Source: Crambe crambe (taxonomy: Eukaryota; Porifera; Demospongiae; Poecilosclerida; Crambeidae). From it: a DNA stretch of 64,000 nt. A program made the translations under genes and the position numbers. The notes below the pieces were generated by a model. That model saw only the letters and a list, made by a program, of their open reading frames with translations. It was not told the DNA's origin and did not search any database. Location: NCBI GenBank assembly GCA_963924555.1, contig OZ004586.1, positions 6,282,501 through 6,346,500 of the forward strand, read 5' to 3'. Positions 1 through 64,000 of this stretch are shown one piece after another (position 1 is the stretch's first letter; each line of letters begins with the position of its first letter).

Positions 1-27
1 GTCTGTCTGTCTGTTACAATAGGAATG

Positions 28-130
28 ATATGGGGATCCCCTAGTTTCAGGGACCCCCATCCCCATATCACTATAGATACATATAGGGCTGAGGGGTCCC
101 CATATAACTAGGCCCCATGGGCTCTTAATC
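28..130. repeat. GGGG/CCCC palindromic dispersed repeat, copy 1
   Basis: Text such as atatggggatcccctag and accccatccccatatcac; G-runs and C-runs alternate and can fold. Related copies lie at about 700-815, 37285-37400, 38435-38520 and 39298-39340. Confidence 0.6.
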
Positions 131-699
131 ACTAGGGACATGGGAATGAGCATAGTGACTTAGATACCCTCAAATTATTGTTGTTATTTTCGTTGCTGTT
201 GTTATAATTACAACAATACATAATTCATGTACTACGTAGCTAGATACTAAGTTTCAGAAGAATGATAGTCAATGTCCAAATCAAATGTAGTTGCTTGGTA
301 GCTACTGTATCTATTCTCATGGCAAATACGTAGGTGTATCTTCTTGGCCACTCCACTCTGGCATTATTATACATTTAAAGAAGAGCTTCGTCCTCACCGT
401 TGTCATGCAATGTATATAGCTATGGTAATAGCTACTCTGATCATATCTAGCATTGTAGAATTGATCAGCTGCTCAGCTTCATTCTGCATCGCTAGCCTTG
501 GTCTCCAAGATGACCAGAATCAAAAAATATTTGCGTAAACCGTGCTTTGTTCACCCTAGCAAATTCAAGAAGTCAAGTATAGCTAGTCCTTGATAGCAGA
601 GTAGGAACACTGAGAAGCCATTAGTACAAACATAGTTACAAACCAGGTGGATCTACACACTATTTTTAAGAGGCTATGTGCGCGCATGATCTATGAGTA

Positions 700-815
700 T
701 GTGGCCCTATCACTAGGGAAGCCCCTAACCACTAGTACTTTATGGACCCCATGGGGGCCCTATTTCACTAGTGATGTGGAAATGGGGGTCCCTAGAACTA
801 GGGGGTCCCTATATT
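700..815. repeat. GGGG/CCCC palindromic dispersed repeat, copy 2
   Basis: Contains ccctatcactaggga, ccccatgggggccc and gtccctagaactaggggg, the same family as 28-130. Confidence 0.6.
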
Positions 816-1364
816 ACTCATACACTGGAGCCAGCGGCTCTTAGCTACTACACTTCAACTTCAGTCTCAATGATGTCTAGACGATGCTCTTGAGTGTTTA
901 ATTTGAGCAGATTTTTGGAAAAAGGCTTTATTACAGAAAGAAGGGCACGATTCCTGTAGATTCCAGTAGTCTCGCGTAGCTGAAGGAAAGGGTCTGGGAA
1001 CATGCAATACTGGTGCTAGGAGTGTGAGCTGATGTAAGATGACGTCATCCGACTGTGCGCATGTGCACCAACGTAACCTGATCCAGATCAGAGTCAACAA
1101 AAGCTTGAAATCTATAGGGCTCCTTCCCCTGGAGTCATCTTGGCTGGAGCTGTCTTGTGAAGAAGACTATTTAGCTATACTGTGCTCCAGCAGCTACACC
1201 TCCAGCTCCTACAACTCCTTTTCATCTGTGTGTCTCTTCGGCAGTCATAGCCTAAGTTCTGAGCAGCAGAAGTAGCTGCTTGCTAGAGACTCCATTTTGA
1301 TCGATCAAGGCTTTGTCTTCCTATGCTTCATGACCTTATGGAATTTATTAACCACCTGTTCTTT

Positions 1365-1770
1365 ACCAAAAGTGGACACTGGACCAGGTCCACTTTTTTG
1401 GACAAAATTGGACTAGGTCCACTTTTGGCAAGGAAGGTCCACTTTTGACAGAAAACCCTGGTCCATTTTTAATGCCAAAATTGGACCAGGGGTCCAGTCC
1501 ACTTTTGGCATGACAGTTCATGCCACCCCAAAGGGGAAAAAGTGAACCCAGTCTAGCTAGAGTTTCACTGCCAAAATCTCAGCAGGTCCATTTTTGGCAA
1601 GGGAAAAGTGGACCCGGTCCAGAAAATCTTGGCTGCATGTACCCCACCCTCCTGGTCCAGTTTCACTACCATGAGCTCGACAGTCCATTTTTGGCAAGGG
1701 AAAATAGTGGATCCAGTCCAGTTTTTCACTGCCAAAATCTTGGCAGGTCTGGGGAAAAAGTGGACCTGAT
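1365..1770. repeat. GTCCACTTTTGGC-type short repeat cluster
   Basis: At least ten variants of ggtccacttttggca and its complement (aaagtggacc) within 400 bases, in both orientations, so the region can fold strongly. A smaller related patch is at about 3015-3080. Confidence 0.75.
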
Positions 1771-3327
1771 TCTCAGCAGGAAAAGTGCATGGATTACCCC
1801 ATCCTCCTCCCAATAGTAATAAGCATATAATCATATGCTAAGTCTATTGAAGTTTGTTAAGTTATCTTTTTCCTTTTGTACTTAGGACGGTATAACTGCA
1901 TGCTATAAAATAAAACTTATGTATACGCTAGCTAGGACATGACCACAGATATGTTATTTGGAATATTAGCTAGCACACGGAACCACTGATCACATCCATC
2001 ACACTATACCTTCTTCCCATCTTCTTGTTGTCTGCAGTAGCAGAATAGAGCGATCACATTTCTTGGTCTTTTGTGTATTCTATGTCTAAGGAATGCTCTA
2101 TTTAAACAGTAAGGTATAAACTGCATACCTATACTGTTTACAGGGAACATTCCTGTGGTGTAAAGTACACACTTTTGTTTTTAAAGTGAACTGAAGAGAC
2201 CAGACTAAATTCAACACAAATCAGTGCTAAATGCTCTTTTTTTGGCCTATATTCTATTCTGCAGTGCTCCCCCAGCAGACCCACTATTCTTGTTATAATA
2301 TTATAGTAGCCTATTATTTTCAACACTAGCTATATATCAAAATGTCATGAAAGAGTACTTTTAGAACTGTGCATAGCATTAAAGATGTACAATTTTCTTG
2401 CTGATCCTCAAAAGGATGCTTTTAAAATCTCAATCAGAATGCACACACCAATATCAATTTTGTGCAAAGTCAAGATGCCAGCACTTGACAATCAGACAAG
2501 GGCTAGGGAGGAGTGAGGTTATAGTAGCTATAATAATAAATGCAGCCTATTTTCTCAGCCTATTATGCTGGGATTCCAGTGAGGCCCTATTATTCCCATT
2601 ATTATGCTAGCATATTAGCCCCATGCCTATAAATCAGAAGCTTGAATACATTCAAGAAAAACCACAAGCAGATGACTTAACCACACGAGTTATGAATGTA
2701 TTCCACACTTGGTGCATGGGAGTGATGTACATAGCTACAGTCCATAAGGTGACTTCTTCAGGAGTATCAGCCAAGCTAGCTAGCTACAAGCATAAGCACC
2801 TATGAAAAATCAGGTCTTACCCCGCTCTTCGTTCTTGAAGAAAAGAACTCCTTTTGTACATTGCTTTCTTTCTTATAACTATTTTTTTTGTCTTCTCTGA
2901 GTCTGGAGGATAGCACAGCTCAGACTTTTAAATAGCTTTGTACAAGAAAGCTGTGTCAACCAGGTTGTACAGAGCGCTTGATATGTGTGCATGCCTGGAT
3001 CATTTTTTGTCAAGGAGGTCCACTTTTTTCTTGGAAAAAAATGGACACCTGTCCAATTTTTTCCCCGGTCCAAATTTTTCATGACAATCCAACTAAGAGT
3101 ATTGGCACATGATTGTGTATTTTTGCATATTATTCTGTCCATACTATACTGTACATAGATACGTAGCTACTATAACATATGGAGTTGCATGCCCTCTCCC
3201 TCTACATGGTTGATATACTCATTTATATGCTTCTCAGAGGGTCCATTAATTACGAGAGGTCCACTGAGGTCATGTGAATCAAACACTGCTGAGGCACCAG
3301 ACTTAACTTGTTCATTTCATTATACAG

Positions 3328-4532
3328 TGCAAATTACTTCAAATGATGCCAGTGGGAGAACTGAGAAAATGATTATAAAAATATGTGGATCTCAGGGAAG
3401 TAGTTTTCTTTCCTCTACTGATATCAGTGAGATATCCACTTGTGTCTTCAGAAATGTAAGAGTTACTTTCCTATAGTGATGTTAATAATAATAATGTGAA
3501 CTTTATAGGGACCAATAAAGTATCCTAAATAACAGAGGCTTTTGCATTTTAGCTAACTAGCTATGTAGTTATGTGCATGGCTAATATAATGTGCACAATG
3601 GTTTAGTGACACTGTTTTCCACACATAACTTTCCATCCATAGGACTTAACTGTGATACACAATTTTCAAAACTTCCACTCGTTTTATCTACCTATATCCA
3701 TCACGTCTCCACAAACAGTACTTATTTTCAGGTTAGTGTATACGTAATTGGCAGTGTCAACCCTCTCCTTATAGTAAGCCTCAGTGTGCACATACACAGC
3801 AAAGAGTACCTATGTACCTCATATGTACATTATGTGCACAGTATAATAACTTCTCAAGATCTCCTTGTAGCAGCTAAATCTATCAGCAACATGTAATCAA
3901 TTATGATCTCTTGATTTTTTATATGTGGATTTTCAAATATTAAATGCTTTCTCCAAGAGCTATGATATACTTTTGCTCACCTTGGACTTTTTGAGAGAGA
4001 TCTGTGTAGAAAATAGATAGACCTAGCTAGTATATAGATGGCAAGAGAACGTAAAATGGCAATTAGAGCAGTTAATTTATGGTTCTAGGCACATGATCAA
4101 CAGTAACACATGCAAACATGAGCATAAAGATTTAATTAAATTCACATAATATTATATTGAGGCTTATGCACCCTGTGAGTATGACATTCAATGTTTCCCC
4201 TCATGCATAATCATAATTTTATTATCATGCCTGTCTAAGTTATGTGGCTAATTCCTTCTTCAAATTGCAGCATTGTTGTCAAACGGAGTGTGAAATATCA
4301 AAGCAGTGGCATATTATCTCTCAACAGTGGTCAATACCAGGTCTATAATTATTCTAGATATGAGATAAGCAGGAGGTGCTTGCATCATGAGGATATGAAA
4401 TAGCTACATAGTGTTTAAAAGTAAAGTATTATACTGTAAATATGTTTGAAGTTGCAACTTTTAAACTGCAGGAAAGCAACAACCAACATCATGTGGGTAC
4501 CTACAAAAAAGCAGCAAGGAGAGTAGCACGAG
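3328..4532 (+). CDS. Gene A N-terminal unknown ectodomain (4 exons)
   Basis: Exons 3328-3455, 3643-3731, 4271-4340 and 4472-4532. The first enters in phase 1 and continues from an exon ending ...NQK in the paralogues. Reading across splice phases gives [13 protein letters not shown], then [32 protein letters not shown], and [15 protein letters not shown]. The second exon is also open in another frame, but only the DLTV frame joins the exons on both sides, and it does so in A, B and C. Alternating hydrophobic strands suggest a beta-rich fold. I do not recognise the family. A basic KKAARRVAR stretch precedes the propeller and might be a processing or heparin-like site (inference). Confidence 0.7.
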
Positions 4533-7500
4533 GTAAATTCAGGAGATAATCGTGCAGAAATATGTTTTGCAGTGCCTTTCTATAGTACACTAATATAGCT
4601 ATGATTACTATCAGGTAGTGATTGTTCCTTGGTGTAGAGGTAGTCACTCAATTATAGCTAAGGATACATGCATAAAAAATTAAGTTTCAAACAATTTTAT
4701 TGAAGCATACATGGCATGTAACAATTAATGGCTATTTTGATTAGCATTCTAGCTAAATTTTGGGTCTGTCATATTTAGTACCTTCTTACAGCTGTTCCTG
4801 AGAACAGATACTTTCTAGTAGCTACCGGAAATGCCATCTCAAGAGTTAGTCTTGATGGACTGCGATACCAAGTCCTTGTCAGCAATCTTTCAAATGCAGT
4901 TGCTGTGGATTATGATTATAGGTACGTACGCATTAAAAAATCAATTCAACTGACCACACCTATTGTCAACAGAAGAAATTTCTTCATTGACAGACTTAAA
5001 CTTTAGCTACTCTTTTTTACTTATGGTAGGAATGGCTTCATATTCTGGACAGATACTTCTAGTGGTTTTATTATGAGATCAAATTTAGATGGATCATCTG
5101 TGCTAAGAGTGCTGAGAGGATTAATCAGGCCAGGTTAGTCATGAGATAAGTCAAATCCCTATCTTGCCCAGGTGCATAAGTTTATTAAATTTTTATTAGC
5201 TAGTTATTACTTTTAAAATAATCTTAGTTATAACTGTTGAAAATTTTAGATGGTCTTGCCTTCAATTGGCTGACGAATAGGCTATACTTCACGGATGAAG
5301 TAGCATCTTTTGTGGGTGTTGTCGACTTTGTTGCATTAAATGTCACAATTCTTTTTACGACTGGAGCAAATACACGACCTCGTGCTATAGTTTTGGATCC
5401 ATTTGCTGGGTAACTCAGGGTGTATGTCAGTGTTAAAATATTGATATAATCCTGTTTCATAGTTTAATGTACTTTACTGACTGGGGCAGTGTGGGACGCA
5501 TTGAGAAAGCATCACTGACTGGAGCAAATAGAACTGTCATCCACAACACCAACCTAGTCTGGCCCAATGCCCTCACCCTGGACATTCCAACACAGACTCT
5601 CTACTGGGCAGATGCTAGTCTGGACAAAGTGGAGAAATCTAATGTAGATGGACGAAACAGAATTCTACTGGCTCAGCTAGGAGTTGTTCATCCATTTGGC
5701 ATTGTGTTTGCCAACAATACCCTATATTTCACTGATTGGTCAGACAACACCATCAGATACCTTAGTGCTAGAGGAGGAGTTGTGAGGAGTCTGCACTCTG
5801 TGACTGCATACTCCAACTCAACAATATTTGGAATTCAAATTGTTGGACCCCATGAACAAGTTGCAAGTTAGTAGTCATGAAATTAATCTCTATAGTGCAC
5901 AATCAAAGATCCTAAAGAGTATCCTCACAGTATAACTTTCACTAACTTTGTAGATAATGGTGCTTGTTCATCCAGTCCCTGTGATGCTAATGCTGCTTGT
6001 GCTGATTCTGATGGTTCATTTATCTGTACCTGTAATAGTGGATTCTCAGGAGATGGGTTAACTTGCCAAGGTATTTTAGCTACGTATAGCTACGTAGAAG
6101 TTTACGGAAATAGAACACTCAAGTATGAGGATTGACCTGATCAATGAATGATTATTCCTGTATACATATCCTTTGTGTACACTGTAGCTATAGTTACATA
6201 TAGTATTCATATAGAGTATTATCGACTATTAGCAATATTTGAAGATGAGTACTTTCTTGTTGCCACTCGGTCTTCAATTTCACGAGTTAGCTTGGATGGA
6301 CAACGCTATGAAGTCCTTATCAATAATCTTGTGAATTCTGTTGCAGTGGATTATGATTACAGGTAAGAGCACTATATAGCTAATTATTATGATCACTAGA
6401 AAACGCAATATGGAAGGTTATTTGAACTGAAATAACAACAGAATATTCTGCTGTGCATGTACTACTACATGTGATATGCATATAGCTACGTACTATAACA
6501 TTATCAAATAATAATACTCTTCTGTCATCTTGCCTTCTTATAGAACTGGAGCCATCTTTTGGACATGTACATCTAATGGCCTCATTATGCGATCAAACCT
6601 TAATGGATCAGCAGTTGCAATTATATTGAGAGGATTGATTAGGCCAGGTTAGTGCTAAATTAGCTGAACCTGGTACTATCATATTATGTGCATGCATTTT
6701 TGTATATTTTGTTTAGATGGTCTTGCTTTTGATTGGGTGCACAACTGGCTTTACTTTACCGATGAAGTACTGGACATTGTGGGAGCTGTTGATCCTGTGC
6801 GATCAAATTACACAATACTTATTAGAACTGGAGTCAATACAAAGCCTCGTGCAATAGTGGTGGATCCATTTGCTGGGTAATGAAGTACTTAAATTACACT
6901 TGAATATCTAGGTACAGTTTGTCATCAATGCATGCAAAAACAGTCTAATAAAAATTATTGTGCTCACTTGCCTCAATAATATAGAAAGCGGGTCTCTTGA
7001 TCCCTTCACTGGATGTACAAGCTAATATTAATATTCTTGTCCTGTTAGAATGATATACTTCACTGACTGGGGCAGTGTGGGACGCATTGAGAAGGCATCA
7101 CTGACTGGAGCAAATAGAACTGTCATCCACAATACTGGCCTAGTCTGGCCCAATGCCCTTACCCTGGACATTCCAACACAGACTCTCTACTGGGCAGATG
7201 CTAGTCTGGACAAAGTGGAGAAGTCGAGTGTGGATGGACAGAACAGAGTTATACTGGCTCAGCTAGGAGTTGTCCATCCATTTGGCATGGTGCTTGTCAA
7301 CAACACTCTGTATTTCACTGATTGGTCTGATAGCACTATCAGATATCTTAGTACCAGTGGAGGAGTCGTGAGGAGTCTGCACTCTGTGACAGTATACTCC
7401 AACTCAACGATATTTGGAATTCAAATTGTTGGACCACTTCAGCAGCCACTTCCAGGTAGAGCTACGTTACTTACAATGTAACTTCCTTGAGAATAATCCT

Positions 7501-10500
7501 TTGGCCAAATTCCTTCAGCCACTTCCTGGAAAATATAATCGTCCTGATATAATTGCAAAGCAGCATGCACTAGCGTTTTTCATTACCCCACATATTGGAC
7601 TCATCATAGTCCAATTTGCATTATGATTATAATTATGGCATAATTTATTATTATTGAATTACAGTATGTACACATTATGTATTAACTATTGTTATACTTC
7701 TGTGCAGTTAATGAGTGTGACTCTAATCCATGCCATGTTAATGCGACTTGTTCCAACAACATTGACTCTTTCAACTGCTCCTGCAATGCTGGATACACAG
7801 GAAATGGATTTGTCTGCCAAAGTACAGTCGAGTTAACATTATAAAAAGCAAAATTGCAGGCAAAATTGATTTTTTCATGTTATAGATTTTAATGAGTGTG
7901 CATCGAGTCCTTGTCATGTTAATGCTACATGTACTGACATCATTGGTTCTTATACATGTTCCTGCAACAGTGGATTCAGGGGAAATGGATCTTCTTGTGA
8001 AAGTATGATTGTAATAGCTTAAACTAACATCTGTTCAGGATCACAGTTGATTATTCGGGATAGTAATTGTAGGAAGATTAATTTAGGCTACATAGCCATG
8101 CAGGGGTGTATCCACAGAATTTCAAGTGGCCCGGTGTGCTTGTGTGTGGGATCACCATGCCGCACTCACCCACACCCTTATTAGAAGGAGTTTTGCTATG
8201 TTAATGTGATCATGATTCTTGAAGGTCATGGTATACACATAATCACTTAGCTAACTCTGCAGGCATGGGATAAAATTATAATAATTGGATAATAAAAGTG
8301 GTCCGGTGAAAACTGGACCAACCAGAGTGGTGGATACACCCCTGCCATGGGTGCCAGGTCTGGTCACTCTGCATGCATGGGACTGCTGCTGGTTAGCTAT
8401 ATAGCTGGCTGCTCTCTCTGTGAGTTGGTTCTTGGCTGCTAAATTCTGTTGAATACCATGCATGCACTGTGCTTACATATGCAGCATAAGCACTGTATAT
8501 ATGTATAGCACAAATTATAACCACATGTGCGATGGCCCAGGGGGAGTGACCCTTTCTAACAATGTTTTAACATTTTTGCTATTGGCATTCCTCTAGATAT
8601 CAATGAGTGTGGTTCTGATCCTTGTGACATCAATGCAATGTGTACTGACACTCATGGCTCTCATATCTGCACCTGCAATAATGGATTCACTGGAAATGGA
8701 TTTGCCTGTCAAAGTAAAGCTAAGTGTTTTCTAGCTAAATCCACGATGTTATATGCTTATATGAAATTTGTTTAGATATCAACGAATGTGACTCTAGTCC
8801 TTGTGATGCCAATGCCACATGTACTGACACCATTGGCTCCTATGGTTGTTCTTGTAATAATGGGTTCACAGGAGATGGACTTCGTTGTCATAGTAATTAG
8901 CTGCTCTTAGGACGAGCCAATTACGTACCATATTTTCTTAATTAAATGTATACGTATTAGATATTGATGAGTGCAGATCAAGCCCGTGTGACCTCAATGC
9001 AGTGTGTACTGACACCAATGGGTCCTATACCTGTGCCTGCAATGCTGGATTCACAGGAAATGGATTTCTATGTCAAGGTTGTACTAAACTATTATGATTG
9101 TGCAGTTCAATTCAGTTGGGCATGAGTTCCCTGTATACATAGTACATGGTAATTTGAATGAAAGCTTACATCATATACGTAAGTTTGGAGTCACTGACCA
9201 AAAACTCCAGACCTTATGGCCACTTTCAAAGTTTGCCTGAATTCAGAGTAATCTAAGAGCACTAGTCATTAATTGTCCTTTCATCCCATGAACTTTGTTA
9301 TGCTGTTATTATTATTTTTTTAATATGCAGTCATAGTTCCATTTGAAGACACTTATTTTCTCATTGGTTCACAAACCACTATCACAAGAGTTAGCTTAGA
9401 TGGACAGCGCTACCAAATTCTCGTCAATAATCTTGGGAATGCTGTTGCTATTGATTATGATTACAGGTAATTCATTTCTTGTGCATTAAATGCAGCTGGG
9501 TAAATGAAGCACCAATAGTTATGCATGGGAATGCTTCATTTATGTTAGCTGGTAAAGCCTTTATCATAACAGTACATGCATCTGCCATCAGGTATGCACT
9601 GCTTGTGCATACGCGAGATTTTACAAAATAGGATACGTAGTATCGTTATAATTTACCATCCATGTTATGGCCTGGGCTAGTATGTAATAGAATGGGTCAA
9701 CATCTACATGACTAGAGGCTCCAGAGGCTACCCATACTCACTGTTGTTAGGAATTAATGGCTATTTTACCTAGGAGATATTGAGAAGCATCAGGAGACCG
9801 TCTATATAGCTATGATGTGGCTGAGCCTACCTTTCTGAAAGCCTTTCTGAAATAAAATAAGAGACAGTAGCTATGCTAGAGAATCAAGAGAAGAAAGTAT
9901 CAGCTAGTCCATCGATTATCAGCTAGCTAACTCGTGGTCTATTGATCCTCATTTTTTGTCATCATTCTGCACATCTAGTTAAATAATTCATGCATGCACA
10001 AGCAGTGTATATTAGACCCTATATTTTAATTGGGCCTGGGCATGAGGCTATAAGTTCTAATATTATTCGTAGGAATGGCTTGATATATTGGACTGATAGT
10101 AGTCATGGTTTGATAATGAGATCAAATCTTAATGGGTCATCAGTTGCAACAATATTGAGAGGACTTGTTAGACCAGGTTAGTGCTGTAAATATAGTTAAT
10201 TAACTTCTCTGGATCATTATAAATTATATTGTAGATGGTCTTGCCTTTGACTGGATGGCTAATAAATTGTATGTCACTGATGAGATGTTAGATGTTATCA
10301 GTGTCTTGGATCTTGCTACTTCTAACTACACAGTACTTATTAGAACAGGATTTAATACAAGACCCCGTGCTATAGTGCTGGATCCATATGCTAGGTACAT
10401 TGCAATCAGTTACGTACTCCATAGATTTGAATTGGCTATTCAGGAACTGGTAGCTATAGGATTAATTTTTTTCCTTGAAGGGGGAAATTTTGTGTACGTA

Positions 10501-13500
10501 TGTATGTGGGATTCTGTGAGTTTTCAAGGTAAGGCTCTGGACTTTTGGGCATGCAATGTGTAAACTATAGCCTTATATTTAATTAAAACAGGTGATTTGC
10601 TTTTTGATAGTTTTATGATTGAGTGGGGTGGGGGTGGGGGTGGGTGGGAGAAGTCCCAGGTTTTCACCCCTGCCATTTTGAGATAAGACACTCCATTCTC
10701 TAGGAAAAAAATGGTGTAGCTATAAGATCCCCATGCATGATAATCTACTACTTAGCCACTGGCTGATATGTAGCTACTAAAATTAATGTAGTTGTTAGCT
10801 AACAAATATTCTTGTCCTGCTAGAATGATGTACTTTACTGACTGGGGCAGTGTGGGACGCATTGAGAAGGCATCACTGACTGGAGCAAATAGAACTGTCA
10901 TCCACAACACCAGCCTAGTTTGGCCCAATGCCCTCACACTAGACATTCCAACACAGACTCTCTACTGGGCAGATGCTAGTCTAGACAAAGTGGAGAAGTC
11001 TAATGTGAATGGACAGAACAGAGTTATACTGGCTCAGCTAGGAGTTGTCCATCCATTTAGTATTGTGTTTGTCAACAACACTCTGTATTTCACTGATTGG
11101 TCAGACAACACTATCAGATATCTTAGTGCTAGAGGAGGAGTTGCGAGGAATCTACACTCTGTGACTGCATACTCCAGCTCAACAATATTTGGAATTCAAG
11201 TCATTGGACCATTTCGACAGTTGATAGGTAATCAATGCTTTCTTGGTTTAAAGTCTTGACTAACTGTTGCAGCTATAATTATGTTATTTCTGTGTTCATA
11301 GATGTTGATGAGTGTAATTCTTATCCATGCCATGTCAATGCAACCTGCACCAACACCATTGGTGCTTTCAACTGTTCCTGTAATGCTGGATACAGAGGAG
11401 ATGGAATCAACTGTCAAAGTATATTTTCAGTGCCTATAAGCCTGTATTCAAGCTTGTAAAGAAAATCTTATCTCTTACAGATATCAATGAGTGTAGCTTT
11501 AATCCTTGTCACATCAATGCCACATGCAATGACACCCATGGTTCCTATCTCTGCACTTGTAATGAAGGTTTCAGAGGAGATGGATTCATTTGTCAATGTA
11601 TACTCATAATGCTATAATAGTATTATAGTATTTATACCTTCATCGCTTATTTTACAGACATCAATCAGTGTGTTTCCATGCGTCCTTGTCACATCAATGC
11701 CACATGTACTGATACACTAGGTTCCTTCGTCTGCACATGCAACAGTGGATTCACAGGAGATGGAGTGACTTGTCAAAGTAATGATAGCTATATTTGTTAC
11801 TGATACGTACCTTTTAAAAAGTACTTCTTTCAGATATCAATGAGTGTGCACTGAATCCATGTCACATCAATGCCACATGTACTGACACCCATGGTTCCTT
11901 CATCTGCACATGCAATAATGGATTCACAGGAGATGGATTAACTTGTCAAAGTAAAATTATCTATTGGACATAATTAATTTTGCAGTCTCTGATGATTTAA
12001 TCTTACAGATATCGATGAGTGTGTTTCCATGCGTCCTTGTCACATCAATGCCACATGTACTGATACACTGGGTTCCTTCATCTGCACTTGCAACAATGGA
12101 TTCACAGGAGATGGAGTGACTTGTCGAAGTAAAATTATCTATTGGGCATCATTAATTTTGCAGTCTCTGATGATTTAATCTTACAGATATTGATGAGTGT
12201 GTTTCTATGCGTCCTTGTCACATCAATGCCACATGTACTGATACACTGGGTTCCTTCATCTGCACATGCAACAATGGATTCACAGGAGATGGAGTGACTT
12301 GTCGAAGTAAAATTAATCTATCGGGTATCCAGAGGAGTAGCTACTATTGAGGCAACTGAGGCACTCGCCTCAGTGAAAAATTTAGGAAATTAGTACATGC
12401 TCAATAGAGAGGTTTGTATTGCCAGAGCATTGCTGGCCCTCTTTGTAGCACTTAAGAATTGGCTATGTACATCCCTGTTATAACTTAACTATCACCCCAA
12501 TTTTGCCTCAGTAAAATAAAAAACCTGACTACTCCCCTGGTATCATTAATTTTGCAGTCTCTGATGATTTAATCTTACAGATATTGATGAGTGTGTTTCT
12601 TTGCGTCCTTGTCACATCAATGCCACATGTACTGATACACTGGGTTCCTTCATCTGCACATGCAACAATGGATTCACAGGAGATGGAGTGACTTGTCGAA
12701 GTAAATTATATCAGCATCATTAATAATTTTGCAGTCTCTGATGATTTAATCTTACAGATATCAATGAGTGTGTTTCCATGCGTCCTTGTCATATCAATGC
12801 CACATGTACTGATACACTGGGTTCCTTCATCTGCACATGCAACAATGGATTCACAGGAGATGGATTGACTTGTCTAAGTATGATAAATACACTAAAAACA
12901 GTGTTATGTTCAGTCTATCTATCATCCATGCTGAATTGATGCTATAGGCCAGCTAGATTTCAGGCTATCCCTTTAACCTTTTTATTTATAGAAGAAATGT
13001 CTTGTGCTCACTTGTTGTGATTAGGATTAAAGTACCATAGCTACTACTGCTCGACTGTTTGTTTATACGTAGGCTGAGCCAATGCCAGTTAATACCAAGG
13101 ATATTATAGCCTAGAATTACATAGTAGGCTTGTCTTGCCCTTGTGCTCTATATCTTTGGGCTTCAGGTAATCCTCATACATAGGCATGCTTCAAGACCGT
13201 ATAGGAAGCAAAATTAAAGTGGGGTGTGGTTAGGGATGAGGTTAAGACCTTTGAGCAGCTTTGTGACTATCGTGACTACTTTTCCAGTCTGGTCCAGACA
13301 AAGCTATTTAGCATCATGGAGGGAAAAGACGAATTCAAATTACAATTCATGCTGTTGTCCTGGCCAAAAAAAGTGATGAGGCCATGGAATCAGTGGCCAC
13401 TGTGCTTCCCACAGCCCTGTGCTTTAACTAAGGCTGCTGCATATTAAACTAGATATAGAACCCCTGTGACACAAATGCCATGTGTACTGATACCAGTGGG

Positions 13501-16500
13501 TCCTATACCTGTGCTACAATAATGGATTCACTGGAATCCATTATTCCCATTCCCATTATTACTGGGATTAAAGTATTCTCTATTTATATTGTCCATGCAG
13601 ACATCAATGAGTGTTACTCCATGGATCCTTGCAATGACAATGCCACATGTACTGATACACTGGGTTCCTTCATCTGCACATGCAACAATGGATTTACAGG
13701 AGATGGATTGACTTGTCAAAGTAATGTTATCCGTGTGTTACTTATACGTATACTTAAAAATTAACTATCTTTCAGATATCAATGAGTGTGACTCCATGCG
13801 TCCTTGTCACATCAATGCCACATGTACTGATACACTGGGTTCCTTCATCTGCACATGCAATAATGGATTCACAGGAGATGGAGTGACTTGTCAAAGTAAT
13901 AATATCTGTGTTACTTATACGTATCTTTAAAAAAAAACTATCTTTCAGATATCAATGAGTGTGCACTGAATCCTTGTGACAGCAATGCTATGTGTATTGA
14001 CACACATGGCTCTCACATCTGCACATGCAGCAATGGATTCACAGGAGATGGAGTGACTTGTCGAAGTAAAATTATCTATTGGGCATCATTAATTTTGCAG
14101 TCTCTGATGATTTAATCTTACAGATATCGATGAGTGTGTTTCCATGCATCCTTGTCACATCAATGCCACATGTACTGATACACTGGGTTCCTTCATCTGC
14201 ACATGCAACAATGGATTCACAGGAGATGGATTGACTTGTCTAAGTATGATAAATACACTAAAAACAGTGTTATGTTCAGTCTATCTATCATCCATGCTGA
14301 ATTTATGCTATAGGCCAGCTAGATTTTGGGCTATCCCTTTAACCTTTTTATTTATAGAAGAAATGTTTTGTGCTCACTCGTTGTGGTTAGGATCAAAGTA
14401 CCATAGCTACTACTGCTCGACTGTTTGTTTATACGTAGGCTGAGCCAATGCCAGTTAATACCAAGGATATTATAGCCTAGAATTACATAGTAGGCTTGTC
14501 TTGCCCTTGTGCTCTATATCTTTGGGCTTCAGGTAATCCTCATACATAGGCATGCTTCAAGACCGTATAGGAAGCAAAATTAAAGTGGGGTGTGGTTAGG
14601 GATGAGGTTAAGACCTTTGAGCACCTTTGTGACTATCGTGACTACTTTTCCAGTCTGGTCCAGACAAAGCTATTTAGCATCATGGAGGGAAAAGACGAAT
14701 TCAAATTACAATTCATGCTGTTGTCCTGGCCAAAAAAAGTGATGAGGCCATGGAATCAGTGGCCACTGTGCTTCCCACAGCCCTGTGCTTTAACTAAGGC
14801 TGCTGCATATTAAACTAGATATAGAACCCCTGTGACACAAATGCCATGTGTACTGATACCAGTGGGTCCTATACCTGTGCTACAATAATGGATTCACTGG
14901 AATCCATTATTCCCATTCCCATTATTACTGGGATTAAAGTATTCTCTATTTATATTGTCCATGCAGACATCAATGAGTGTTACTCCATGGATCCTTGCAA
15001 TGACAATGCCACATGTACTGATACACTGGGTTCCTTCATCTGCACATGCAACAATGGATTTACAGGAGATGGATTGACTTGTCAAAGTAATGTTATCCGT
15101 GTGTTACTTATACGTATACTTAAAAATTAACTATCTTTCAGATATCAATGAGTGTGACTCCATGCGTCCTTGTCACATCAATGCCACATGTACTGATACA
15201 CTGGGTTCCTTCATCTGCACATGCAACAATGGATTCACAGGAGATGGAGTGACTTGTCAAAGTAATAATATCTGTGTTACTTATACGTATTTTTAAAAAT
15301 AACTATCTTTCAGATATCAATGAATGTGCACTGAATCCTTGTGACAGCAATGCTATGTGTATTGACACACATGGCTCTCACATCTGCACATGCAGCAATG
15401 GATTCACAGGAGATGGAGTGACTTGTCAAAGTATATTATCCATTGGCATCATTTGCAGTCTCTAATGAATTAATCTTACAGATATCAATGAGTGCAGTTT
15501 GAATCCTTGTCACACCAATGCTATGTGTACTGACACCAATGGTTCCTTCATCTGCATGTGCAATAATGGGTTTACAGGAGATGGATTGACTTGTCAAAGT
15601 ATATTATCCATTATGCATTGGCATTATTTATAACCTCTAATGATTTCAGATATCAATGAGTGCGATTTTGATCCTTGTCACGTCAGTGCCACATGTACTG
15701 ACACCCATGGTTCCTATATCTGCACATGTGATAATGGGTTCACTGGAGATGGATTAACTTGTCAAAGTAAATATATAGTTAGTATCCATTGGCATTATTT
15801 GCAGTCTCTTATGATTTACCAATTATTAATCTTACAGATATTGTTGAGTGTACTTCTGATCTTTGTCATATCAATGCCGTGTGTATTGACACTCATGGTT
15901 CGTACACTTGTTCCTGCAATGCTGGATTCACAGGAAATGGATTGATTTGTGAAAGTAATACTATTATTTTAGTTATATGTATATAACTCTGTCAGATCTT
16001 CAATTTTGTTGTAGACATCAATGAGTGTGACTCCATGCATCCTTGCAATGGCAATGCCACATGTACTGACACACTGGGTTCCTACATCTGCACATGTAAC
16101 AATGGAAACACAGGAGATGGAGTGACTTGTCAAAGTAATAGCTTATCTTTGTTACTGACATCCTTTAAAAAGTACATCTTTCAGATATCAACGAGTGTGC
16201 ACTAAATCCTTGTGACATCAATGCTATGTGTACTGACACACATGGCTCACACATCTGCACATGCAATGATGGATTCACTGGAGATGGATTAACTTGTCAA
16301 AGTATATCGCACTTTCTGATTCAATCTTACAGATATCAGTTTTGATCCTTAATTGTCACATTTACCCGGAACAAGCTTTCAATTACTGATGGCCTTAATG
16401 CCACACATGTACTGCAGTGGCAGAGATACTGGGGGGAGGAGGGGGGGCAATGGGCTAGCCCCCTTCCCCCCAGCTCCTTAAGACACTGCATGGTGCTATC

Positions 16501-19500
16501 ATTGGTGGTGGCAGGTATTTGTGCCCTCTTCAGAACATCTGATCAATAAGTATGATGCCTCAAAAACTATTCTGTGTCGAGATATCATAGCTATAGCACT
16601 TACAGTTCTAACATAGCCCAGACACCAGGTTCAATTATTGCTAATGCTCTCAGTGAAATAACCTTAGGTTTGTGCATGCAAACATTATTCATGTGGGTTT
16701 ATTAAAACACTAGCTTGTATATTAACTGACATTATTTCTTAATCACAATCTGAGGACCTTTCCTATATAAAGTTGTTATCTTATGTAGATATTGATGAGT
16801 GCACATTCAGTCCCTGTGACAGCAATGCCACATGTGCTGACATCAGTGGATCCTATACCTGTATCTGCAATGCTGGATTCACAGGAGATGGATTCAGTTG
16901 TCAAAGTATGAATTAAAGAAGCACACATGCAACGCTATAGCTAATTATATGAGAATATTTCAATCTAGATTTCAATGAGTGTGAATCAAGAGATATTTGT
17001 AACAGCAATGCCACATGTACTGATACTCTGGGTTCCTTCATCTGCACATGCAACAATGGATTCACAGGAGATGGAATGACTTGTCAAAGTAATAATTTAT
17101 CTATGCATTACTGATAGCCTTTAAAAGGTACATCTTATACGTAGATATCAATGAGTGTGTACTGAATCCTTGTGACACCAATGCTATGTGTACCGACACA
17201 CATGGTTCACACATCTGCACATGCAACAATGGATTCACAGGAGATGGAGTGACTTGTCAAAGTAATAATTTATCTGTGCATTACTGGCGCATCCTTTGAA
17301 AAGTACATCTTATGCGTAGATATCAACGAGTGTGTACTGAATCCTTGTGACACCAATGCCACATGTACTGATACTCTGGGTTCCTTCATCTGCACATGCA
17401 ACAATGGATTCACAGGAGATGGAATGACTTGTCAAAGTAATAATTTATCTGTACATTACTGATATCCTTTAAGAAGTTCATCTTATACATAGATATCAAC
17501 GAGTGCTTACTGAATCCCTGTGACAGTAATGCCATGTGTACTGACACACATGGTTCACACATCTGCACATGCAACAATGGATTCACAGGAGATGGAGAGA
17601 CTTGTCTAAGTAATGATTTATCTGTGCATTATTGGCATCCTTTAAAAAGTACATCTTATGCGTAGATATCAACGAATGTGTACTGAATCCTTGTGACACC
17701 AATGCCACATGTACTGATACTCTGGGTTCCTTCATCTGCACATGCAATAATGGATTCACAGGAGACGGAATGACTTGTCAAAGTAATAATTTATCTGTAC
17801 ATTACTGATATCCTTTAAAAAAATATCTTATACGTAGATATCAATGAGTGTATACTGAATCCTTGTGACACCAATGCTATGTGTACCGACACACATGGTT
17901 CACACATCTGCACATGCAACAATGGATTCACAGGAGATGGAGTGACTTGTCAAAGTAATAATTTATCTGTGCATTACTGGCGCATCCTTTGAAAAGTACA
18001 TCTTATGCGTAGATATCAACGAGTGTGTACTGAATCCTTGTGACACCAATGCCACATGTACTGATACTCTGGGTTCCTTCATCTGCACATGCAACAATGG
18101 ATTCACAGGAGATGGAATGACTTGTCAAAGTAATAATTTATCTGTACATTACTGATATCCTTTAAAAAATATATCTTATACGTAGATATCAATGAGTGTA
18201 TACTGAATCCTTGTGACACCAATGCTATGTGTACCGACACACATGGTTCACACATCTGCACATGCAACAATGGATTCACAGGAGATGGAGTGACTTGTCA
18301 AAGTAATAATTTATCTGTGCATTACTGGCGCATCCTTTGAAAAGTACATCTTATGCGTAGATATCAACGAGTGTGTACTGAATCCTTGTGACACCAATGC
18401 AACATGTACTGATACTCTGGGTTCCTTCATCTGCACATGCAACAATGGATTCACAGGAGATGGAATGACTTGTCAAAGTAATAATTTATCTGTACATTAC
18501 TGATATCCTTTAAAAAATATATCTTATACGTAGATATCAATGAGTGTATACTGAATCCTTGTGACACCAATGCTATGTGTACCGACACACATGGTTCACA
18601 CATCTGCACATGCAACAATGGATTCACAGGAGATGGAGTGACTTGTCAAAGTAATAATTTATCTGTGCATTACTGGCGCATCCTTTGAAAAGTACATCTT
18701 ATGCGTAGATATCAACGAGTGTGTACTGAATCCTTGTGACACCAATGCCACATGTACTGATACTCTGGGTTCCTTCATCTGCACATGCAACAATGGATTC
18801 ACAGGAGATGGAATGACTTGTCAAAGTAATAATTTATCTGTACATTACTGATATCCTTTAAAAAATATATCTTATACGTAGACATCAATGAGTGTGTACT
18901 GAATCCTTGTGACACCAATGCTATGTGTACTGACACACATGGTTCACACATCTGCACATGTAACAATGGATTCACAGGAGATGGATCAACTTGTCAAAGT
19001 ACGTATAATATCCATTGGCATCATTTGCAGTCTCTAGTAATTCAATTTTACAGATATCAATGAGTGCAGTTTGAATCCTTGTCACATCAATGCTATGTGT
19101 ACTGACACCAATGGTTCCTTCATCTGCATGTGCAATAATGGATTTACAGGAGATGGATTGACTTGTCAAAGTATATTATCCATTATGCATTGGCATCATT
19201 TATAACTTCTAATGATTTCAGATATCAATGAGTGTGATTTTGATCCTTGTCACATCAGTGCCACATGTACTGACACCCACGGTTCCTATATCTGCACATG
19301 CAATAATGGGTTCACTGGAGATGGATTAACTTGTCAAAGTATGTAGTATCCAATTGACATTATTTGTAGTCTCTTAAATTATTAATCTTACAGATATTGT
19401 TGAGTGTAGTTCTGATCTTTGTCACATCGATGCCACATGTACTGACACCCACGGTTCCTATATCTGCACCTGCAATATTGGATTCACAGGAGATGGAGTG

Positions 19501-22500
19501 ACTTGTCAAAGTATAATGTTAAAATGGTGTTATGTTCGGTTTATAATTAGCTCATCCAGGTTACTGTTAGTGTAGGCAAAAAAGAATCTAAAGCCACTTG
19601 AAATAGCATGCATCAAGATATGTGCTAGAGCACTGCACCTATAAGTTTTAAAGCTGAACATCATATGTATAGCTACTCTTAATGGTTCTAGTTTAATCCT
19701 GGCATAATTAACCTTTCTTTTAGATATTGATGAGTGCACTATGAACCCCTGTAACAGCAATGCCACATGTACTGATATAAGTGGGTCCTATACTTGTGCC
19801 TGCAATTCTGGATTCACAGGAGATGGATTAACATGTCAAAGTAAAGTTAAAGTATAATTCTTGTGAGAATAATTTCAAAGAATAAGGTTAAAAATACTGC
19901 TAACAATCGGATACACGTATACCTCACCTAGCCCTAGCCCTAGCCCTAGCCCTAGCCCTAGCCCTAGCCCTAGCCCCTAGTCATCTTCCTACCCCTCTGA
20001 GCAATATAATTCAATGACTATGAAAAACCACATCTTTTTATGATAGTGCTGCATTAACTTATAGATATTGATGAGTGCACAATCAATCCCTGTGACACCA
20101 ATGCCACATGTATTGACACCAGTGGGTCTTTTACCTGTGCTTGCAACAATGGATTCACAGGAGATGGAGTGACTTGTCGAAGTAAAATCATATCAGCATC
20201 TTTAATTTTGCAGTCTCTGATGATTAATCTTGCAGATATTAATGAGTGTGACTCCATGCGTCCTTGTCACATCAATGCCACATGTACTGATACACTGGGT
20301 TCCTTCATCTGCACATGCAACAATGGATTCACAGGAGATGGAATGATTTGTCAAAGTATTATATTTTACTTTCAGTATAGATCATTCCAGGCTATATGGT
20401 CTGAGGGCGAGAGCAATGTAAACCATGCAGCCTGAGTTGTTGTGGTATAAATCATTTTTATAGCCTTATTTGGGCATTATTACATAAAACAGAATATATC
20501 ACCCTCACCCTGACGAACTTCCTTGGTTATATCCATTTTACTCTGTGGTTGTAGAATTACTACCAAGTAGTCTAGTAGGCTTTAAGTTATTATAGAGATA
20601 TGGTTAATTCCTTCAGATATTGACGAGTGCAGTTTTAATCCTTGTCATGTCAATGCCACATGTATCGATACCCATGGTTCCCATCTCTGCACTTGTAATG
20701 AAGGCTTCTCAGGAGATGGATTGACTTGTCAAAGTATTCACGATAATGTTTGCACGACTTTCATGGTTATTACGTTTATTTTGCAGATATCAACGAGTGT
20801 GATTCAATGAATTCTTGTCACATCAATGCCACATGTACTGACACACTGGGTTCCTTCATCTGCACATGCAATAATGGATTCACAGGAGATGGAGTGACTT
20901 GTCTAAGTAATGATACATGTTTATTACTAATACTTTTTCAAGGTTCATCTTTCAGATATCAATGAGTGTGCACTGAATCCATGTGACATCAATGCTATGT
21001 GTACTGATACCCATGGTTCCTTCATCTGCACATGCAATAATGGATTCACTGGAGATGGATTAACTTGTCGAAGTAAAATTATATCTATTGGCATCACAGT
21101 CTCTGATGATTTAATCTTACAGATATTGATGAGTGTGCTTCCTTGCGTCCTTGTCACATCAGTGCCACATGTACTGACACACTGGGTTCCTTCATCTGCA
21201 CATGCAACAATGGATTCACAGGAGATGGAGTGACTTGTTTAAGTATGTATGAAATGGTGTTGTGTTCAGTCTTTACATCTTCAATGCAAGTTACTGAATT
21301 CATGCCATAAGACCAAAATCTAAAGAATAAATAGTTGCTATGGCACCAATAAAAATCTGAACATCAATTTTAGGCTGCGTGTTGCATATTAACCTTTTTC
21401 CTTACATAGATATTGATGAGTGCACAATGAACCCCTGTGATGGCAATGCCACATGTACTGATACTAGTGGGTCATATACCTGTGACTGCAATGCTGGATT
21501 CACAGGAGATGGACTGACTTGTCAAAGTATGATGAATTATAGTGAGGGTAATGCAGAGTATGGTTAAAAACGAAAAGCACTGGAGTGCTAAAGCTCTCAG
21601 TGCAGTCAATTGTCAGTATGAGGGGATCTTGAGGTGCACCATCCACAATTTTTCATTTGCATTCCTCACTTATCGTTGAGTACGTAGGTACATGGTATAG
21701 CACATTATACTGTGCTAGCTACTTTCTTACCATCATTCTGGAACAATTTAAACACTGGAAAGTATTGCCCACACATCATGAGGCTGAAGTTGAAGCGTTT
21801 TAATTGCTGCCTGGCTGTGGAGTCAATGTAACAAATACGTATAAGCTAATCTATAAAACCTTGCCTTCTTTCTGTAATTAAGCCTTCATCCATGCAATTA
21901 AACACAAAAGAGTTTATCATCTAATCATCATTGAAGTTGAAGTTAAAATGTTCTGAATGATATACTGGCTGTGTTGTGGCTGTAACAGATACACAGACAG
22001 ACAGACAGATACACACAACAGAGTACTGTAACCCTTAATTGTGCATGCATTGAGGGTCCTAACACACCAGATATAGCCTTAGGAACTTACTTTCTTCCCA
22101 TGCAAGGGATATCTGGGAAATCAAATATCAGATGTATTCATTTTTGGCCACTTCTAACTACTAGAGGGCCATGGTCTTGAAATTGGGTAGAGAGATAATC
22201 CAACCATATACATAGGACACATGACAGAAATTTGGAATAAATATACAGTGGAACCCCTAAATGTGGACTCCCTGAAATGCAAAAACCTCTCTAATCAGGA
22301 CACTTTTTCTTGTCCCAACACAATATAAATGTGTATAATTTAACCCCTGAAATATAGGGACACCTCTCTAATCAGGACACTTTGAACTGGTCCCAAAGGT
22401 CTCCGCATTTAGAGGTTCCACTGTATTCATCAAAGCATATTTGATAAAATAATAGCTAATTCATTAATATTCAATTTCTACATGTGACCAATTATCGTTA

Positions 22501-25500
22501 ACTAGATGTTTTATTATGCTCATGAGCTATCGTAATTTCCGGTCGAGTTATTGTACAATTATTTTACAGATATCAATGAGTGTAGTTCCATTCGTCCTTG
22601 TCACATCAATGCCACACGTACTGACACACTGGGTTCCTTCATCTGCACATGCAACAATGGATTCACAGGAGATGGAGTGACATGTCGAAGTAATAATTTA
22701 TCTGTGCATTACTGACATCCCTTAAAAGTACATCTTATGTAGATTTCAACGAGTGCATACTGAATCCTTGTGACACCAATGCTATGTGTACTGATACCCA
22801 TGGCTCACATATCTGCATATGCAATAATGGATTCACAGGAGATGGATTAACTTGTCTAAGTATATTATGATAATGTGGCAATATAGGGTTAGAAACAGCG
22901 TCTGTGAATAGTTATCCTACCTTATTATCACATTCTCACTAAGCCCTCCTCTTTTTTCTTTTTTTCTTTTTTTGGCTCATGTGAAGAAATAATTCATTTT
23001 CTTTGTTTATAGGTAGTGATGTAGAGATTATCAATTGAAGGCAGAATAAATTTGATGCTATTCACAGGCATAGTTGCCCATAATTAGCATAATTTTATCT
23101 TTAATATTTTGTGGTATAATACATTAGAAACATGGGATTATTGAAGTGTTCTATAGTCTATGTGACCAGCACTAACTCATGCACATGCATGCAGTGAGAA
23201 TCATTTTTTTTTTTACAGATTTAGCTTTGAAGTACTATTTAGAAGCTGTAGTTCTACTGACTTTATGATTGCTATTTTCATTTTGTTAGGTTTTTTAAAA
23301 CAGAATTAGCATGCAAAGGCAATAATAGGGAATAGTAGTGGAAAGCAGAATGTGCTCAAGCCCACTAAACACTTTGGCTAGATTTTTATTATTAGTTAAT
23401 GTGTTCTCACTTATATCATCCAGATATCGATGAGTGTGACTCTATGCATCCTTGTAATGACAATGCCACATGTACTGATACACTGGGTTCCTTCATTTGC
23501 ACATGCCACAATGGATTCACAGGAGACGGAGTGACCTGTCAAAGTAATAATTTATCTTTGTGTTACTGATATCCTTAAAATATGTCTTTCAGATATCAAT
23601 GAGTGTGCATTGAATCCATGTGACATCAATGCTATGTGTACTGATACCCATGGTTCCTTCATCTGCACATGCAATAATGGATTCACAGGAGATGGATTAA
23701 CTTGTCAAAGTATAATTATTATCCCCTTTTTTACAATCTCTGATGATTTAATCTTATAGATATGATTGAGTGTGGTTTCGATCCTTGTCATATCAATGCT
23801 ACATGTACTGACACCCATGGTTCCTATATCTGCACATGTAATGATGGATTCACAGGAGATGGAGTGACTTGTCAAAGTAAACACACTCTTACAGCTCTTG
23901 TTGTGACTAATTCTTAACCTTCCAACTTTGGCAGATATTAATGAGTGTGAAATCATGAGTCCTTGTAGCATCAATGCTGTGTGTATTGACACTCATGGCT
24001 CATACACTTGTTCCTGCAATGCTGGATATAGAGAAAATGGATTCACTTGTGAAAGTAATACTATTCATAGTATAACTCTGATCAGAAGTCAGATCTTTAA
24101 TTTTGTTGTAGACATCAATGAGTGTGACTCCATGCATCCTTGCAATGGCAATGCCACATGTACTGACACACTGGGTTCCTTCATCTGCACATGCAACAGT
24201 GGATTCACAGGAGATGGATTGACCTGTCAAAGTATTATTTTACTTTCAGTTACGAAAACTATTGCTATTATGCTTGAATCTTTCAGATATTAATGAGTGT
24301 AGTTCTGATCCTTGTCACATCAGTGCTGAATGCAGTGACATCCATGGTTCCTATACCTGCACATGTAGTAATGGATTCACAGGAGATGGATCGACTTGTG
24401 AAGGTATTATTTTGCCTATACTTCTGAACTATCCATGCATTGTGCCCTTTAGATATCAATGAGTGTGGTTCTAGTCTTTGTCATATCAGTGCCACATGTT
24501 TGAACACATATGGTTCCTATATCTGCACCTGCAATGATGGTTTCACAGGAGATGGATTAACTTGTCAAAGTAGCTACAATGTATTGCTGCTTTAGGAAGC
24601 AAATAATTATTTTAATCGTTTTAGATATTAATGAATGTAACCAGAACCCTTGTGACAGCAATGCTACATGCAGTGACACTAATGGCTCATTTGTCTGTTC
24701 TTGCCTTCATGGTTTCTCAGGAAATGGCTTTTCATGTGAAAGTAAACATATTCTACTGTTAATTTTTAGCTTTGATAGGGAGATATCTTGAGAAAGGAAT
24801 TTTTTTTTTTCATCTTTCAGATATTGATGAATGTGAATCTAGTCCTTGTGACACTAATTCTCGTTGTGCGGACACTTATGGTTCTTATATCTGCACATGC
24901 CTTGAAGGATTTAGTGGAAATGGACGGTTTTGCAAAAGTATATAATTATGGTTGGCATTTGGCAATAATATCACAGTTTAATTTTTTTGCTCAAAATTTT
25001 CAGATATCAATGAATGTGATTTGAAACCTTGTCACAGCAGTGCACAGTGTGTTGACACTGATGGATCTTATGTCTGCACATGTGAAGAAGGGTTGATAAA
25101 GAATGGCATCAAATGTGAAAGTAAGCTGTCACCCAATGCAGTGACTAAATGAACTATAGCATTCAGTTTAATTTCTTTTTTGATAGCTATAAGCTTATAA
25201 TTTTGCCATATAAAATAAATGCAAAAAAAAAAACCAACAAAAAAAACAACAACAACATAATAATAATTATGTTGGTAGCTATGTTGTATTTTTAAAACAT
25301 TTTTTTCTCTCTGTAGGTAGGGAACTTCAAAATAACTCAGCATTTGTGACTACCATCTCTTCAGTGTCTGTGGTGGCAATAGTGGTTGTCATTCTGGTGG
25401 CTCTATGTGTGATCCTTGTGGTTGCATGCTTGGTAGTCAGGAATCGCAGAAAAGGAGCATTTGTTCCTAATAATAATAACACCATTCAAAATCCGTTATA

Positions 25501-25612
25501 TTTTGATGGGCTAACAATGAAGAATGATGCATATGTAATGGAGGAACCACAATATGAAGAAATTAAGCCAAAAGAAGAACAACAATATGAAGAAATGAAG
25601 CCATTACCCTGA
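3328..25612 (+). CDS. Receptor gene A: YWTD propeller / 62-EGF transmembrane protein (5' end outside window)
   Basis: Spliced gene of about 79 exons in this window; the signal-peptide exon, seen in paralogues B-D, must lie upstream. Order: N-terminal module (4 exons), propeller P1, EGF E1, propeller P2, EGFs E2-E6, propeller P3, EGFs E7-E62, then one exon with TM helix, tail and stop. I checked exon phases at the junctions: each EGF exon enters and leaves in phase 1, each propeller runs 1-2-1-2-1, and no stop codon was met. Propeller-EGF pairing is typical of the LDL receptor/LRP, nidogen and EGF-precursor class of endocytic or adhesion proteins. The product should be a very large type I surface protein with a Ca-dependent rod-like EGF stalk. 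Alternative splicing of symmetric exons would keep frame. It could be more than one transcript, but no internal start or stop suggests that. Ligand unknown. Confidence 0.85.
4792..5866 (+). CDS. Gene A propeller P1 (six-bladed YWTD/LDLR class B repeats)
   Basis: Four exons: 4792-4921, 5030-5133, 5250-5409, 5463-5866. Six blade strands can be read: [38 protein letters not shown] and NTLYFTDWS, each followed by the usual blade residues (for example [16 protein letters not shown]). Six YWTD repeats make one closed propeller, the length seen in LDLR/LRP, nidogen and EGF precursor. Blades 4-6 sit in one 404-base exon. The propeller is followed at once by an EGF exon, as in those families where that EGF packs on the propeller. 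Confidence 0.88.
5954..6070 (+). CDS. Gene A EGF E1 (linker after P1)
   Basis: 117-base phase 1-1 exon encoding [20 protein letters not shown] then [18 protein letters not shown]: six cysteines with EGF spacing, lacking the DxNEC calcium motif of the later repeats. It joins P1 to P2. The same exon is kept in B (34660-34776), deleted after the first propeller of C, and altered after the second. Confidence 0.88.
6233..7455 (+). CDS. Gene A propeller P2
   Basis: Exons 6233-6362, 6544-6647, 6717-6876, 7049-7455, same phases as P1. Blade strands: [15 protein letters not shown] (WTD changed to WTC), [31 protein letters not shown]. First three exons clearly diverged from P1, the fourth nearly identical to it. 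Ends GPLQQPLPG before EGF E2. Confidence 0.87.
7708..9077 (+). CDS. Gene A EGFs E2-E6 (between P2 and P3)
   Basis: Five phase 1-1 exons: 7708-7821, 7886-8002, 8597-8713, 8776-8892, 8961-9077. Each has six cysteines and an NxNEC/NIDEC start, and most keep the Asp/Asn beta-hydroxylation pattern C-x-D/N-x4-F/Y-x-C-x-C ([24 protein letters not shown]), so they should bind calcium. The intron between E3 and E4 (8003-8596) holds a MITE at 8101-8344. The paralogous region in B has lost E2 and mutated E3 and E5. Confidence 0.86.
8101..8344. mobile_element. MITE in gene A intron, TIR caggggtgtatccac
   Basis: Starts caggggtgtatccac and ends with its complement gtggatacacccctg, flanked by (c)catg on both sides as a likely short target-site duplication. 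The counterpart in gene B spans 37083-39382, split by another insertion. Confidence 0.75.
9331..11227 (+). CDS. Gene A propeller P3
   Basis: Exons 9331-9466, 10073-10176, 10235-10394, 10824-11227. Strands: [46 protein letters not shown]. Exon 1 is two codons longer than in P1/P2, and the exon 3/4 junction gives Arg instead of Gly. Introns after exon 1 (9467-10072) and exon 3 (10395-10823) are long; the latter contains a G-rich tract at about 10621-10652. No paralogue of P3 is left in B or C. Confidence 0.86.
10621..10655 (+). repeat. G-rich tract in gene A P3 intron
   Basis: gtggggtgggggtgggggtg followed by ggtggg: more than four G-runs with one-base loops, able to form a G-quadruplex on the plus (non-template) strand. 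Confidence 0.7.
11302..16301 (+). CDS. Gene A EGF array, E7-E26
   Basis: Twenty phase 1-1 cbEGF exons, 117 or 120 bases, starting at 11302, 11481, 11658, 11834, 12009, 12187, 12581, 12758, 13601, 13776, 13949, 14124, 14967, 15142, 15314, 15482, 15650, 15838, 16015 and 16185. The 120-base form has one more residue between Cys1 and Cys2 (SMRPC against LNPC). Typical text is NINEC...[18 protein letters not shown]...GFTGDGVTC, with a full Ca-binding and beta-hydroxylation signature. E8 ends in T, so E9 begins YINQC rather than NINEC. E14-E17 are duplicated as E18-E21. Most introns are 55-75 bases and share sequence, showing that exon plus intron duplicated together. Confidence 0.86.
12330..12539. 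mobile_element. 210-bp MITE with 5-bp TSD between E12 and E13
   Basis: Begins cagaggagtag and ends ctactcccctg, flanked by gtatc (12325-12329 and 12540-12544). The neighbouring paralogous introns run straight through this place (ctattgggcatcattaatt), giving an empty site. Confidence 0.85.
13453..13535 (+). pseudogene. Broken EGF exon relic (copy 1)
   Basis: After an AG, a stretch reads like the middle of an EGF ([18 protein letters not shown]) but lacks the NEC start and the codon between Cys4 and Cys5, and ends without a donor in frame. It is now part of the intron between E14 and E15. Confidence 0.65.
14819..14901 (+). pseudogene. Broken EGF exon relic (copy 2)
   Basis: Duplicate of the relic at 13453-13535, in the intron between E18 and E19, carried along by the 1366-bp duplication. 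Confidence 0.65.
16302..16788 (+). other. Long intron with EGF fragments and a G/C-run hairpin
   Basis: Contains an acceptor-like site at about 16331 followed by a crumbled EGF start (atatcagttttgatcc) and, near 16390-16420, scattered pieces resembling NATCT text. At about 16429-16480 a run of G and a run of C can pair. No intact exon seen. Confidence 0.5.
16789..18998 (+). CDS. Gene A EGF array, E27-E39, including a dimeric higher-order repeat
   Basis: Exon starts: 16789, 16969, 17145, 17320, 17493, 17666, 17838, 18013, 18186, 18361, 18534, 18709, 18882; all 117 bases except E28 (120). From E29 on, two types alternate: one with [16 protein letters not shown] and VTC, the other with [16 protein letters not shown] and MTC. 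Exon spacing is 172-175 bases, and the dimer from E33 to E38 repeats at exactly 348 bases (17838/18186/18534; 18013/18361/18709). All exons are phase 1-1 with six cysteines. Confidence 0.88.
17145..18998 (+). repeat. About 174-bp exon-intron satellite with 348-bp dimer period
   Basis: Eleven exon-plus-intron monomers, a 117-base EGF exon and an intron of 55-58 bases. Introns alternate too: one type contains cattactggcgcatcctttg, the other cattactgatatccttta. The three dimers between 17838 and 18881 are almost identical. This looks like unequal crossing-over of a dimer unit inside a coding gene. Confidence 0.9.
19054..21526 (+). CDS. Gene A EGF array, E40-E50
   Basis: Exons 19054-19170, 19222-19338, 19394-19510, 19724-19840, 20065-20181, 20236-20355, 20617-20733, 20787-20906, 20956-21072, 21123-21242 and 21410-21526. 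All phase 1-1 cbEGFs with six cysteines. E42 starts NIVEC, replacing a calcium ligand. E43, E44 and E50 share a sub-type (TMNPC or [14 protein letters not shown]). The longer introns hold a CCCTAG hexamer run (19927-19980) and no further exon that I can see. Confidence 0.85.
19927..19980. repeat. CCCTAG hexamer run
   Basis: About eight head-to-tail copies of ccctag in the intron between E43 and E44. Similar to, but not the same as, the metazoan telomere unit CCCTAA. Confidence 0.85.
21527..22569 (+). other. 1-kb intron between E50 and E51
   Basis: No EGF exon or long ORF seen. A short (ACAG)n tract lies near 21992-22008 and a 182-bp inverted-repeat element at 22244-22425. Confidence 0.6.
22244..22425. 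mobile_element. 182-bp MITE, TIR cagtggaac(c)cctaaatg
   Basis: Left end tacagtggaacccctaaatg, right end catttagaggttccactgta; TA at both ends as in Tc1/mariner/pogo-type insertions. A second inner repeat (cctctctaatcaggacactt) occurs twice. Confidence 0.8.
22570..25120 (+). CDS. Gene A EGF array, E51-E62 (membrane-proximal)
   Basis: Exons 22570-22689, 22743-22859, 23424-23543, 23593-23709, 23760-23876, 23935-24054, 24112-24231, 24287-24403, 24453-24569, 24625-24741, 24821-24937 and 25004-25120. E51 reads NATRTD where all others have NATCTD, so it lacks Cys3. E55 begins NMIEC. E58-E62 are more divergent, and E62 ends [12 protein letters not shown] before the TM exon. The intron 22860-23423 shows no exon. 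Gene C keeps counterparts of E53, E56 and E57 and a stump of E58; gene B keeps an intact E62 and a broken E61. Confidence 0.85.
25317..25612 (+). CDS. Gene A last exon: TM helix and tyrosine tail
   Basis: Enters in phase 1 (A+GT gives Ser, then RELQNNSAF). A hydrophobic stretch with [20 protein letters not shown] forms one TM helix, followed by the stop-transfer VVRNRRKG. The roughly 55-residue tail holds NPLY (an NPxY site bound by PTB/endocytic adaptors in the LDL receptor family), then [16 protein letters not shown]: Tyr-Glu-Glu-Ile fits the optimal Src-family SH2 site, and a second YEEM follows after seven residues. Stop TGA at 25610-25612. The tail suggests both endocytosis and tyrosine-kinase signalling (inference). 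Confidence 0.88.
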
Positions 25613-27244
25613 AAAATGTCATTGCTCTCCCTTTTTGTGTTTATAACTGAACATCATTAGATATTATACTTTTGTGTTTATCATGTTATCAATATAAATT
25701 AGCACAATTATGATAGTGGACTTAAAGGATTTTTTAGTAGCAATTATTGTGATACAACTACTGTAATTGAGTTTTTTGTCATCAGTTATTATTATGCATT
25801 GTGGGAAACCGGGAATTTTTTATAGGTATCTTAGGTAACTCTGAGAGAATAATAGGTAACCAGCATGAGAATCCTCGTTTCTTGCGAGTCCCATTGGATC
25901 CATTTCAATGGTGACCACATGGGTGACAATCAGTTTGGTCACTCCAGAAGAGAAACTGCCACGCACATGATAACAATTAAATCATACGTAACTCCAAAAT
26001 TACTATAGCTATGGACTTCAAATTGCACAGTGTTATAAGGTAGTATAATGTACACACCAAAATGAAGAAAAGAGGTTAATTCTTACAGGTACTATGAGTC
26101 CTTTTACAGAAAAAGCATTGCTTCTCACTGACCACTGCAATTAAGTGGCTGATTTTGCCTAAAGCTTATTAGTAACCCTCTCTACAAAATTACAGAAAAC
26201 TTTATTTTCTGACTTCCCAAGCGTGAGCATTTTAAGTTACTGGGCTAAATTGAGAAGTGAAATAGATAACCCTTCTGTAATTTTTTTGCTCTTGGATCGT
26301 CCAAACTGCAGCTAGCTAGCTAGCTATACTCAATAGATTTATGAATGTACAATAAAATTTAATGGCCACTATCATTAATTTTGTAGTCTCACAGAGCTTG
26401 CCCTTTCACCTTATATCATTTTAAGGGTGGTGGCACACATGGTTGCTAAGGGGTCACATCTCCAAAACTACTTGCACCATAGACTTTAAACTGCACATGG
26501 TTATAAAGCAACTTAGTAATACCACACACACACACAAAAAGAAGAAGCAAGGTCAAATAGTACAGGTGCTATGAACAGTTTTCAAATTCAAACTAAAAAG
26601 CATTACTTCTCACCAATCACCAAATTTCACTGGTTGATTTTTGGCTTGTAGCTTTCTAGCACCACTTTCAAGGAATGATGGAAGACTTAGCTAGAAGAGC
26701 ATGCATGGGTCTAGGTAGCTATTAACTAGTTATTATTGTTAATTTATTTTTAGTTCTTAATTATTATTATGTGCTTGGTTTATTCTTTCTGGCTTCCAAA
26801 GTGCTTTCTATGTAGCTACATTTATACTCCTGACTCATGATTCTTCATGATTTTTGATAAACAATCTTAATTGACAAAACCATTTTCAAATTCTGTCTTG
26901 TCAACAACTTTATCCTTCACATTTTCACAAAATATACATGGTACCACCTTCTTCAGTGTTGCTCCACTCGATCATCAGAGCACCCTTGATTCAGGCATTC
27001 TGCATGCAGTGATATAGAAAGTCATCATAATTTTTTTGTTTTTTCTATTGTTGTATGATTATGGTCTTGTCAGATTTTAGCTATTGGACTTACGTAAGAC
27101 ACTATAATTTTTTCTGAAAAAGTGGGGGACCTTTTTCACTACAGGGAGATAGTTTTCACTAGTGAAAAGTGTCCTAAGGGAACAATTTTCCCTAGGGTAT
27201 TTTGTCACGTTTTTCAGGTATTCACTGTCACACCGTAATTGGCA
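25613..27244 (+). other. Intergenic A-B: conserved 3' flank and a diverged direct repeat
   Basis: 25613-25975 matches the 3' flanks of B (40799-41160) and C (57905-58230), including a block at about 25850-25975 that is coding-like on the minus strand in the other two copies. After that, 25955-26175 and 26437-26660 are diverged direct repeats (shared text: act-ccaaaa, cttcaaattgcac, gcattgcttctcac). No canonical AATAAA lies close to the stop; the first clear one is near 26351. No gene recognised. Confidence 0.6.
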
Positions 27245-27392
27245 TATGCATATCCTGGGCTGCTATGAATAGCTTAATTACATTCATTGCGGGTAATTTC
27301 CTTGATACATCCTGTGAATTCCATTGGTGGCTAGGTATTTATGGCACAGGTTGGGTAAATACTTCCACTAACTCTAATGCTGATGTTAGTGA
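27245..27392 (+). promoter_or_regulatory. Conserved upstream block of gene B
   Basis: From gcatatcctgggctgct to the ATG this matches the C (from about 44948) and D (from about 61400) upstream regions. It contains an inverted CCAAT box (ATTGG in ccattggtgg, 27321-27330) and a TATA-like tatttatgg at 27336-27344, about 50 bases before the ATG. The GC-rich block further upstream in C and D is missing here. Confidence 0.5.
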
Positions 27393-27714
27393 ATGATGGA
27401 AATGAAATTGCTTTTTACCTTGCTTATGTTGTCAACACCAACATTTTCAGTTAACTATGGTGATAACAGATCAGATCAAGATGGCTTCTTGAAGGGAGAC
27501 TGTTCTATTCAAAGTTGCATGAATGGCACAGTGGCTGCAGCACTTGATGAAAGTAGTTCAACTGTTCTAACTTTCGTTGCAAGGTCTGAATATGATGCTG
27601 CTGCAGCAAGTTTTGCTTTAAAGTTTGAGCATGAATATGAAAACTCTGTCTTTAAACGAATACTTCATTTTGATGCAAAACTGTTGAGTATGGATGAAGG
27701 AGTTAATCAGAAAT
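27393..27714 (+). CDS. Gene B exon 1: signal peptide and novel N-terminal segment
   Basis: 322 bases from ATG ATG to a GTAAGT donor, ending in phase 1. Starts MMEMKLLFTLLMLSTPTFSV, a clear signal peptide, then NYGDNRSDQDGFLKGDCSIQ and SCMNGTVAAALDESSSTVLT. Length and text match exon 1 of C and D with few changes. No known domain recognised. The first of the two ATGs is taken as start; either gives the same signal. Confidence 0.85.
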
Positions 27715-29019
27715 GTAAGTTAAACTTACGTATTAGATAGCTAGTGTTATACTGTGTAAAATAAAAAGATGGACACATTGTCACAAATCCATGAAGGAGT
27801 CTCCATTGATTGACTTTGCATAGTCGATGCTAATCTTCCATGCACACACTAATGCAGTAGCAGGATGTGTAGCCAACTCTGGCACCTCTCTTAGCTGCTA
27901 CATAGCCATATGTTATATAAACATTCCAAGTGAAGTGTGGACTAAAAAGGCAGCCTTCCTACGTACATGGCCTTTTTTATTCAGCATAAATTTTTCCCCC
28001 TTCACTTACCATTTACATTGAGACACTAATATTTTTCAGTGCCACCTCACTCTCTCTACACTATAGCTAATTGCTAATCTGATTGATCAATAGGTGTGCA
28101 ATATGAGTCCGTATTGCAAGAATTGTATGGAGAGGAGTGTTACTCTAGCAGTTTCTGTGAACATACAATCCCTAAATCACTGCCTCCCACCAAGCTGTTT
28201 TCTGCTTGGTTTAGGTAGTTGAAGGCAGCACAATTTGATGTTTGTTCACAGAAACTGCTGACACTTCTTTGTTTACTTTTTATAATGACCTTTATATATT
28301 TTTTCATTAATGACCTTTACTTACTCATGTTTTCACCGACATGATATTTCCAGCCGGCTGGCTTGCATATGCGCACGCGTGACAGATGCGCTCAATGTAA
28401 TATGGAGACCCACTCACATACATGTGAAGCTATAGCTACACACACTGCATGCTCAGATCTGTACTTTGTGCATTGTGTACTGTGATATTTTAACTTCATG
28501 ATTTTCATAATTTCCATTACACTAATTTTTTCTGCTTGAAGTTAAATGTTTCAGTACATGCACATTAATCATTCATGTAGCTAGTACTTCCAGCTAGCTG
28601 CGCTGTTGTTTATGCTACCTACCATTATTGTCTTCTATGTCAGCTGAAACGGTCAATAATCAGGTCAGGCAGTGTGAGAGAAGTAAGCAAGTCATCTTTT
28701 CAGCCAGCTGCTCACATTGATTCACCATATGTAGCTAGCTACTTGCAATTTGAATCTTGACAATAAAATTGAATTCCTGGAAATAGGTTGGTGCACACTG
28801 GTATTCACAACTATCTCCCCGACTATCTCCCCGGATCCCGGCCCTTGTGATCACTATAGCTAGGATGTGCAATTTAGAGATACGACTATAGTGGAGTGGA
28901 CTTCTTGATTTTACTTTACTACGTAGCTAGGAATCCCAACCTCACGCAGGAAGCAAATTTCAAGAAAAGCCCTAAACATTACTAGATCACACAAAATTTC
29001 AAGATTTTGAATCTGATTG

Positions 29020-29165
29020 CACTGCAAAATGAAGTCGTTATATTAACAAACCTACTTAGGTGAGATTAATCATTTGAAATCTGTCAAAATGACACTATAT
29101 TTTGGTGAAAATATGATTAGTCTCACCTAACAGCTATATTTATCAAAAATTCTGTTTTTGCAGTG
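29020..29165. mobile_element. Palindromic MITE in gene B intron 1
   Basis: Ends cactgcaaaa and tttttgcagtg, inner arms ttaggtgagattaatca and tgattagtctcacctaa. A copy at about 49093-49235 in intron 1 of C has the same inner arm, partly decayed. Confidence 0.7.
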
Positions 29166-29665
29166 TGGGTTAAGGTGGCGAGGGAGTGTTCGCTCATGAC
29201 TAGTTCATGAGTTTATGGTTAATGAGGCGGGTAGTTGCACTGGCTACGAGATGCTACAGTTGAAAACTACTGACTAGCACTTCCTACTCTACAACTGAGG
29301 GCAAGCCAGACGCTCGAGAACACTACCGTTGTAACCGCTAAGCAGCCATGCCTTGATCGATTTTTTCACGTCAATTTTCTCAAACTACAGGATTGTGTTG
29401 ACAGTCTTTTATGCTTATTCCTATGGTGGCTGTTTCGGGCCATTTCCTTCTGCCTTTTTTCCATTCTAATACGGTATTTCCACTTCAATTCCAACCCACT
29501 TCCATCTCTATTCTACTCTAATACAGCATTTCCACTTCAATTCCAACCTCTATTCCATTCTAGTTCTGTATTTCCACTTCAATTCCAACCTACTTCCACT
29601 CTACAACTCCATGGACACACCCACATGTACGTAGCAGCATGAGTATAGTGATATGTATGCTCATA

Positions 29666-31012
29666 AGGGGTTGAAGGGGTACAGTTGCCATCTAGTAGCT
29701 GATAAGGGGAAGACAAGTGTTTGGGTTACTGGTATCAATAAGGCCAGAGGGGCTTTCTTTACTTGGGGAGCCTTGGAGCTACATACATACACTAGCTAGG
29801 TCAGGCAGGTCAGGCATTTGCCTAATCAACACATCTTTCACCACATCCTGATGGTTTCACTTCAGGAAGAGTCTGGTAGCTACAACTGTACGTATGGTCC
29901 ATTAATGCAGTTTACATAACTTTAATCCTATAATTTATTTTTCAACGCTTCCCAGATTCTTCATACCATGTAGATATTAACAACTGTGTGGTCCATTAGT
30001 TCAGTTTGCATAACTATTTATTTACTGACACCTCCCAGATTCTTCCTACCACTCAGATATTATGGGGGAGAGCCGGACTAGCGAGATTATTTGCCTCCCC
30101 AATGCGCAAAACACTGCTACACCTCTGGAATGGTTTTGAGAACTGGGTGCTCACAGATGCACTGCATGCTAGGCAAAAGTGAGTGCAGATGAATCCATAG
30201 ATCTAGTCCTTTGGTAGCTACAGGTTGCTTCAATGTCCAAGAATGTGTGCAATCCCAGCTACGTATATGTGCTTCCATCCTTTGTCCAATGTGTTATCCC
30301 AAAGCTTGAGCCACCCACATACAGAATCAATCTAGTGGAGTTTTTCTGCACACTTCTTCAGCGTCTTCTCGCTGTCCTGCCATTGAATGTCTTCTTTTAT
30401 ACACACAGACTCCCCACCACCACTCAAAACCACTCGTCCACTGTAACAAATTGTGATGAGAGGGTAGGGCTTAAAAGCTCCAAAGCTTCCCAAGTGAAAG
30501 AAAGCCCTTCTGGCCTTGGCTATAGCTAATTAGCTTCCTCCCCATTGCATGATAAATATGTGTAATGTGGCCGACTTGCGGAATATCTCGCAATCAGAGT
30601 AGGAGGTTTACAGCAGCAAATATTATCTTATAACTCACAATTTTAGCACACTTAACAAATGACAAGACTACTACTTATATACTAGACAGAAAGATGATGA
30701 CCTTAATGTATGATGTGTGTATGCAGTGATCCATTGATGTGAATGCATGGTGGAGCTTACAGTCAGTCGTGGACTATGACACAAAATACAACTAAATCTC
30801 AGACACAACACATGACATCAATCTGTAGCTAAACTGTCACTAGGCCACAATCAATGGATGGCTAGGCCACAAAATTATTAACTAAGATTAACACTTATTA
30901 AAACTACTTAATACTGTTACACATGTAACTAGGTCCTCAGACCGTCAGTATAGCCCCCAAACACTTGTCTTTCCCTCATTTACTAAATGGCAACTCTACC
31001 CCTTCAACCCCT
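29666..31012. mobile_element. 1.35-kb segment bounded by 62-66-bp inverted repeats
   Basis: 29666-29731 (aggggttgaaggggt...gacaagtgtttggg) is the approximate reverse complement of 30951-31012 (cccccaaacacttgtc...accccttcaacccc). No long ORF inside. Probably a non-autonomous DNA transposon; no clear target duplication seen. Confidence 0.55.
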
Positions 31013-32013
31013 GGTGTCCCATTCCAGCTACAACGGATTCAAGACCATGCACTAGAAGCTGCACACGAACCCTCATGATTCTATTTGTCCAGACCTCATC
31101 CATCTTTATAACCACCATGTAAACCACCCGGTCACTCCTGCTTATTCCTTCTTAGTTTGGTCCATCATGGTCATATGTAGATCTAGCTATTGCCTGCTAT
31201 CGCACTCTAGCTCTGCCCCTTCATTCAGCCCATGCATGCACATTAGGTACTCTCCATTTTCATAAGGTTGACAAGAAGAAGGCAAGCACACTCATTCTTA
31301 GTTTACACAATGGTCATCATTTTTTTTGAGTAGCTAAAGAGACCAGCTGCATGCTATTTCTATTGCAAGATCTTAAGACTGATGGACAGCAGACCCAAAC
31401 AAGGGGAAAAATAGTGTAAACTGTATAGCTATAATAGTCATAGACCTGCATGGTGTATACATAATCCGTAGAGCATTAATTCTTGTGTGTTATTATACAC
31501 ATGCAAAAACAATGCTCCAACCTCCTCTGTATACCTAGTCAGCACTGGGCACACCCATAGCTAGTCATCCAAAAGTGATGCAATCTTATGTCACAAAAAA
31601 TAGGTAAGTATAGAAGCTATGTATATACGTAGCCATGATGGCATCAAAATTTCAGGAAAAAAATCAACAATAGCTATAGATTGTTTTGCCAGACCCGAGG
31701 TATGCTGACCCTTTACCTGCAGGGAAGCCTTGTATGTGGGAGGCATATAGTGTTAGCTACTTAAGAATAAATTTATCTACTAACAGTAATTGACAATAAT
31801 TATATGCTGCCCATAGCTACTACCGTACATAGCTATATATAGCTACTATAAACATTATGGTATTGCATGCCCTCTCCCTCGTCATGGTTGATAGACACTT
31901 AAGTAGTTTAATGCTTCTCAGAGGGTCTGTTATTTAAGAGAGGTCCACTCTAGTCATGTGAATCAAACACTGTGCTGAGGCACCAGACTTAACTTGTTCA
32001 TTTACTATTATAG

Positions 32014-33209
32014 TACAAATTACTTCGAATGATGCCAGTGGGAGAACTGAGAAAATGATAATAAAAATATGTGGATCTCAGGGAAGTAATTTTCTTTCCT
32101 CAACTGAATCAGATATCAGTGAGATATCCACATGTGTCTTCAGAAATGTAAGATTTACTTTTCCTATAGTGAAGTGAACTTTATTGACCAACATGCATCC
32201 TGAATTACAGAGGTTTTGTATTTCAATAGGATTTTTAGCTAGCTAGCTATAATAATAATTTGAACTTTATGGGGACTATGTATCCTGAATTAGCTAGAAA
32301 GCCCATTGAAATGCAACATGATGTGCACAATGGATTAGTGCATGACACTGTTTTTCACACACATATATATAACTTTCCAGGACTTAACTGTGATACACAA
32401 ATTTCAAAACTTCCGCTCGTTTTATCTACCTATATCCATCACGTCTCCACAAACAGTACTTATTTTCAGGTTAGTGCATTATTGGCAGTGCCAATCATCT
32501 CCTTATATTAAGCCTCATTGTGCACATACACAACGATGAAAAATTTAATGGTTTACTGAGTACGTACCTCATAGCTACATATGTGCACACAATTATTCAC
32601 TTCTCAAGACCTCCTTGTACTGTCTCTCCAGCAAATATATTGTTATCTCTTGATTTTGATTTGTGGATTTTCAAAAGAATGCTTTCTTCGAGAGCTATGA
32701 TACCTTGAACTATTTCTGTGAAGGAACCAGTTAGCTAGACCTAGCATATAAAGTACTAGCTGTAATTGATGGCAAGAGAGCATGAAATGGCAAGCTCGAG
32801 GTTCTAGACATGTAATCAGCAGTAACACGTGAGCATAAAGATTTAAATTCACATACTAAGGCTTATGCACGCCCTTGTGCTTTTCACATACATAGGCCTG
32901 TGTGCATGACATTTGATATTTGGCCCATGCATAATTATTGTCATCAAAGTCTAATTCCTTTTTCAGATTGTTCTTTTAATTGCAGCATTATTGTCCAACG
33001 GAGTGTGAAATATCAAAGCAGTGGCATATTATCACTCACCAGTTACCAGGTCTATAATATGAGATCAGCAGGAGGTGTTTGCACCATGAGAATATAAGAA
33101 TACATAGCTAGTAAAGCATACTGTAAATCTGAAATTTTTTATTTATAGGAAAACAACAACCAACATCATGTGGGCACCTACAAGAAAGCAGCAAGGAGAG
33201 TAGCACGAG
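32014..33209 (+). CDS. Gene B N-terminal module exons
   Basis: Exons 32014-32147 (two extra codons, STESDISEIS), 32381-32469, 32986-33049 (two codons shorter), 33149-33209. Phases 1-0-2-0-1 as in A and C, all open: [20 protein letters not shown], then [17 protein letters not shown] and [15 protein letters not shown]. Confidence 0.7.
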
Positions 33210-33478
33210 GTAAATTCAGGAGATAATCGTGCATAGATAATGACATTACATGAATTTTGCAGTGCCTTTCTATGGTACACTATTATAGCTATGATTACTA
33301 TCAGGTAGTGATTGGTCCTTGGTGTAGAGGTATTATAGCTAAGAATAATTATGCATAAAAAATTAAGTTTCGAACAGTTTTATCAAAGCATGCATGGCAT
33401 GTAATAATGGCTATTTATAAATGTAACATTCTAGCTATTTGGCTATTTGGGTCTGTCAGATTTGGTACCTTCTTACAG

Positions 33479-34567
33479 CTGTTCCTGAGAACAGATACTT
33501 TTTGGTAGCTACCGGAAATTCCATCTCAAGAGTTAGTCTTGATGGACTGCGATACCAAGTCCTTGTCAGCAATCTTTCAGGTGCAGTTGCTGTGGATTAT
33601 GATTATAGGTACGTATGCATCAAATAATTAATCCTAGGCAAGCAACTGACCACACCTATTATCAACAGAAGAAATTTCTTCATCGACAGACTTGAACTTT
33701 AGCTACTCTTTTTTACTTATGGTAGGAATGGCTTCATATTCTGGACAGATACTTCTAGTGGTTTTATTATGAGATCAAATTTAGATGGATCATCTGTGCT
33801 AAGAGTGCTAAGAGGATTAATCAGTCCAGGTTAGTCATGAGATAAGTCAGATCCCTACCTTGCCAAGGTGCATAAATTTATTATATTTTTATTAGCTATT
33901 ACCTTTAAAATAATCTTAGCTATAACTGTTGAAAATTTTAGATGGTCTTGCCTTCAATCGGCTGACAAATAGGCTGTACTTCACAGATCAAGTAGGATCT
34001 ATTGTGGGTGTTGTCGACTTTGTTACATAAAACGTCACAATTCTTTTTACGACTGGAGCAAACACACGACCTCGTGCTATAGTTTTGGATCCATTTGCTG
34101 GGTAACTCAGGATGTATGTCAGTGTTAAAATATTGATATAATCCTGTTTCATAGTTTGATGTACTTTACTGACTGGGGCCGTGTGGGATGCATCGAGAAA
34201 GCATCACTGACTGGAACAAATAGAACTGTCATCCACAACACCAGCCTAGTCTGGCCCAATGCCCTCACCCTGGACATTCCAACACAGACTCTCTACTGGG
34301 CAGATGCTAGTCTGGACAAAGTGGAGAAATCAAGTGTGGATGGATGGAACAGAGTTCTACTGGCTCAGCTAGGAATTGTCCATCCATTTGGCATTGTGTT
34401 TGCTAACAATACCTTGTATTTCACTGATTGGTCAGATAACACCATCAGATACCTTAGTGCCAGTGGAGGAGTTGTGAGGAGTCTGCACTCTGTGACTGCA
34501 TACTCCAGGAGGACCAACTCAACAATATTTTTAATTCAAATTGTTGGACCCCTTGAACAAGTTGCAA
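33479..34567 (+). pseudogene. Gene B propeller P1 with in-frame stop
   Basis: Four exons with correct splice sites and phases. In the third exon the codon that is TTA (Leu) in A and TTG in C has become TAA (34028-34030). The same exon has Arg for Trp in the AFNWL motif. Skipping this 160-base exon would shift the frame, so splicing cannot rescue it. The fourth exon (413 bases) is open and has three more codons (SRRTNS) than in A, as in C. Confidence 0.8.
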
Positions 34568-34659
34568 GTTAGTAGTCATGAAATTAAGTTGTAATTTCTA
34601 TAGTGCACAATCAAGGATCCTACAGAGTATGCTCATAGTAACTTTCACTAACTTTGTAG

Positions 34660-34776
34660 ATAATGGGAATTGTTCATCCAGTCCCTGTGATGCTAATGCT
34701 GCTTGTGCTGATTTTGATGGTTCATTTATCTGTACCTGTAATAGTGGATTCTCAGGAGATGGGTTAACTTGCCAAG
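34660..34776 (+). CDS. Gene B EGF E1
   Basis: 117-base phase 1-1 exon, six cysteines, [20 protein letters not shown]; nearly the same as E1 of gene A. Confidence 0.75.
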
Positions 34777-34949
34777 GTATTTTAGCTATAGAAGGTGATA
34801 TGGAAAAAAACAAAAACAAAAAAAAAAACAACACTCAAATATATATAGTTTTACCTGATCAATGAATAACCCTGTGACACCTACATATCCTTTGTGTACA
34901 CTGTAACTATAGCTACATAGTATTCATATAGAGTATCATTGACTGTTAG

Positions 34950-36127
34950 CAATATTCGAAGATGCCTATTTTCTTGTTGCCACTCGGTCTGCAATTTCAC
35001 GAGTCAGTTTGGATGGACAACGCTATGAAGTCCTTATCAATAATCTTATGAATTCTGTTGCAGTGGATTATGATTACAGGTAAGAGCACTATATTATTAT
35101 GATCATTAGAAAACCAGAAGGCTATTCAAACTGAAATAATAACACAATATTCTGCTGTGCAAAACTGTGCTACATGTGATATGCGTACCTCTGAGACTAT
35201 AAATGAGTTTTTCACACTATAACATTATCAGAATAATAGTGAATACTCTTCTGTCATCTTGCCTTCTTATAGGACTGGAGTCATCTTTCGGACATGTACA
35301 TCTAATGGCCTCATTATGCGATCAAACCTTAATGGATCAGCTGTTGCAGTTATGAGAGGATTGATTAGGCCAGGTTAGTGCTAAATCTACTGTAGAATAT
35401 CATTTTGTGCATATTTGCATGCATTTATTGTATATTTGTTTAGATGGTCTTGCTTTTGACTGGGTGCACAACTGGCTTTACTTTACCGATCAAGTACTGG
35501 ACATTGTGGGTGCTGTTGATCCTGTGCGATCAAATTACACAATACTTATTAGAACTGGAGTCAATACAAAACCTCGTGCAATAGTGGTGGATCCATTTGC
35601 TGGGTAATGAAAATTACACTTGAATCTATAGGTACAGTGTGTCATCAATGCATGCAAAAACAATCTCACAAATTGTGCTCACTTGCCTCAATAATATAGA
35701 AAGGGGGTCTCTTGATCGTTTTACTGGATGTACATGATATTCTTGTCCTGCTAGAATGATATACTTCACTGACTGGGGCAGTGTGGGACGCATTGAGAAG
35801 GCATCACTGACTGGAGCAAATAGAACTGTCATCCACAACACCGGCCTAGTCTGGCCCAATGCCCTCACCCTGGACATTCCAACACAGACTCTCTACTGGG
35901 CAGATGCTCGTCTGCACAAAGTGGAGAAGTCGAGTGTGGATGGACGGAACAGAGTTCTACTGGCTCAGCTAGGAGTTGTCCATCCATTTGGCATTATGTT
36001 TGTCAACAACACTCTGTATTTCACTGATTGGTCTGATAGCACTATCAGATATCTTAGTGCCAGTGGAGGAGTCGTGAGGAGTCTGCACTCTGTGAAAGTA
36101 TATAAATTAATAAATATAGATACATGA
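34950..36127 (+). pseudogene. Gene B propeller P2, truncated
   Basis: Exons 34950-35079, 35273-35373 (one codon shorter; WTC changed to RTC), 35444-35603 and a fourth from 35755. The fourth matches P2 of A up to LHSV (about 36092), then diverges, losing the end of the exon and its donor, and hits TGA at 36125-36127. Ordered blade strands otherwise intact. Confidence 0.75.
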
Positions 36128-36354
36128 TTATGTATGGCAAAATTTGAAAGAAATCTTATAACCTACATATGATGTCAGTATATACTTGTTAATGTGGATG
36201 TCATTTTAGAAAATAGATTTAATTCTGTATAATAGCTAGTTAGAAAATACACCATGAAGGTGTGTTCTAACTATAAAGCCAGCTCCTCCACCCCATCTCT
36301 CTTCAGTGTTGTAGGGTTTTAAGCAGGAATGCAACGAACACTAAGTAGCTATTA

Positions 36355-36405
36355 AAAAACAAAAAACAACAACAAAAAAACAACAAAAACAAAAAAAAAA
36401 CAAAA
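36355..36405. repeat. A-rich AAC-type simple repeat
   Basis: Runs such as aaaaaacaaaaaacaacaac in gene B, just past the truncated P2 exon. Confidence 0.8.
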
Positions 36406-36857
36406 GCATAGTTTCCAACTAGCATAATTATCAGTTGTGTCGATTTCTAAGGTTTCCTCTTTGAAACCCAACAAGATGGATAGACAGTCCTTTGGAAGTT
36501 CAGCCAGTGCTACGTACATAGCACTAAGAACTGAGGCCAGTGTTTACTCCTTAACATTTTCCACTTTCATTCTGTTATGGCAAGCTTATAGGTGGTCATC
36601 TTATAGAGCTAATTAACTTCCTTGCCTTTGGCCAAATTCCTTCAGCCACTTCCTGGAAAATATAACAGTTCCAGGTCTTCCTGATATAATTGCAAAGCAG
36701 CATACACTAGCGCTTTTCATTGCACCACATATTGGACTCATCATAGTCCAATCTGAATTATAACTATAATTATGGCATAATTTATTATGCCAAAGTACAT
36801 TCAAGTTAACATTATAAAAAGCAAAATTGCAGGCAAAATTGATTTTTCATGTTATAG

Positions 36858-36976
36858 ATATTAATGAGTGTGCATCGAGTCTTTGTCACGTTAATGCTAC
36901 ATGTATACTGACACCATTGGTTCTTATATATGTTCCTACAACAGTGGATTCAGGGGAAATGGATCTTCTTGTGAAA
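36858..36976 (+). pseudogene. Gene B EGF E3 remnant with 2-base insertion
   Basis: 119 bases against 117 in A; an extra TA after the Cys3 codon (acatgtatactgac) shifts the frame, and the Cys5 codon TGC is TAC. Splice sites are kept. E2 upstream is gone: only its last bases (tgccaaagtac) remain near 36789. Confidence 0.75.
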
Positions 36977-37082
36977 GTATGATTGTAATAGCTTAAACTA
37001 ACATCTGTTCAGGATCACAGTTGATTATTCGAGATAGTAATTATAGGAAGATTGGCTAATAAATTTAGGCCACATAGCCATG

Positions 37083-39382
37083 CAGGGGTGTATCCGCAGA
37101 ATTTCAAGTGCCCCGGTGTGCTTGTGCATGGGATCACCATGCCCACTTTATCCTTCACCCACACACTTATCAGAAGGAGTTTCACTATGTTTAAGTGATC
37201 ATAATTCTTGAAGGTCATATACACATAATAACTCTGCAGGCAGGGATAAAATTATAATTACTGGATAATAAAAGTGATCCGGTGTAGTAGTGAAATGGGG
37301 CCCCCTGATTTTGGGGCCCCCCGTCCCAAATCACTAGAGATTTAGGGCTGGGGGGCCCCATGCAACTAGGGTTATGGGGACCCCATAGTCCCCATACTAT
37401 AGGGACCAGTCAGTGATATGGGGCTCCTTCAATTTTCCAAGCTTTCTAGCAAAATGAAAGCTTTTGCTATTGCAGTCAATGATATGGGGCTCCCTCAATT
37501 TTTCAAGCTTCCTAGAAAAATAAAAGCTTTTGCTATACGGACCAGTCAGTGATATGGGGCTCCCTCAATTTTCCAAGCTTCCTAGCAAAATAAAAGCTTA
37601 CAGTGTAGCTAACTGTGATGGTGTCTGAATATTGTCCTCCCAAAATTTGTCCCAGTGGACCATTTTCACCAGTGAATAATGTCCCCCTAAGACATAATTC
37701 ACTGGTGAATGACGTCCCCCTCAGTGAAAAATGAAATTCTCAAGGCTGAAGAATTGTCACTGCATGGATGGATGTGAGAAAGAGATTGGTGGTTTTCTCC
37801 AGTCTAGCTATAAAAATTACCTTGGAAGAAGCATGGAAGAAGCGTAGTAAAATTCTACGTAGCTATATTATGTCGCGTGATAGATGAGAAAATGTCATCT
37901 TGGTCCACCACAAAATAGCTATCTAGCTACCTATTTTCTACTCAGTAAGCTGTGTCACATAGCACTAGAAAAGTGTATCAGTGACTCTGCATGGTCAACG
38001 TCACAGAGTCTATGAAGCAAGTCAGAAAATTGACTGTGGTTATAATACTCCAACTGACTAACACACCATTAGAATACTGTCTATAACTATGTATCTTTGG
38101 TTCTTGTATGCACTGCATGCATATCACGCCTACCTCACACAGTTAGCCCCCTGAAATTCATGGCAGCTAGCTATGCATGCCTAGATGAACAGGGCAGGCA
38201 CACATGAACCTAGTGTCTCTAGGGGCTAACTCCAAGAAGCTCTGCCCACCAAATCAACTTATAGCAATTTTTATATGCTGCAGTTCGTGGATCTTCCTCC
38301 TCCTCTTTCTAAGACCATTCTTAGACTGCTTATCATAGCCATCAGGATACACTCTACCTGTCAAGTACTAGCTATTTGATGGTTGTGTAGGAATACTGAC
38401 ATACGTACATCCCAGCTGATTGCCAGCATGCGTGCGTGGACCCTATTTCACTGGGGGAGCCCTAAATTACTAGCGCTTTGAGGCCCCCCTGGGGGCCTCA
38501 TTTCACTAGTGATATATCCCACCTAATACATTTACTCCCATAGAGAAAAGTGCTCTTACTGTCATAAATTCCCTCCCTTAGGGTAAAATGCGTTATGACT
38601 CATAACGCACTGTTCCCCAGGCTATGAATAACAATATTTTTAGGTTTTCTGAAGCTGACTGTTGGAAAAAGATGATAATGAAGATAATCTATGAGATAAT
38701 GATCAGATAACATTGTCATTAACTAGCTATTACTAAAGAGTTATTTCTGTCTCTGTATTATGTTGGTAGTTTATAGCTGACTGTTGGAAGAAGATGATTA
38801 TGAAGTTAATGATCAGTCTATAATATTGTCATTAACTATTACTAAGGAATCTATTTCTGTCTCTGGGTAGTTTATAGCTGATTGTTGGAAAATGAAGAAG
38901 TCATCTGGTGCTGCATGGGTCATCATAGCTTTTTTTTTTTTTTTTGCAATTTTCCACAAGAAGAAATTATTTCTAAGGCCCATTGATATTTTTTTTTGGC
39001 GTCATACCTTCCGCTAGCTTAGCAAACACAAAACGTGGGTGGAGGAACTCGTTAATAGCTGGGTGTGGTGGGCATGGGAGGAGCCTCGTAGTTCGTAGTC
39101 TTGCTTGAGAGCAGGAGGCTCTGTACTGTAGAGTTGGCGTCTGAACAACGGCATATCACAGGACAGGGACAAGCCATGGCAGGAGTTTCGTTTTGTTTCG
39201 TAACTAAGGGGTAGCTACGCTCTAGCTGCGCCCTCGGATTCGGTTGTTTATTGGCCATAATCACCAGACTACCGTGTTCTAACTATTACATATACAGCCG
39301 GGGGGCCCCATATCACGGGGGGCTCCATATCACTCCTACACCGGCGAAAACCGGACCAACCGGAGTGGTGGATACACCCCTG
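37083..39382. mobile_element. Gene B copy of the 8101 MITE, split by a 2-kb insertion
   Basis: Left part (caggggtgtatccgc) at 37083 and right part (gtggatacacccctg) ending at 39382 together match 8101-8344 of gene A; the break is at the ccggtg site. Confidence 0.75.
37285..39340. mobile_element. 2.06-kb non-autonomous element nested in the MITE
   Basis: Left end tagtagtgaaatggggcccc and right end gggggctccatatcactcct are imperfect inverted repeats; flanks ccggtg and ccggcg look like a 6-bp target duplication. Inside are three tandem gatatggggctcc units (37415, 37481, 37551; spacing 66 and 70) and a second set of repeats around gctgactgttggaa (38650-38890). No long ORF. Confidence 0.6.
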
Positions 39383-39612
39383 CCATGGGTGCCAGGTCTG
39401 GTCACTCTGCATGAGGCTGCTGCTGGTTATAGCCGGCTGCTCTGTCTGAGTTTGTTCTTGGCTGCTACATTCTGTTGAATACCTGGCTTAATCATGCACT
39501 GTGCTCATGTACTAAGCACTGTATATACATATAGCATAATTATAAGCACATGTGCGATGGCCCAGGGGGAGTGACCCTTTCTAACAATGTTTTGCTACTG
39601 GCATTCCTCTAG

Positions 39613-39729
39613 ATATCAATGAGTGTGGTTCTGATCCTTGTGACATCAATGCAATGTGTACTGATACTCATGGCTCTCATATCTGCACCTGCAATAATGG
39701 ATTCACAGGAAATGGATCTGCCTGTCAAA
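39613..39729 (+). CDS. Gene B EGF E4, intact
   Basis: 117 bases, phase 1-1, [20 protein letters not shown], six cysteines. One of the few undamaged EGF exons in B. Confidence 0.7.
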
Positions 39730-39777
39730 GTAATGCTTCTAGCTAAATCCATGATGTTAATGCTTGTATGAGTTTAG

Positions 39778-40158
39778 ATATCTAGTCCTTGTGATGCCAA
39801 TGCCACATGTACTGACACCATTGGCTCCTATGGTTGCTCTTGTGATAATGGGTTCACGGGAAATGGACTTTGTTGTTGAAGTAATTAGCTGCTTTTAGGG
39901 CGAGCTAATTACCATATTTTCCTTAATTGAACATACGTACTAGATATTAATGAGTGCAGATCAAGTCCATGTGACCTCAATGCTGTAGCATGCTGAAATG
40001 GATGTCTAGGGGTTAATTAATCAGCCATTCTGGCACTGAGCCATTTCAGCACGCTACAAATGTGAATCTATAGTCCTTGTGACACTAATTCTCTTTGTGC
40101 GGACACTTATGGTTCTTATATCTGCACATTCCATGAAGGATTTAGTGGATCTGCAAAA
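39778..40158 (+). pseudogene. Gene B EGF E5, E6 and E61 remnants
   Basis: E5 (39778-39880) lost the NECDS codons and has in-frame TAG and TGA. E6 starts at 39944 ([15 protein letters not shown]) and breaks off at about 39984 in a hairpin element (39985-40057). Straight after it, 40062-40158 matches E61, with a 2-base insertion, Cys to Phe, and a deletion. So E6 and E61 now sit side by side and about 55 EGF exons between them are missing compared with gene A. Confidence 0.75.
39985..40057. repeat. 73-bp hairpin at the EGF array deletion junction of gene B
   Basis: Arms gtagcatgctgaaatgg (39985-40001) and ccatttcagcacgctac (40041-40057), one mismatch, loop of about 39 bases. Lies exactly where E6 stops and E61 begins. 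Confidence 0.85.
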
Positions 40159-40215
40159 GTATGGTTGGCATTTGGCAATAATATCACAGTGCATTTTTTT
40201 GCTCCAAATTTCCAG

Positions 40216-40332
40216 ATATCAATGAATGTGATTTGAAATCTTGTCACAGCAGTGCACAGTGTATTGACACTGATGGATCTTATGTCTGCACATGTGAAGA
40301 AGGGTTGATAAAGAATGGCATCGAATGTGAAA
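40216..40332 (+). CDS. Gene B EGF E62
   Basis: 117-base phase 1-1 exon, NINECDLKSCHSSAQCIDTD, six cysteines, close to E62 of A. Confidence 0.7.
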
Positions 40333-40505
40333 GTAAGCTGTCACCCCATGCAGTGACTAATGAAAGCTCAATGAATTATAGCATTCTATAATTTTGCCAT
40401 ATTAAAAAAATACAAAACAAAAAAACAACGACATATTAGCTATGTATTATTACAGTATGTTGTATTCTTCAAAGTCCAATAAGCAACATTTTTTTCTCTC
40501 TGTAG

Positions 40506-40798
40506 GTAGGGAACTTCAAAGTAACTTGGCACTTGTGACTACCATCTCTTCAGTGTCTGTGGTGGCAATAGTGGTTGTCATCCTGGTGGCTCTATGTGTG
40601 ATCCTTGTGGTTGCATGCTTGGTAGTCAGGAATCGCAGAAAAGGAGTGTTCGTTCCTAATAATAATAACACCTTTCAAAATCAGTTGAATTTTGATGGGC
40701 TAATGATGAAGAATGATGCATATATAGTGGAAGAACCACTTTATGAAGAAATTAGGCCAATAGAAGAACAATATGAAGAAATACAACCATTACCCTGA
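40506..40798 (+). CDS. Gene B last exon: TM helix and ITAM-like tail
   Basis: RELQSNLALV, then the same TM helix and RNRRKG as in A. The NPLY of A is NQLN here. The end reads EEPLYEEIRPIEEQYEEI: two YEEI sites separated by six residues, with Glu three before the first Tyr, matching the ITAM formula (D/E)-x-x-Y-x-x-I-x6-Y-x-x-I. TGA at 40796-40798. Fully open although the gene upstream is broken. Confidence 0.85.
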
Positions 40799-42080
40799 AA
40801 AATGTTAGCTATTATTCTCCCCTTTCGTGTTTATACTGAACATCATTAGTTATTATACTTTCGTGTTTATCCTGTTATCAATAATTAATGCAATTGTGAT
40901 AGTGGACTGAAAGGGTTTTAATAGCCAACTAAAGTGAATTTTTTTTTTGTCTTCAGCTATTATTATTATGCATTGTGGGAAACTGGGAATCTTATAGCTA
41001 TAGGTATCTTAGGTAACTCTGAGAGAATAATAGGTAACCAGCATGAGAATCTGAGAATAAAATTCTCGTTTCTTGTGAGTCCCATTGGATCCATTTCTAC
41101 AGTGACCACATGGATGACAATCAGTTTTGTCACTCCAGAAGAGAAACTGCCATTACATTTGGTGCAAGAGGTGTGTGGAGTCTCGACTGAAGGTGTCCAA
41201 CACAGCTGGTTCATTGAGGAGGGAGTGAGTGGATGGGTTGTGCTCAGAGAGGTAGTGAGGGGTATTTGTAGTTGTCATCAAACTACTAAGTGAGGGGAGG
41301 GATTGTTTCTAAGTGAGGAGGTCAGAGTTCTGAACCCTGTCCAGAAATCCTGACGACTCTTTGTAGCTTAATTTGTCTTCCTTAGACTGGTTTTCTCTTC
41401 TTGATGCCACACGCTCTTGCATTCTCCTGGTGAGTCATATGATTTGATGGTCATTGGGATGGAACGTCCTATCCTCTTCATTATCACTGCTGTCAGAAGT
41501 CCCGCAGTTGAGTAAGGGTGACAGAATGATGCTTCATCTTGTCATTCAGCTGTCTCACATATCTGGAAATAGAAAACAAGTAATGAAAATCACTATCTTG
41601 GTTCTTTTTCTTCCCACCTAGAAAGAAGATCTTAACAAAGTTAAGATCTTCTTTCTATAGGTTTCTTGGAATGGTGATGTAGCCTAAACCCTTCTTAAAA
41701 TGAGGCCATAGCATGAATTCTGTTCCAGTTACCTTCAATGCACTAGCTCTCTCACCTTGTCAGTTCCAACTCCTTTGCATCCATGCAGGACTTGAGTTCC
41801 TTTTAGAGCTTGTCTGCCATCTGCAACTTACATGACTTGGATGTCTTGAGCATATTTCAGTTCCTCCTCTCTCTGCTGGATCAGTTCAAGTCATTAGGAG
41901 GGATCCCCTTGATATGAAGCTTGCTAAGACACTCACCTCTCCAACTCTCCTACAAATAATTACTGTACACTCCACATATCTATCATTGTGAGCTGAAACT
42001 TGCCTGGGACATGAGGTACATAAGTGTGGAGGGATGGTCAGAAATGCACCAGCTATGAGATCAAGATACATCAGAATCTA
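40799..42080 (-). pseudogene. Minus-strand gene fragments between B and C (3' part)
   Basis: Region shared with 58080-59480. Coding-like pieces on the minus strand: SLLNEPAVLDTFS and CTKCNGSFSSGV (about 41000-41260), QERVASRRENQSKEDK (about 41340-41420), CGTSDSSDNEEDRTFHP (about 41450-41510), RYVRQLNDKMKHHS after a tttccag acceptor (about 41530-41575), and EELKYAQDIQ (about 41830-41875). The pieces look like coiled-coil and acidic linker text but do not join in one frame here. Family not recognised; decayed copy likely. Confidence 0.35.
41620..41656. repeat. 37-bp perfect hairpin
   Basis: Arms agaaagaagatcttaac and gttaagatcttctttct around aaa. The C-D copy (about 59091-59120) has the left part but not the palindrome, so the right arm arose in this copy. 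Confidence 0.85.
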
Positions 42081-44040
42081 TCGGAAAGTTTGTCTGTTTT
42101 TAGGCTTGGGATTAGGAAACAAAAAGAAGAAGGCACTCGAGTTACTAATTAATATTGCATAAGGATATCACTAATGGTAAACACGTTATCAAGACTTTGC
42201 TGACACTACAAAATACCTGAGGTCTGCTGCTGGTATCAATAAACAAAGAAGCAGAATCCTCGGCTCTTTTCCTGCTGCTAGTGTATCAGATGTTTCATTA
42301 CTATTTAGATTACATGTCATTGAGAAAATCCACAAGCCTTCCAACAATGTGATCATGAGCTAGTGTACATGTATATGACACTGCAGGCACATTGATAAAA
42401 TGGGTGGGGCCATTCATATCATGACATGTGGATTAGCTAAAGCACATGAAAGCGAACTTTTAATTATTGAATTTGAAGAATGGGTCCAACAAAAGAATTA
42501 AGAAAAGAGCCAAAAACAGCGCAAAGTTATGTTTATACTCACCACTCCAACAGGTCAAACACAACTCTCTCATGTGTTGTACTATTCTTGTGTCTTGTCA
42601 GTCTTGCCGCTACATGTGGAAGATACAATATTGCATTAATGACTATACCACTTCATACACTAGCCCTAACCCTAGCTCTAGATCTATTGCATCTATTATA
42701 AGTAATAGCCTTTATCATACTAGGACACTGCCTATCACTTTCAGGTGCATGATTGTCACACTCGCCTAGCAAAGGCTCAAAGCCTCTTAATAAAACTGCA
42801 AATATGCATAATAATATATCATCTCATCATCATTAGAAGAGAAACTGATAACTTTTGACCAAGTGATGATGGTCTATTTTTATACTCCTTGTCATACACT
42901 TGGCTGGAATGTTGAGATTACATTTACAGACATGAGTGTTTCGATATTCCCAAAAGATTTTAAAATAAAAGTCAAGTCATCACCAATTTTCTGATTGGTT
43001 GGATGGACAGGCTCCACACAGTGCCGCTGAATTCTGATCATTTGGTTTTTGTCACTAGCTCAAAGTAATTTAGTGCAATAGATTCTATGGAATCTTTTCT
43101 TGGCTTCACTGGATGCAGTTAAGTATATGTACAATCTTGATATCTTCTCTCTGTTGGAATGCAACATTATCAGGCTCTGGGGTCGTGAGTTACAAGCATA
43201 TCAAAAATACCTTTAGGACAATGACTGGCCATACCAATGATTGAAATCATCTTTCTCAGTTATTATGTATATGCATGGGATGAATACTTCATTTCTTGTT
43301 AGTCTCCTGGTGGAATGATGTGGAGATGGGCCATATAAGTCATACTTTTTTTTCTAGTGAGGCCTGTGATGCCTTCTAAAGATGAAATTGGTAATTCTAA
43401 TAAAAGGATTTGAGGTTCCTTCCTTCACAACAATGTGTCAACGTTGAAGTGCTAAATGATACTGATTCTTGTGTGGAGAAAATCCAAGAGATGGGTGGTC
43501 TCCTATTATGCTGTATGGGGCTGCAAGATCTTGGCATTTATCCCTTGATCGTTTTCATAGGTTGCAGTACATTATCCAGCCAAAAATCCATATAGCTATA
43601 TATATCTGGTAGCTTCAGATCATAAGTGACATATAGCATGTATATATATATTATAGGGATTGTTGGCTGGATATACAGAACAAAGATTGATCCCATTTCA
43701 ATCCTTCCCTACTTTTTTGAGCAATGGTCATCCCTACATTTTATCATTTCATGGAAATGCTTTTCCCATCATGCATAATATAGAGAACATGCAGGTCAGT
43801 CTGCCTGATATGGCTATAACTATATAGCTATACATGGTCTTAAAAACTATTTTCTGTATTGATGAAAGATTAGATCTAGCTCAATTGGAATGTAGCTAGC
43901 TAGCTATTGGGAGTTGGGAAGCAGAAAACTTTTGAATAACAATTGAAATAGCTAAATGAAGCAGCACTTGTCAATGATGGTATGGTCTCAGCTTGCTCTG
44001 GAACTACAACACTTTCTGGACACATTTTGCCTAATAAGAC
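42081..44040 (+). other. Intergenic B-C without a supported gene
   Basis: AT-rich, several short open stretches, none with conserved splice phases or a paralogous match that I could see. This stretch is mostly absent from the C-D spacer, so it may be an insertion. Confidence 0.45.
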
Positions 44041-44049
44041 TTTCCACAC

Positions 44050-44760
44050 TCAATTTCTTTCGTTAGCTAATGCAGTGACAGAATGGGATTAGTGGAAATT
44101 CCACACAACAGTGGAAGAAGATAACCTTTTCAAGCAAATGAACAATGTTGCTTCTAGCACAAACTGTCCCAATAGACCTAGATGACATGCATGGTAAGCT
44201 GAAAGATACCATAACAGTAAAGAGGTCGTTATAGACCCGACACATTGCAACCATTTCTACTGGAGAGAGAAGTGTGTTTACTTATGCTTTATAGTCATAA
44301 TATATTTTTGTTATCTAGCTATGCCCAAATAGACTGTGATCAATGATTGGTGGTACAAACTGTTGCAGTCTCTTGAATGAATTTAAAACAACTCTCAACA
44401 CGTGACATCATGGTATAGCTATCTGGCTCTCAACTGCTCCTGCAGACAAGTTGATGTGAAAAAGCTCCACACTCAATTTTAGATTTGTTCAGTTATACAC
44501 AGGTAGCTAGTAGTTCAGGTGAAATGAAATTTGTGGAGCTGGATCATGGCTAATTGCCACTGATTCTTGATTAGTCCTTGCTCTCTCTGTTAAGTGCTCT
44601 CAAACGATCACTGGCCAACTTAGAAATGCACTTACCGGGCTCTCTTGTTTTTTTTTTGTTCTTTTTTTGTTTTTTTTTGTTTTTTTTTGTTTTTTTGTTG
44701 TTGTTTTTTGCGCTCTGTCAGCCTCTGAACTCCTATATATATATATTCTAGAGCGTAAAC
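44050..44760 (-). pseudogene. Minus-strand gene fragments between B and C (5' part)
   Basis: Matches 59520-60120. Contains the counterpart of the exon at 59769-59843 but with an extra tagcta-like insertion that gives a stop (about 44425-44440), and a first-exon counterpart in which an A-rich run (T-run on plus, 44650-44706) has expanded. A CCCG/GTAAGT-like donor on the minus strand is kept near 44630. Probably a dead copy of the gene at 58089-60120. Confidence 0.35.
44650..44706. repeat. T-rich simple repeat
   Basis: Runs of 8-10 T separated by G ((T)nG)n. In the C-D copy at the same place (about 60073) there is only one short T run, so the repeat expanded in this copy. Confidence 0.85.
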
Positions 44761-45081
44761 AGTGTCAGTTAGCCCCGTCCCTAGGCTCTATTGAAATAAA
44801 CAGGTCTCAAAAGAGTGCCTGGGGCCGGCCGAGGTACAGAGACATCATCTGGCGACCCTTGGATTGGTACAGGGTCGCCGCTAGCAGATTTCGCGCGTCG
44901 CCCAACGCAATTTCGAGCATCCGCGCCGCAGAAATTGTCATACCGTATGCACATCCCGGGCTGCTATGAATAGCTATAACCCCTGGGTAATTTCCTTGAT
45001 ACATCCTGTGAATTCCATTGGTGGCTAGGTATTTATGGCAGAGGTTGGGTAAATACTTCCACTAATTCTAATCCTTGGTGA
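44757..45081. promoter_or_regulatory. GC-rich upstream region of gene C, possibly bidirectional
   Basis: 44757-44970 is GC-rich in an AT-rich setting and is conserved at 61242-61420 before gene D (gtgtcagttagcc, ggctctattgaaata, gagtgcctggggcc, ggcgacccttggattggtac, ctagcagatttcgcgcg). It is followed by the block with inverted CCAAT (about 45016-45020) and TATA-like tatttatgg (45030-45038) before the ATG at 45082. The minus-strand fragments start just upstream, so one region may serve both directions. Confidence 0.5.
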
Positions 45082-45403
45082 ATGATGGAAGTGAAATTGC
45101 TTCTTACCTTGTTTATGCTGTCAACACCAACATTTTCAGTTAAATATGGTGATAGCAGATCAGATCAAGATAGCTTCTTGAAGGGAGACTGTTCTATTCA
45201 AAGTTGCATGAATGGCACAGTGGCTACAGCACTCGATGAAAGTACCTCAACTGTTCTAACTTTTGTTACAAGGTCTGAATATGATGCTGCTACAGCAAGT
45301 TTTGTTTTGAAGTTTGAGCATGAACATGAAAACTCTGCCTTGAAACAAATACTTTCTTTTGATATAAAACTGTTGAGTATGGATGAAGGAGCTAATCAGA
45401 AAT
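45082..45403 (+). CDS. Gene C exon 1: signal peptide
   Basis: 322 bases, MMEVKLLLTLFMLSTPTFSV then KYGDSRSDQDSFLKGDCSIQ; donor GTACGT, phase 1 end. Aligns without gaps with exon 1 of B and D. Confidence 0.85.
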
Positions 45404-48400
45404 GTACGTAGGTTAAACGTTGTAGCTATTAGGTAGCTAGCAATGTACTGTTACACTGGTGTATTTCCTGTAACAAAAAAGCTGGACACATTGAACATGC
45501 GTCACAAATCCATAAAGGAGTCTCGGGGGGGGGGGGGGGGGGGGGGGGGGGGGAAGAACTGACTTTTTTTTACAAAATAGTTGATGCTAATCTTCCACAC
45601 ACAAATGCAGTTGCAGAATGGGTAGCCAACCTCGGCACCTCTCTCTTAGCTGCTACATAGCCATATGTTATATAAGCATTCCATGTTATCTAAGTGAAGT
45701 GTGTACTAAAGAGGTAGCCTTCCTCCTCTCCATACATACAATACTTGCAATAAGGGCTCATATTGCACACCTATTGACCAATCAGATTTGCAATTAGCTA
45801 TTATAGTCCAGTCATTTTAACCAAAATTATAGGGGTCAACCTTAAATAAATTGCAACATAATTGCTCTCAAGTGTCTCTGGTGCAGGAAATATCCATGGG
45901 GGGAAAGTATAGAAAATTGACTTCAATAGAATGCATCACTGTAAAAATGAAAGTGCATGTGTACTGCACACTAAATTGTCCCAATACACACACTAAGAAC
46001 AAAACAGTGTGTGTATTGGGACAAAATGGTGTGCAGTAAACACTTTTGTTTTTATAGTGATTGTTTAGTATACATGGACCCTAGCTTACAAAACAAGATT
46101 CAGAGGATCAATATATTTGTCATAATTAGTGATAAAAACAACAATAACAACAACAACAACAACAACAACAACAAACATAATTACTCAGTAGAAACGTATA
46201 TTATAGCGCAGAGAATCTATAGTGATTCCCTGGGTGTCCCAGTATAAAAAATTATCAATGCTTGTTCTCCTGTAGATTTCCTTGGGGGTAGCTGACTCTG
46301 TAGCAAACACCTTGACTTGTTCTTAAAAGTGTTGACTTGATTTGAACTTCTTGAGAAAAGTGCCCTTTCCAATGCCATACATGCAGGTGTGAGGTAGTAT
46401 CACATCCATCACCGATGATTTGCCAGGGTGTCTGCCATGATGTACAAGTTACATCATTCCAGACCGTGCTGGTCTTGGTGATCCAAACATGACTGAAAGG
46501 ACATCTCTAGATGGGCTGTAGGGTCCTTAGCCTTGAAGCTGTGTGGCTTTTCATGTCACCATGGTCATACCAAGACTTTCCTCTCTGTGGAATTGGACTG
46601 GAACTCTTCCAATAGCAGCTATGTACCTTGGTATGACTTTCACTCTGAGATTTGGATTGCTTTTCTTGATCTCAGCTAGGGGTTGTGGCAGCTATCATGC
46701 CCATGCCATGGACAGTATCATTTCCATCCAGAGTTTGATGTTGATTGTCTGCAACATACTGGACAAACTGCGATGAGTAGTTAGAAATGTCAGCTCCTGG
46801 CATGTTGTTCGAACTGGTGTACTTCATTGTAGCTACAAGCAGCAGAAACCGTGTTTGTGCAACGTGTCAATCAAAAACCGTGAAGCATAATGGTGATGGA
46901 GTTGCACACCCAAACCAATCTGAAGTGGTCTTGGCCGAGCTGCCTGCATTATAGCCTGTCCAATTGAGGCAATTTTTGTCTGTACCAATGAACAGATCTG
47001 TAAGCAGTAGGTAAATAGTCGATTGACTCTTCAGACCCCAGTTCATCTATACCAGGATAGTATTCAATGCTTCAATGTCATCCTTTATCAACTTAGCAGC
47101 AGTCTTTCTCAGGGTCAAGATCACGCTGACTATAGCACTTCCCTAGCTTTTTTTGTTTCCCATTAATTTTATTTCTGTCTGGATAATCTTGTTTCCAAAA
47201 TGTTCCTTGAGTCTTTGCTGCATATGTGCTATATAAGCACTGTGTTCCGTATTGGCCAGATTTCCTCCATACATTGAATTAGATCCTGAAAGGTAATCTG
47301 TTCATCATCATTCTCTTCTAGAAATCTGGTAACCTCAAAGAATGCATTTGTCCTTTATTTCTCTGGTGGTCGACTTATATTTACTTTTTTCAATGAGCTA
47401 TCTTTGTGGTTGTGAATTGCAGGTATCTGCTCTTCATGGCATGGAAATTGGCACTACTGCATCTGCAGCATGCACATCATGAATGTGTAAATTCTTGCTT
47501 GCACAACATTTACCCAATCATCTCCCCTTTCTTGACACAATGCCAGAATTGTGTCTCTTGTTTCAACTGTCCTGACAGGAACAACATCTGAAGCTTCTCT
47601 TTTCTGAATGTTGCTGGTTTGCCACAATTAGTGCTAGCCTAGCGCTTTCTGCTGACCTGAGGACTTGTTGACCAGTATCTGTAGCTACACCTTGTTGGAT
47701 GGTTTGTTTAAGAGCCATGGCTATTATTTGGTTCACAATACCTATGGCGACATTCCTGATGTACCTGCTGCCCAGCTGTACTTTATAAACTTTCATTCCT
47801 CTCCTTACTTGCTTTGTTGATGCTCCCCCTAGGGTGGCTTTTGGTGATGCTCCTATTAGTTGCAGATAACATATATATATACTCATGATCTTCATTGCAG
47901 CAAAGCAGCTGGCTTATTGCTGACTCATAGCAAGCAAGGCACATGGATTTTTGCATGAAAAATGCCAGCTAGCTAAAGCTGTAAGAAATGTACTGTGAAA
48001 TTTTGCACATCCCCCATGACTTTTAGTGTGTTATAAAGCACATTTTACTGTACCAGAAACAGTTGAGAGCATTTGTGTTGCAATTTGCTTAAGATCAAAC
48101 CATATAATGACAGGACTAATAGTGTAGAGAGAGTGAGGTGGCACTGAAAAATAGAAGTGTCTCAATGTAAACGATAAGTGAAGGGAAAAAAATTGTGCTA
48201 AATAAAAAGGCCATGAAGGACAAACATCGAAATTATGCTGCCTTAAATAATCCCTAAATCACTGCCTCCCACCAAGCTGTTCTGCTTGGTTTAGACAGTG
48301 ATGTAGGGATTATTATTGAAGGCAGCAAGATTTTTGATGTTTGTTCACAGAAACTGCTAGACACTTGTTTGTTTACTTTTTATATGACTTTTCTTACTGT

Positions 48401-51400
48401 ATCAACTCATTTTTAGTTAATATTTTTTTATTACTGACCTTTACTTACTCCGTCATGTTTTCACTGACATATCTCTAGCCGGCTGGCTTGCACATGCGTG
48501 CACTCAATGTAAATGATATGGAGACCCACTCACATACATGAAGCTATAGCTACACACACTGCATGCTCGGATATGTATTTTGTACATTGTGTACTGTGAT
48601 ATTTTAACTTTGTGGTTTTCATAATTTCCATTTCACTAATTTTTTCCGCTTGAAGTTAAATGTTTCAGTACAATCACATTAATCATTCATGTAGTACTTC
48701 CAGCTGCGCTGCTGTTTATGATATGCATTATTGTCTTCTGTGTCAGCTGAAACGGTCAAAAATCAGGTCAGGCAGTATGAGAGAAGCAAGCAAGTCATCC
48801 TTTCAGCCATGCAGCTGCTCACATTACTTCACCATATGTAGCTAGCTATGTGCAATGTGAATCTTGACAATAAAATTGAATTCCTGGAAATAGGTTGGTG
48901 CACACTGGTATTCACAACTATCTCCCCGGATCCCGGCCCTTGTGATCATTATGTGTTACATGATGTGCAATTTACTACGTAGCTATAGCTATCTAGGAAT
49001 CCCAGCCTCATGCAGGGAGCAAACTTCAAGAAAATTAAGCCATTATCTAACTAAACATTATTAGATCACGCAAAATTTCAAGATCTTGAATCTGCAAAAA
49101 CGAAATTGTTATTTTAACACTTGAGATTAATCCTGTCAAAATGACACTATATTTTTGGTGAACATGTTATTTCAACAATGATTAGTCTCACCTAACAGTT
49201 ATGTTTATCAAAATAACAATTCTATTTTTGCAGTGTGGGTTAATTGCCAAGATCCTGGCAGATACTTATCTTGTTGTTACTCCTTATACTGCACTAAAGA
49301 TGCTTATCCTAAAAGTTATCTACTCTCCTCCCTCTCGAGACAACAAAACGTTAGTAGCTATAAACACCAGCTCTGGCTGAGCTAAACTGTTCTCACTTCA
49401 CCATGCCATGCACATGCATGTCATTTAGCTACATTGCTGTTGCTGTAAAGTTTGATACTAATAGACAAAAATTTTGTTGTCAATTCTTCAATCACCAGTA
49501 GCTACCTACAAAAGAAAAGATATCGGTTTTATGTACGGATGGCCCTATATCTTGCTTTGTATAGATAGTACTGATGGCCCTATATCTTGCTTTGTATAGA
49601 TAGTACTGTAGCCTCGCCTGCATTTAGCTGCTAGAATTATAATGCTAACTAGAGCTTATACAATCATGTATACATATTATCGCTGGCACACTATGCACGT
49701 ATCAGAGAGTACGGAATGGGCGTGGCTTCTCTCATTAGAACAATACAAACTGGACTCTCTGTATCTCTTCTATTCTTGCTACAGGCTCAACTAAACTTCT
49801 TACATCTGGAAAACAATGCAGAAGATGATATGTCCGCTCAAACTCCTCCAGAACAGCGTCAACAATCGGCACTGACTAGCCGCCGACCGTCTAAATCTAA
49901 AATTTTTATGATGCGTTCATCATCATCATCATCATCTTCTTCTTCTTCTTCTTCTTTGACGGCTGTAACTCCATGATCTTTTCACATACGACAATTAACT
50001 TGTGTAGTATCACACAATGTGCTTTTACCATCGTTATTCACACAGTTTTCCTCCAAAATAATCAGTTCATATCGAATTACTGTCGATGTCAGCCATTTTG
50101 AAATTAATGACGTCATTTCTCACGCGCGAGCGTCTGTCATGATGCATGTACGCGCGTGCCAACCAGTATAAGCTAAACAAACAAGTGAAAGGAAATATAG
50201 CTATATACTATTATAAAAAGGCCATGTAGTGTTAGTCTGTACTTTCTGTGAACAAACATCAAAATTATGCTGCCTTCAAGCAGAACTTTTACACTATACA
50301 AGTAATGCATGTTACTTTATTGAGCCGAGCTAGCTAGCTGAACAGTACTTGATTACTCGATGCATGCCACTGTATTATAAATTTCTTGGCTGTATGAATG
50401 GATTGATGATATGATTGGTGTGATTATTGATTTTTTTGGCATAGAGTTATTCAAAAAAATAAAGATATGAATGTCATAAATTTCCTCTGCAGTGTTTATA
50501 TTGTAAATTCCATATGTATAGTGCCATAAGATATCAGTGACATTGGAATCTAAAGCAAAATAATTGGGCTATATGAAATTTTACTGACGGTGTTTCTTCA
50601 TAATCCACAAACTGCACTAGGCAAATTGAAGGACCCTCATCATCATGATAACCTCAAATAGCTAAAAGGCTAGCAAGACTGGCTCCAACAAAAAGGAGGT
50701 GTTCTAGCTGCGTCCAAGAGGTCTGGACCAGCTGCTTAGCAAGGCAAGAAAGTTCACCCTCTGAGAACATATTAGCTATCAATGTGTTGGCACATTCTTC
50801 AATCATGGGGAATGTCTTCTCCTGATTGCCATCCACATGCAATGCCGTCCCTCTTCTCACTATACACTCTTCAATACTTGATCAGAGGAGTAGCTACCAT
50901 TAGGGCAACTGGGGCACTTGCCCCAGTAAAATTTTATGGAAACAAAGCTGTCTGAAAATGGGAGTGGTCAGCAAAAAGGGTATGGCAGGTCAAATTAATT
51001 TTTTGCCCCACCAAATCTTAAATCCTAGCTATTTACTGTAGAGATACATTCCTCCTCAATTCACCCACAGTCGATAATTTATAAAGGAAAAGACAAGAAC
51101 ACCGAGGCACTTCTCTTTCCTCTGCTCTATTTGAGGGGCTCCTTATTAAACGTTTGAGAACATTTGCATATGATGATACATCACTTCATAAGAGGAGCTA
51201 GTGTGGCACTTCAGTACAATTTCACTAGACATTGATGCTAAAGCATGAAGGTGCCTTCTGCGACTCTCACCTGGTAGCTACATGTATATAGCAGCAAGGT
51301 GAGGATAGGTGGTGAGAAGGTGATGGGCAGTCTCTGGCTGTTGTCCACATACGTAGTTTGCATGCTGGATTGCTAGCAGGTGTCCCATTCTAGCTACAAC

Positions 51401-54400
51401 GGATTCAAGACCATGCACTAGAAGCTGCACACGAATTAACCCTCATGATTCTATTTGTCCAGACCTCATCCACCTTTATAACCACCATGTAAACCACCCG
51501 GTCACTCTTGCTTATTCCTCCTTAGTTTGGTCATACGTAGATCTAGCTATTGCCTGCTATCGCACTCTAGCTCTGCCCCTTCATTCGGCCCATGCATGCA
51601 TGCACATTATATAGGTACTCTCCATTTTCACAAGGTCGACTAGAAGAAGGCAAGCACACTCATGCTTATAGTTTATACAATGGTCATCATTTTTTTGAGT
51701 AAACTGCATGCTATTTTTATTGCAAGATCTTAAGACTGGACAGCAGACCCAAACAAGGGAAAAATAGTGTAGACTGTATAGTCATAGCATTCATTTTGCC
51801 TCACAGACCTGCATGATGTCATTTTCTCTGTAGAGCATTAATTCTTGTGTGTTATTATACACATGCAAAAACAATGTTCCAACCACCTAGTCAGCATTGG
51901 GCACACCCATAATTGTCCAAAAATGATGCAATAATAATTATGTCACAAAATATAGCTAAGTAGCTACCGTATGGGTAGATATTTTCGAGGGATTAAAATT
52001 TCGTGAATACCAGTACCAAGCAGATTTAAAAAATTTCGAGGATTTTAATTTCGCTTCGCGTGCGTTGCAATATATCGCGTGCGCGCAGTACAGTGCACAC
52101 GTGGCGATCGTGAGCAGCTGGAACGATGACCAGTTTTAGTTACCCTTCAATGGTTAGTAGATTTTACATTTATAGAGAAATTTGGGAAGTTTCAGAACTT
52201 CTTTGACCGTTTCAGCTGGTACAGAAGACGATAGTGGCAACTTGAAATACTTGTAGAGAGCCATCTGAGGTCGAGTACTCCGTAATGACTAATGCGCATG
52301 CGCTAAATATCTAGGCTATTTATATTATATATCGAGTAAAAATTCCGTGAAATCATAAGTGACCGCGAAAACCACGAAATTAAAATCCCTCGAAAATATC
52401 TACCCATACGGTATACAGAAACTATACGTACGTAGCCATGATGGTATCAGAATTTCAAAAAAAAACAAAAAAAAACAACAACAAAAAAACAAGAGTTTTG
52501 CCAGATTCTTTCCTTCACAAGGTGTGCTGCCTTGTATGTAACTGGTCTGGGTAGGGAGGCATAAGAATAAATTTATCCACTAACAGTGTTGACACTTGAT
52601 TGTGTGTTTTAGCAATTATGCTGCCCATGCATACTACTGTATATAGCGAGCTACTAGCTACGAATATGGCGTTGCATGCCCACTCTCTCTTCATGGTTGA
52701 TACACACTTACATGGTTAATGCTTCTCAGAGGGTCTGTTATTTAAGAGAGGTCCACTGAAGTCATGTGACTCAAACACTGTGCTGAGGCACCAGACTTAA
52801 CTTGTTCATTCACTATTACAGTGCAAATTACTTCAAATGATGCCAGTGGGAGAACTGAGAAAATGATAATAAAAATATGTGGATCTCAGGGAAGCAGTTT
52901 TCTTTCCTCAACTAATATCAGTGAGATATCCACATGTGTCTTCAGAAATGTAAGATTTACTTTTCCTATGATGTTTAGCTATAGCTACGTAGTTAGAATA
53001 AGTGAACTTTATTGGGACCAACAAAGTGTGTATCCTGAATTACAGAGGTTTTATATTTCTAGCTAGCTAGCTCTAATAATAATTTGAATTACAAGGCTTT
53101 GCATTTCAACGGGCTTTCTAGCTAGCTAGCTAGAAAGCCTGTTGAAATGCAACATGATGTTACACAATGGATTAGTGCATGACACTGTTTTCCACACAAC
53201 TTTCCATCCATATTATAGGACTTAACTGTGATATACAAATTTCAAAACTTCCGTTCGTTTTATCTACCTATATCCATCACGTCTCCACGAACAGTACTTA
53301 TTTTCAGGTACGTAAGTGCATAATTGGCAGTGCCAATCATCAAGCCTCAGTATGGTGAAGAAATGGTTTACTGAGTATGTACGTCATACATATACGCACA
53401 CACATAATCACTTTTCAAGATCTCCTCGTACTGTCTCTTTGTTACAGCAAGCAAATAATCATGATTCATTATGCATAAGTATATTTATTTTCATATGCCT
53501 GTCTAAGTTATGCATACAGTTTCTTTTGATTGCAGCATTGTTGTCCAACGGAGTGTGAAATATCAAAGCAGTGGCATATCATCACTTATCAGTGATCAAT
53601 ACCAGGTCTATAATTATTCTTACTAGATACGTATGAGATCAGCAGGTGTTCACACCATGAGAATATAAAAATACATAGCTATATACGTATATAGTAAAGC
53701 ATACTGTAAATCTGTTTGAAGTTGCAATTTTTTAACTGCAGGAAAGCAACAACCAACTTCATGTGGGCACCTACAAGAAAGCAGCAAGGAGAGTAGCACG
53801 AGGTAAATACAGGAGATAATTGTGCAGAAATATGTTATTACATAGTTCCTTTTTATGGTACACTATTAGCTATAACTATGATTACTATCAGGTAGCAATT
53901 GTTGGTGTAGAGGTATTATAGCTAATAAAAAATTAAGTTTGAACGGTTTTATCAAAGCATGCAAAGCAATAATTCTATTTTGAATATAAAATTCTAGCTA
54001 TTTGGGTCTGTCAGATTTGGTACCTTCTTACAGCTGTTCCTGAGAACAGATACTTTCTGGTAGCTACCGGAAATACCATCTCAAGAGTTAGTCTTGATGG
54101 ACTGCGATACCAAGTCCTTGTCAGCAATCTTTCAGGTGCAGTTGCAGTGGATTATGATTATAGGTATGCATCAAATAATTAATCCAACTGACCACACCTA
54201 TTATCAACAGAAGAAATTTTTTCATTGACAGACTCAAACTTAAGCTACTCTTTTTTTACATTATGGTAGGAATGGCTTCATATTCTGGACAGATATATAT
54301 AATATTTCTAGTGGTTTTATTATGAGATCGAACTTAGATGGATCATCTGTGCTAAGATTGCCACTAAGATTATTCAGGCCAGGTTAGCCATGAGATAAGT

Positions 54401-57400
54401 CAAAACCCTATTTTACCCAGATGCATAAGTTTCAGCTATAACTTGAAATTTTAGATGGTCTTGCCTTCAATTGGCTGACGAATAGGCTATACTTCACAGA
54501 TGCACTAGCATCTATTGTGGGTGTGGTCGACTTTGTTACATTGAATGCCATTATTCTTTTCACAACTGGAGCAAATACACGACCTCGTGCTATAGTTTTG
54601 GATCCATTTGCTGGGTAACTCAGGATGTATGTCAGTGTTAAAATATTGATATAATCCTGTTTCATAGTTTGATGTACTTTACTGACTGGGGCCGTGTGGG
54701 ACGCATCGAGAAAGCATCACTGACTGGAGCAAATAGAACTGTCATCCACAACACCAGCCTAGTCTGGCCCAATGCCCTCACCCTGGACATTCCAACACAG
54801 ACACTCTACTGGGCAGATGCTAGTCTGGACAAATTGGAGAAATCAAGTGTGGATGGACGAAACAGAGTTCTACTGGCTCAGCTAGGAATTGTCCATCCAT
54901 TTGGCATTGTGTTTGCCAACAATACCCTGTATTTCACTGATGGATCAGACAACACCATCAGATACGTTAGTGCCAATGGAGGAGTTGTGAGGAGTCTGCA
55001 CTCTGTGACTGCATACTCCAGGAGGACCAACTCAACGATATTTGGAATTCAAATTGTTGGACCCCTTGAACAAGTTGCAAGTTAGTAGTCATGAAATTGA
55101 GTTGTAATTTCTATAGTGCACAATCAAGGATCCTACAGAGTATGCTCATAGTAACTTTCACTACTTTGTAGATAATGGGATGATAATTCCTGTGACACCT
55201 AGCTACATATCGGAATCCTTTGTGTACACTGTAGCTATGTAGTATTAATATAGAGTGTATATTTTGCAATGCCGTTGGTCCTTGGTGTAGAGGTATTATA
55301 GCTAAGAATACATGCATAAAAAATTAAGTTTCGAACAAAGCATGCATGGCATATGTAAAATATAACATTCTAGCTATTTGGCTATTAGGGTCTGTCAGAT
55401 TTGGTACCTTCTTACAGCTGTTCCTGAGAACAGATACTTTCTGGTAGCTACCGGAAATGCCATCTCAAGAGTTAGTCTTGATGGACTGCGATACCAAGTC
55501 CTTGTCAGCAATCTTTCAAAGGCAGTTGCTGTGGATTATGATTATAGGTACACATCAAATAATTAATCCTAGGCAAGCAACTGACCGCACCTATTATCAA
55601 CAGAAGAAATTTCTTCATTGACAGATTTGAACTTTAGCTACTCTTTTTTACTTATGGTAGGAATGGCTTTATATTCTGGACGGATACTTCTAGTGGTTCT
55701 ATAATGAGATCAAATTTAGATGGATCATCTGTGCTAAGAGTGCTAAGAGGATTAATCGGACCAGGTTAGTCATGAGATAAGTCAGATCCCTATCTTGCCC
55801 AGATGCATAAGTTTATTTTATACAGAGAATGCATAGTGATATCCTAAACCACATTGCATGATTTCCCCATACAGTATAAAATAATCTAACTATCGAAAAT
55901 TTTAGATGGCCTTGCCTTCAATTGGCTGACAAATAGGCTATACTTCACAGATCAAGTAGCATCTTTTGTGGGTGTGCTTGACTTTGTTGCATTAAATGTC
56001 ACAATTCTTTTTACGACTGGAGCAAATACACGACCTCGTGCTATAGTTTTGGATCCATTTGCTGGGTAACTCAGGATGTATGTCAGTGTTAAAATATTGA
56101 TATAATCCTGCTTCATAGTTTAATGTACTTTACTGACTGGGGCCGTGTGGGACGCATCGAGAAAGCATCACTGACTGGAGCAAATCGGACTGTCATCCAC
56201 AACACCAGCCTAGTCTGGCCCAATGCCCTCACCCTGGATATTCCAACACAGACACTCTACTGGGCAGATGCTAATCTGGACAAAGTGGAGAAGTCTAATG
56301 TGGATGGACGAAACAGAGTTCTACTGGCTCAGCTAGGAGTTGTCCATCCATTTGGCATTGTGTTAGCCAACAATACCCTGTATTTCACTGATAGGTCAGA
56401 CAACACCATCAGATACCTTAGTACCAGTGGAGGAGTTGTGAGGAGTCTGCACTCTGTGACTGCATACTCCAGGAGGACCAACTCAACGATATTTGGAATT
56501 CAAATTGTTGGACCCAATGAACAAGTTACAAGTTAGTAGTCATGAGTTGTAATCTCTATAGTGTACAACCAAGGATCCTAAAGAGTATGCTCACAGTAAC
56601 TTTCACTACTTTGTGCATTTGTTCATCCAGTCCCTGTAATGCTAATGCTTCTTGTACTGATTCTGATAATTTTATCTGTACCTGTAATAGCGGATTCTCA
56701 GGAGATGGGTTAACTTGCCAAGGTATTTTAGCTATAGGAGGTGATGGGAAAAGGACACTCATAACATATGATAATTTTACCTGATCAATGAATAATTCTA
56801 TGACACCTACATATCCTTTATGTACACTGTAGCTATAATATCCATATAGATATATTCGATCAAATCCAACTGAAATTATAATTTGCCATGCTGTTGAAGT
56901 GCACCTTCAATGAGAAACAAGATTTAGCTTTGAAGTGCAGTTCTACTGACTTTATGATTACTATTTTCATTTTGTTGTTTCGTTTTGTTTGGCATTTCTT
57001 AAAACAGAATTAGCATCCAAAGAGCCATAGTAGTGGAATGCAGAATCTGCTCAAGCACACTAAACACTTTGATTAATTTGTTCTCACTTATATCATCCAG
57101 ACATCAATGAGTGCGATTTCATGCATCCTTGCAATGGCAATGCCACATGTACTGATACACTGGGTTCCTTCATTTGCACATGCAACAATGGATTCACAGG
57201 AGATGGAGTGACTTGTCAAAGTAAACACATTCTTGCTTCTTGTTGTGACTAATTTTTTATCTTTCCAATTTGGGCAGATATTAATGAGTGTGAAATCATG
57301 AGTCCTTGTAGCATCAATGCTGTGTGTATTGACACTCATGGTTCATACATTTGTTCCTGCAATGCTGGATATAGAGAAAATGGATTCACTTGTGAAAGTA

Positions 57401-57904
57401 ATACTATTCATAGTGTAACTCTGATCAGAAGTCAGATCTTTAATTTTGTTGCAGACATTAATGAGTGTGACTCCATGCATCCTTGCAGTGGCAATGCCAA
57501 TTGTACTGATACACTGGGTTCCTTCATTTGTACATGCAACAATGGATTCACAGGAGATGGAGTGACCTGTCAAAGTACGTATTTACTTTCAGTTACATTG
57601 TTATTCTTTCAGATATTAATCCAATCCTCGTCACATCAATGCTGCATGTAGTGACACCATGCAGTGACTACTGAAATTATAGCATTCAGTTGATAGCTCT
57701 ATAATTTTTTTCCTAAAGCAAACCAAAAACAACAACAACAACAACAACAATAACAACAACAAAAAATAAACGTATTTTTTTCTCTGTGTAGGTAGGGAAC
57801 TTCAAAGTAACTCAGCATTCGTAACTACCATCTCTCCAGTGTCTGTATTGGCAATAGTTGTTGTCATCATGGCTCTATGTGAAGAAATGAAGCCATTACC
57901 CTGA
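45082..57904 (+). CDS. Receptor gene C: short open paralogue with truncated TM and no tail
   Basis: Exons: 45082-45403; 52822-52949; 53219-53307; 53536-53605; 53742-53802; propeller P1a 54034-54163, 54270-54382, 54455-54614, 54668-55080; propeller P1b 55418-55547, 55661-55764, 55906-56065, 56119-56531; EGFs 56597-56722, 57101-57220, 57278-57397, 57455-57574; last exon 57792-57904. All junction phases match and I found no stop before the TGA at 57902-57904. Domain order: signal peptide, novel N-terminal module, two propellers, four EGFs, a 17-residue hydrophobic segment, EEMKPLP. Compared with A it lacks P2, P3, about 58 EGFs and the tyrosine tail. Could be a weakly anchored or secreted decoy-like form (inference). 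Confidence 0.78.
45525..45553 (+). repeat. Uninterrupted run of 29 G
   Basis: Follows gagtctc, 122 bases after the exon 1 donor of gene C. Gene B has no G-run at this place; gene D has a longer interrupted one. Confidence 0.9.
46135..46176. repeat. AAC microsatellite
   Basis: About 13 imperfect aac units in intron 1 of gene C. Confidence 0.9.
46270..47900 (-). pseudogene. Decayed intronless multicopy ORF in gene C intron 1
   Basis: Read on the minus strand, pieces in order: TKQVRRGMKVYKVQLGSRYI, TDTGQQVLRSAESARLA, DVVPVRTVETRDTILALCQE, EVTRFLEENDDEQITFQDLI, MQQRLKEHFGNKIIQTEI, PLQIGLGVQLHHHYASRFLI, FVQYVADN, TLDGNDTVHGMGMIA and HPGKSSV. They lie in several frames with stops. From memory, this order resembles a multicopy uncharacterised protein family in invertebrate genomes, probably spread by a mobile element; not verified. 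Insertion lies between sequences contiguous in intron 1 of B. Confidence 0.6.
48246..48314. repeat. 69-bp near-palindrome hairpin
   Basis: Left arm aataatccctaaatcactg..accaagc, right arm gcttggt..cagtgatgtagggattatt, with few mismatches and a four-base loop. Degenerate copy in intron 1 of B at about 28165-28215. Probably a foldback MITE; a miRNA-like precursor is a weaker alternative. Confidence 0.7.
49538..49607. repeat. 35-bp direct tandem duplication
   Basis: Two exact copies of a 35-base unit beginning gatggccctatatcttgc, in intron 1 of gene C. Confidence 0.9.
49917..49956. repeat. TCA/TTC trinucleotide repeat
   Basis: atc repeats passing into ttc repeats. Confidence 0.85.
50884..51020. 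mobile_element. Partial relative of the 12330 MITE
   Basis: Begins cagaggagtagctaccatta and continues with ggcaactggggcacttgccc, like 12330-12380 with several changes. The right end is not clear. Confidence 0.5.
51965..52413. mobile_element. 449-bp MITE with 41-bp terminal inverted repeats
   Basis: Left end taccgtatgggtagatattt, right end aaatatctacccatacggta, continuing as near-perfect inverted repeats to ttcgtg / cacgaa. The interior is richer in CpG than its surroundings. No ORF. Confidence 0.85.
52822..53802 (+). CDS. Gene C N-terminal module exons
   Basis: Exons 52822-52949, 53219-53307, 53536-53605, 53742-53802, phases 1-0-2-0-1. [61 protein letters not shown]. Same design as A. Confidence 0.72.
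53101..53150. repeat. 50-bp palindrome in a gene C intron
   Basis: gcatttcaacgggctttcta followed by gctagctagc and the complement ending gttgaaatgc; one mismatch. In gene B the two arms are about 45 bases apart (32216-32313). Confidence 0.8.
54034..55080 (+). CDS. Gene C propeller P1a
   Basis: Exons 54034-54163, 54270-54382 (nine extra bases after the TD of FWTD, giving TDIYNISSG), 54455-54614, 54668-55080. Six blade strands present; the last is YFTDGSD instead of YFTDWSD. Ends VAS in phase 1. The EGF that follows this propeller in A and B is deleted: its acceptor and first bases (ataatggg) remain at about 55172 and then unrelated sequence starts. Confidence 0.82.
55418..56531 (+). CDS. Gene C propeller P1b, a duplicate of P1-type propeller
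   Basis: Exons 55418-55547, 55661-55764, 55906-56065, 56119-56531. Closer to P1 of A and B than to P2, and even the intron before it (from about 55265) matches the intron before P1. The upstream exon ends in A and this one starts CT, so direct splicing gives Thr-Val-Pro-Glu-Asn in frame. Last blade YFTDRSD. Confidence 0.82.
56597..56722 (+). CDS. Gene C EGF E1 with shifted acceptor
   Basis: The normal acceptor (ctttgtag) is lost. The nearest upstream AG in tcacag (56591-56596) gives an open phase 1-1 exon: TFTTLCICSSSPCNANASC, then [20 protein letters not shown]. One Ser/Gly codon is missing between Cys3 and Cys4. Acceptor choice is inferred from frame alone. Confidence 0.5.
57101..57574 (+). 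CDS. Gene C cbEGFs (counterparts of E53, E56, E57)
   Basis: Exons 57101-57220 ([17 protein letters not shown]), 57278-57397 ([17 protein letters not shown]), 57455-57574 ([17 protein letters not shown]). All 120 bases, phase 1-1, six cysteines. Intron sequence between them also follows A (23880-24111), which fixes the orthology. Confidence 0.8.
57613..57665 (+). pseudogene. Stump of EGF E58 in gene C
   Basis: After a tttcag acceptor the text starts like E58 but has lost the Glu-Cys part and stops after the Cys3 region, where it joins sequence (atgcagtgacta) that in A lies after E62. A deletion from inside E58 to beyond E62 explains it. Confidence 0.7.
57722..57770. repeat. AAC-rich microsatellite before gene C last exon
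   Basis: Imperfect aac repeats. The same intron in A (25220-25260) and B (40405-40435) has shorter A-rich tracts. Confidence 0.85.
57792..57904 (+). CDS. Gene C last exon: shortened hydrophobic segment, tail deleted
   Basis: RELQSNSAFVTT, then ISPVSVLAIVVVIMALC and directly EEMKPLP, stop. Compared with A an in-frame deletion joins ...ALC to the second YEEM site (losing its Tyr), removing half the helix, the RNRRKG stop-transfer, NPLY and YEEI. A short tatg shared by both sides may mark the junction. Confidence 0.8.
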
Positions 57905-58088
57905 AAAATGTTCTTTTTGTGTTTAACTGAACATCATTAGTTATTATACTCCATGTTATCAATATTAATTAATGCAGTTGATAGTGGACTTAGTAGCCTT
58001 TTGAACCAACTATTGTGATACAACTACTGTAATTGAATTTTTCGTCATCAGTTATTATGTTGTTGGAAATCAGGAATCTTAAAATATT

Positions 58089-60120
58089 TTATGGGTATCT
58101 TAGGTAACTCTGAGAGAAAAATTGGTAACCAGCATGAGAATCCTCGTTTCTTGTGAGTCCCATTGGATCCATTTCTATAGTGACCACATGGGTGACAATC
58201 AATTCGGCCACTTCAGAAGAGAAACTGCCATTATATTTGGTGCAAGGGATGTGGTCGGGTGTCTTGGGCATGTGGGCGGAGTCTAAACTGAAGGTGTCCA
58301 ACACAGCTGGTTCATTGAGGAGGGAGTGAGTGGATGGGTCGTGCTCAGAGAGGTGGTGAGTAGGGACTGGCACATTCTGCCAGCATATAGTTTTGGGAAT
58401 AATAGGTCTATCTATAAAGCAGGAAGCATAATGCTGGCATAATAGGTGAACTGCAAGATCACTTCATGGTTGATCTTGAAATGTGTGCCTACATGCTAAT
58501 CTCGTGCACACAGCCCCCTGTATTAACCTTAAAGCTGCACGCGTGTAAGACTATACACTTGACCAAACTTGTCTGAGATAGCAAATAGCTATTTACGTAA
58601 TCTTTCAAATACAGCTATGAGCATAATTAAAGAATAATAGGTCAGTAAAAAAATTATACAGCTGGAATTAAAGAATAAAATAATAGGGAAGCAAAAAAGC
58701 ATAATGTGCCAGTCCTTAGTGGTGAGGGTATTTGTGGTTGTCATCAAACTACTGAGTGGGAGGAGGGACTGTTTCCAAGTGAGGAGGTCAGAGTTCTGAA
58801 CTCTGTCCAGAATTTAGCTTTGTCTTCCTTAGACGGTTTTCTCTTCCCTTCTTGTGTCCTCCTGGTGAGTCATATGATTTGATGGTTGGCATGTGGGGAT
58901 GGGATGTCCTACGTATTCTCTACATTATCACTGCTGTCAGAAGTCCCGCAGTTGAGTAGGGGTATGGCTGTGTGATGGGGGAAACCTCCACCTACAGAAT
59001 GATGTTTCATCTTGTCATTCAGCTGTCTCACCTGTCTGGAAAAAGAAAATAAGTAATGAGAATTACTATCCTGGTTCTTTTTCTTCCCACCTAGAAAGAA
59101 GATAAACAAAGTTAGCTAGGTTTCTTGAAATGGTGATGTAGCGTACATAAACCCTTCTTAAAATGAGGCCATAGCATAAATCCTGTTCCAGTTACCTTTA
59201 ATGCACTCTCTCACCCCATCCACACAGGATGACTCAGATGTCTAGAGCATCAGTTCCTCCTGCTGGATCAGTTGAAGTCATTAGGAGGGATCCCCTTGGT
59301 ATGAAGCTTGCTAAACATTCTTCTATCTCACCTCTCCAACTCTCCTACAAATCAAAAATATATTACTGTACACTCCACATATGAACTGAAACTCACCTGC
59401 ATGTGACATAAGGTAAGTGTGGAGGGATGTATCAGCTATGAGATCAAGATGCATCAGAATCTGCCGGAAAGTTGGTCTGTTAGCTACTAGGCTTGGGATT
59501 GATGGAAGAAGAAAACCTTTTCATAGCCTACCAAGCAAATGAACAATGTTGCTGTTAACAGAAACTGTCTCAATAGACCTAGATGACATGCATGGTAAGC
59601 TGAAAGATACCATAGCAGTAAAGAGGTTGTTATAGACCCGACCCATTGCAACCATTTCTATTGGAGAGAGAAGTGTTTACTTGTACAAGATGCTTCATAG
59701 TCATATTGTTACATATCTATAATAGCTATGCCCAAATAGACTGTGATCAATGATTGATGCATACAAACCTTTGCAGTCTCTTGAATGAATTTGAAACAAC
59801 TCTCAACACGTGACATCATGGTACATCTGGCTCTCAACTTCTCCTGCAGAAAAGTTGATGTGAAAGAGCTCCACACTCAATTTTAGCAGTTATACACAGG
59901 TAGCTAGTAGTTCAGGCGAAGAGATTTGTGGACCTGTGTTCTGTTGCTATAATAATTATCTGGATCATGGCAGATGCCACTGATTCTTGGTTAGTCCTTT
60001 GCTCTTTCTGTTAAGTGTTTACTCTTGCTGCCCTCTCAAACCAATCTAGAAATGCACTTACCGGGCTAGCTCTTGTTTTTGCGCTGTCAGCCTCTGAACT
60101 CTATAATAGAGCATAAACAG
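58089..60120 (-). CDS. Minus-strand gene between C and D (partly resolved, coiled-coil-like)
   Basis: Best exon: 59769-59843, between a ctgcag acceptor and a GTTTGT donor, 75 bases: EKLRARCTMMSRVESCFKFI plus QETAK. A possible start exon lies at about 60063-60114: ATG then LYYRVQRLTAQKQELA to a GTAAGT donor, though its phase does not join that exon directly. Further open text: MVAMGRVYNNLFTAM (about 59610-59655), RQVRQLNDKMKHHS (about 59000-59040), STHSLLNEPAVLDTFSLDSA and CTKYNGSFSSEVAELIVTHV (58150-58340). The same pieces occur in the B-C spacer with more damage. Family not recognised; exon joining incomplete, so function and integrity are open. Confidence 0.4.
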
Positions 60121-60132
60121 TGTCAGTTAGCC

Positions 60133-61241
60133 CATAGATATAAGAGGTTTTACGGGATTGGAAACGCCCAATGAACTGCACAACCGTGGCGCGTTGACAG
60201 ATGCGCACGCGCATGCAGCATTAATTATATTAATCGTTGTGAAAAGAGATCAATATTCACTCCTTTCAAGGCAGTTAAAGTGATATTCTGCCCCTACAGC
60301 TCACAGAATAGTACAAGTAAGCTAAGGGGAAGGTATTGAAGAAGTGAAGAGTCAGAGAGTTGAAGTTGGAGAGTCTGAGGAAGGAAGTTATTAATTATTC
60401 ATAACTTTTTTCCTTGTAATTATAACTATGAGTATCTATCATTGCTCATTATACATTAATTTTATGTGATTGATTTGAAAGAAAGGCCAGAATGACTTTT
60501 GGTATTAAAATTAGACATAAATTCATTATTATTATAGCTAGATAATTTTGCCCCAAAGTTATCCGCCAGTTTCTGCTCAGTTCTCCCTCATCAACATTAT
60601 TGCAATACTTCCAGCTTTTGGCTGTTGGGTTTTGACACCATCCACCTCAAGAATTCGGCTCAGTCAGCTGTCCTGTGGACCCTATGGATATTAGGGGGGA
60701 AATATAGTAAGCTTGCCATCTCCATAGGATGACTATTGTATAGAAAACGAATGCACCAATTCCATTTACTGTTCTATCCTTTCCCTGAAATAACTAATAC
60801 AGTTTCAATATTGTTAATCCATTTCATGGGAGAGGGATTACAGTTTTAACACCACTTGCAAATGCTAGAGACAATATATATCAGCTAATACAAAAACCAA
60901 CATTACTATTCCATGTAGCTAAAGTTTACATGCCTTTTGATCAGAAAATGGGCAACAGCAATTGATTCCATCAAGCGTGAGAGGGATTACAGTCCCATTA
61001 ACCACTACAGTAGTATTTGTAGGAATAAACTTGAAAATCTGAGCTGAAATTTATTTCATACAGTAAATCTATGCCCTAGTGTATTATAGTATCATTGGCA
61101 TAAGTCTTACCTCACGGATCTTGTCAGAACAGCAACTTTGACAAAAGTGCTATGTCATTCAGCTGTCAACGCGCCTCGGTTGTTAGTTGCTAACGAGAGC
61201 ACGTGATCCGTTTCCAATCCCGTAAACATCTTATATCTATG
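60133..61241. mobile_element. 1109-bp DNA element inserted upstream of gene D, 7-bp TSD
   Basis: Left end catagatataagaggtttta, right end complement (taaacatcttatatctatg), inner arms cgggattggaaacg and gcgttgacag also repeated inverted. gttagcc flanks it on both sides (60126-60132; 61242-61248), while gene C has a single gttagcc at the same place. No long ORF, so non-autonomous. Confidence 0.88.
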
Positions 61242-61528
61242 GTTAGCCTCGTCCCCAGGCTCTATTGAAATAGACAGGTCTCAAAAGAGTGCCTGGGGCC
61301 AGGCCGTCATCTGGCGACCCTTGGATTGGTACAGGGGTACCGCTAGCAGATTTCGCGCGCCGCCCACGAGCATCCGCGCTGCAGTACAGTACACCGTATG
61401 CACATCCTGGGCTGCTATAACCCCTTACAATTGTGGGTAATTTCCTTGATACATCCCATTCCCATTGGTGACTAGGTATTTATGGCAGAGGTGGGATAAA
61501 CACTTCCACTGATTCTAATCCTTGGTGA
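61242..61528 (+). promoter_or_regulatory. Upstream region of gene D
   Basis: Matches the GC-rich and proximal blocks of gene C, with inverted CCAAT (cccattggtg, 61461-61470) and tatttatgg (61477-61485). A 1.1-kb element at 60133-61241 has been inserted at its upstream edge, separating it from the minus-strand gene. Confidence 0.5.
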
Positions 61529-61850
61529 ATGATGGAAGTGAAATTGCTTCTTACCTTGTTTATGCTGTCAACACCAACATTTTCAGTTAACTATGGTGAT
61601 AGCAGATCAGATCAAGATAGCTTCTTGAAGGGAGACTGTTCTATTCAAAGTTGCATGAATGGCACAGTGGCTGCAGCACTTGATGAAAGTAGTTCAACTG
61701 TTCTAACTTTTGTTGCAAGGTCTGAATATGATGCTTCTACAGCAAGTTTTGTTTTGAAGCTTGAGCACGAATATGAAAACTCTGCCTTGAAACAAATACT
61801 TTCTTTTGATGTAAAACTGTTGAGTATGGATGAAGGAGCTAATCAGAAAT
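61529..61850 (+). CDS. Receptor gene D, exon 1 only (gene continues past window)
   Basis: 322 bases, ATG ATG to a GT donor, phase 1 end. MMEVKLLLTLFMLSTPTFSV signal peptide, NYGDSRSDQDSFLKGDCSIQ, ending DEGANQK. Ungapped with exon 1 of B and C. The rest of the gene should follow beyond 64000; in C the next exon is 7.4 kb downstream. Confidence 0.82.
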
Positions 61851-61972
61851 GTAGGTTAAACGTCGTAGCTATTAGGTAACTAGCTATGCGTAGTGTTATA
61901 CTTGTGTATTTCCTGTAACATAAAAGGCTGGACACATTGAACATGTTGTAAAGGAGTCTCCATTGAATCCTT

Positions 61973-62038
61973 GGGGGGGGGGGGTGGGGGTGGGGGGGGT
62001 GGGGGGGTGGGGGGGGGGGGGGAGGGAGGGAGGAGGAA
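61973..62038 (+). repeat. G-rich tract in gene D intron 1
   Basis: About 65 bases, almost all G with single T or A, so many possible quadruplex registers. Same position as the 29-G run in gene C. Confidence 0.9.
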
Positions 62039-62379
62039 GAACTGCAATCATTAATTTTTTTAAAACTAAATAGTCGTTCCACACACAAATGCAGTTGCAG
62101 AATGGGTAGCCAACCCTGGCACCTCTCTTATAGCTGCTATATAGCCATATGTTATATAAGCATTCCATGTTATCTAAGTGAAGTGTGTACTAAAGAGGTA
62201 ACCTTCCTCCTCTTCATACGTACAATATTTGCAATAATTATACGGGCTCATTTTGCACACCTATTGACCAATCAGATTTGGAATTAGCTATATAGTCCAG
62301 TCATTTCAACCAAAATTAGGGAATAAATTGCAACATAATTGCTCTCAAGTGTTTCTGGTGCAGGAAAATAGCTATCAAG

Positions 62380-64000
62380 GAATCCCAGGGGTGTCTGCCA
62401 TGATGTACAAGTTGCATGCATCATTCCAGACCATTGATCCAAACATGACTGAAAGGACATCTAGATGGGCTGTAGGATCCTTAATTAGCCCTGAAGCTGT
62501 GCAATTTTTCATGTCACCATAGTCATACCAAGATTTTCCTCTCTCTGTGGAATTGGACTTGGTGTAACTTTCACTCTGAGATTTGGATTGCTTTCTTGAT
62601 CTCAGGGGTTGTGGCAGCTATCATGCCCATGCCATGGACAGTATCATTTCCATCCAGAGTTTGATGTTGATTGTCTGGAATATATTGGACAAACTGTGAT
62701 GAGTAGCTAGGAATGTCAGTTCTATAACTCAGTACGGCATTTTGTTCAAACTGGTGTACTTCATTGTAGCTATGAGCAGCAGAAACTGCAACATGTCAAT
62801 CAAAAACCATGAAGCATAATGGTGATGGAGCTGCACACCCAAACCAATCTGAAGTGGTCTTGGCCGAGCTGCCTGCATTAGCTATGGCCTATCAAATTTA
62901 GGCAATTTTTGTCTGTACATCTTTTCCAATGAACATGCAGATATCTGTAAGCAGTACTCTCAAAGATGTAGGCAAATAGTTGATTGACTCTTCAGACCCC
63001 AGGCTATACCAGGATAGTAGCAGTGAGATGTTTTCACTATTTTAATGTCAACTTAGCAGCAGTTTAAATTTATCTTTTCAGGATCAAGATCACACTGACT
63101 ATAAAAGTCATACAGCACTTCCCTAGCCTTATTTCTAAAAGTAACATTCATTAATCTTATTTCTGTCTGGATAATCTTGTTTCCAAAATATTCCTTGAAT
63201 CTTTGCTGCATAATAATGTGGATTGCTATAAGCACTGTGTTCCGTATTGGCCAAATTTTCCTCCATATACATTGAATTAGATCCTGAATCTGCATGCATC
63301 ATTCTCTTCCAGAAATCTGGTAACCTCAAAGAATGCATTTGTCCTTTGTTTCTCTGGTGGTCGACTTACATTTACTTTTTCAATGAGCTAGCTATCTTTG
63401 TGGTCGTGAGTTGCGGGTATCTGCTCTTCATGGCATGGAAATTGGCACTGCACACTCTATGATATACTGCATCTGCAGCATGCACATCATGAATATGTAA
63501 AATTCTTGCCCAATCGTCTCCCCCTTCTTGACATAATGCCAAAATTGTGTCTCTTATTTCAGCTATCCTGACAGGAACAACATCTGAAGCTTTCTCTTTT
63601 CTGAATGTTGCTGGTTCGCCACAATAAAAAAGTTAGTGTTAACATTAAGTTGCCTTTCTGCTGACCTGAGGAGTATCTGTAGCTACACCTTGTTGGACAG
63701 TTTGTTTTAAGACCCATGGCACAATACCTATGGCGACATTCCTGATGTACCTGCTGCCCAGCTGTACAAAATAAACTTTCATTCCTCTCCTTACTTGCTT
63801 TGTTGATGCTTGCACTTCCTTTTCCCCTAGGGTGGCTTTTGGTGATGCTCCTATTAGCTCCTTGCAGATAACATACTCATGATCTTCATTGCAGCAAAGC
63901 ATGGCAGGGGTCAAAGGAGCACATGGATTTTTGCTGACTCATAGCAAGCAAGGCACATGGATTTTTGCATGAAAAATGCCAGCTAGCTAAAGCTGTAAGA
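62380..64000 (-). pseudogene. Same decayed ORF in gene D intron 1 (runs off window)
   Basis: Parallel to 46270-47990, with separate damage. Best stretches: STKQVRRGMKVYFVQLGSRY, MQQRFKEYFGNKIIQTEIRL, NVTFRNKAREVLYDFYSQ, PLQI-region and TLDGNDTVHGMGMIA. Where the two copies differ, either may keep the better frame. Same position relative to exon 1 shows that it duplicated with the receptor gene. Confidence 0.6.

Follow-up and report, generated by a model that had tools for sequence, protein, structure and literature searches.

The window, a stretch of 64,000 nucleotides, lies within a cluster of six gene copies for which the evidence supports a tandem family of structurally labile single-pass type I surface receptors. 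The architecture of the genes, their exon phases, the relations between the copies and the hybrid nature of gene D are established at the level of the DNA itself. The predicted receptor would comprise a signal peptide, an N-terminal module with a furin-like exit, two to three LRP-type YWTD propellers, an EGF stalk, a transmembrane segment and a tyrosine tail. New in the present study are the hybrid gene D, the symmetric phase 1-1 EGF exons, the stepwise differences between the tails and the occurrence of a different exon 1 on a further public contig. The titles and abstract openings surveyed, mostly from outside the subscription journals, mention nothing on this receptor family.

Organization of the receptor cluster

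Window coordinates are used throughout, negative values lying upstream, and the region analysed comprised the window with 110 kb upstream and 80 kb downstream (254 kb). A search of the whole 143-Mb genome (119 contigs) with exon 1, of 108 residues, returned six matches at E ≤ 10 (six candidates, six scored), all in one cluster on the plus strand of a single contig (C9) within about 170 kb. Exon 1 starts at -88922 in copy Z, -3117 in A, 27393 in B, 45082 in C, 61529 in D and 80941 in E. The four paralogues of the preliminary description, A to D, are indeed present in the window, while Z and E outside it bring the total to six rather than four. Exons 2-5 matched the same cluster and elsewhere gave only three weak matches in the genome (E = 0.04, 0.11 and 0.59). 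The large propeller exon gave 40 genomic matches at E ≤ 0.001, with 13 in the cluster, one on contig C8 (64% identity) and 26 at 31-58%. No Rfam match was obtained at the gathering threshold within the window. Of seven loci taken from a Peptidase_C1 search of the genome, four bear the active-site pattern and are cathepsin-L-like, one of them resembling silicatein although it retains its catalytic cysteine; a sponge host is plausible. The features of genes A to D are as follows.

-3117..-2796, plus strand: gene A exon 1, 3.1 kb upstream of the window
3328-3455, 3643-3731, 4271-4340, 4472-4532, plus strand: exons 2-5 of the gene A N-terminal module, conserved among the copies, with phases 1-0, 0-2, 2-0, 0-1
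4792..5866, plus strand: gene A YWTD propeller 1 (exons 4792-4921, 5030-5133, 5250-5409, 5463-5866); Pfam Ldl_recept_b and PDB LRP matches from the E homologue
5954..6070, plus strand: gene A EGF separating propeller 1 from propeller 2
6233..7455, plus strand: gene A propeller 2 (exons 6233-6362, 6544-6647, 6717-6876, 7049-7455)
7708..9077, plus strand: gene A, run of five EGF exons separating propeller 2 from propeller 3
9331..11227, plus strand: gene A propeller 3 (exons 9331-9466, 10073-10176, 10235-10394, 10824-11227)
11302..25120, plus strand: gene A main EGF array, 56 exons of phase 1-1
25317..25612, plus strand: gene A transmembrane segment plus tail (motifs NPLY, YEEI and YEEM)
27393..33209, plus strand: gene B N-terminal module exons 1-5
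33479..36116, plus strand: gene B, two propellers and one EGF, with stop codon and truncated exon
36858..40332, plus strand: gene B EGF region, where two exons are cysteine-complete (39613-39729, 40216-40332) and four are remnants
40506..40798, plus strand: gene B transmembrane segment and tail, canonical ITAM spacing YEEI-x6-YEEI
45082..53802, plus strand: gene C N-terminal module exons 1-5
54034..56531, plus strand: gene C, two propellers, with no EGF found between them
56597..57574, plus strand: gene C, four EGF exons
57792..57904, plus strand: gene C shortened transmembrane exon, tail tyrosines gone, end EEMKPLP
61529..61850, plus strand: gene D exon 1, E-type head
61385..64000, plus strand: gene D E-like segment inside the window; switch to C-like at about 64400-64800, in intron 1, just outside the window

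Coordinate 3328 is the first base of gene A exon 2. Gene A gave an open, phase-consistent model of 3,558 aa with three LRP-type YWTD propellers and 62 EGF exons, while genes C and D each gave one of 963 aa with two propellers and four EGFs, and gene E one of 1,000 aa; the counts for A and C are those reported earlier. Gene B is broken, as had been noticed, by a stop codon in exon 33942-34101 and by truncation of the exon at 35755, and copy Z ends after two propellers. Gene D, described as beginning at the window edge, starts at 61529 and continues beyond the window; both D and E are complete once the flanking sequence is included. In the final models of all six copies every acceptor is AG and every donor GT, save the donor of the truncated exon of B, and the phase of each exon type is identical throughout. 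Since the exon boundaries of these predicted models were picked to fit, the evidence is that a fitting, same-phase exon set exists in every copy, and it is in this form that the shared exon phases and domain plan claimed previously were recovered.

Domain assignments were obtained from the model of gene E. The Pfam scan returned Ldl_recept_b and several EGF families above cut-off, together with the propeller-type families DUF5050 and SGL, and the propellers matched PDB structures of LRP2, LRP4, LRP6, LDLR, LRP8, VLDLR and nidogen. The same scan of model E found no LDLa modules at E ≤ 0.1, no EMI domain in the whole protein or the N-terminal module, and no match to Ig, Sushi, SRCR or NACHT; nor did this model show further modules of the Notch or fibrillin kind. 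The N-terminal module consists of five exons and ends at a furin-like RVAR site that is kept in six of six copies. It had been described as belonging to no recognised family, and this assessment held: no Pfam family exceeded the cut-off (best 15.4 bits against 27.1), the PDB search gave nothing better than E = 0.021, for a GH7 enzyme, and for residues 1-240 of E, searched within the whole protein, none of 1,912 candidates reached E ≤ 1. Glycoside hydrolase family 7 was the top match in every search and was rejected as below threshold (PDB E = 0.021; Pfam 14.3 bits, cut-off 27). Structure prediction, suggested earlier for the module, covered exon 1 and was too poor for use (mean pLDDT 46.6), yielding no usable fold. 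Given the RVAR site shared by the six copies, exon 1 may form part of a cleaved pro-piece.

Gene D and the EGF stalk

As judged from its alignment to both neighbours, gene D is a recent hybrid with an E-type head and a C-type body, joined in intron 1. In the head, D differs from E at 62 of 2962 positions (2.09%) and from C at 221 of 2667 (8.29%); in the body, it differs from C at 41 of 9674 (0.42%) and from E at 369 of 6023 (6.13%), these counts omitting 61150-61384 and 64401-64799. Informative sites, defined as ungapped positions that distinguish C from E and at which D agrees with either, were then counted in 250-base bins. The bins covering 61400-64399 contain 186 E-like against 20 C-like sites, while those from 64650 onwards contain 362 C-like against 15 E-like sites; mixed bins lie at 64400 (4 C-like, 6 E-like) and upstream at 61150 (20 C-like, 12 E-like). 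Gene E is without most of the aligned intron 1, about 64810-67600, and this stretch therefore says little about E. The intergenic DNA between C and D and that between D and E duplicate one another for the most part (97.3, 99.1, 97.9, 93.5 and 96.6% over five pieces), the former carrying a repeat at 60133-61241 and about 175 bases of its own, the latter an LTR element at about 75463-79868 and about 200. The observed order is what a single unequal exchange would produce if it joined the first introns of a C-type and an E-type gene. The head of D lies 2.1% from its donor and the body 0.42%; for one exchange to explain this gap, the donor of the head would have to be a divergent E allele. Assembly duplication of one gene, previously named as the objection to a family, is unlikely for C and D, whose heads are 8.3% apart and whose intergenic copies carry different insertions, whereas Z and A, about 98-98.6% identical over 11 kb, may still be such duplicates.

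The stalk varies in another manner. Of its 62 EGF exons, gene A has 61 with all six cysteines, that at 22570-22689 being short of one, and two further remnants lie at 13457 and 14823. All 62 are multiples of three in length and every EGF exon is of symmetric phase 1-1, so that stalk length would change without loss of frame. Across the 254-kb region the cysteine-pattern scan found 77 EGFs on the plus strand and 0 on the minus strand, and the profile scan found 85 EGF exons or remnants, namely the 77 known and eight more (three in A, four in B, one in C). Within the array of A, 12572-14247 matches 13940-15602 (1.68 kb at a 1.37-kb offset, 95%), and 16966-19515 displays a two-EGF period of about 348 bp (91%). 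When the 61 cysteine-complete EGFs are numbered A1-A61, the three EGFs of B match A1, A4 and A61 at 96.6-97.4%, and those of C and E match A1 (91.6%), A55 (C3 98.3%, E3 99.2%) and A56 (92.5-95.8%). These matches and the remnants indicate that the short stalks descend, at least in part, from a longer array through loss, and that the stalk of A grew in its middle. The calcium-site pattern [DN]x[DN][EQ]C occurs in 56 of the 62 EGFs of A and the Asx-hydroxylation pattern in 49; possible O-fucose sites, as pattern matches only, occur in 39.

Selection, sequence variants and tails

Propeller 1 is under purifying selection in all 13 comparisons with changes, with dN/dS of 0.28-0.41 (p = 0.0002-0.014 against neutral; C versus E 0.37, p = 0.014) in pairs that are not independent: Z-A and C-D, with 0-1 changes, were left out of the 15, and C equals D there, so that D pairs repeat C pairs. 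Between C and E, the second propeller carries 15 nonsynonymous and 6 synonymous changes (p = 0.62), with no detectable constraint. For exons 2-5, the eight pairs that set Z or A against B-E give a dN/dS of 0.23-0.29, and the pairs B-C, B-D, B-E, C-E and D-E give 0.41-1.24. For exon 1 the ratio spans 0.26-2.13 over 15 pairs, none significantly off neutral (p = 0.285 or more). The rate of exon 1 was also compared with that of propeller 1 by Fisher tests, uncorrected, giving p = 0.015 for A-B, 0.055-0.144 in 9 of 15 pairs and 0.45-1 in 5 of 15. Within A, dS between propellers is 0.24-0.31 for the last propeller exon against 0.76-2.6 for the other three exons, and this low value suggests gene conversion.

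The search for exon 1 beyond this genome, which had been recommended, found relatives on two further contigs, one with a different exon-1 sequence. Protein cluster P0001 (five members, one contig of 3,825,105 bases) is 5, 5, 5, 7, 8 and 16 of 107 residues off the six exon-1 copies. P0003, matching B exon 1, P0006, matching the B tail, and P0007, an E-like tail with a substitution, share that contig size, and together with P0001 they probably represent another haplotype on one contig; P0002 is exon 1 of C, on a 49,740-base contig. The rapidly changing recognition family envisaged earlier thus stands as a tandem, structurally labile receptor family, in view of the D hybrid, the near-identity of Z and A, the differences in EGF and propeller number and this different exon-1 sequence, but not as one with demonstrated positive selection on exon 1.

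The tails differ stepwise. Gene A carries NPLY (as I-x-NPLY), DAYV, QYEEI and QYEEM, with the pair spaced YEEI-x7-YEEM; gene B carries DAYI, LYEEI and QYEEI, a strict ITAM, and has lost NPxY. One tyrosine is found in the tail of E and none in those of C and D, where an in-frame deletion also shortens the membrane segment and the last residues EEMKPLP are kept. NPxY is present in A only, one of five genes with a tail exon. The second motif of A ends in M rather than L or I and falls outside the strict ITAM, so that the sole strict ITAM lies in the broken gene B. By their positions only, SH2 and kinase exons are also present in the genome, with at least three SH2-kinase sets on contig C15 and, among the matches listed, the order SH2-SH2-kinase on contig C14, where the second SH2 match is partial; 150 of 166 SH2 and 121 of 1944 kinase candidates were scored. 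MEGF10 and Draper combine NPxY with an ITAM, read by Src- and Syk-type kinases (PMC8092387).

Proposed function and related systems

The tail of A resembles those of MEGF10 and Draper, and SH2 and kinase exons stand in a fitting order in the genome. We therefore favour, as quite possible if somewhat short of probable, a role for A as an engulfment or endocytic receptor, with C, D and E as short, tail-poor partners. Particles or ligands would be bound by the propellers and/or the N-terminal module of A atop a very long, stiff stalk, and NPxY with the paired YEEI/YEEM would drive Src/Syk-type signalling and uptake, as in MEGF10 and Draper. The short stalks and stripped tails of C, D and E would suit adhesion or decoy partners, and unequal exchange in introns would swap heads between bodies. 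Against this reading, A departs from the strict ITAM, two of the six copies (Z and B) are dead or partial, and the loss of tails in C, D and E may reflect decay instead of function, since between C and E the second propeller shows no detectable constraint.

The duplication of an ordinary LRP-like endocytic or nutrient/lipoprotein receptor, or of a pro-EGF-like adhesion protein, with neutral differences between the copies, would account for the LRP-type propellers, for the damage to two of six copies and for the purifying selection on propeller 1; moreover, the gene on C8, with an EGF that we take to be LRP-type, has the propeller exon plan of the cluster genes. We regard this explanation as rather unlikely, since model E has no LDLa ligand-binding modules, the N-terminal module is unique and the 56-EGF stalk of A is unusual.

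A polymorphic locus for allorecognition or microbe recognition, in which the heads, differing from copy to copy and from individual to individual, would determine specificity, seems less likely again. Exon 1 is never significantly off neutral, the allelic difference is small, at 5 of 107 residues from the closest copies, and model E has no Ig, Sushi or SRCR match. These points are to be set against the tandem cluster, the hybrid head of D, the rearrangements, the different exon 1 found on a further public contig and a tendency of exon 1 to evolve faster than propeller 1 (Fisher p = 0.015 in A-B only, uncorrected). A parallel is also offered by Botryllus, in which most genotype-specific splicing alters the membrane-to-head stretch and ITAM/ITIM signalling is discussed (PMC12065747). 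An extracellular-matrix or cell-cell adhesion protein with the EGF array as a fibrillin-like, calcium-stiffened rod is improbable: the calcium-site and Asx-hydroxylation patterns (56 and 49 of the 62 EGFs of A) would suit it, but the transmembrane exon and tyrosine tail are conserved in A and B.

A broader reading is doubtful at present: head (recognition), stalk (reach) and tail (signalling) would vary independently in an early-animal recognition locus, through intron-1 head swaps and phase-neutral stalks, with a long receptor bearing engulfment motifs in competition with short tail-poor paralogues. If true, LRP-type propellers and tail motifs of the MEGF10/Draper type would be united in one receptor locus of a sponge-like animal genome, and the origin of a hybrid receptor could be followed base by base; a concrete, testable candidate would then be available for how early animals distinguish particles, microbes or other individuals.

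Known recognition clusters, namely Botryllus fester/FcoR and FuHC, Hydractinia Alr and the sponge SRCR and NLR sets, are likewise tandem, labile families with stalk variation and, in some, tyrosine-motif tails; the present cluster, for which an immune or allorecognition use is conjectural, differs in having only six copies and, in model E, nothing that matches Ig, Sushi, SRCR or NACHT. Notch and the fibrillins possess very long calcium-binding EGF arrays, as does A, which also has Notch-like possible O-fucose sites, and the cluster genes differ from both by their propellers and short tail. With MEGF10, Draper and CED-1 the cluster shares an EGF-rich stalk and a single pass, and two of its tails come close to theirs, with NPxY and paired YxxI/M in A and an ITAM in B; it differs by its propellers, EGFs of calcium-binding type and the lack of EMI in model E, and four of six copies (Z, C, D and E) are without the tail motifs. 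The LDL-receptor family (LRP2, LRP4, LRP5/6) and pro-EGF share YWTD (Ldl_recept_b) propellers beside EGFs, a single-pass anchor and, in A alone, NPxY, and the domain plan of pro-EGF resembles that of C-E. From these the cluster is distinguished by the absence of LDLa from model E, a long array of phase 1-1 EGFs of the calcium type, a unique five-exon N-terminal module and a tandem arrangement with tail loss.

Mobile elements and a repeated frame

The features concerned are listed below in window coordinates, with negative values upstream and those above 64000 downstream.

-77185 to -21206 and 141655-144000, outside the window: repeated mobile element with several long reading frames
13205-13444 and 14571-14810: 80-residue open frame, two copies, one in each half of the tandem block (the 1.68-kb self-match in the EGF array of receptor gene A)
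75463-79868, outside the window, between receptor genes D and E: LTR-type retroelement, two ends 98.7% identical

The majority of the long reading frames of the repeated element, presumably Helitron-like with a PIF1-like helicase, lie in the gap between genes Z and A. The 80-residue frame is possibly a mobile-element fragment. Regarding the retroelement, the identity of its ends indicates a recent insertion, and its long reading frame (75691-79626, - strand) is taken by us to be gag-pol-like.

Possible relatives of the receptor modules

In searches of Pfam and of the PDB alike, residues 37-130 of the N-terminal module (exons 1-2) displayed a weak, sub-threshold resemblance to glycoside hydrolase family 7. 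An LRP-like gene at C8:6258500-6264500, on another contig, shares its propeller exon plan with the cluster and is a possible origin of the cluster's propellers.

A candidate reader of the tail

At C14:6544512-6551018, on a further contig, exons for an SH2, a partial SH2 and then a kinase follow one another on a single strand, an order that, as known from match positions alone, is Syk-like.
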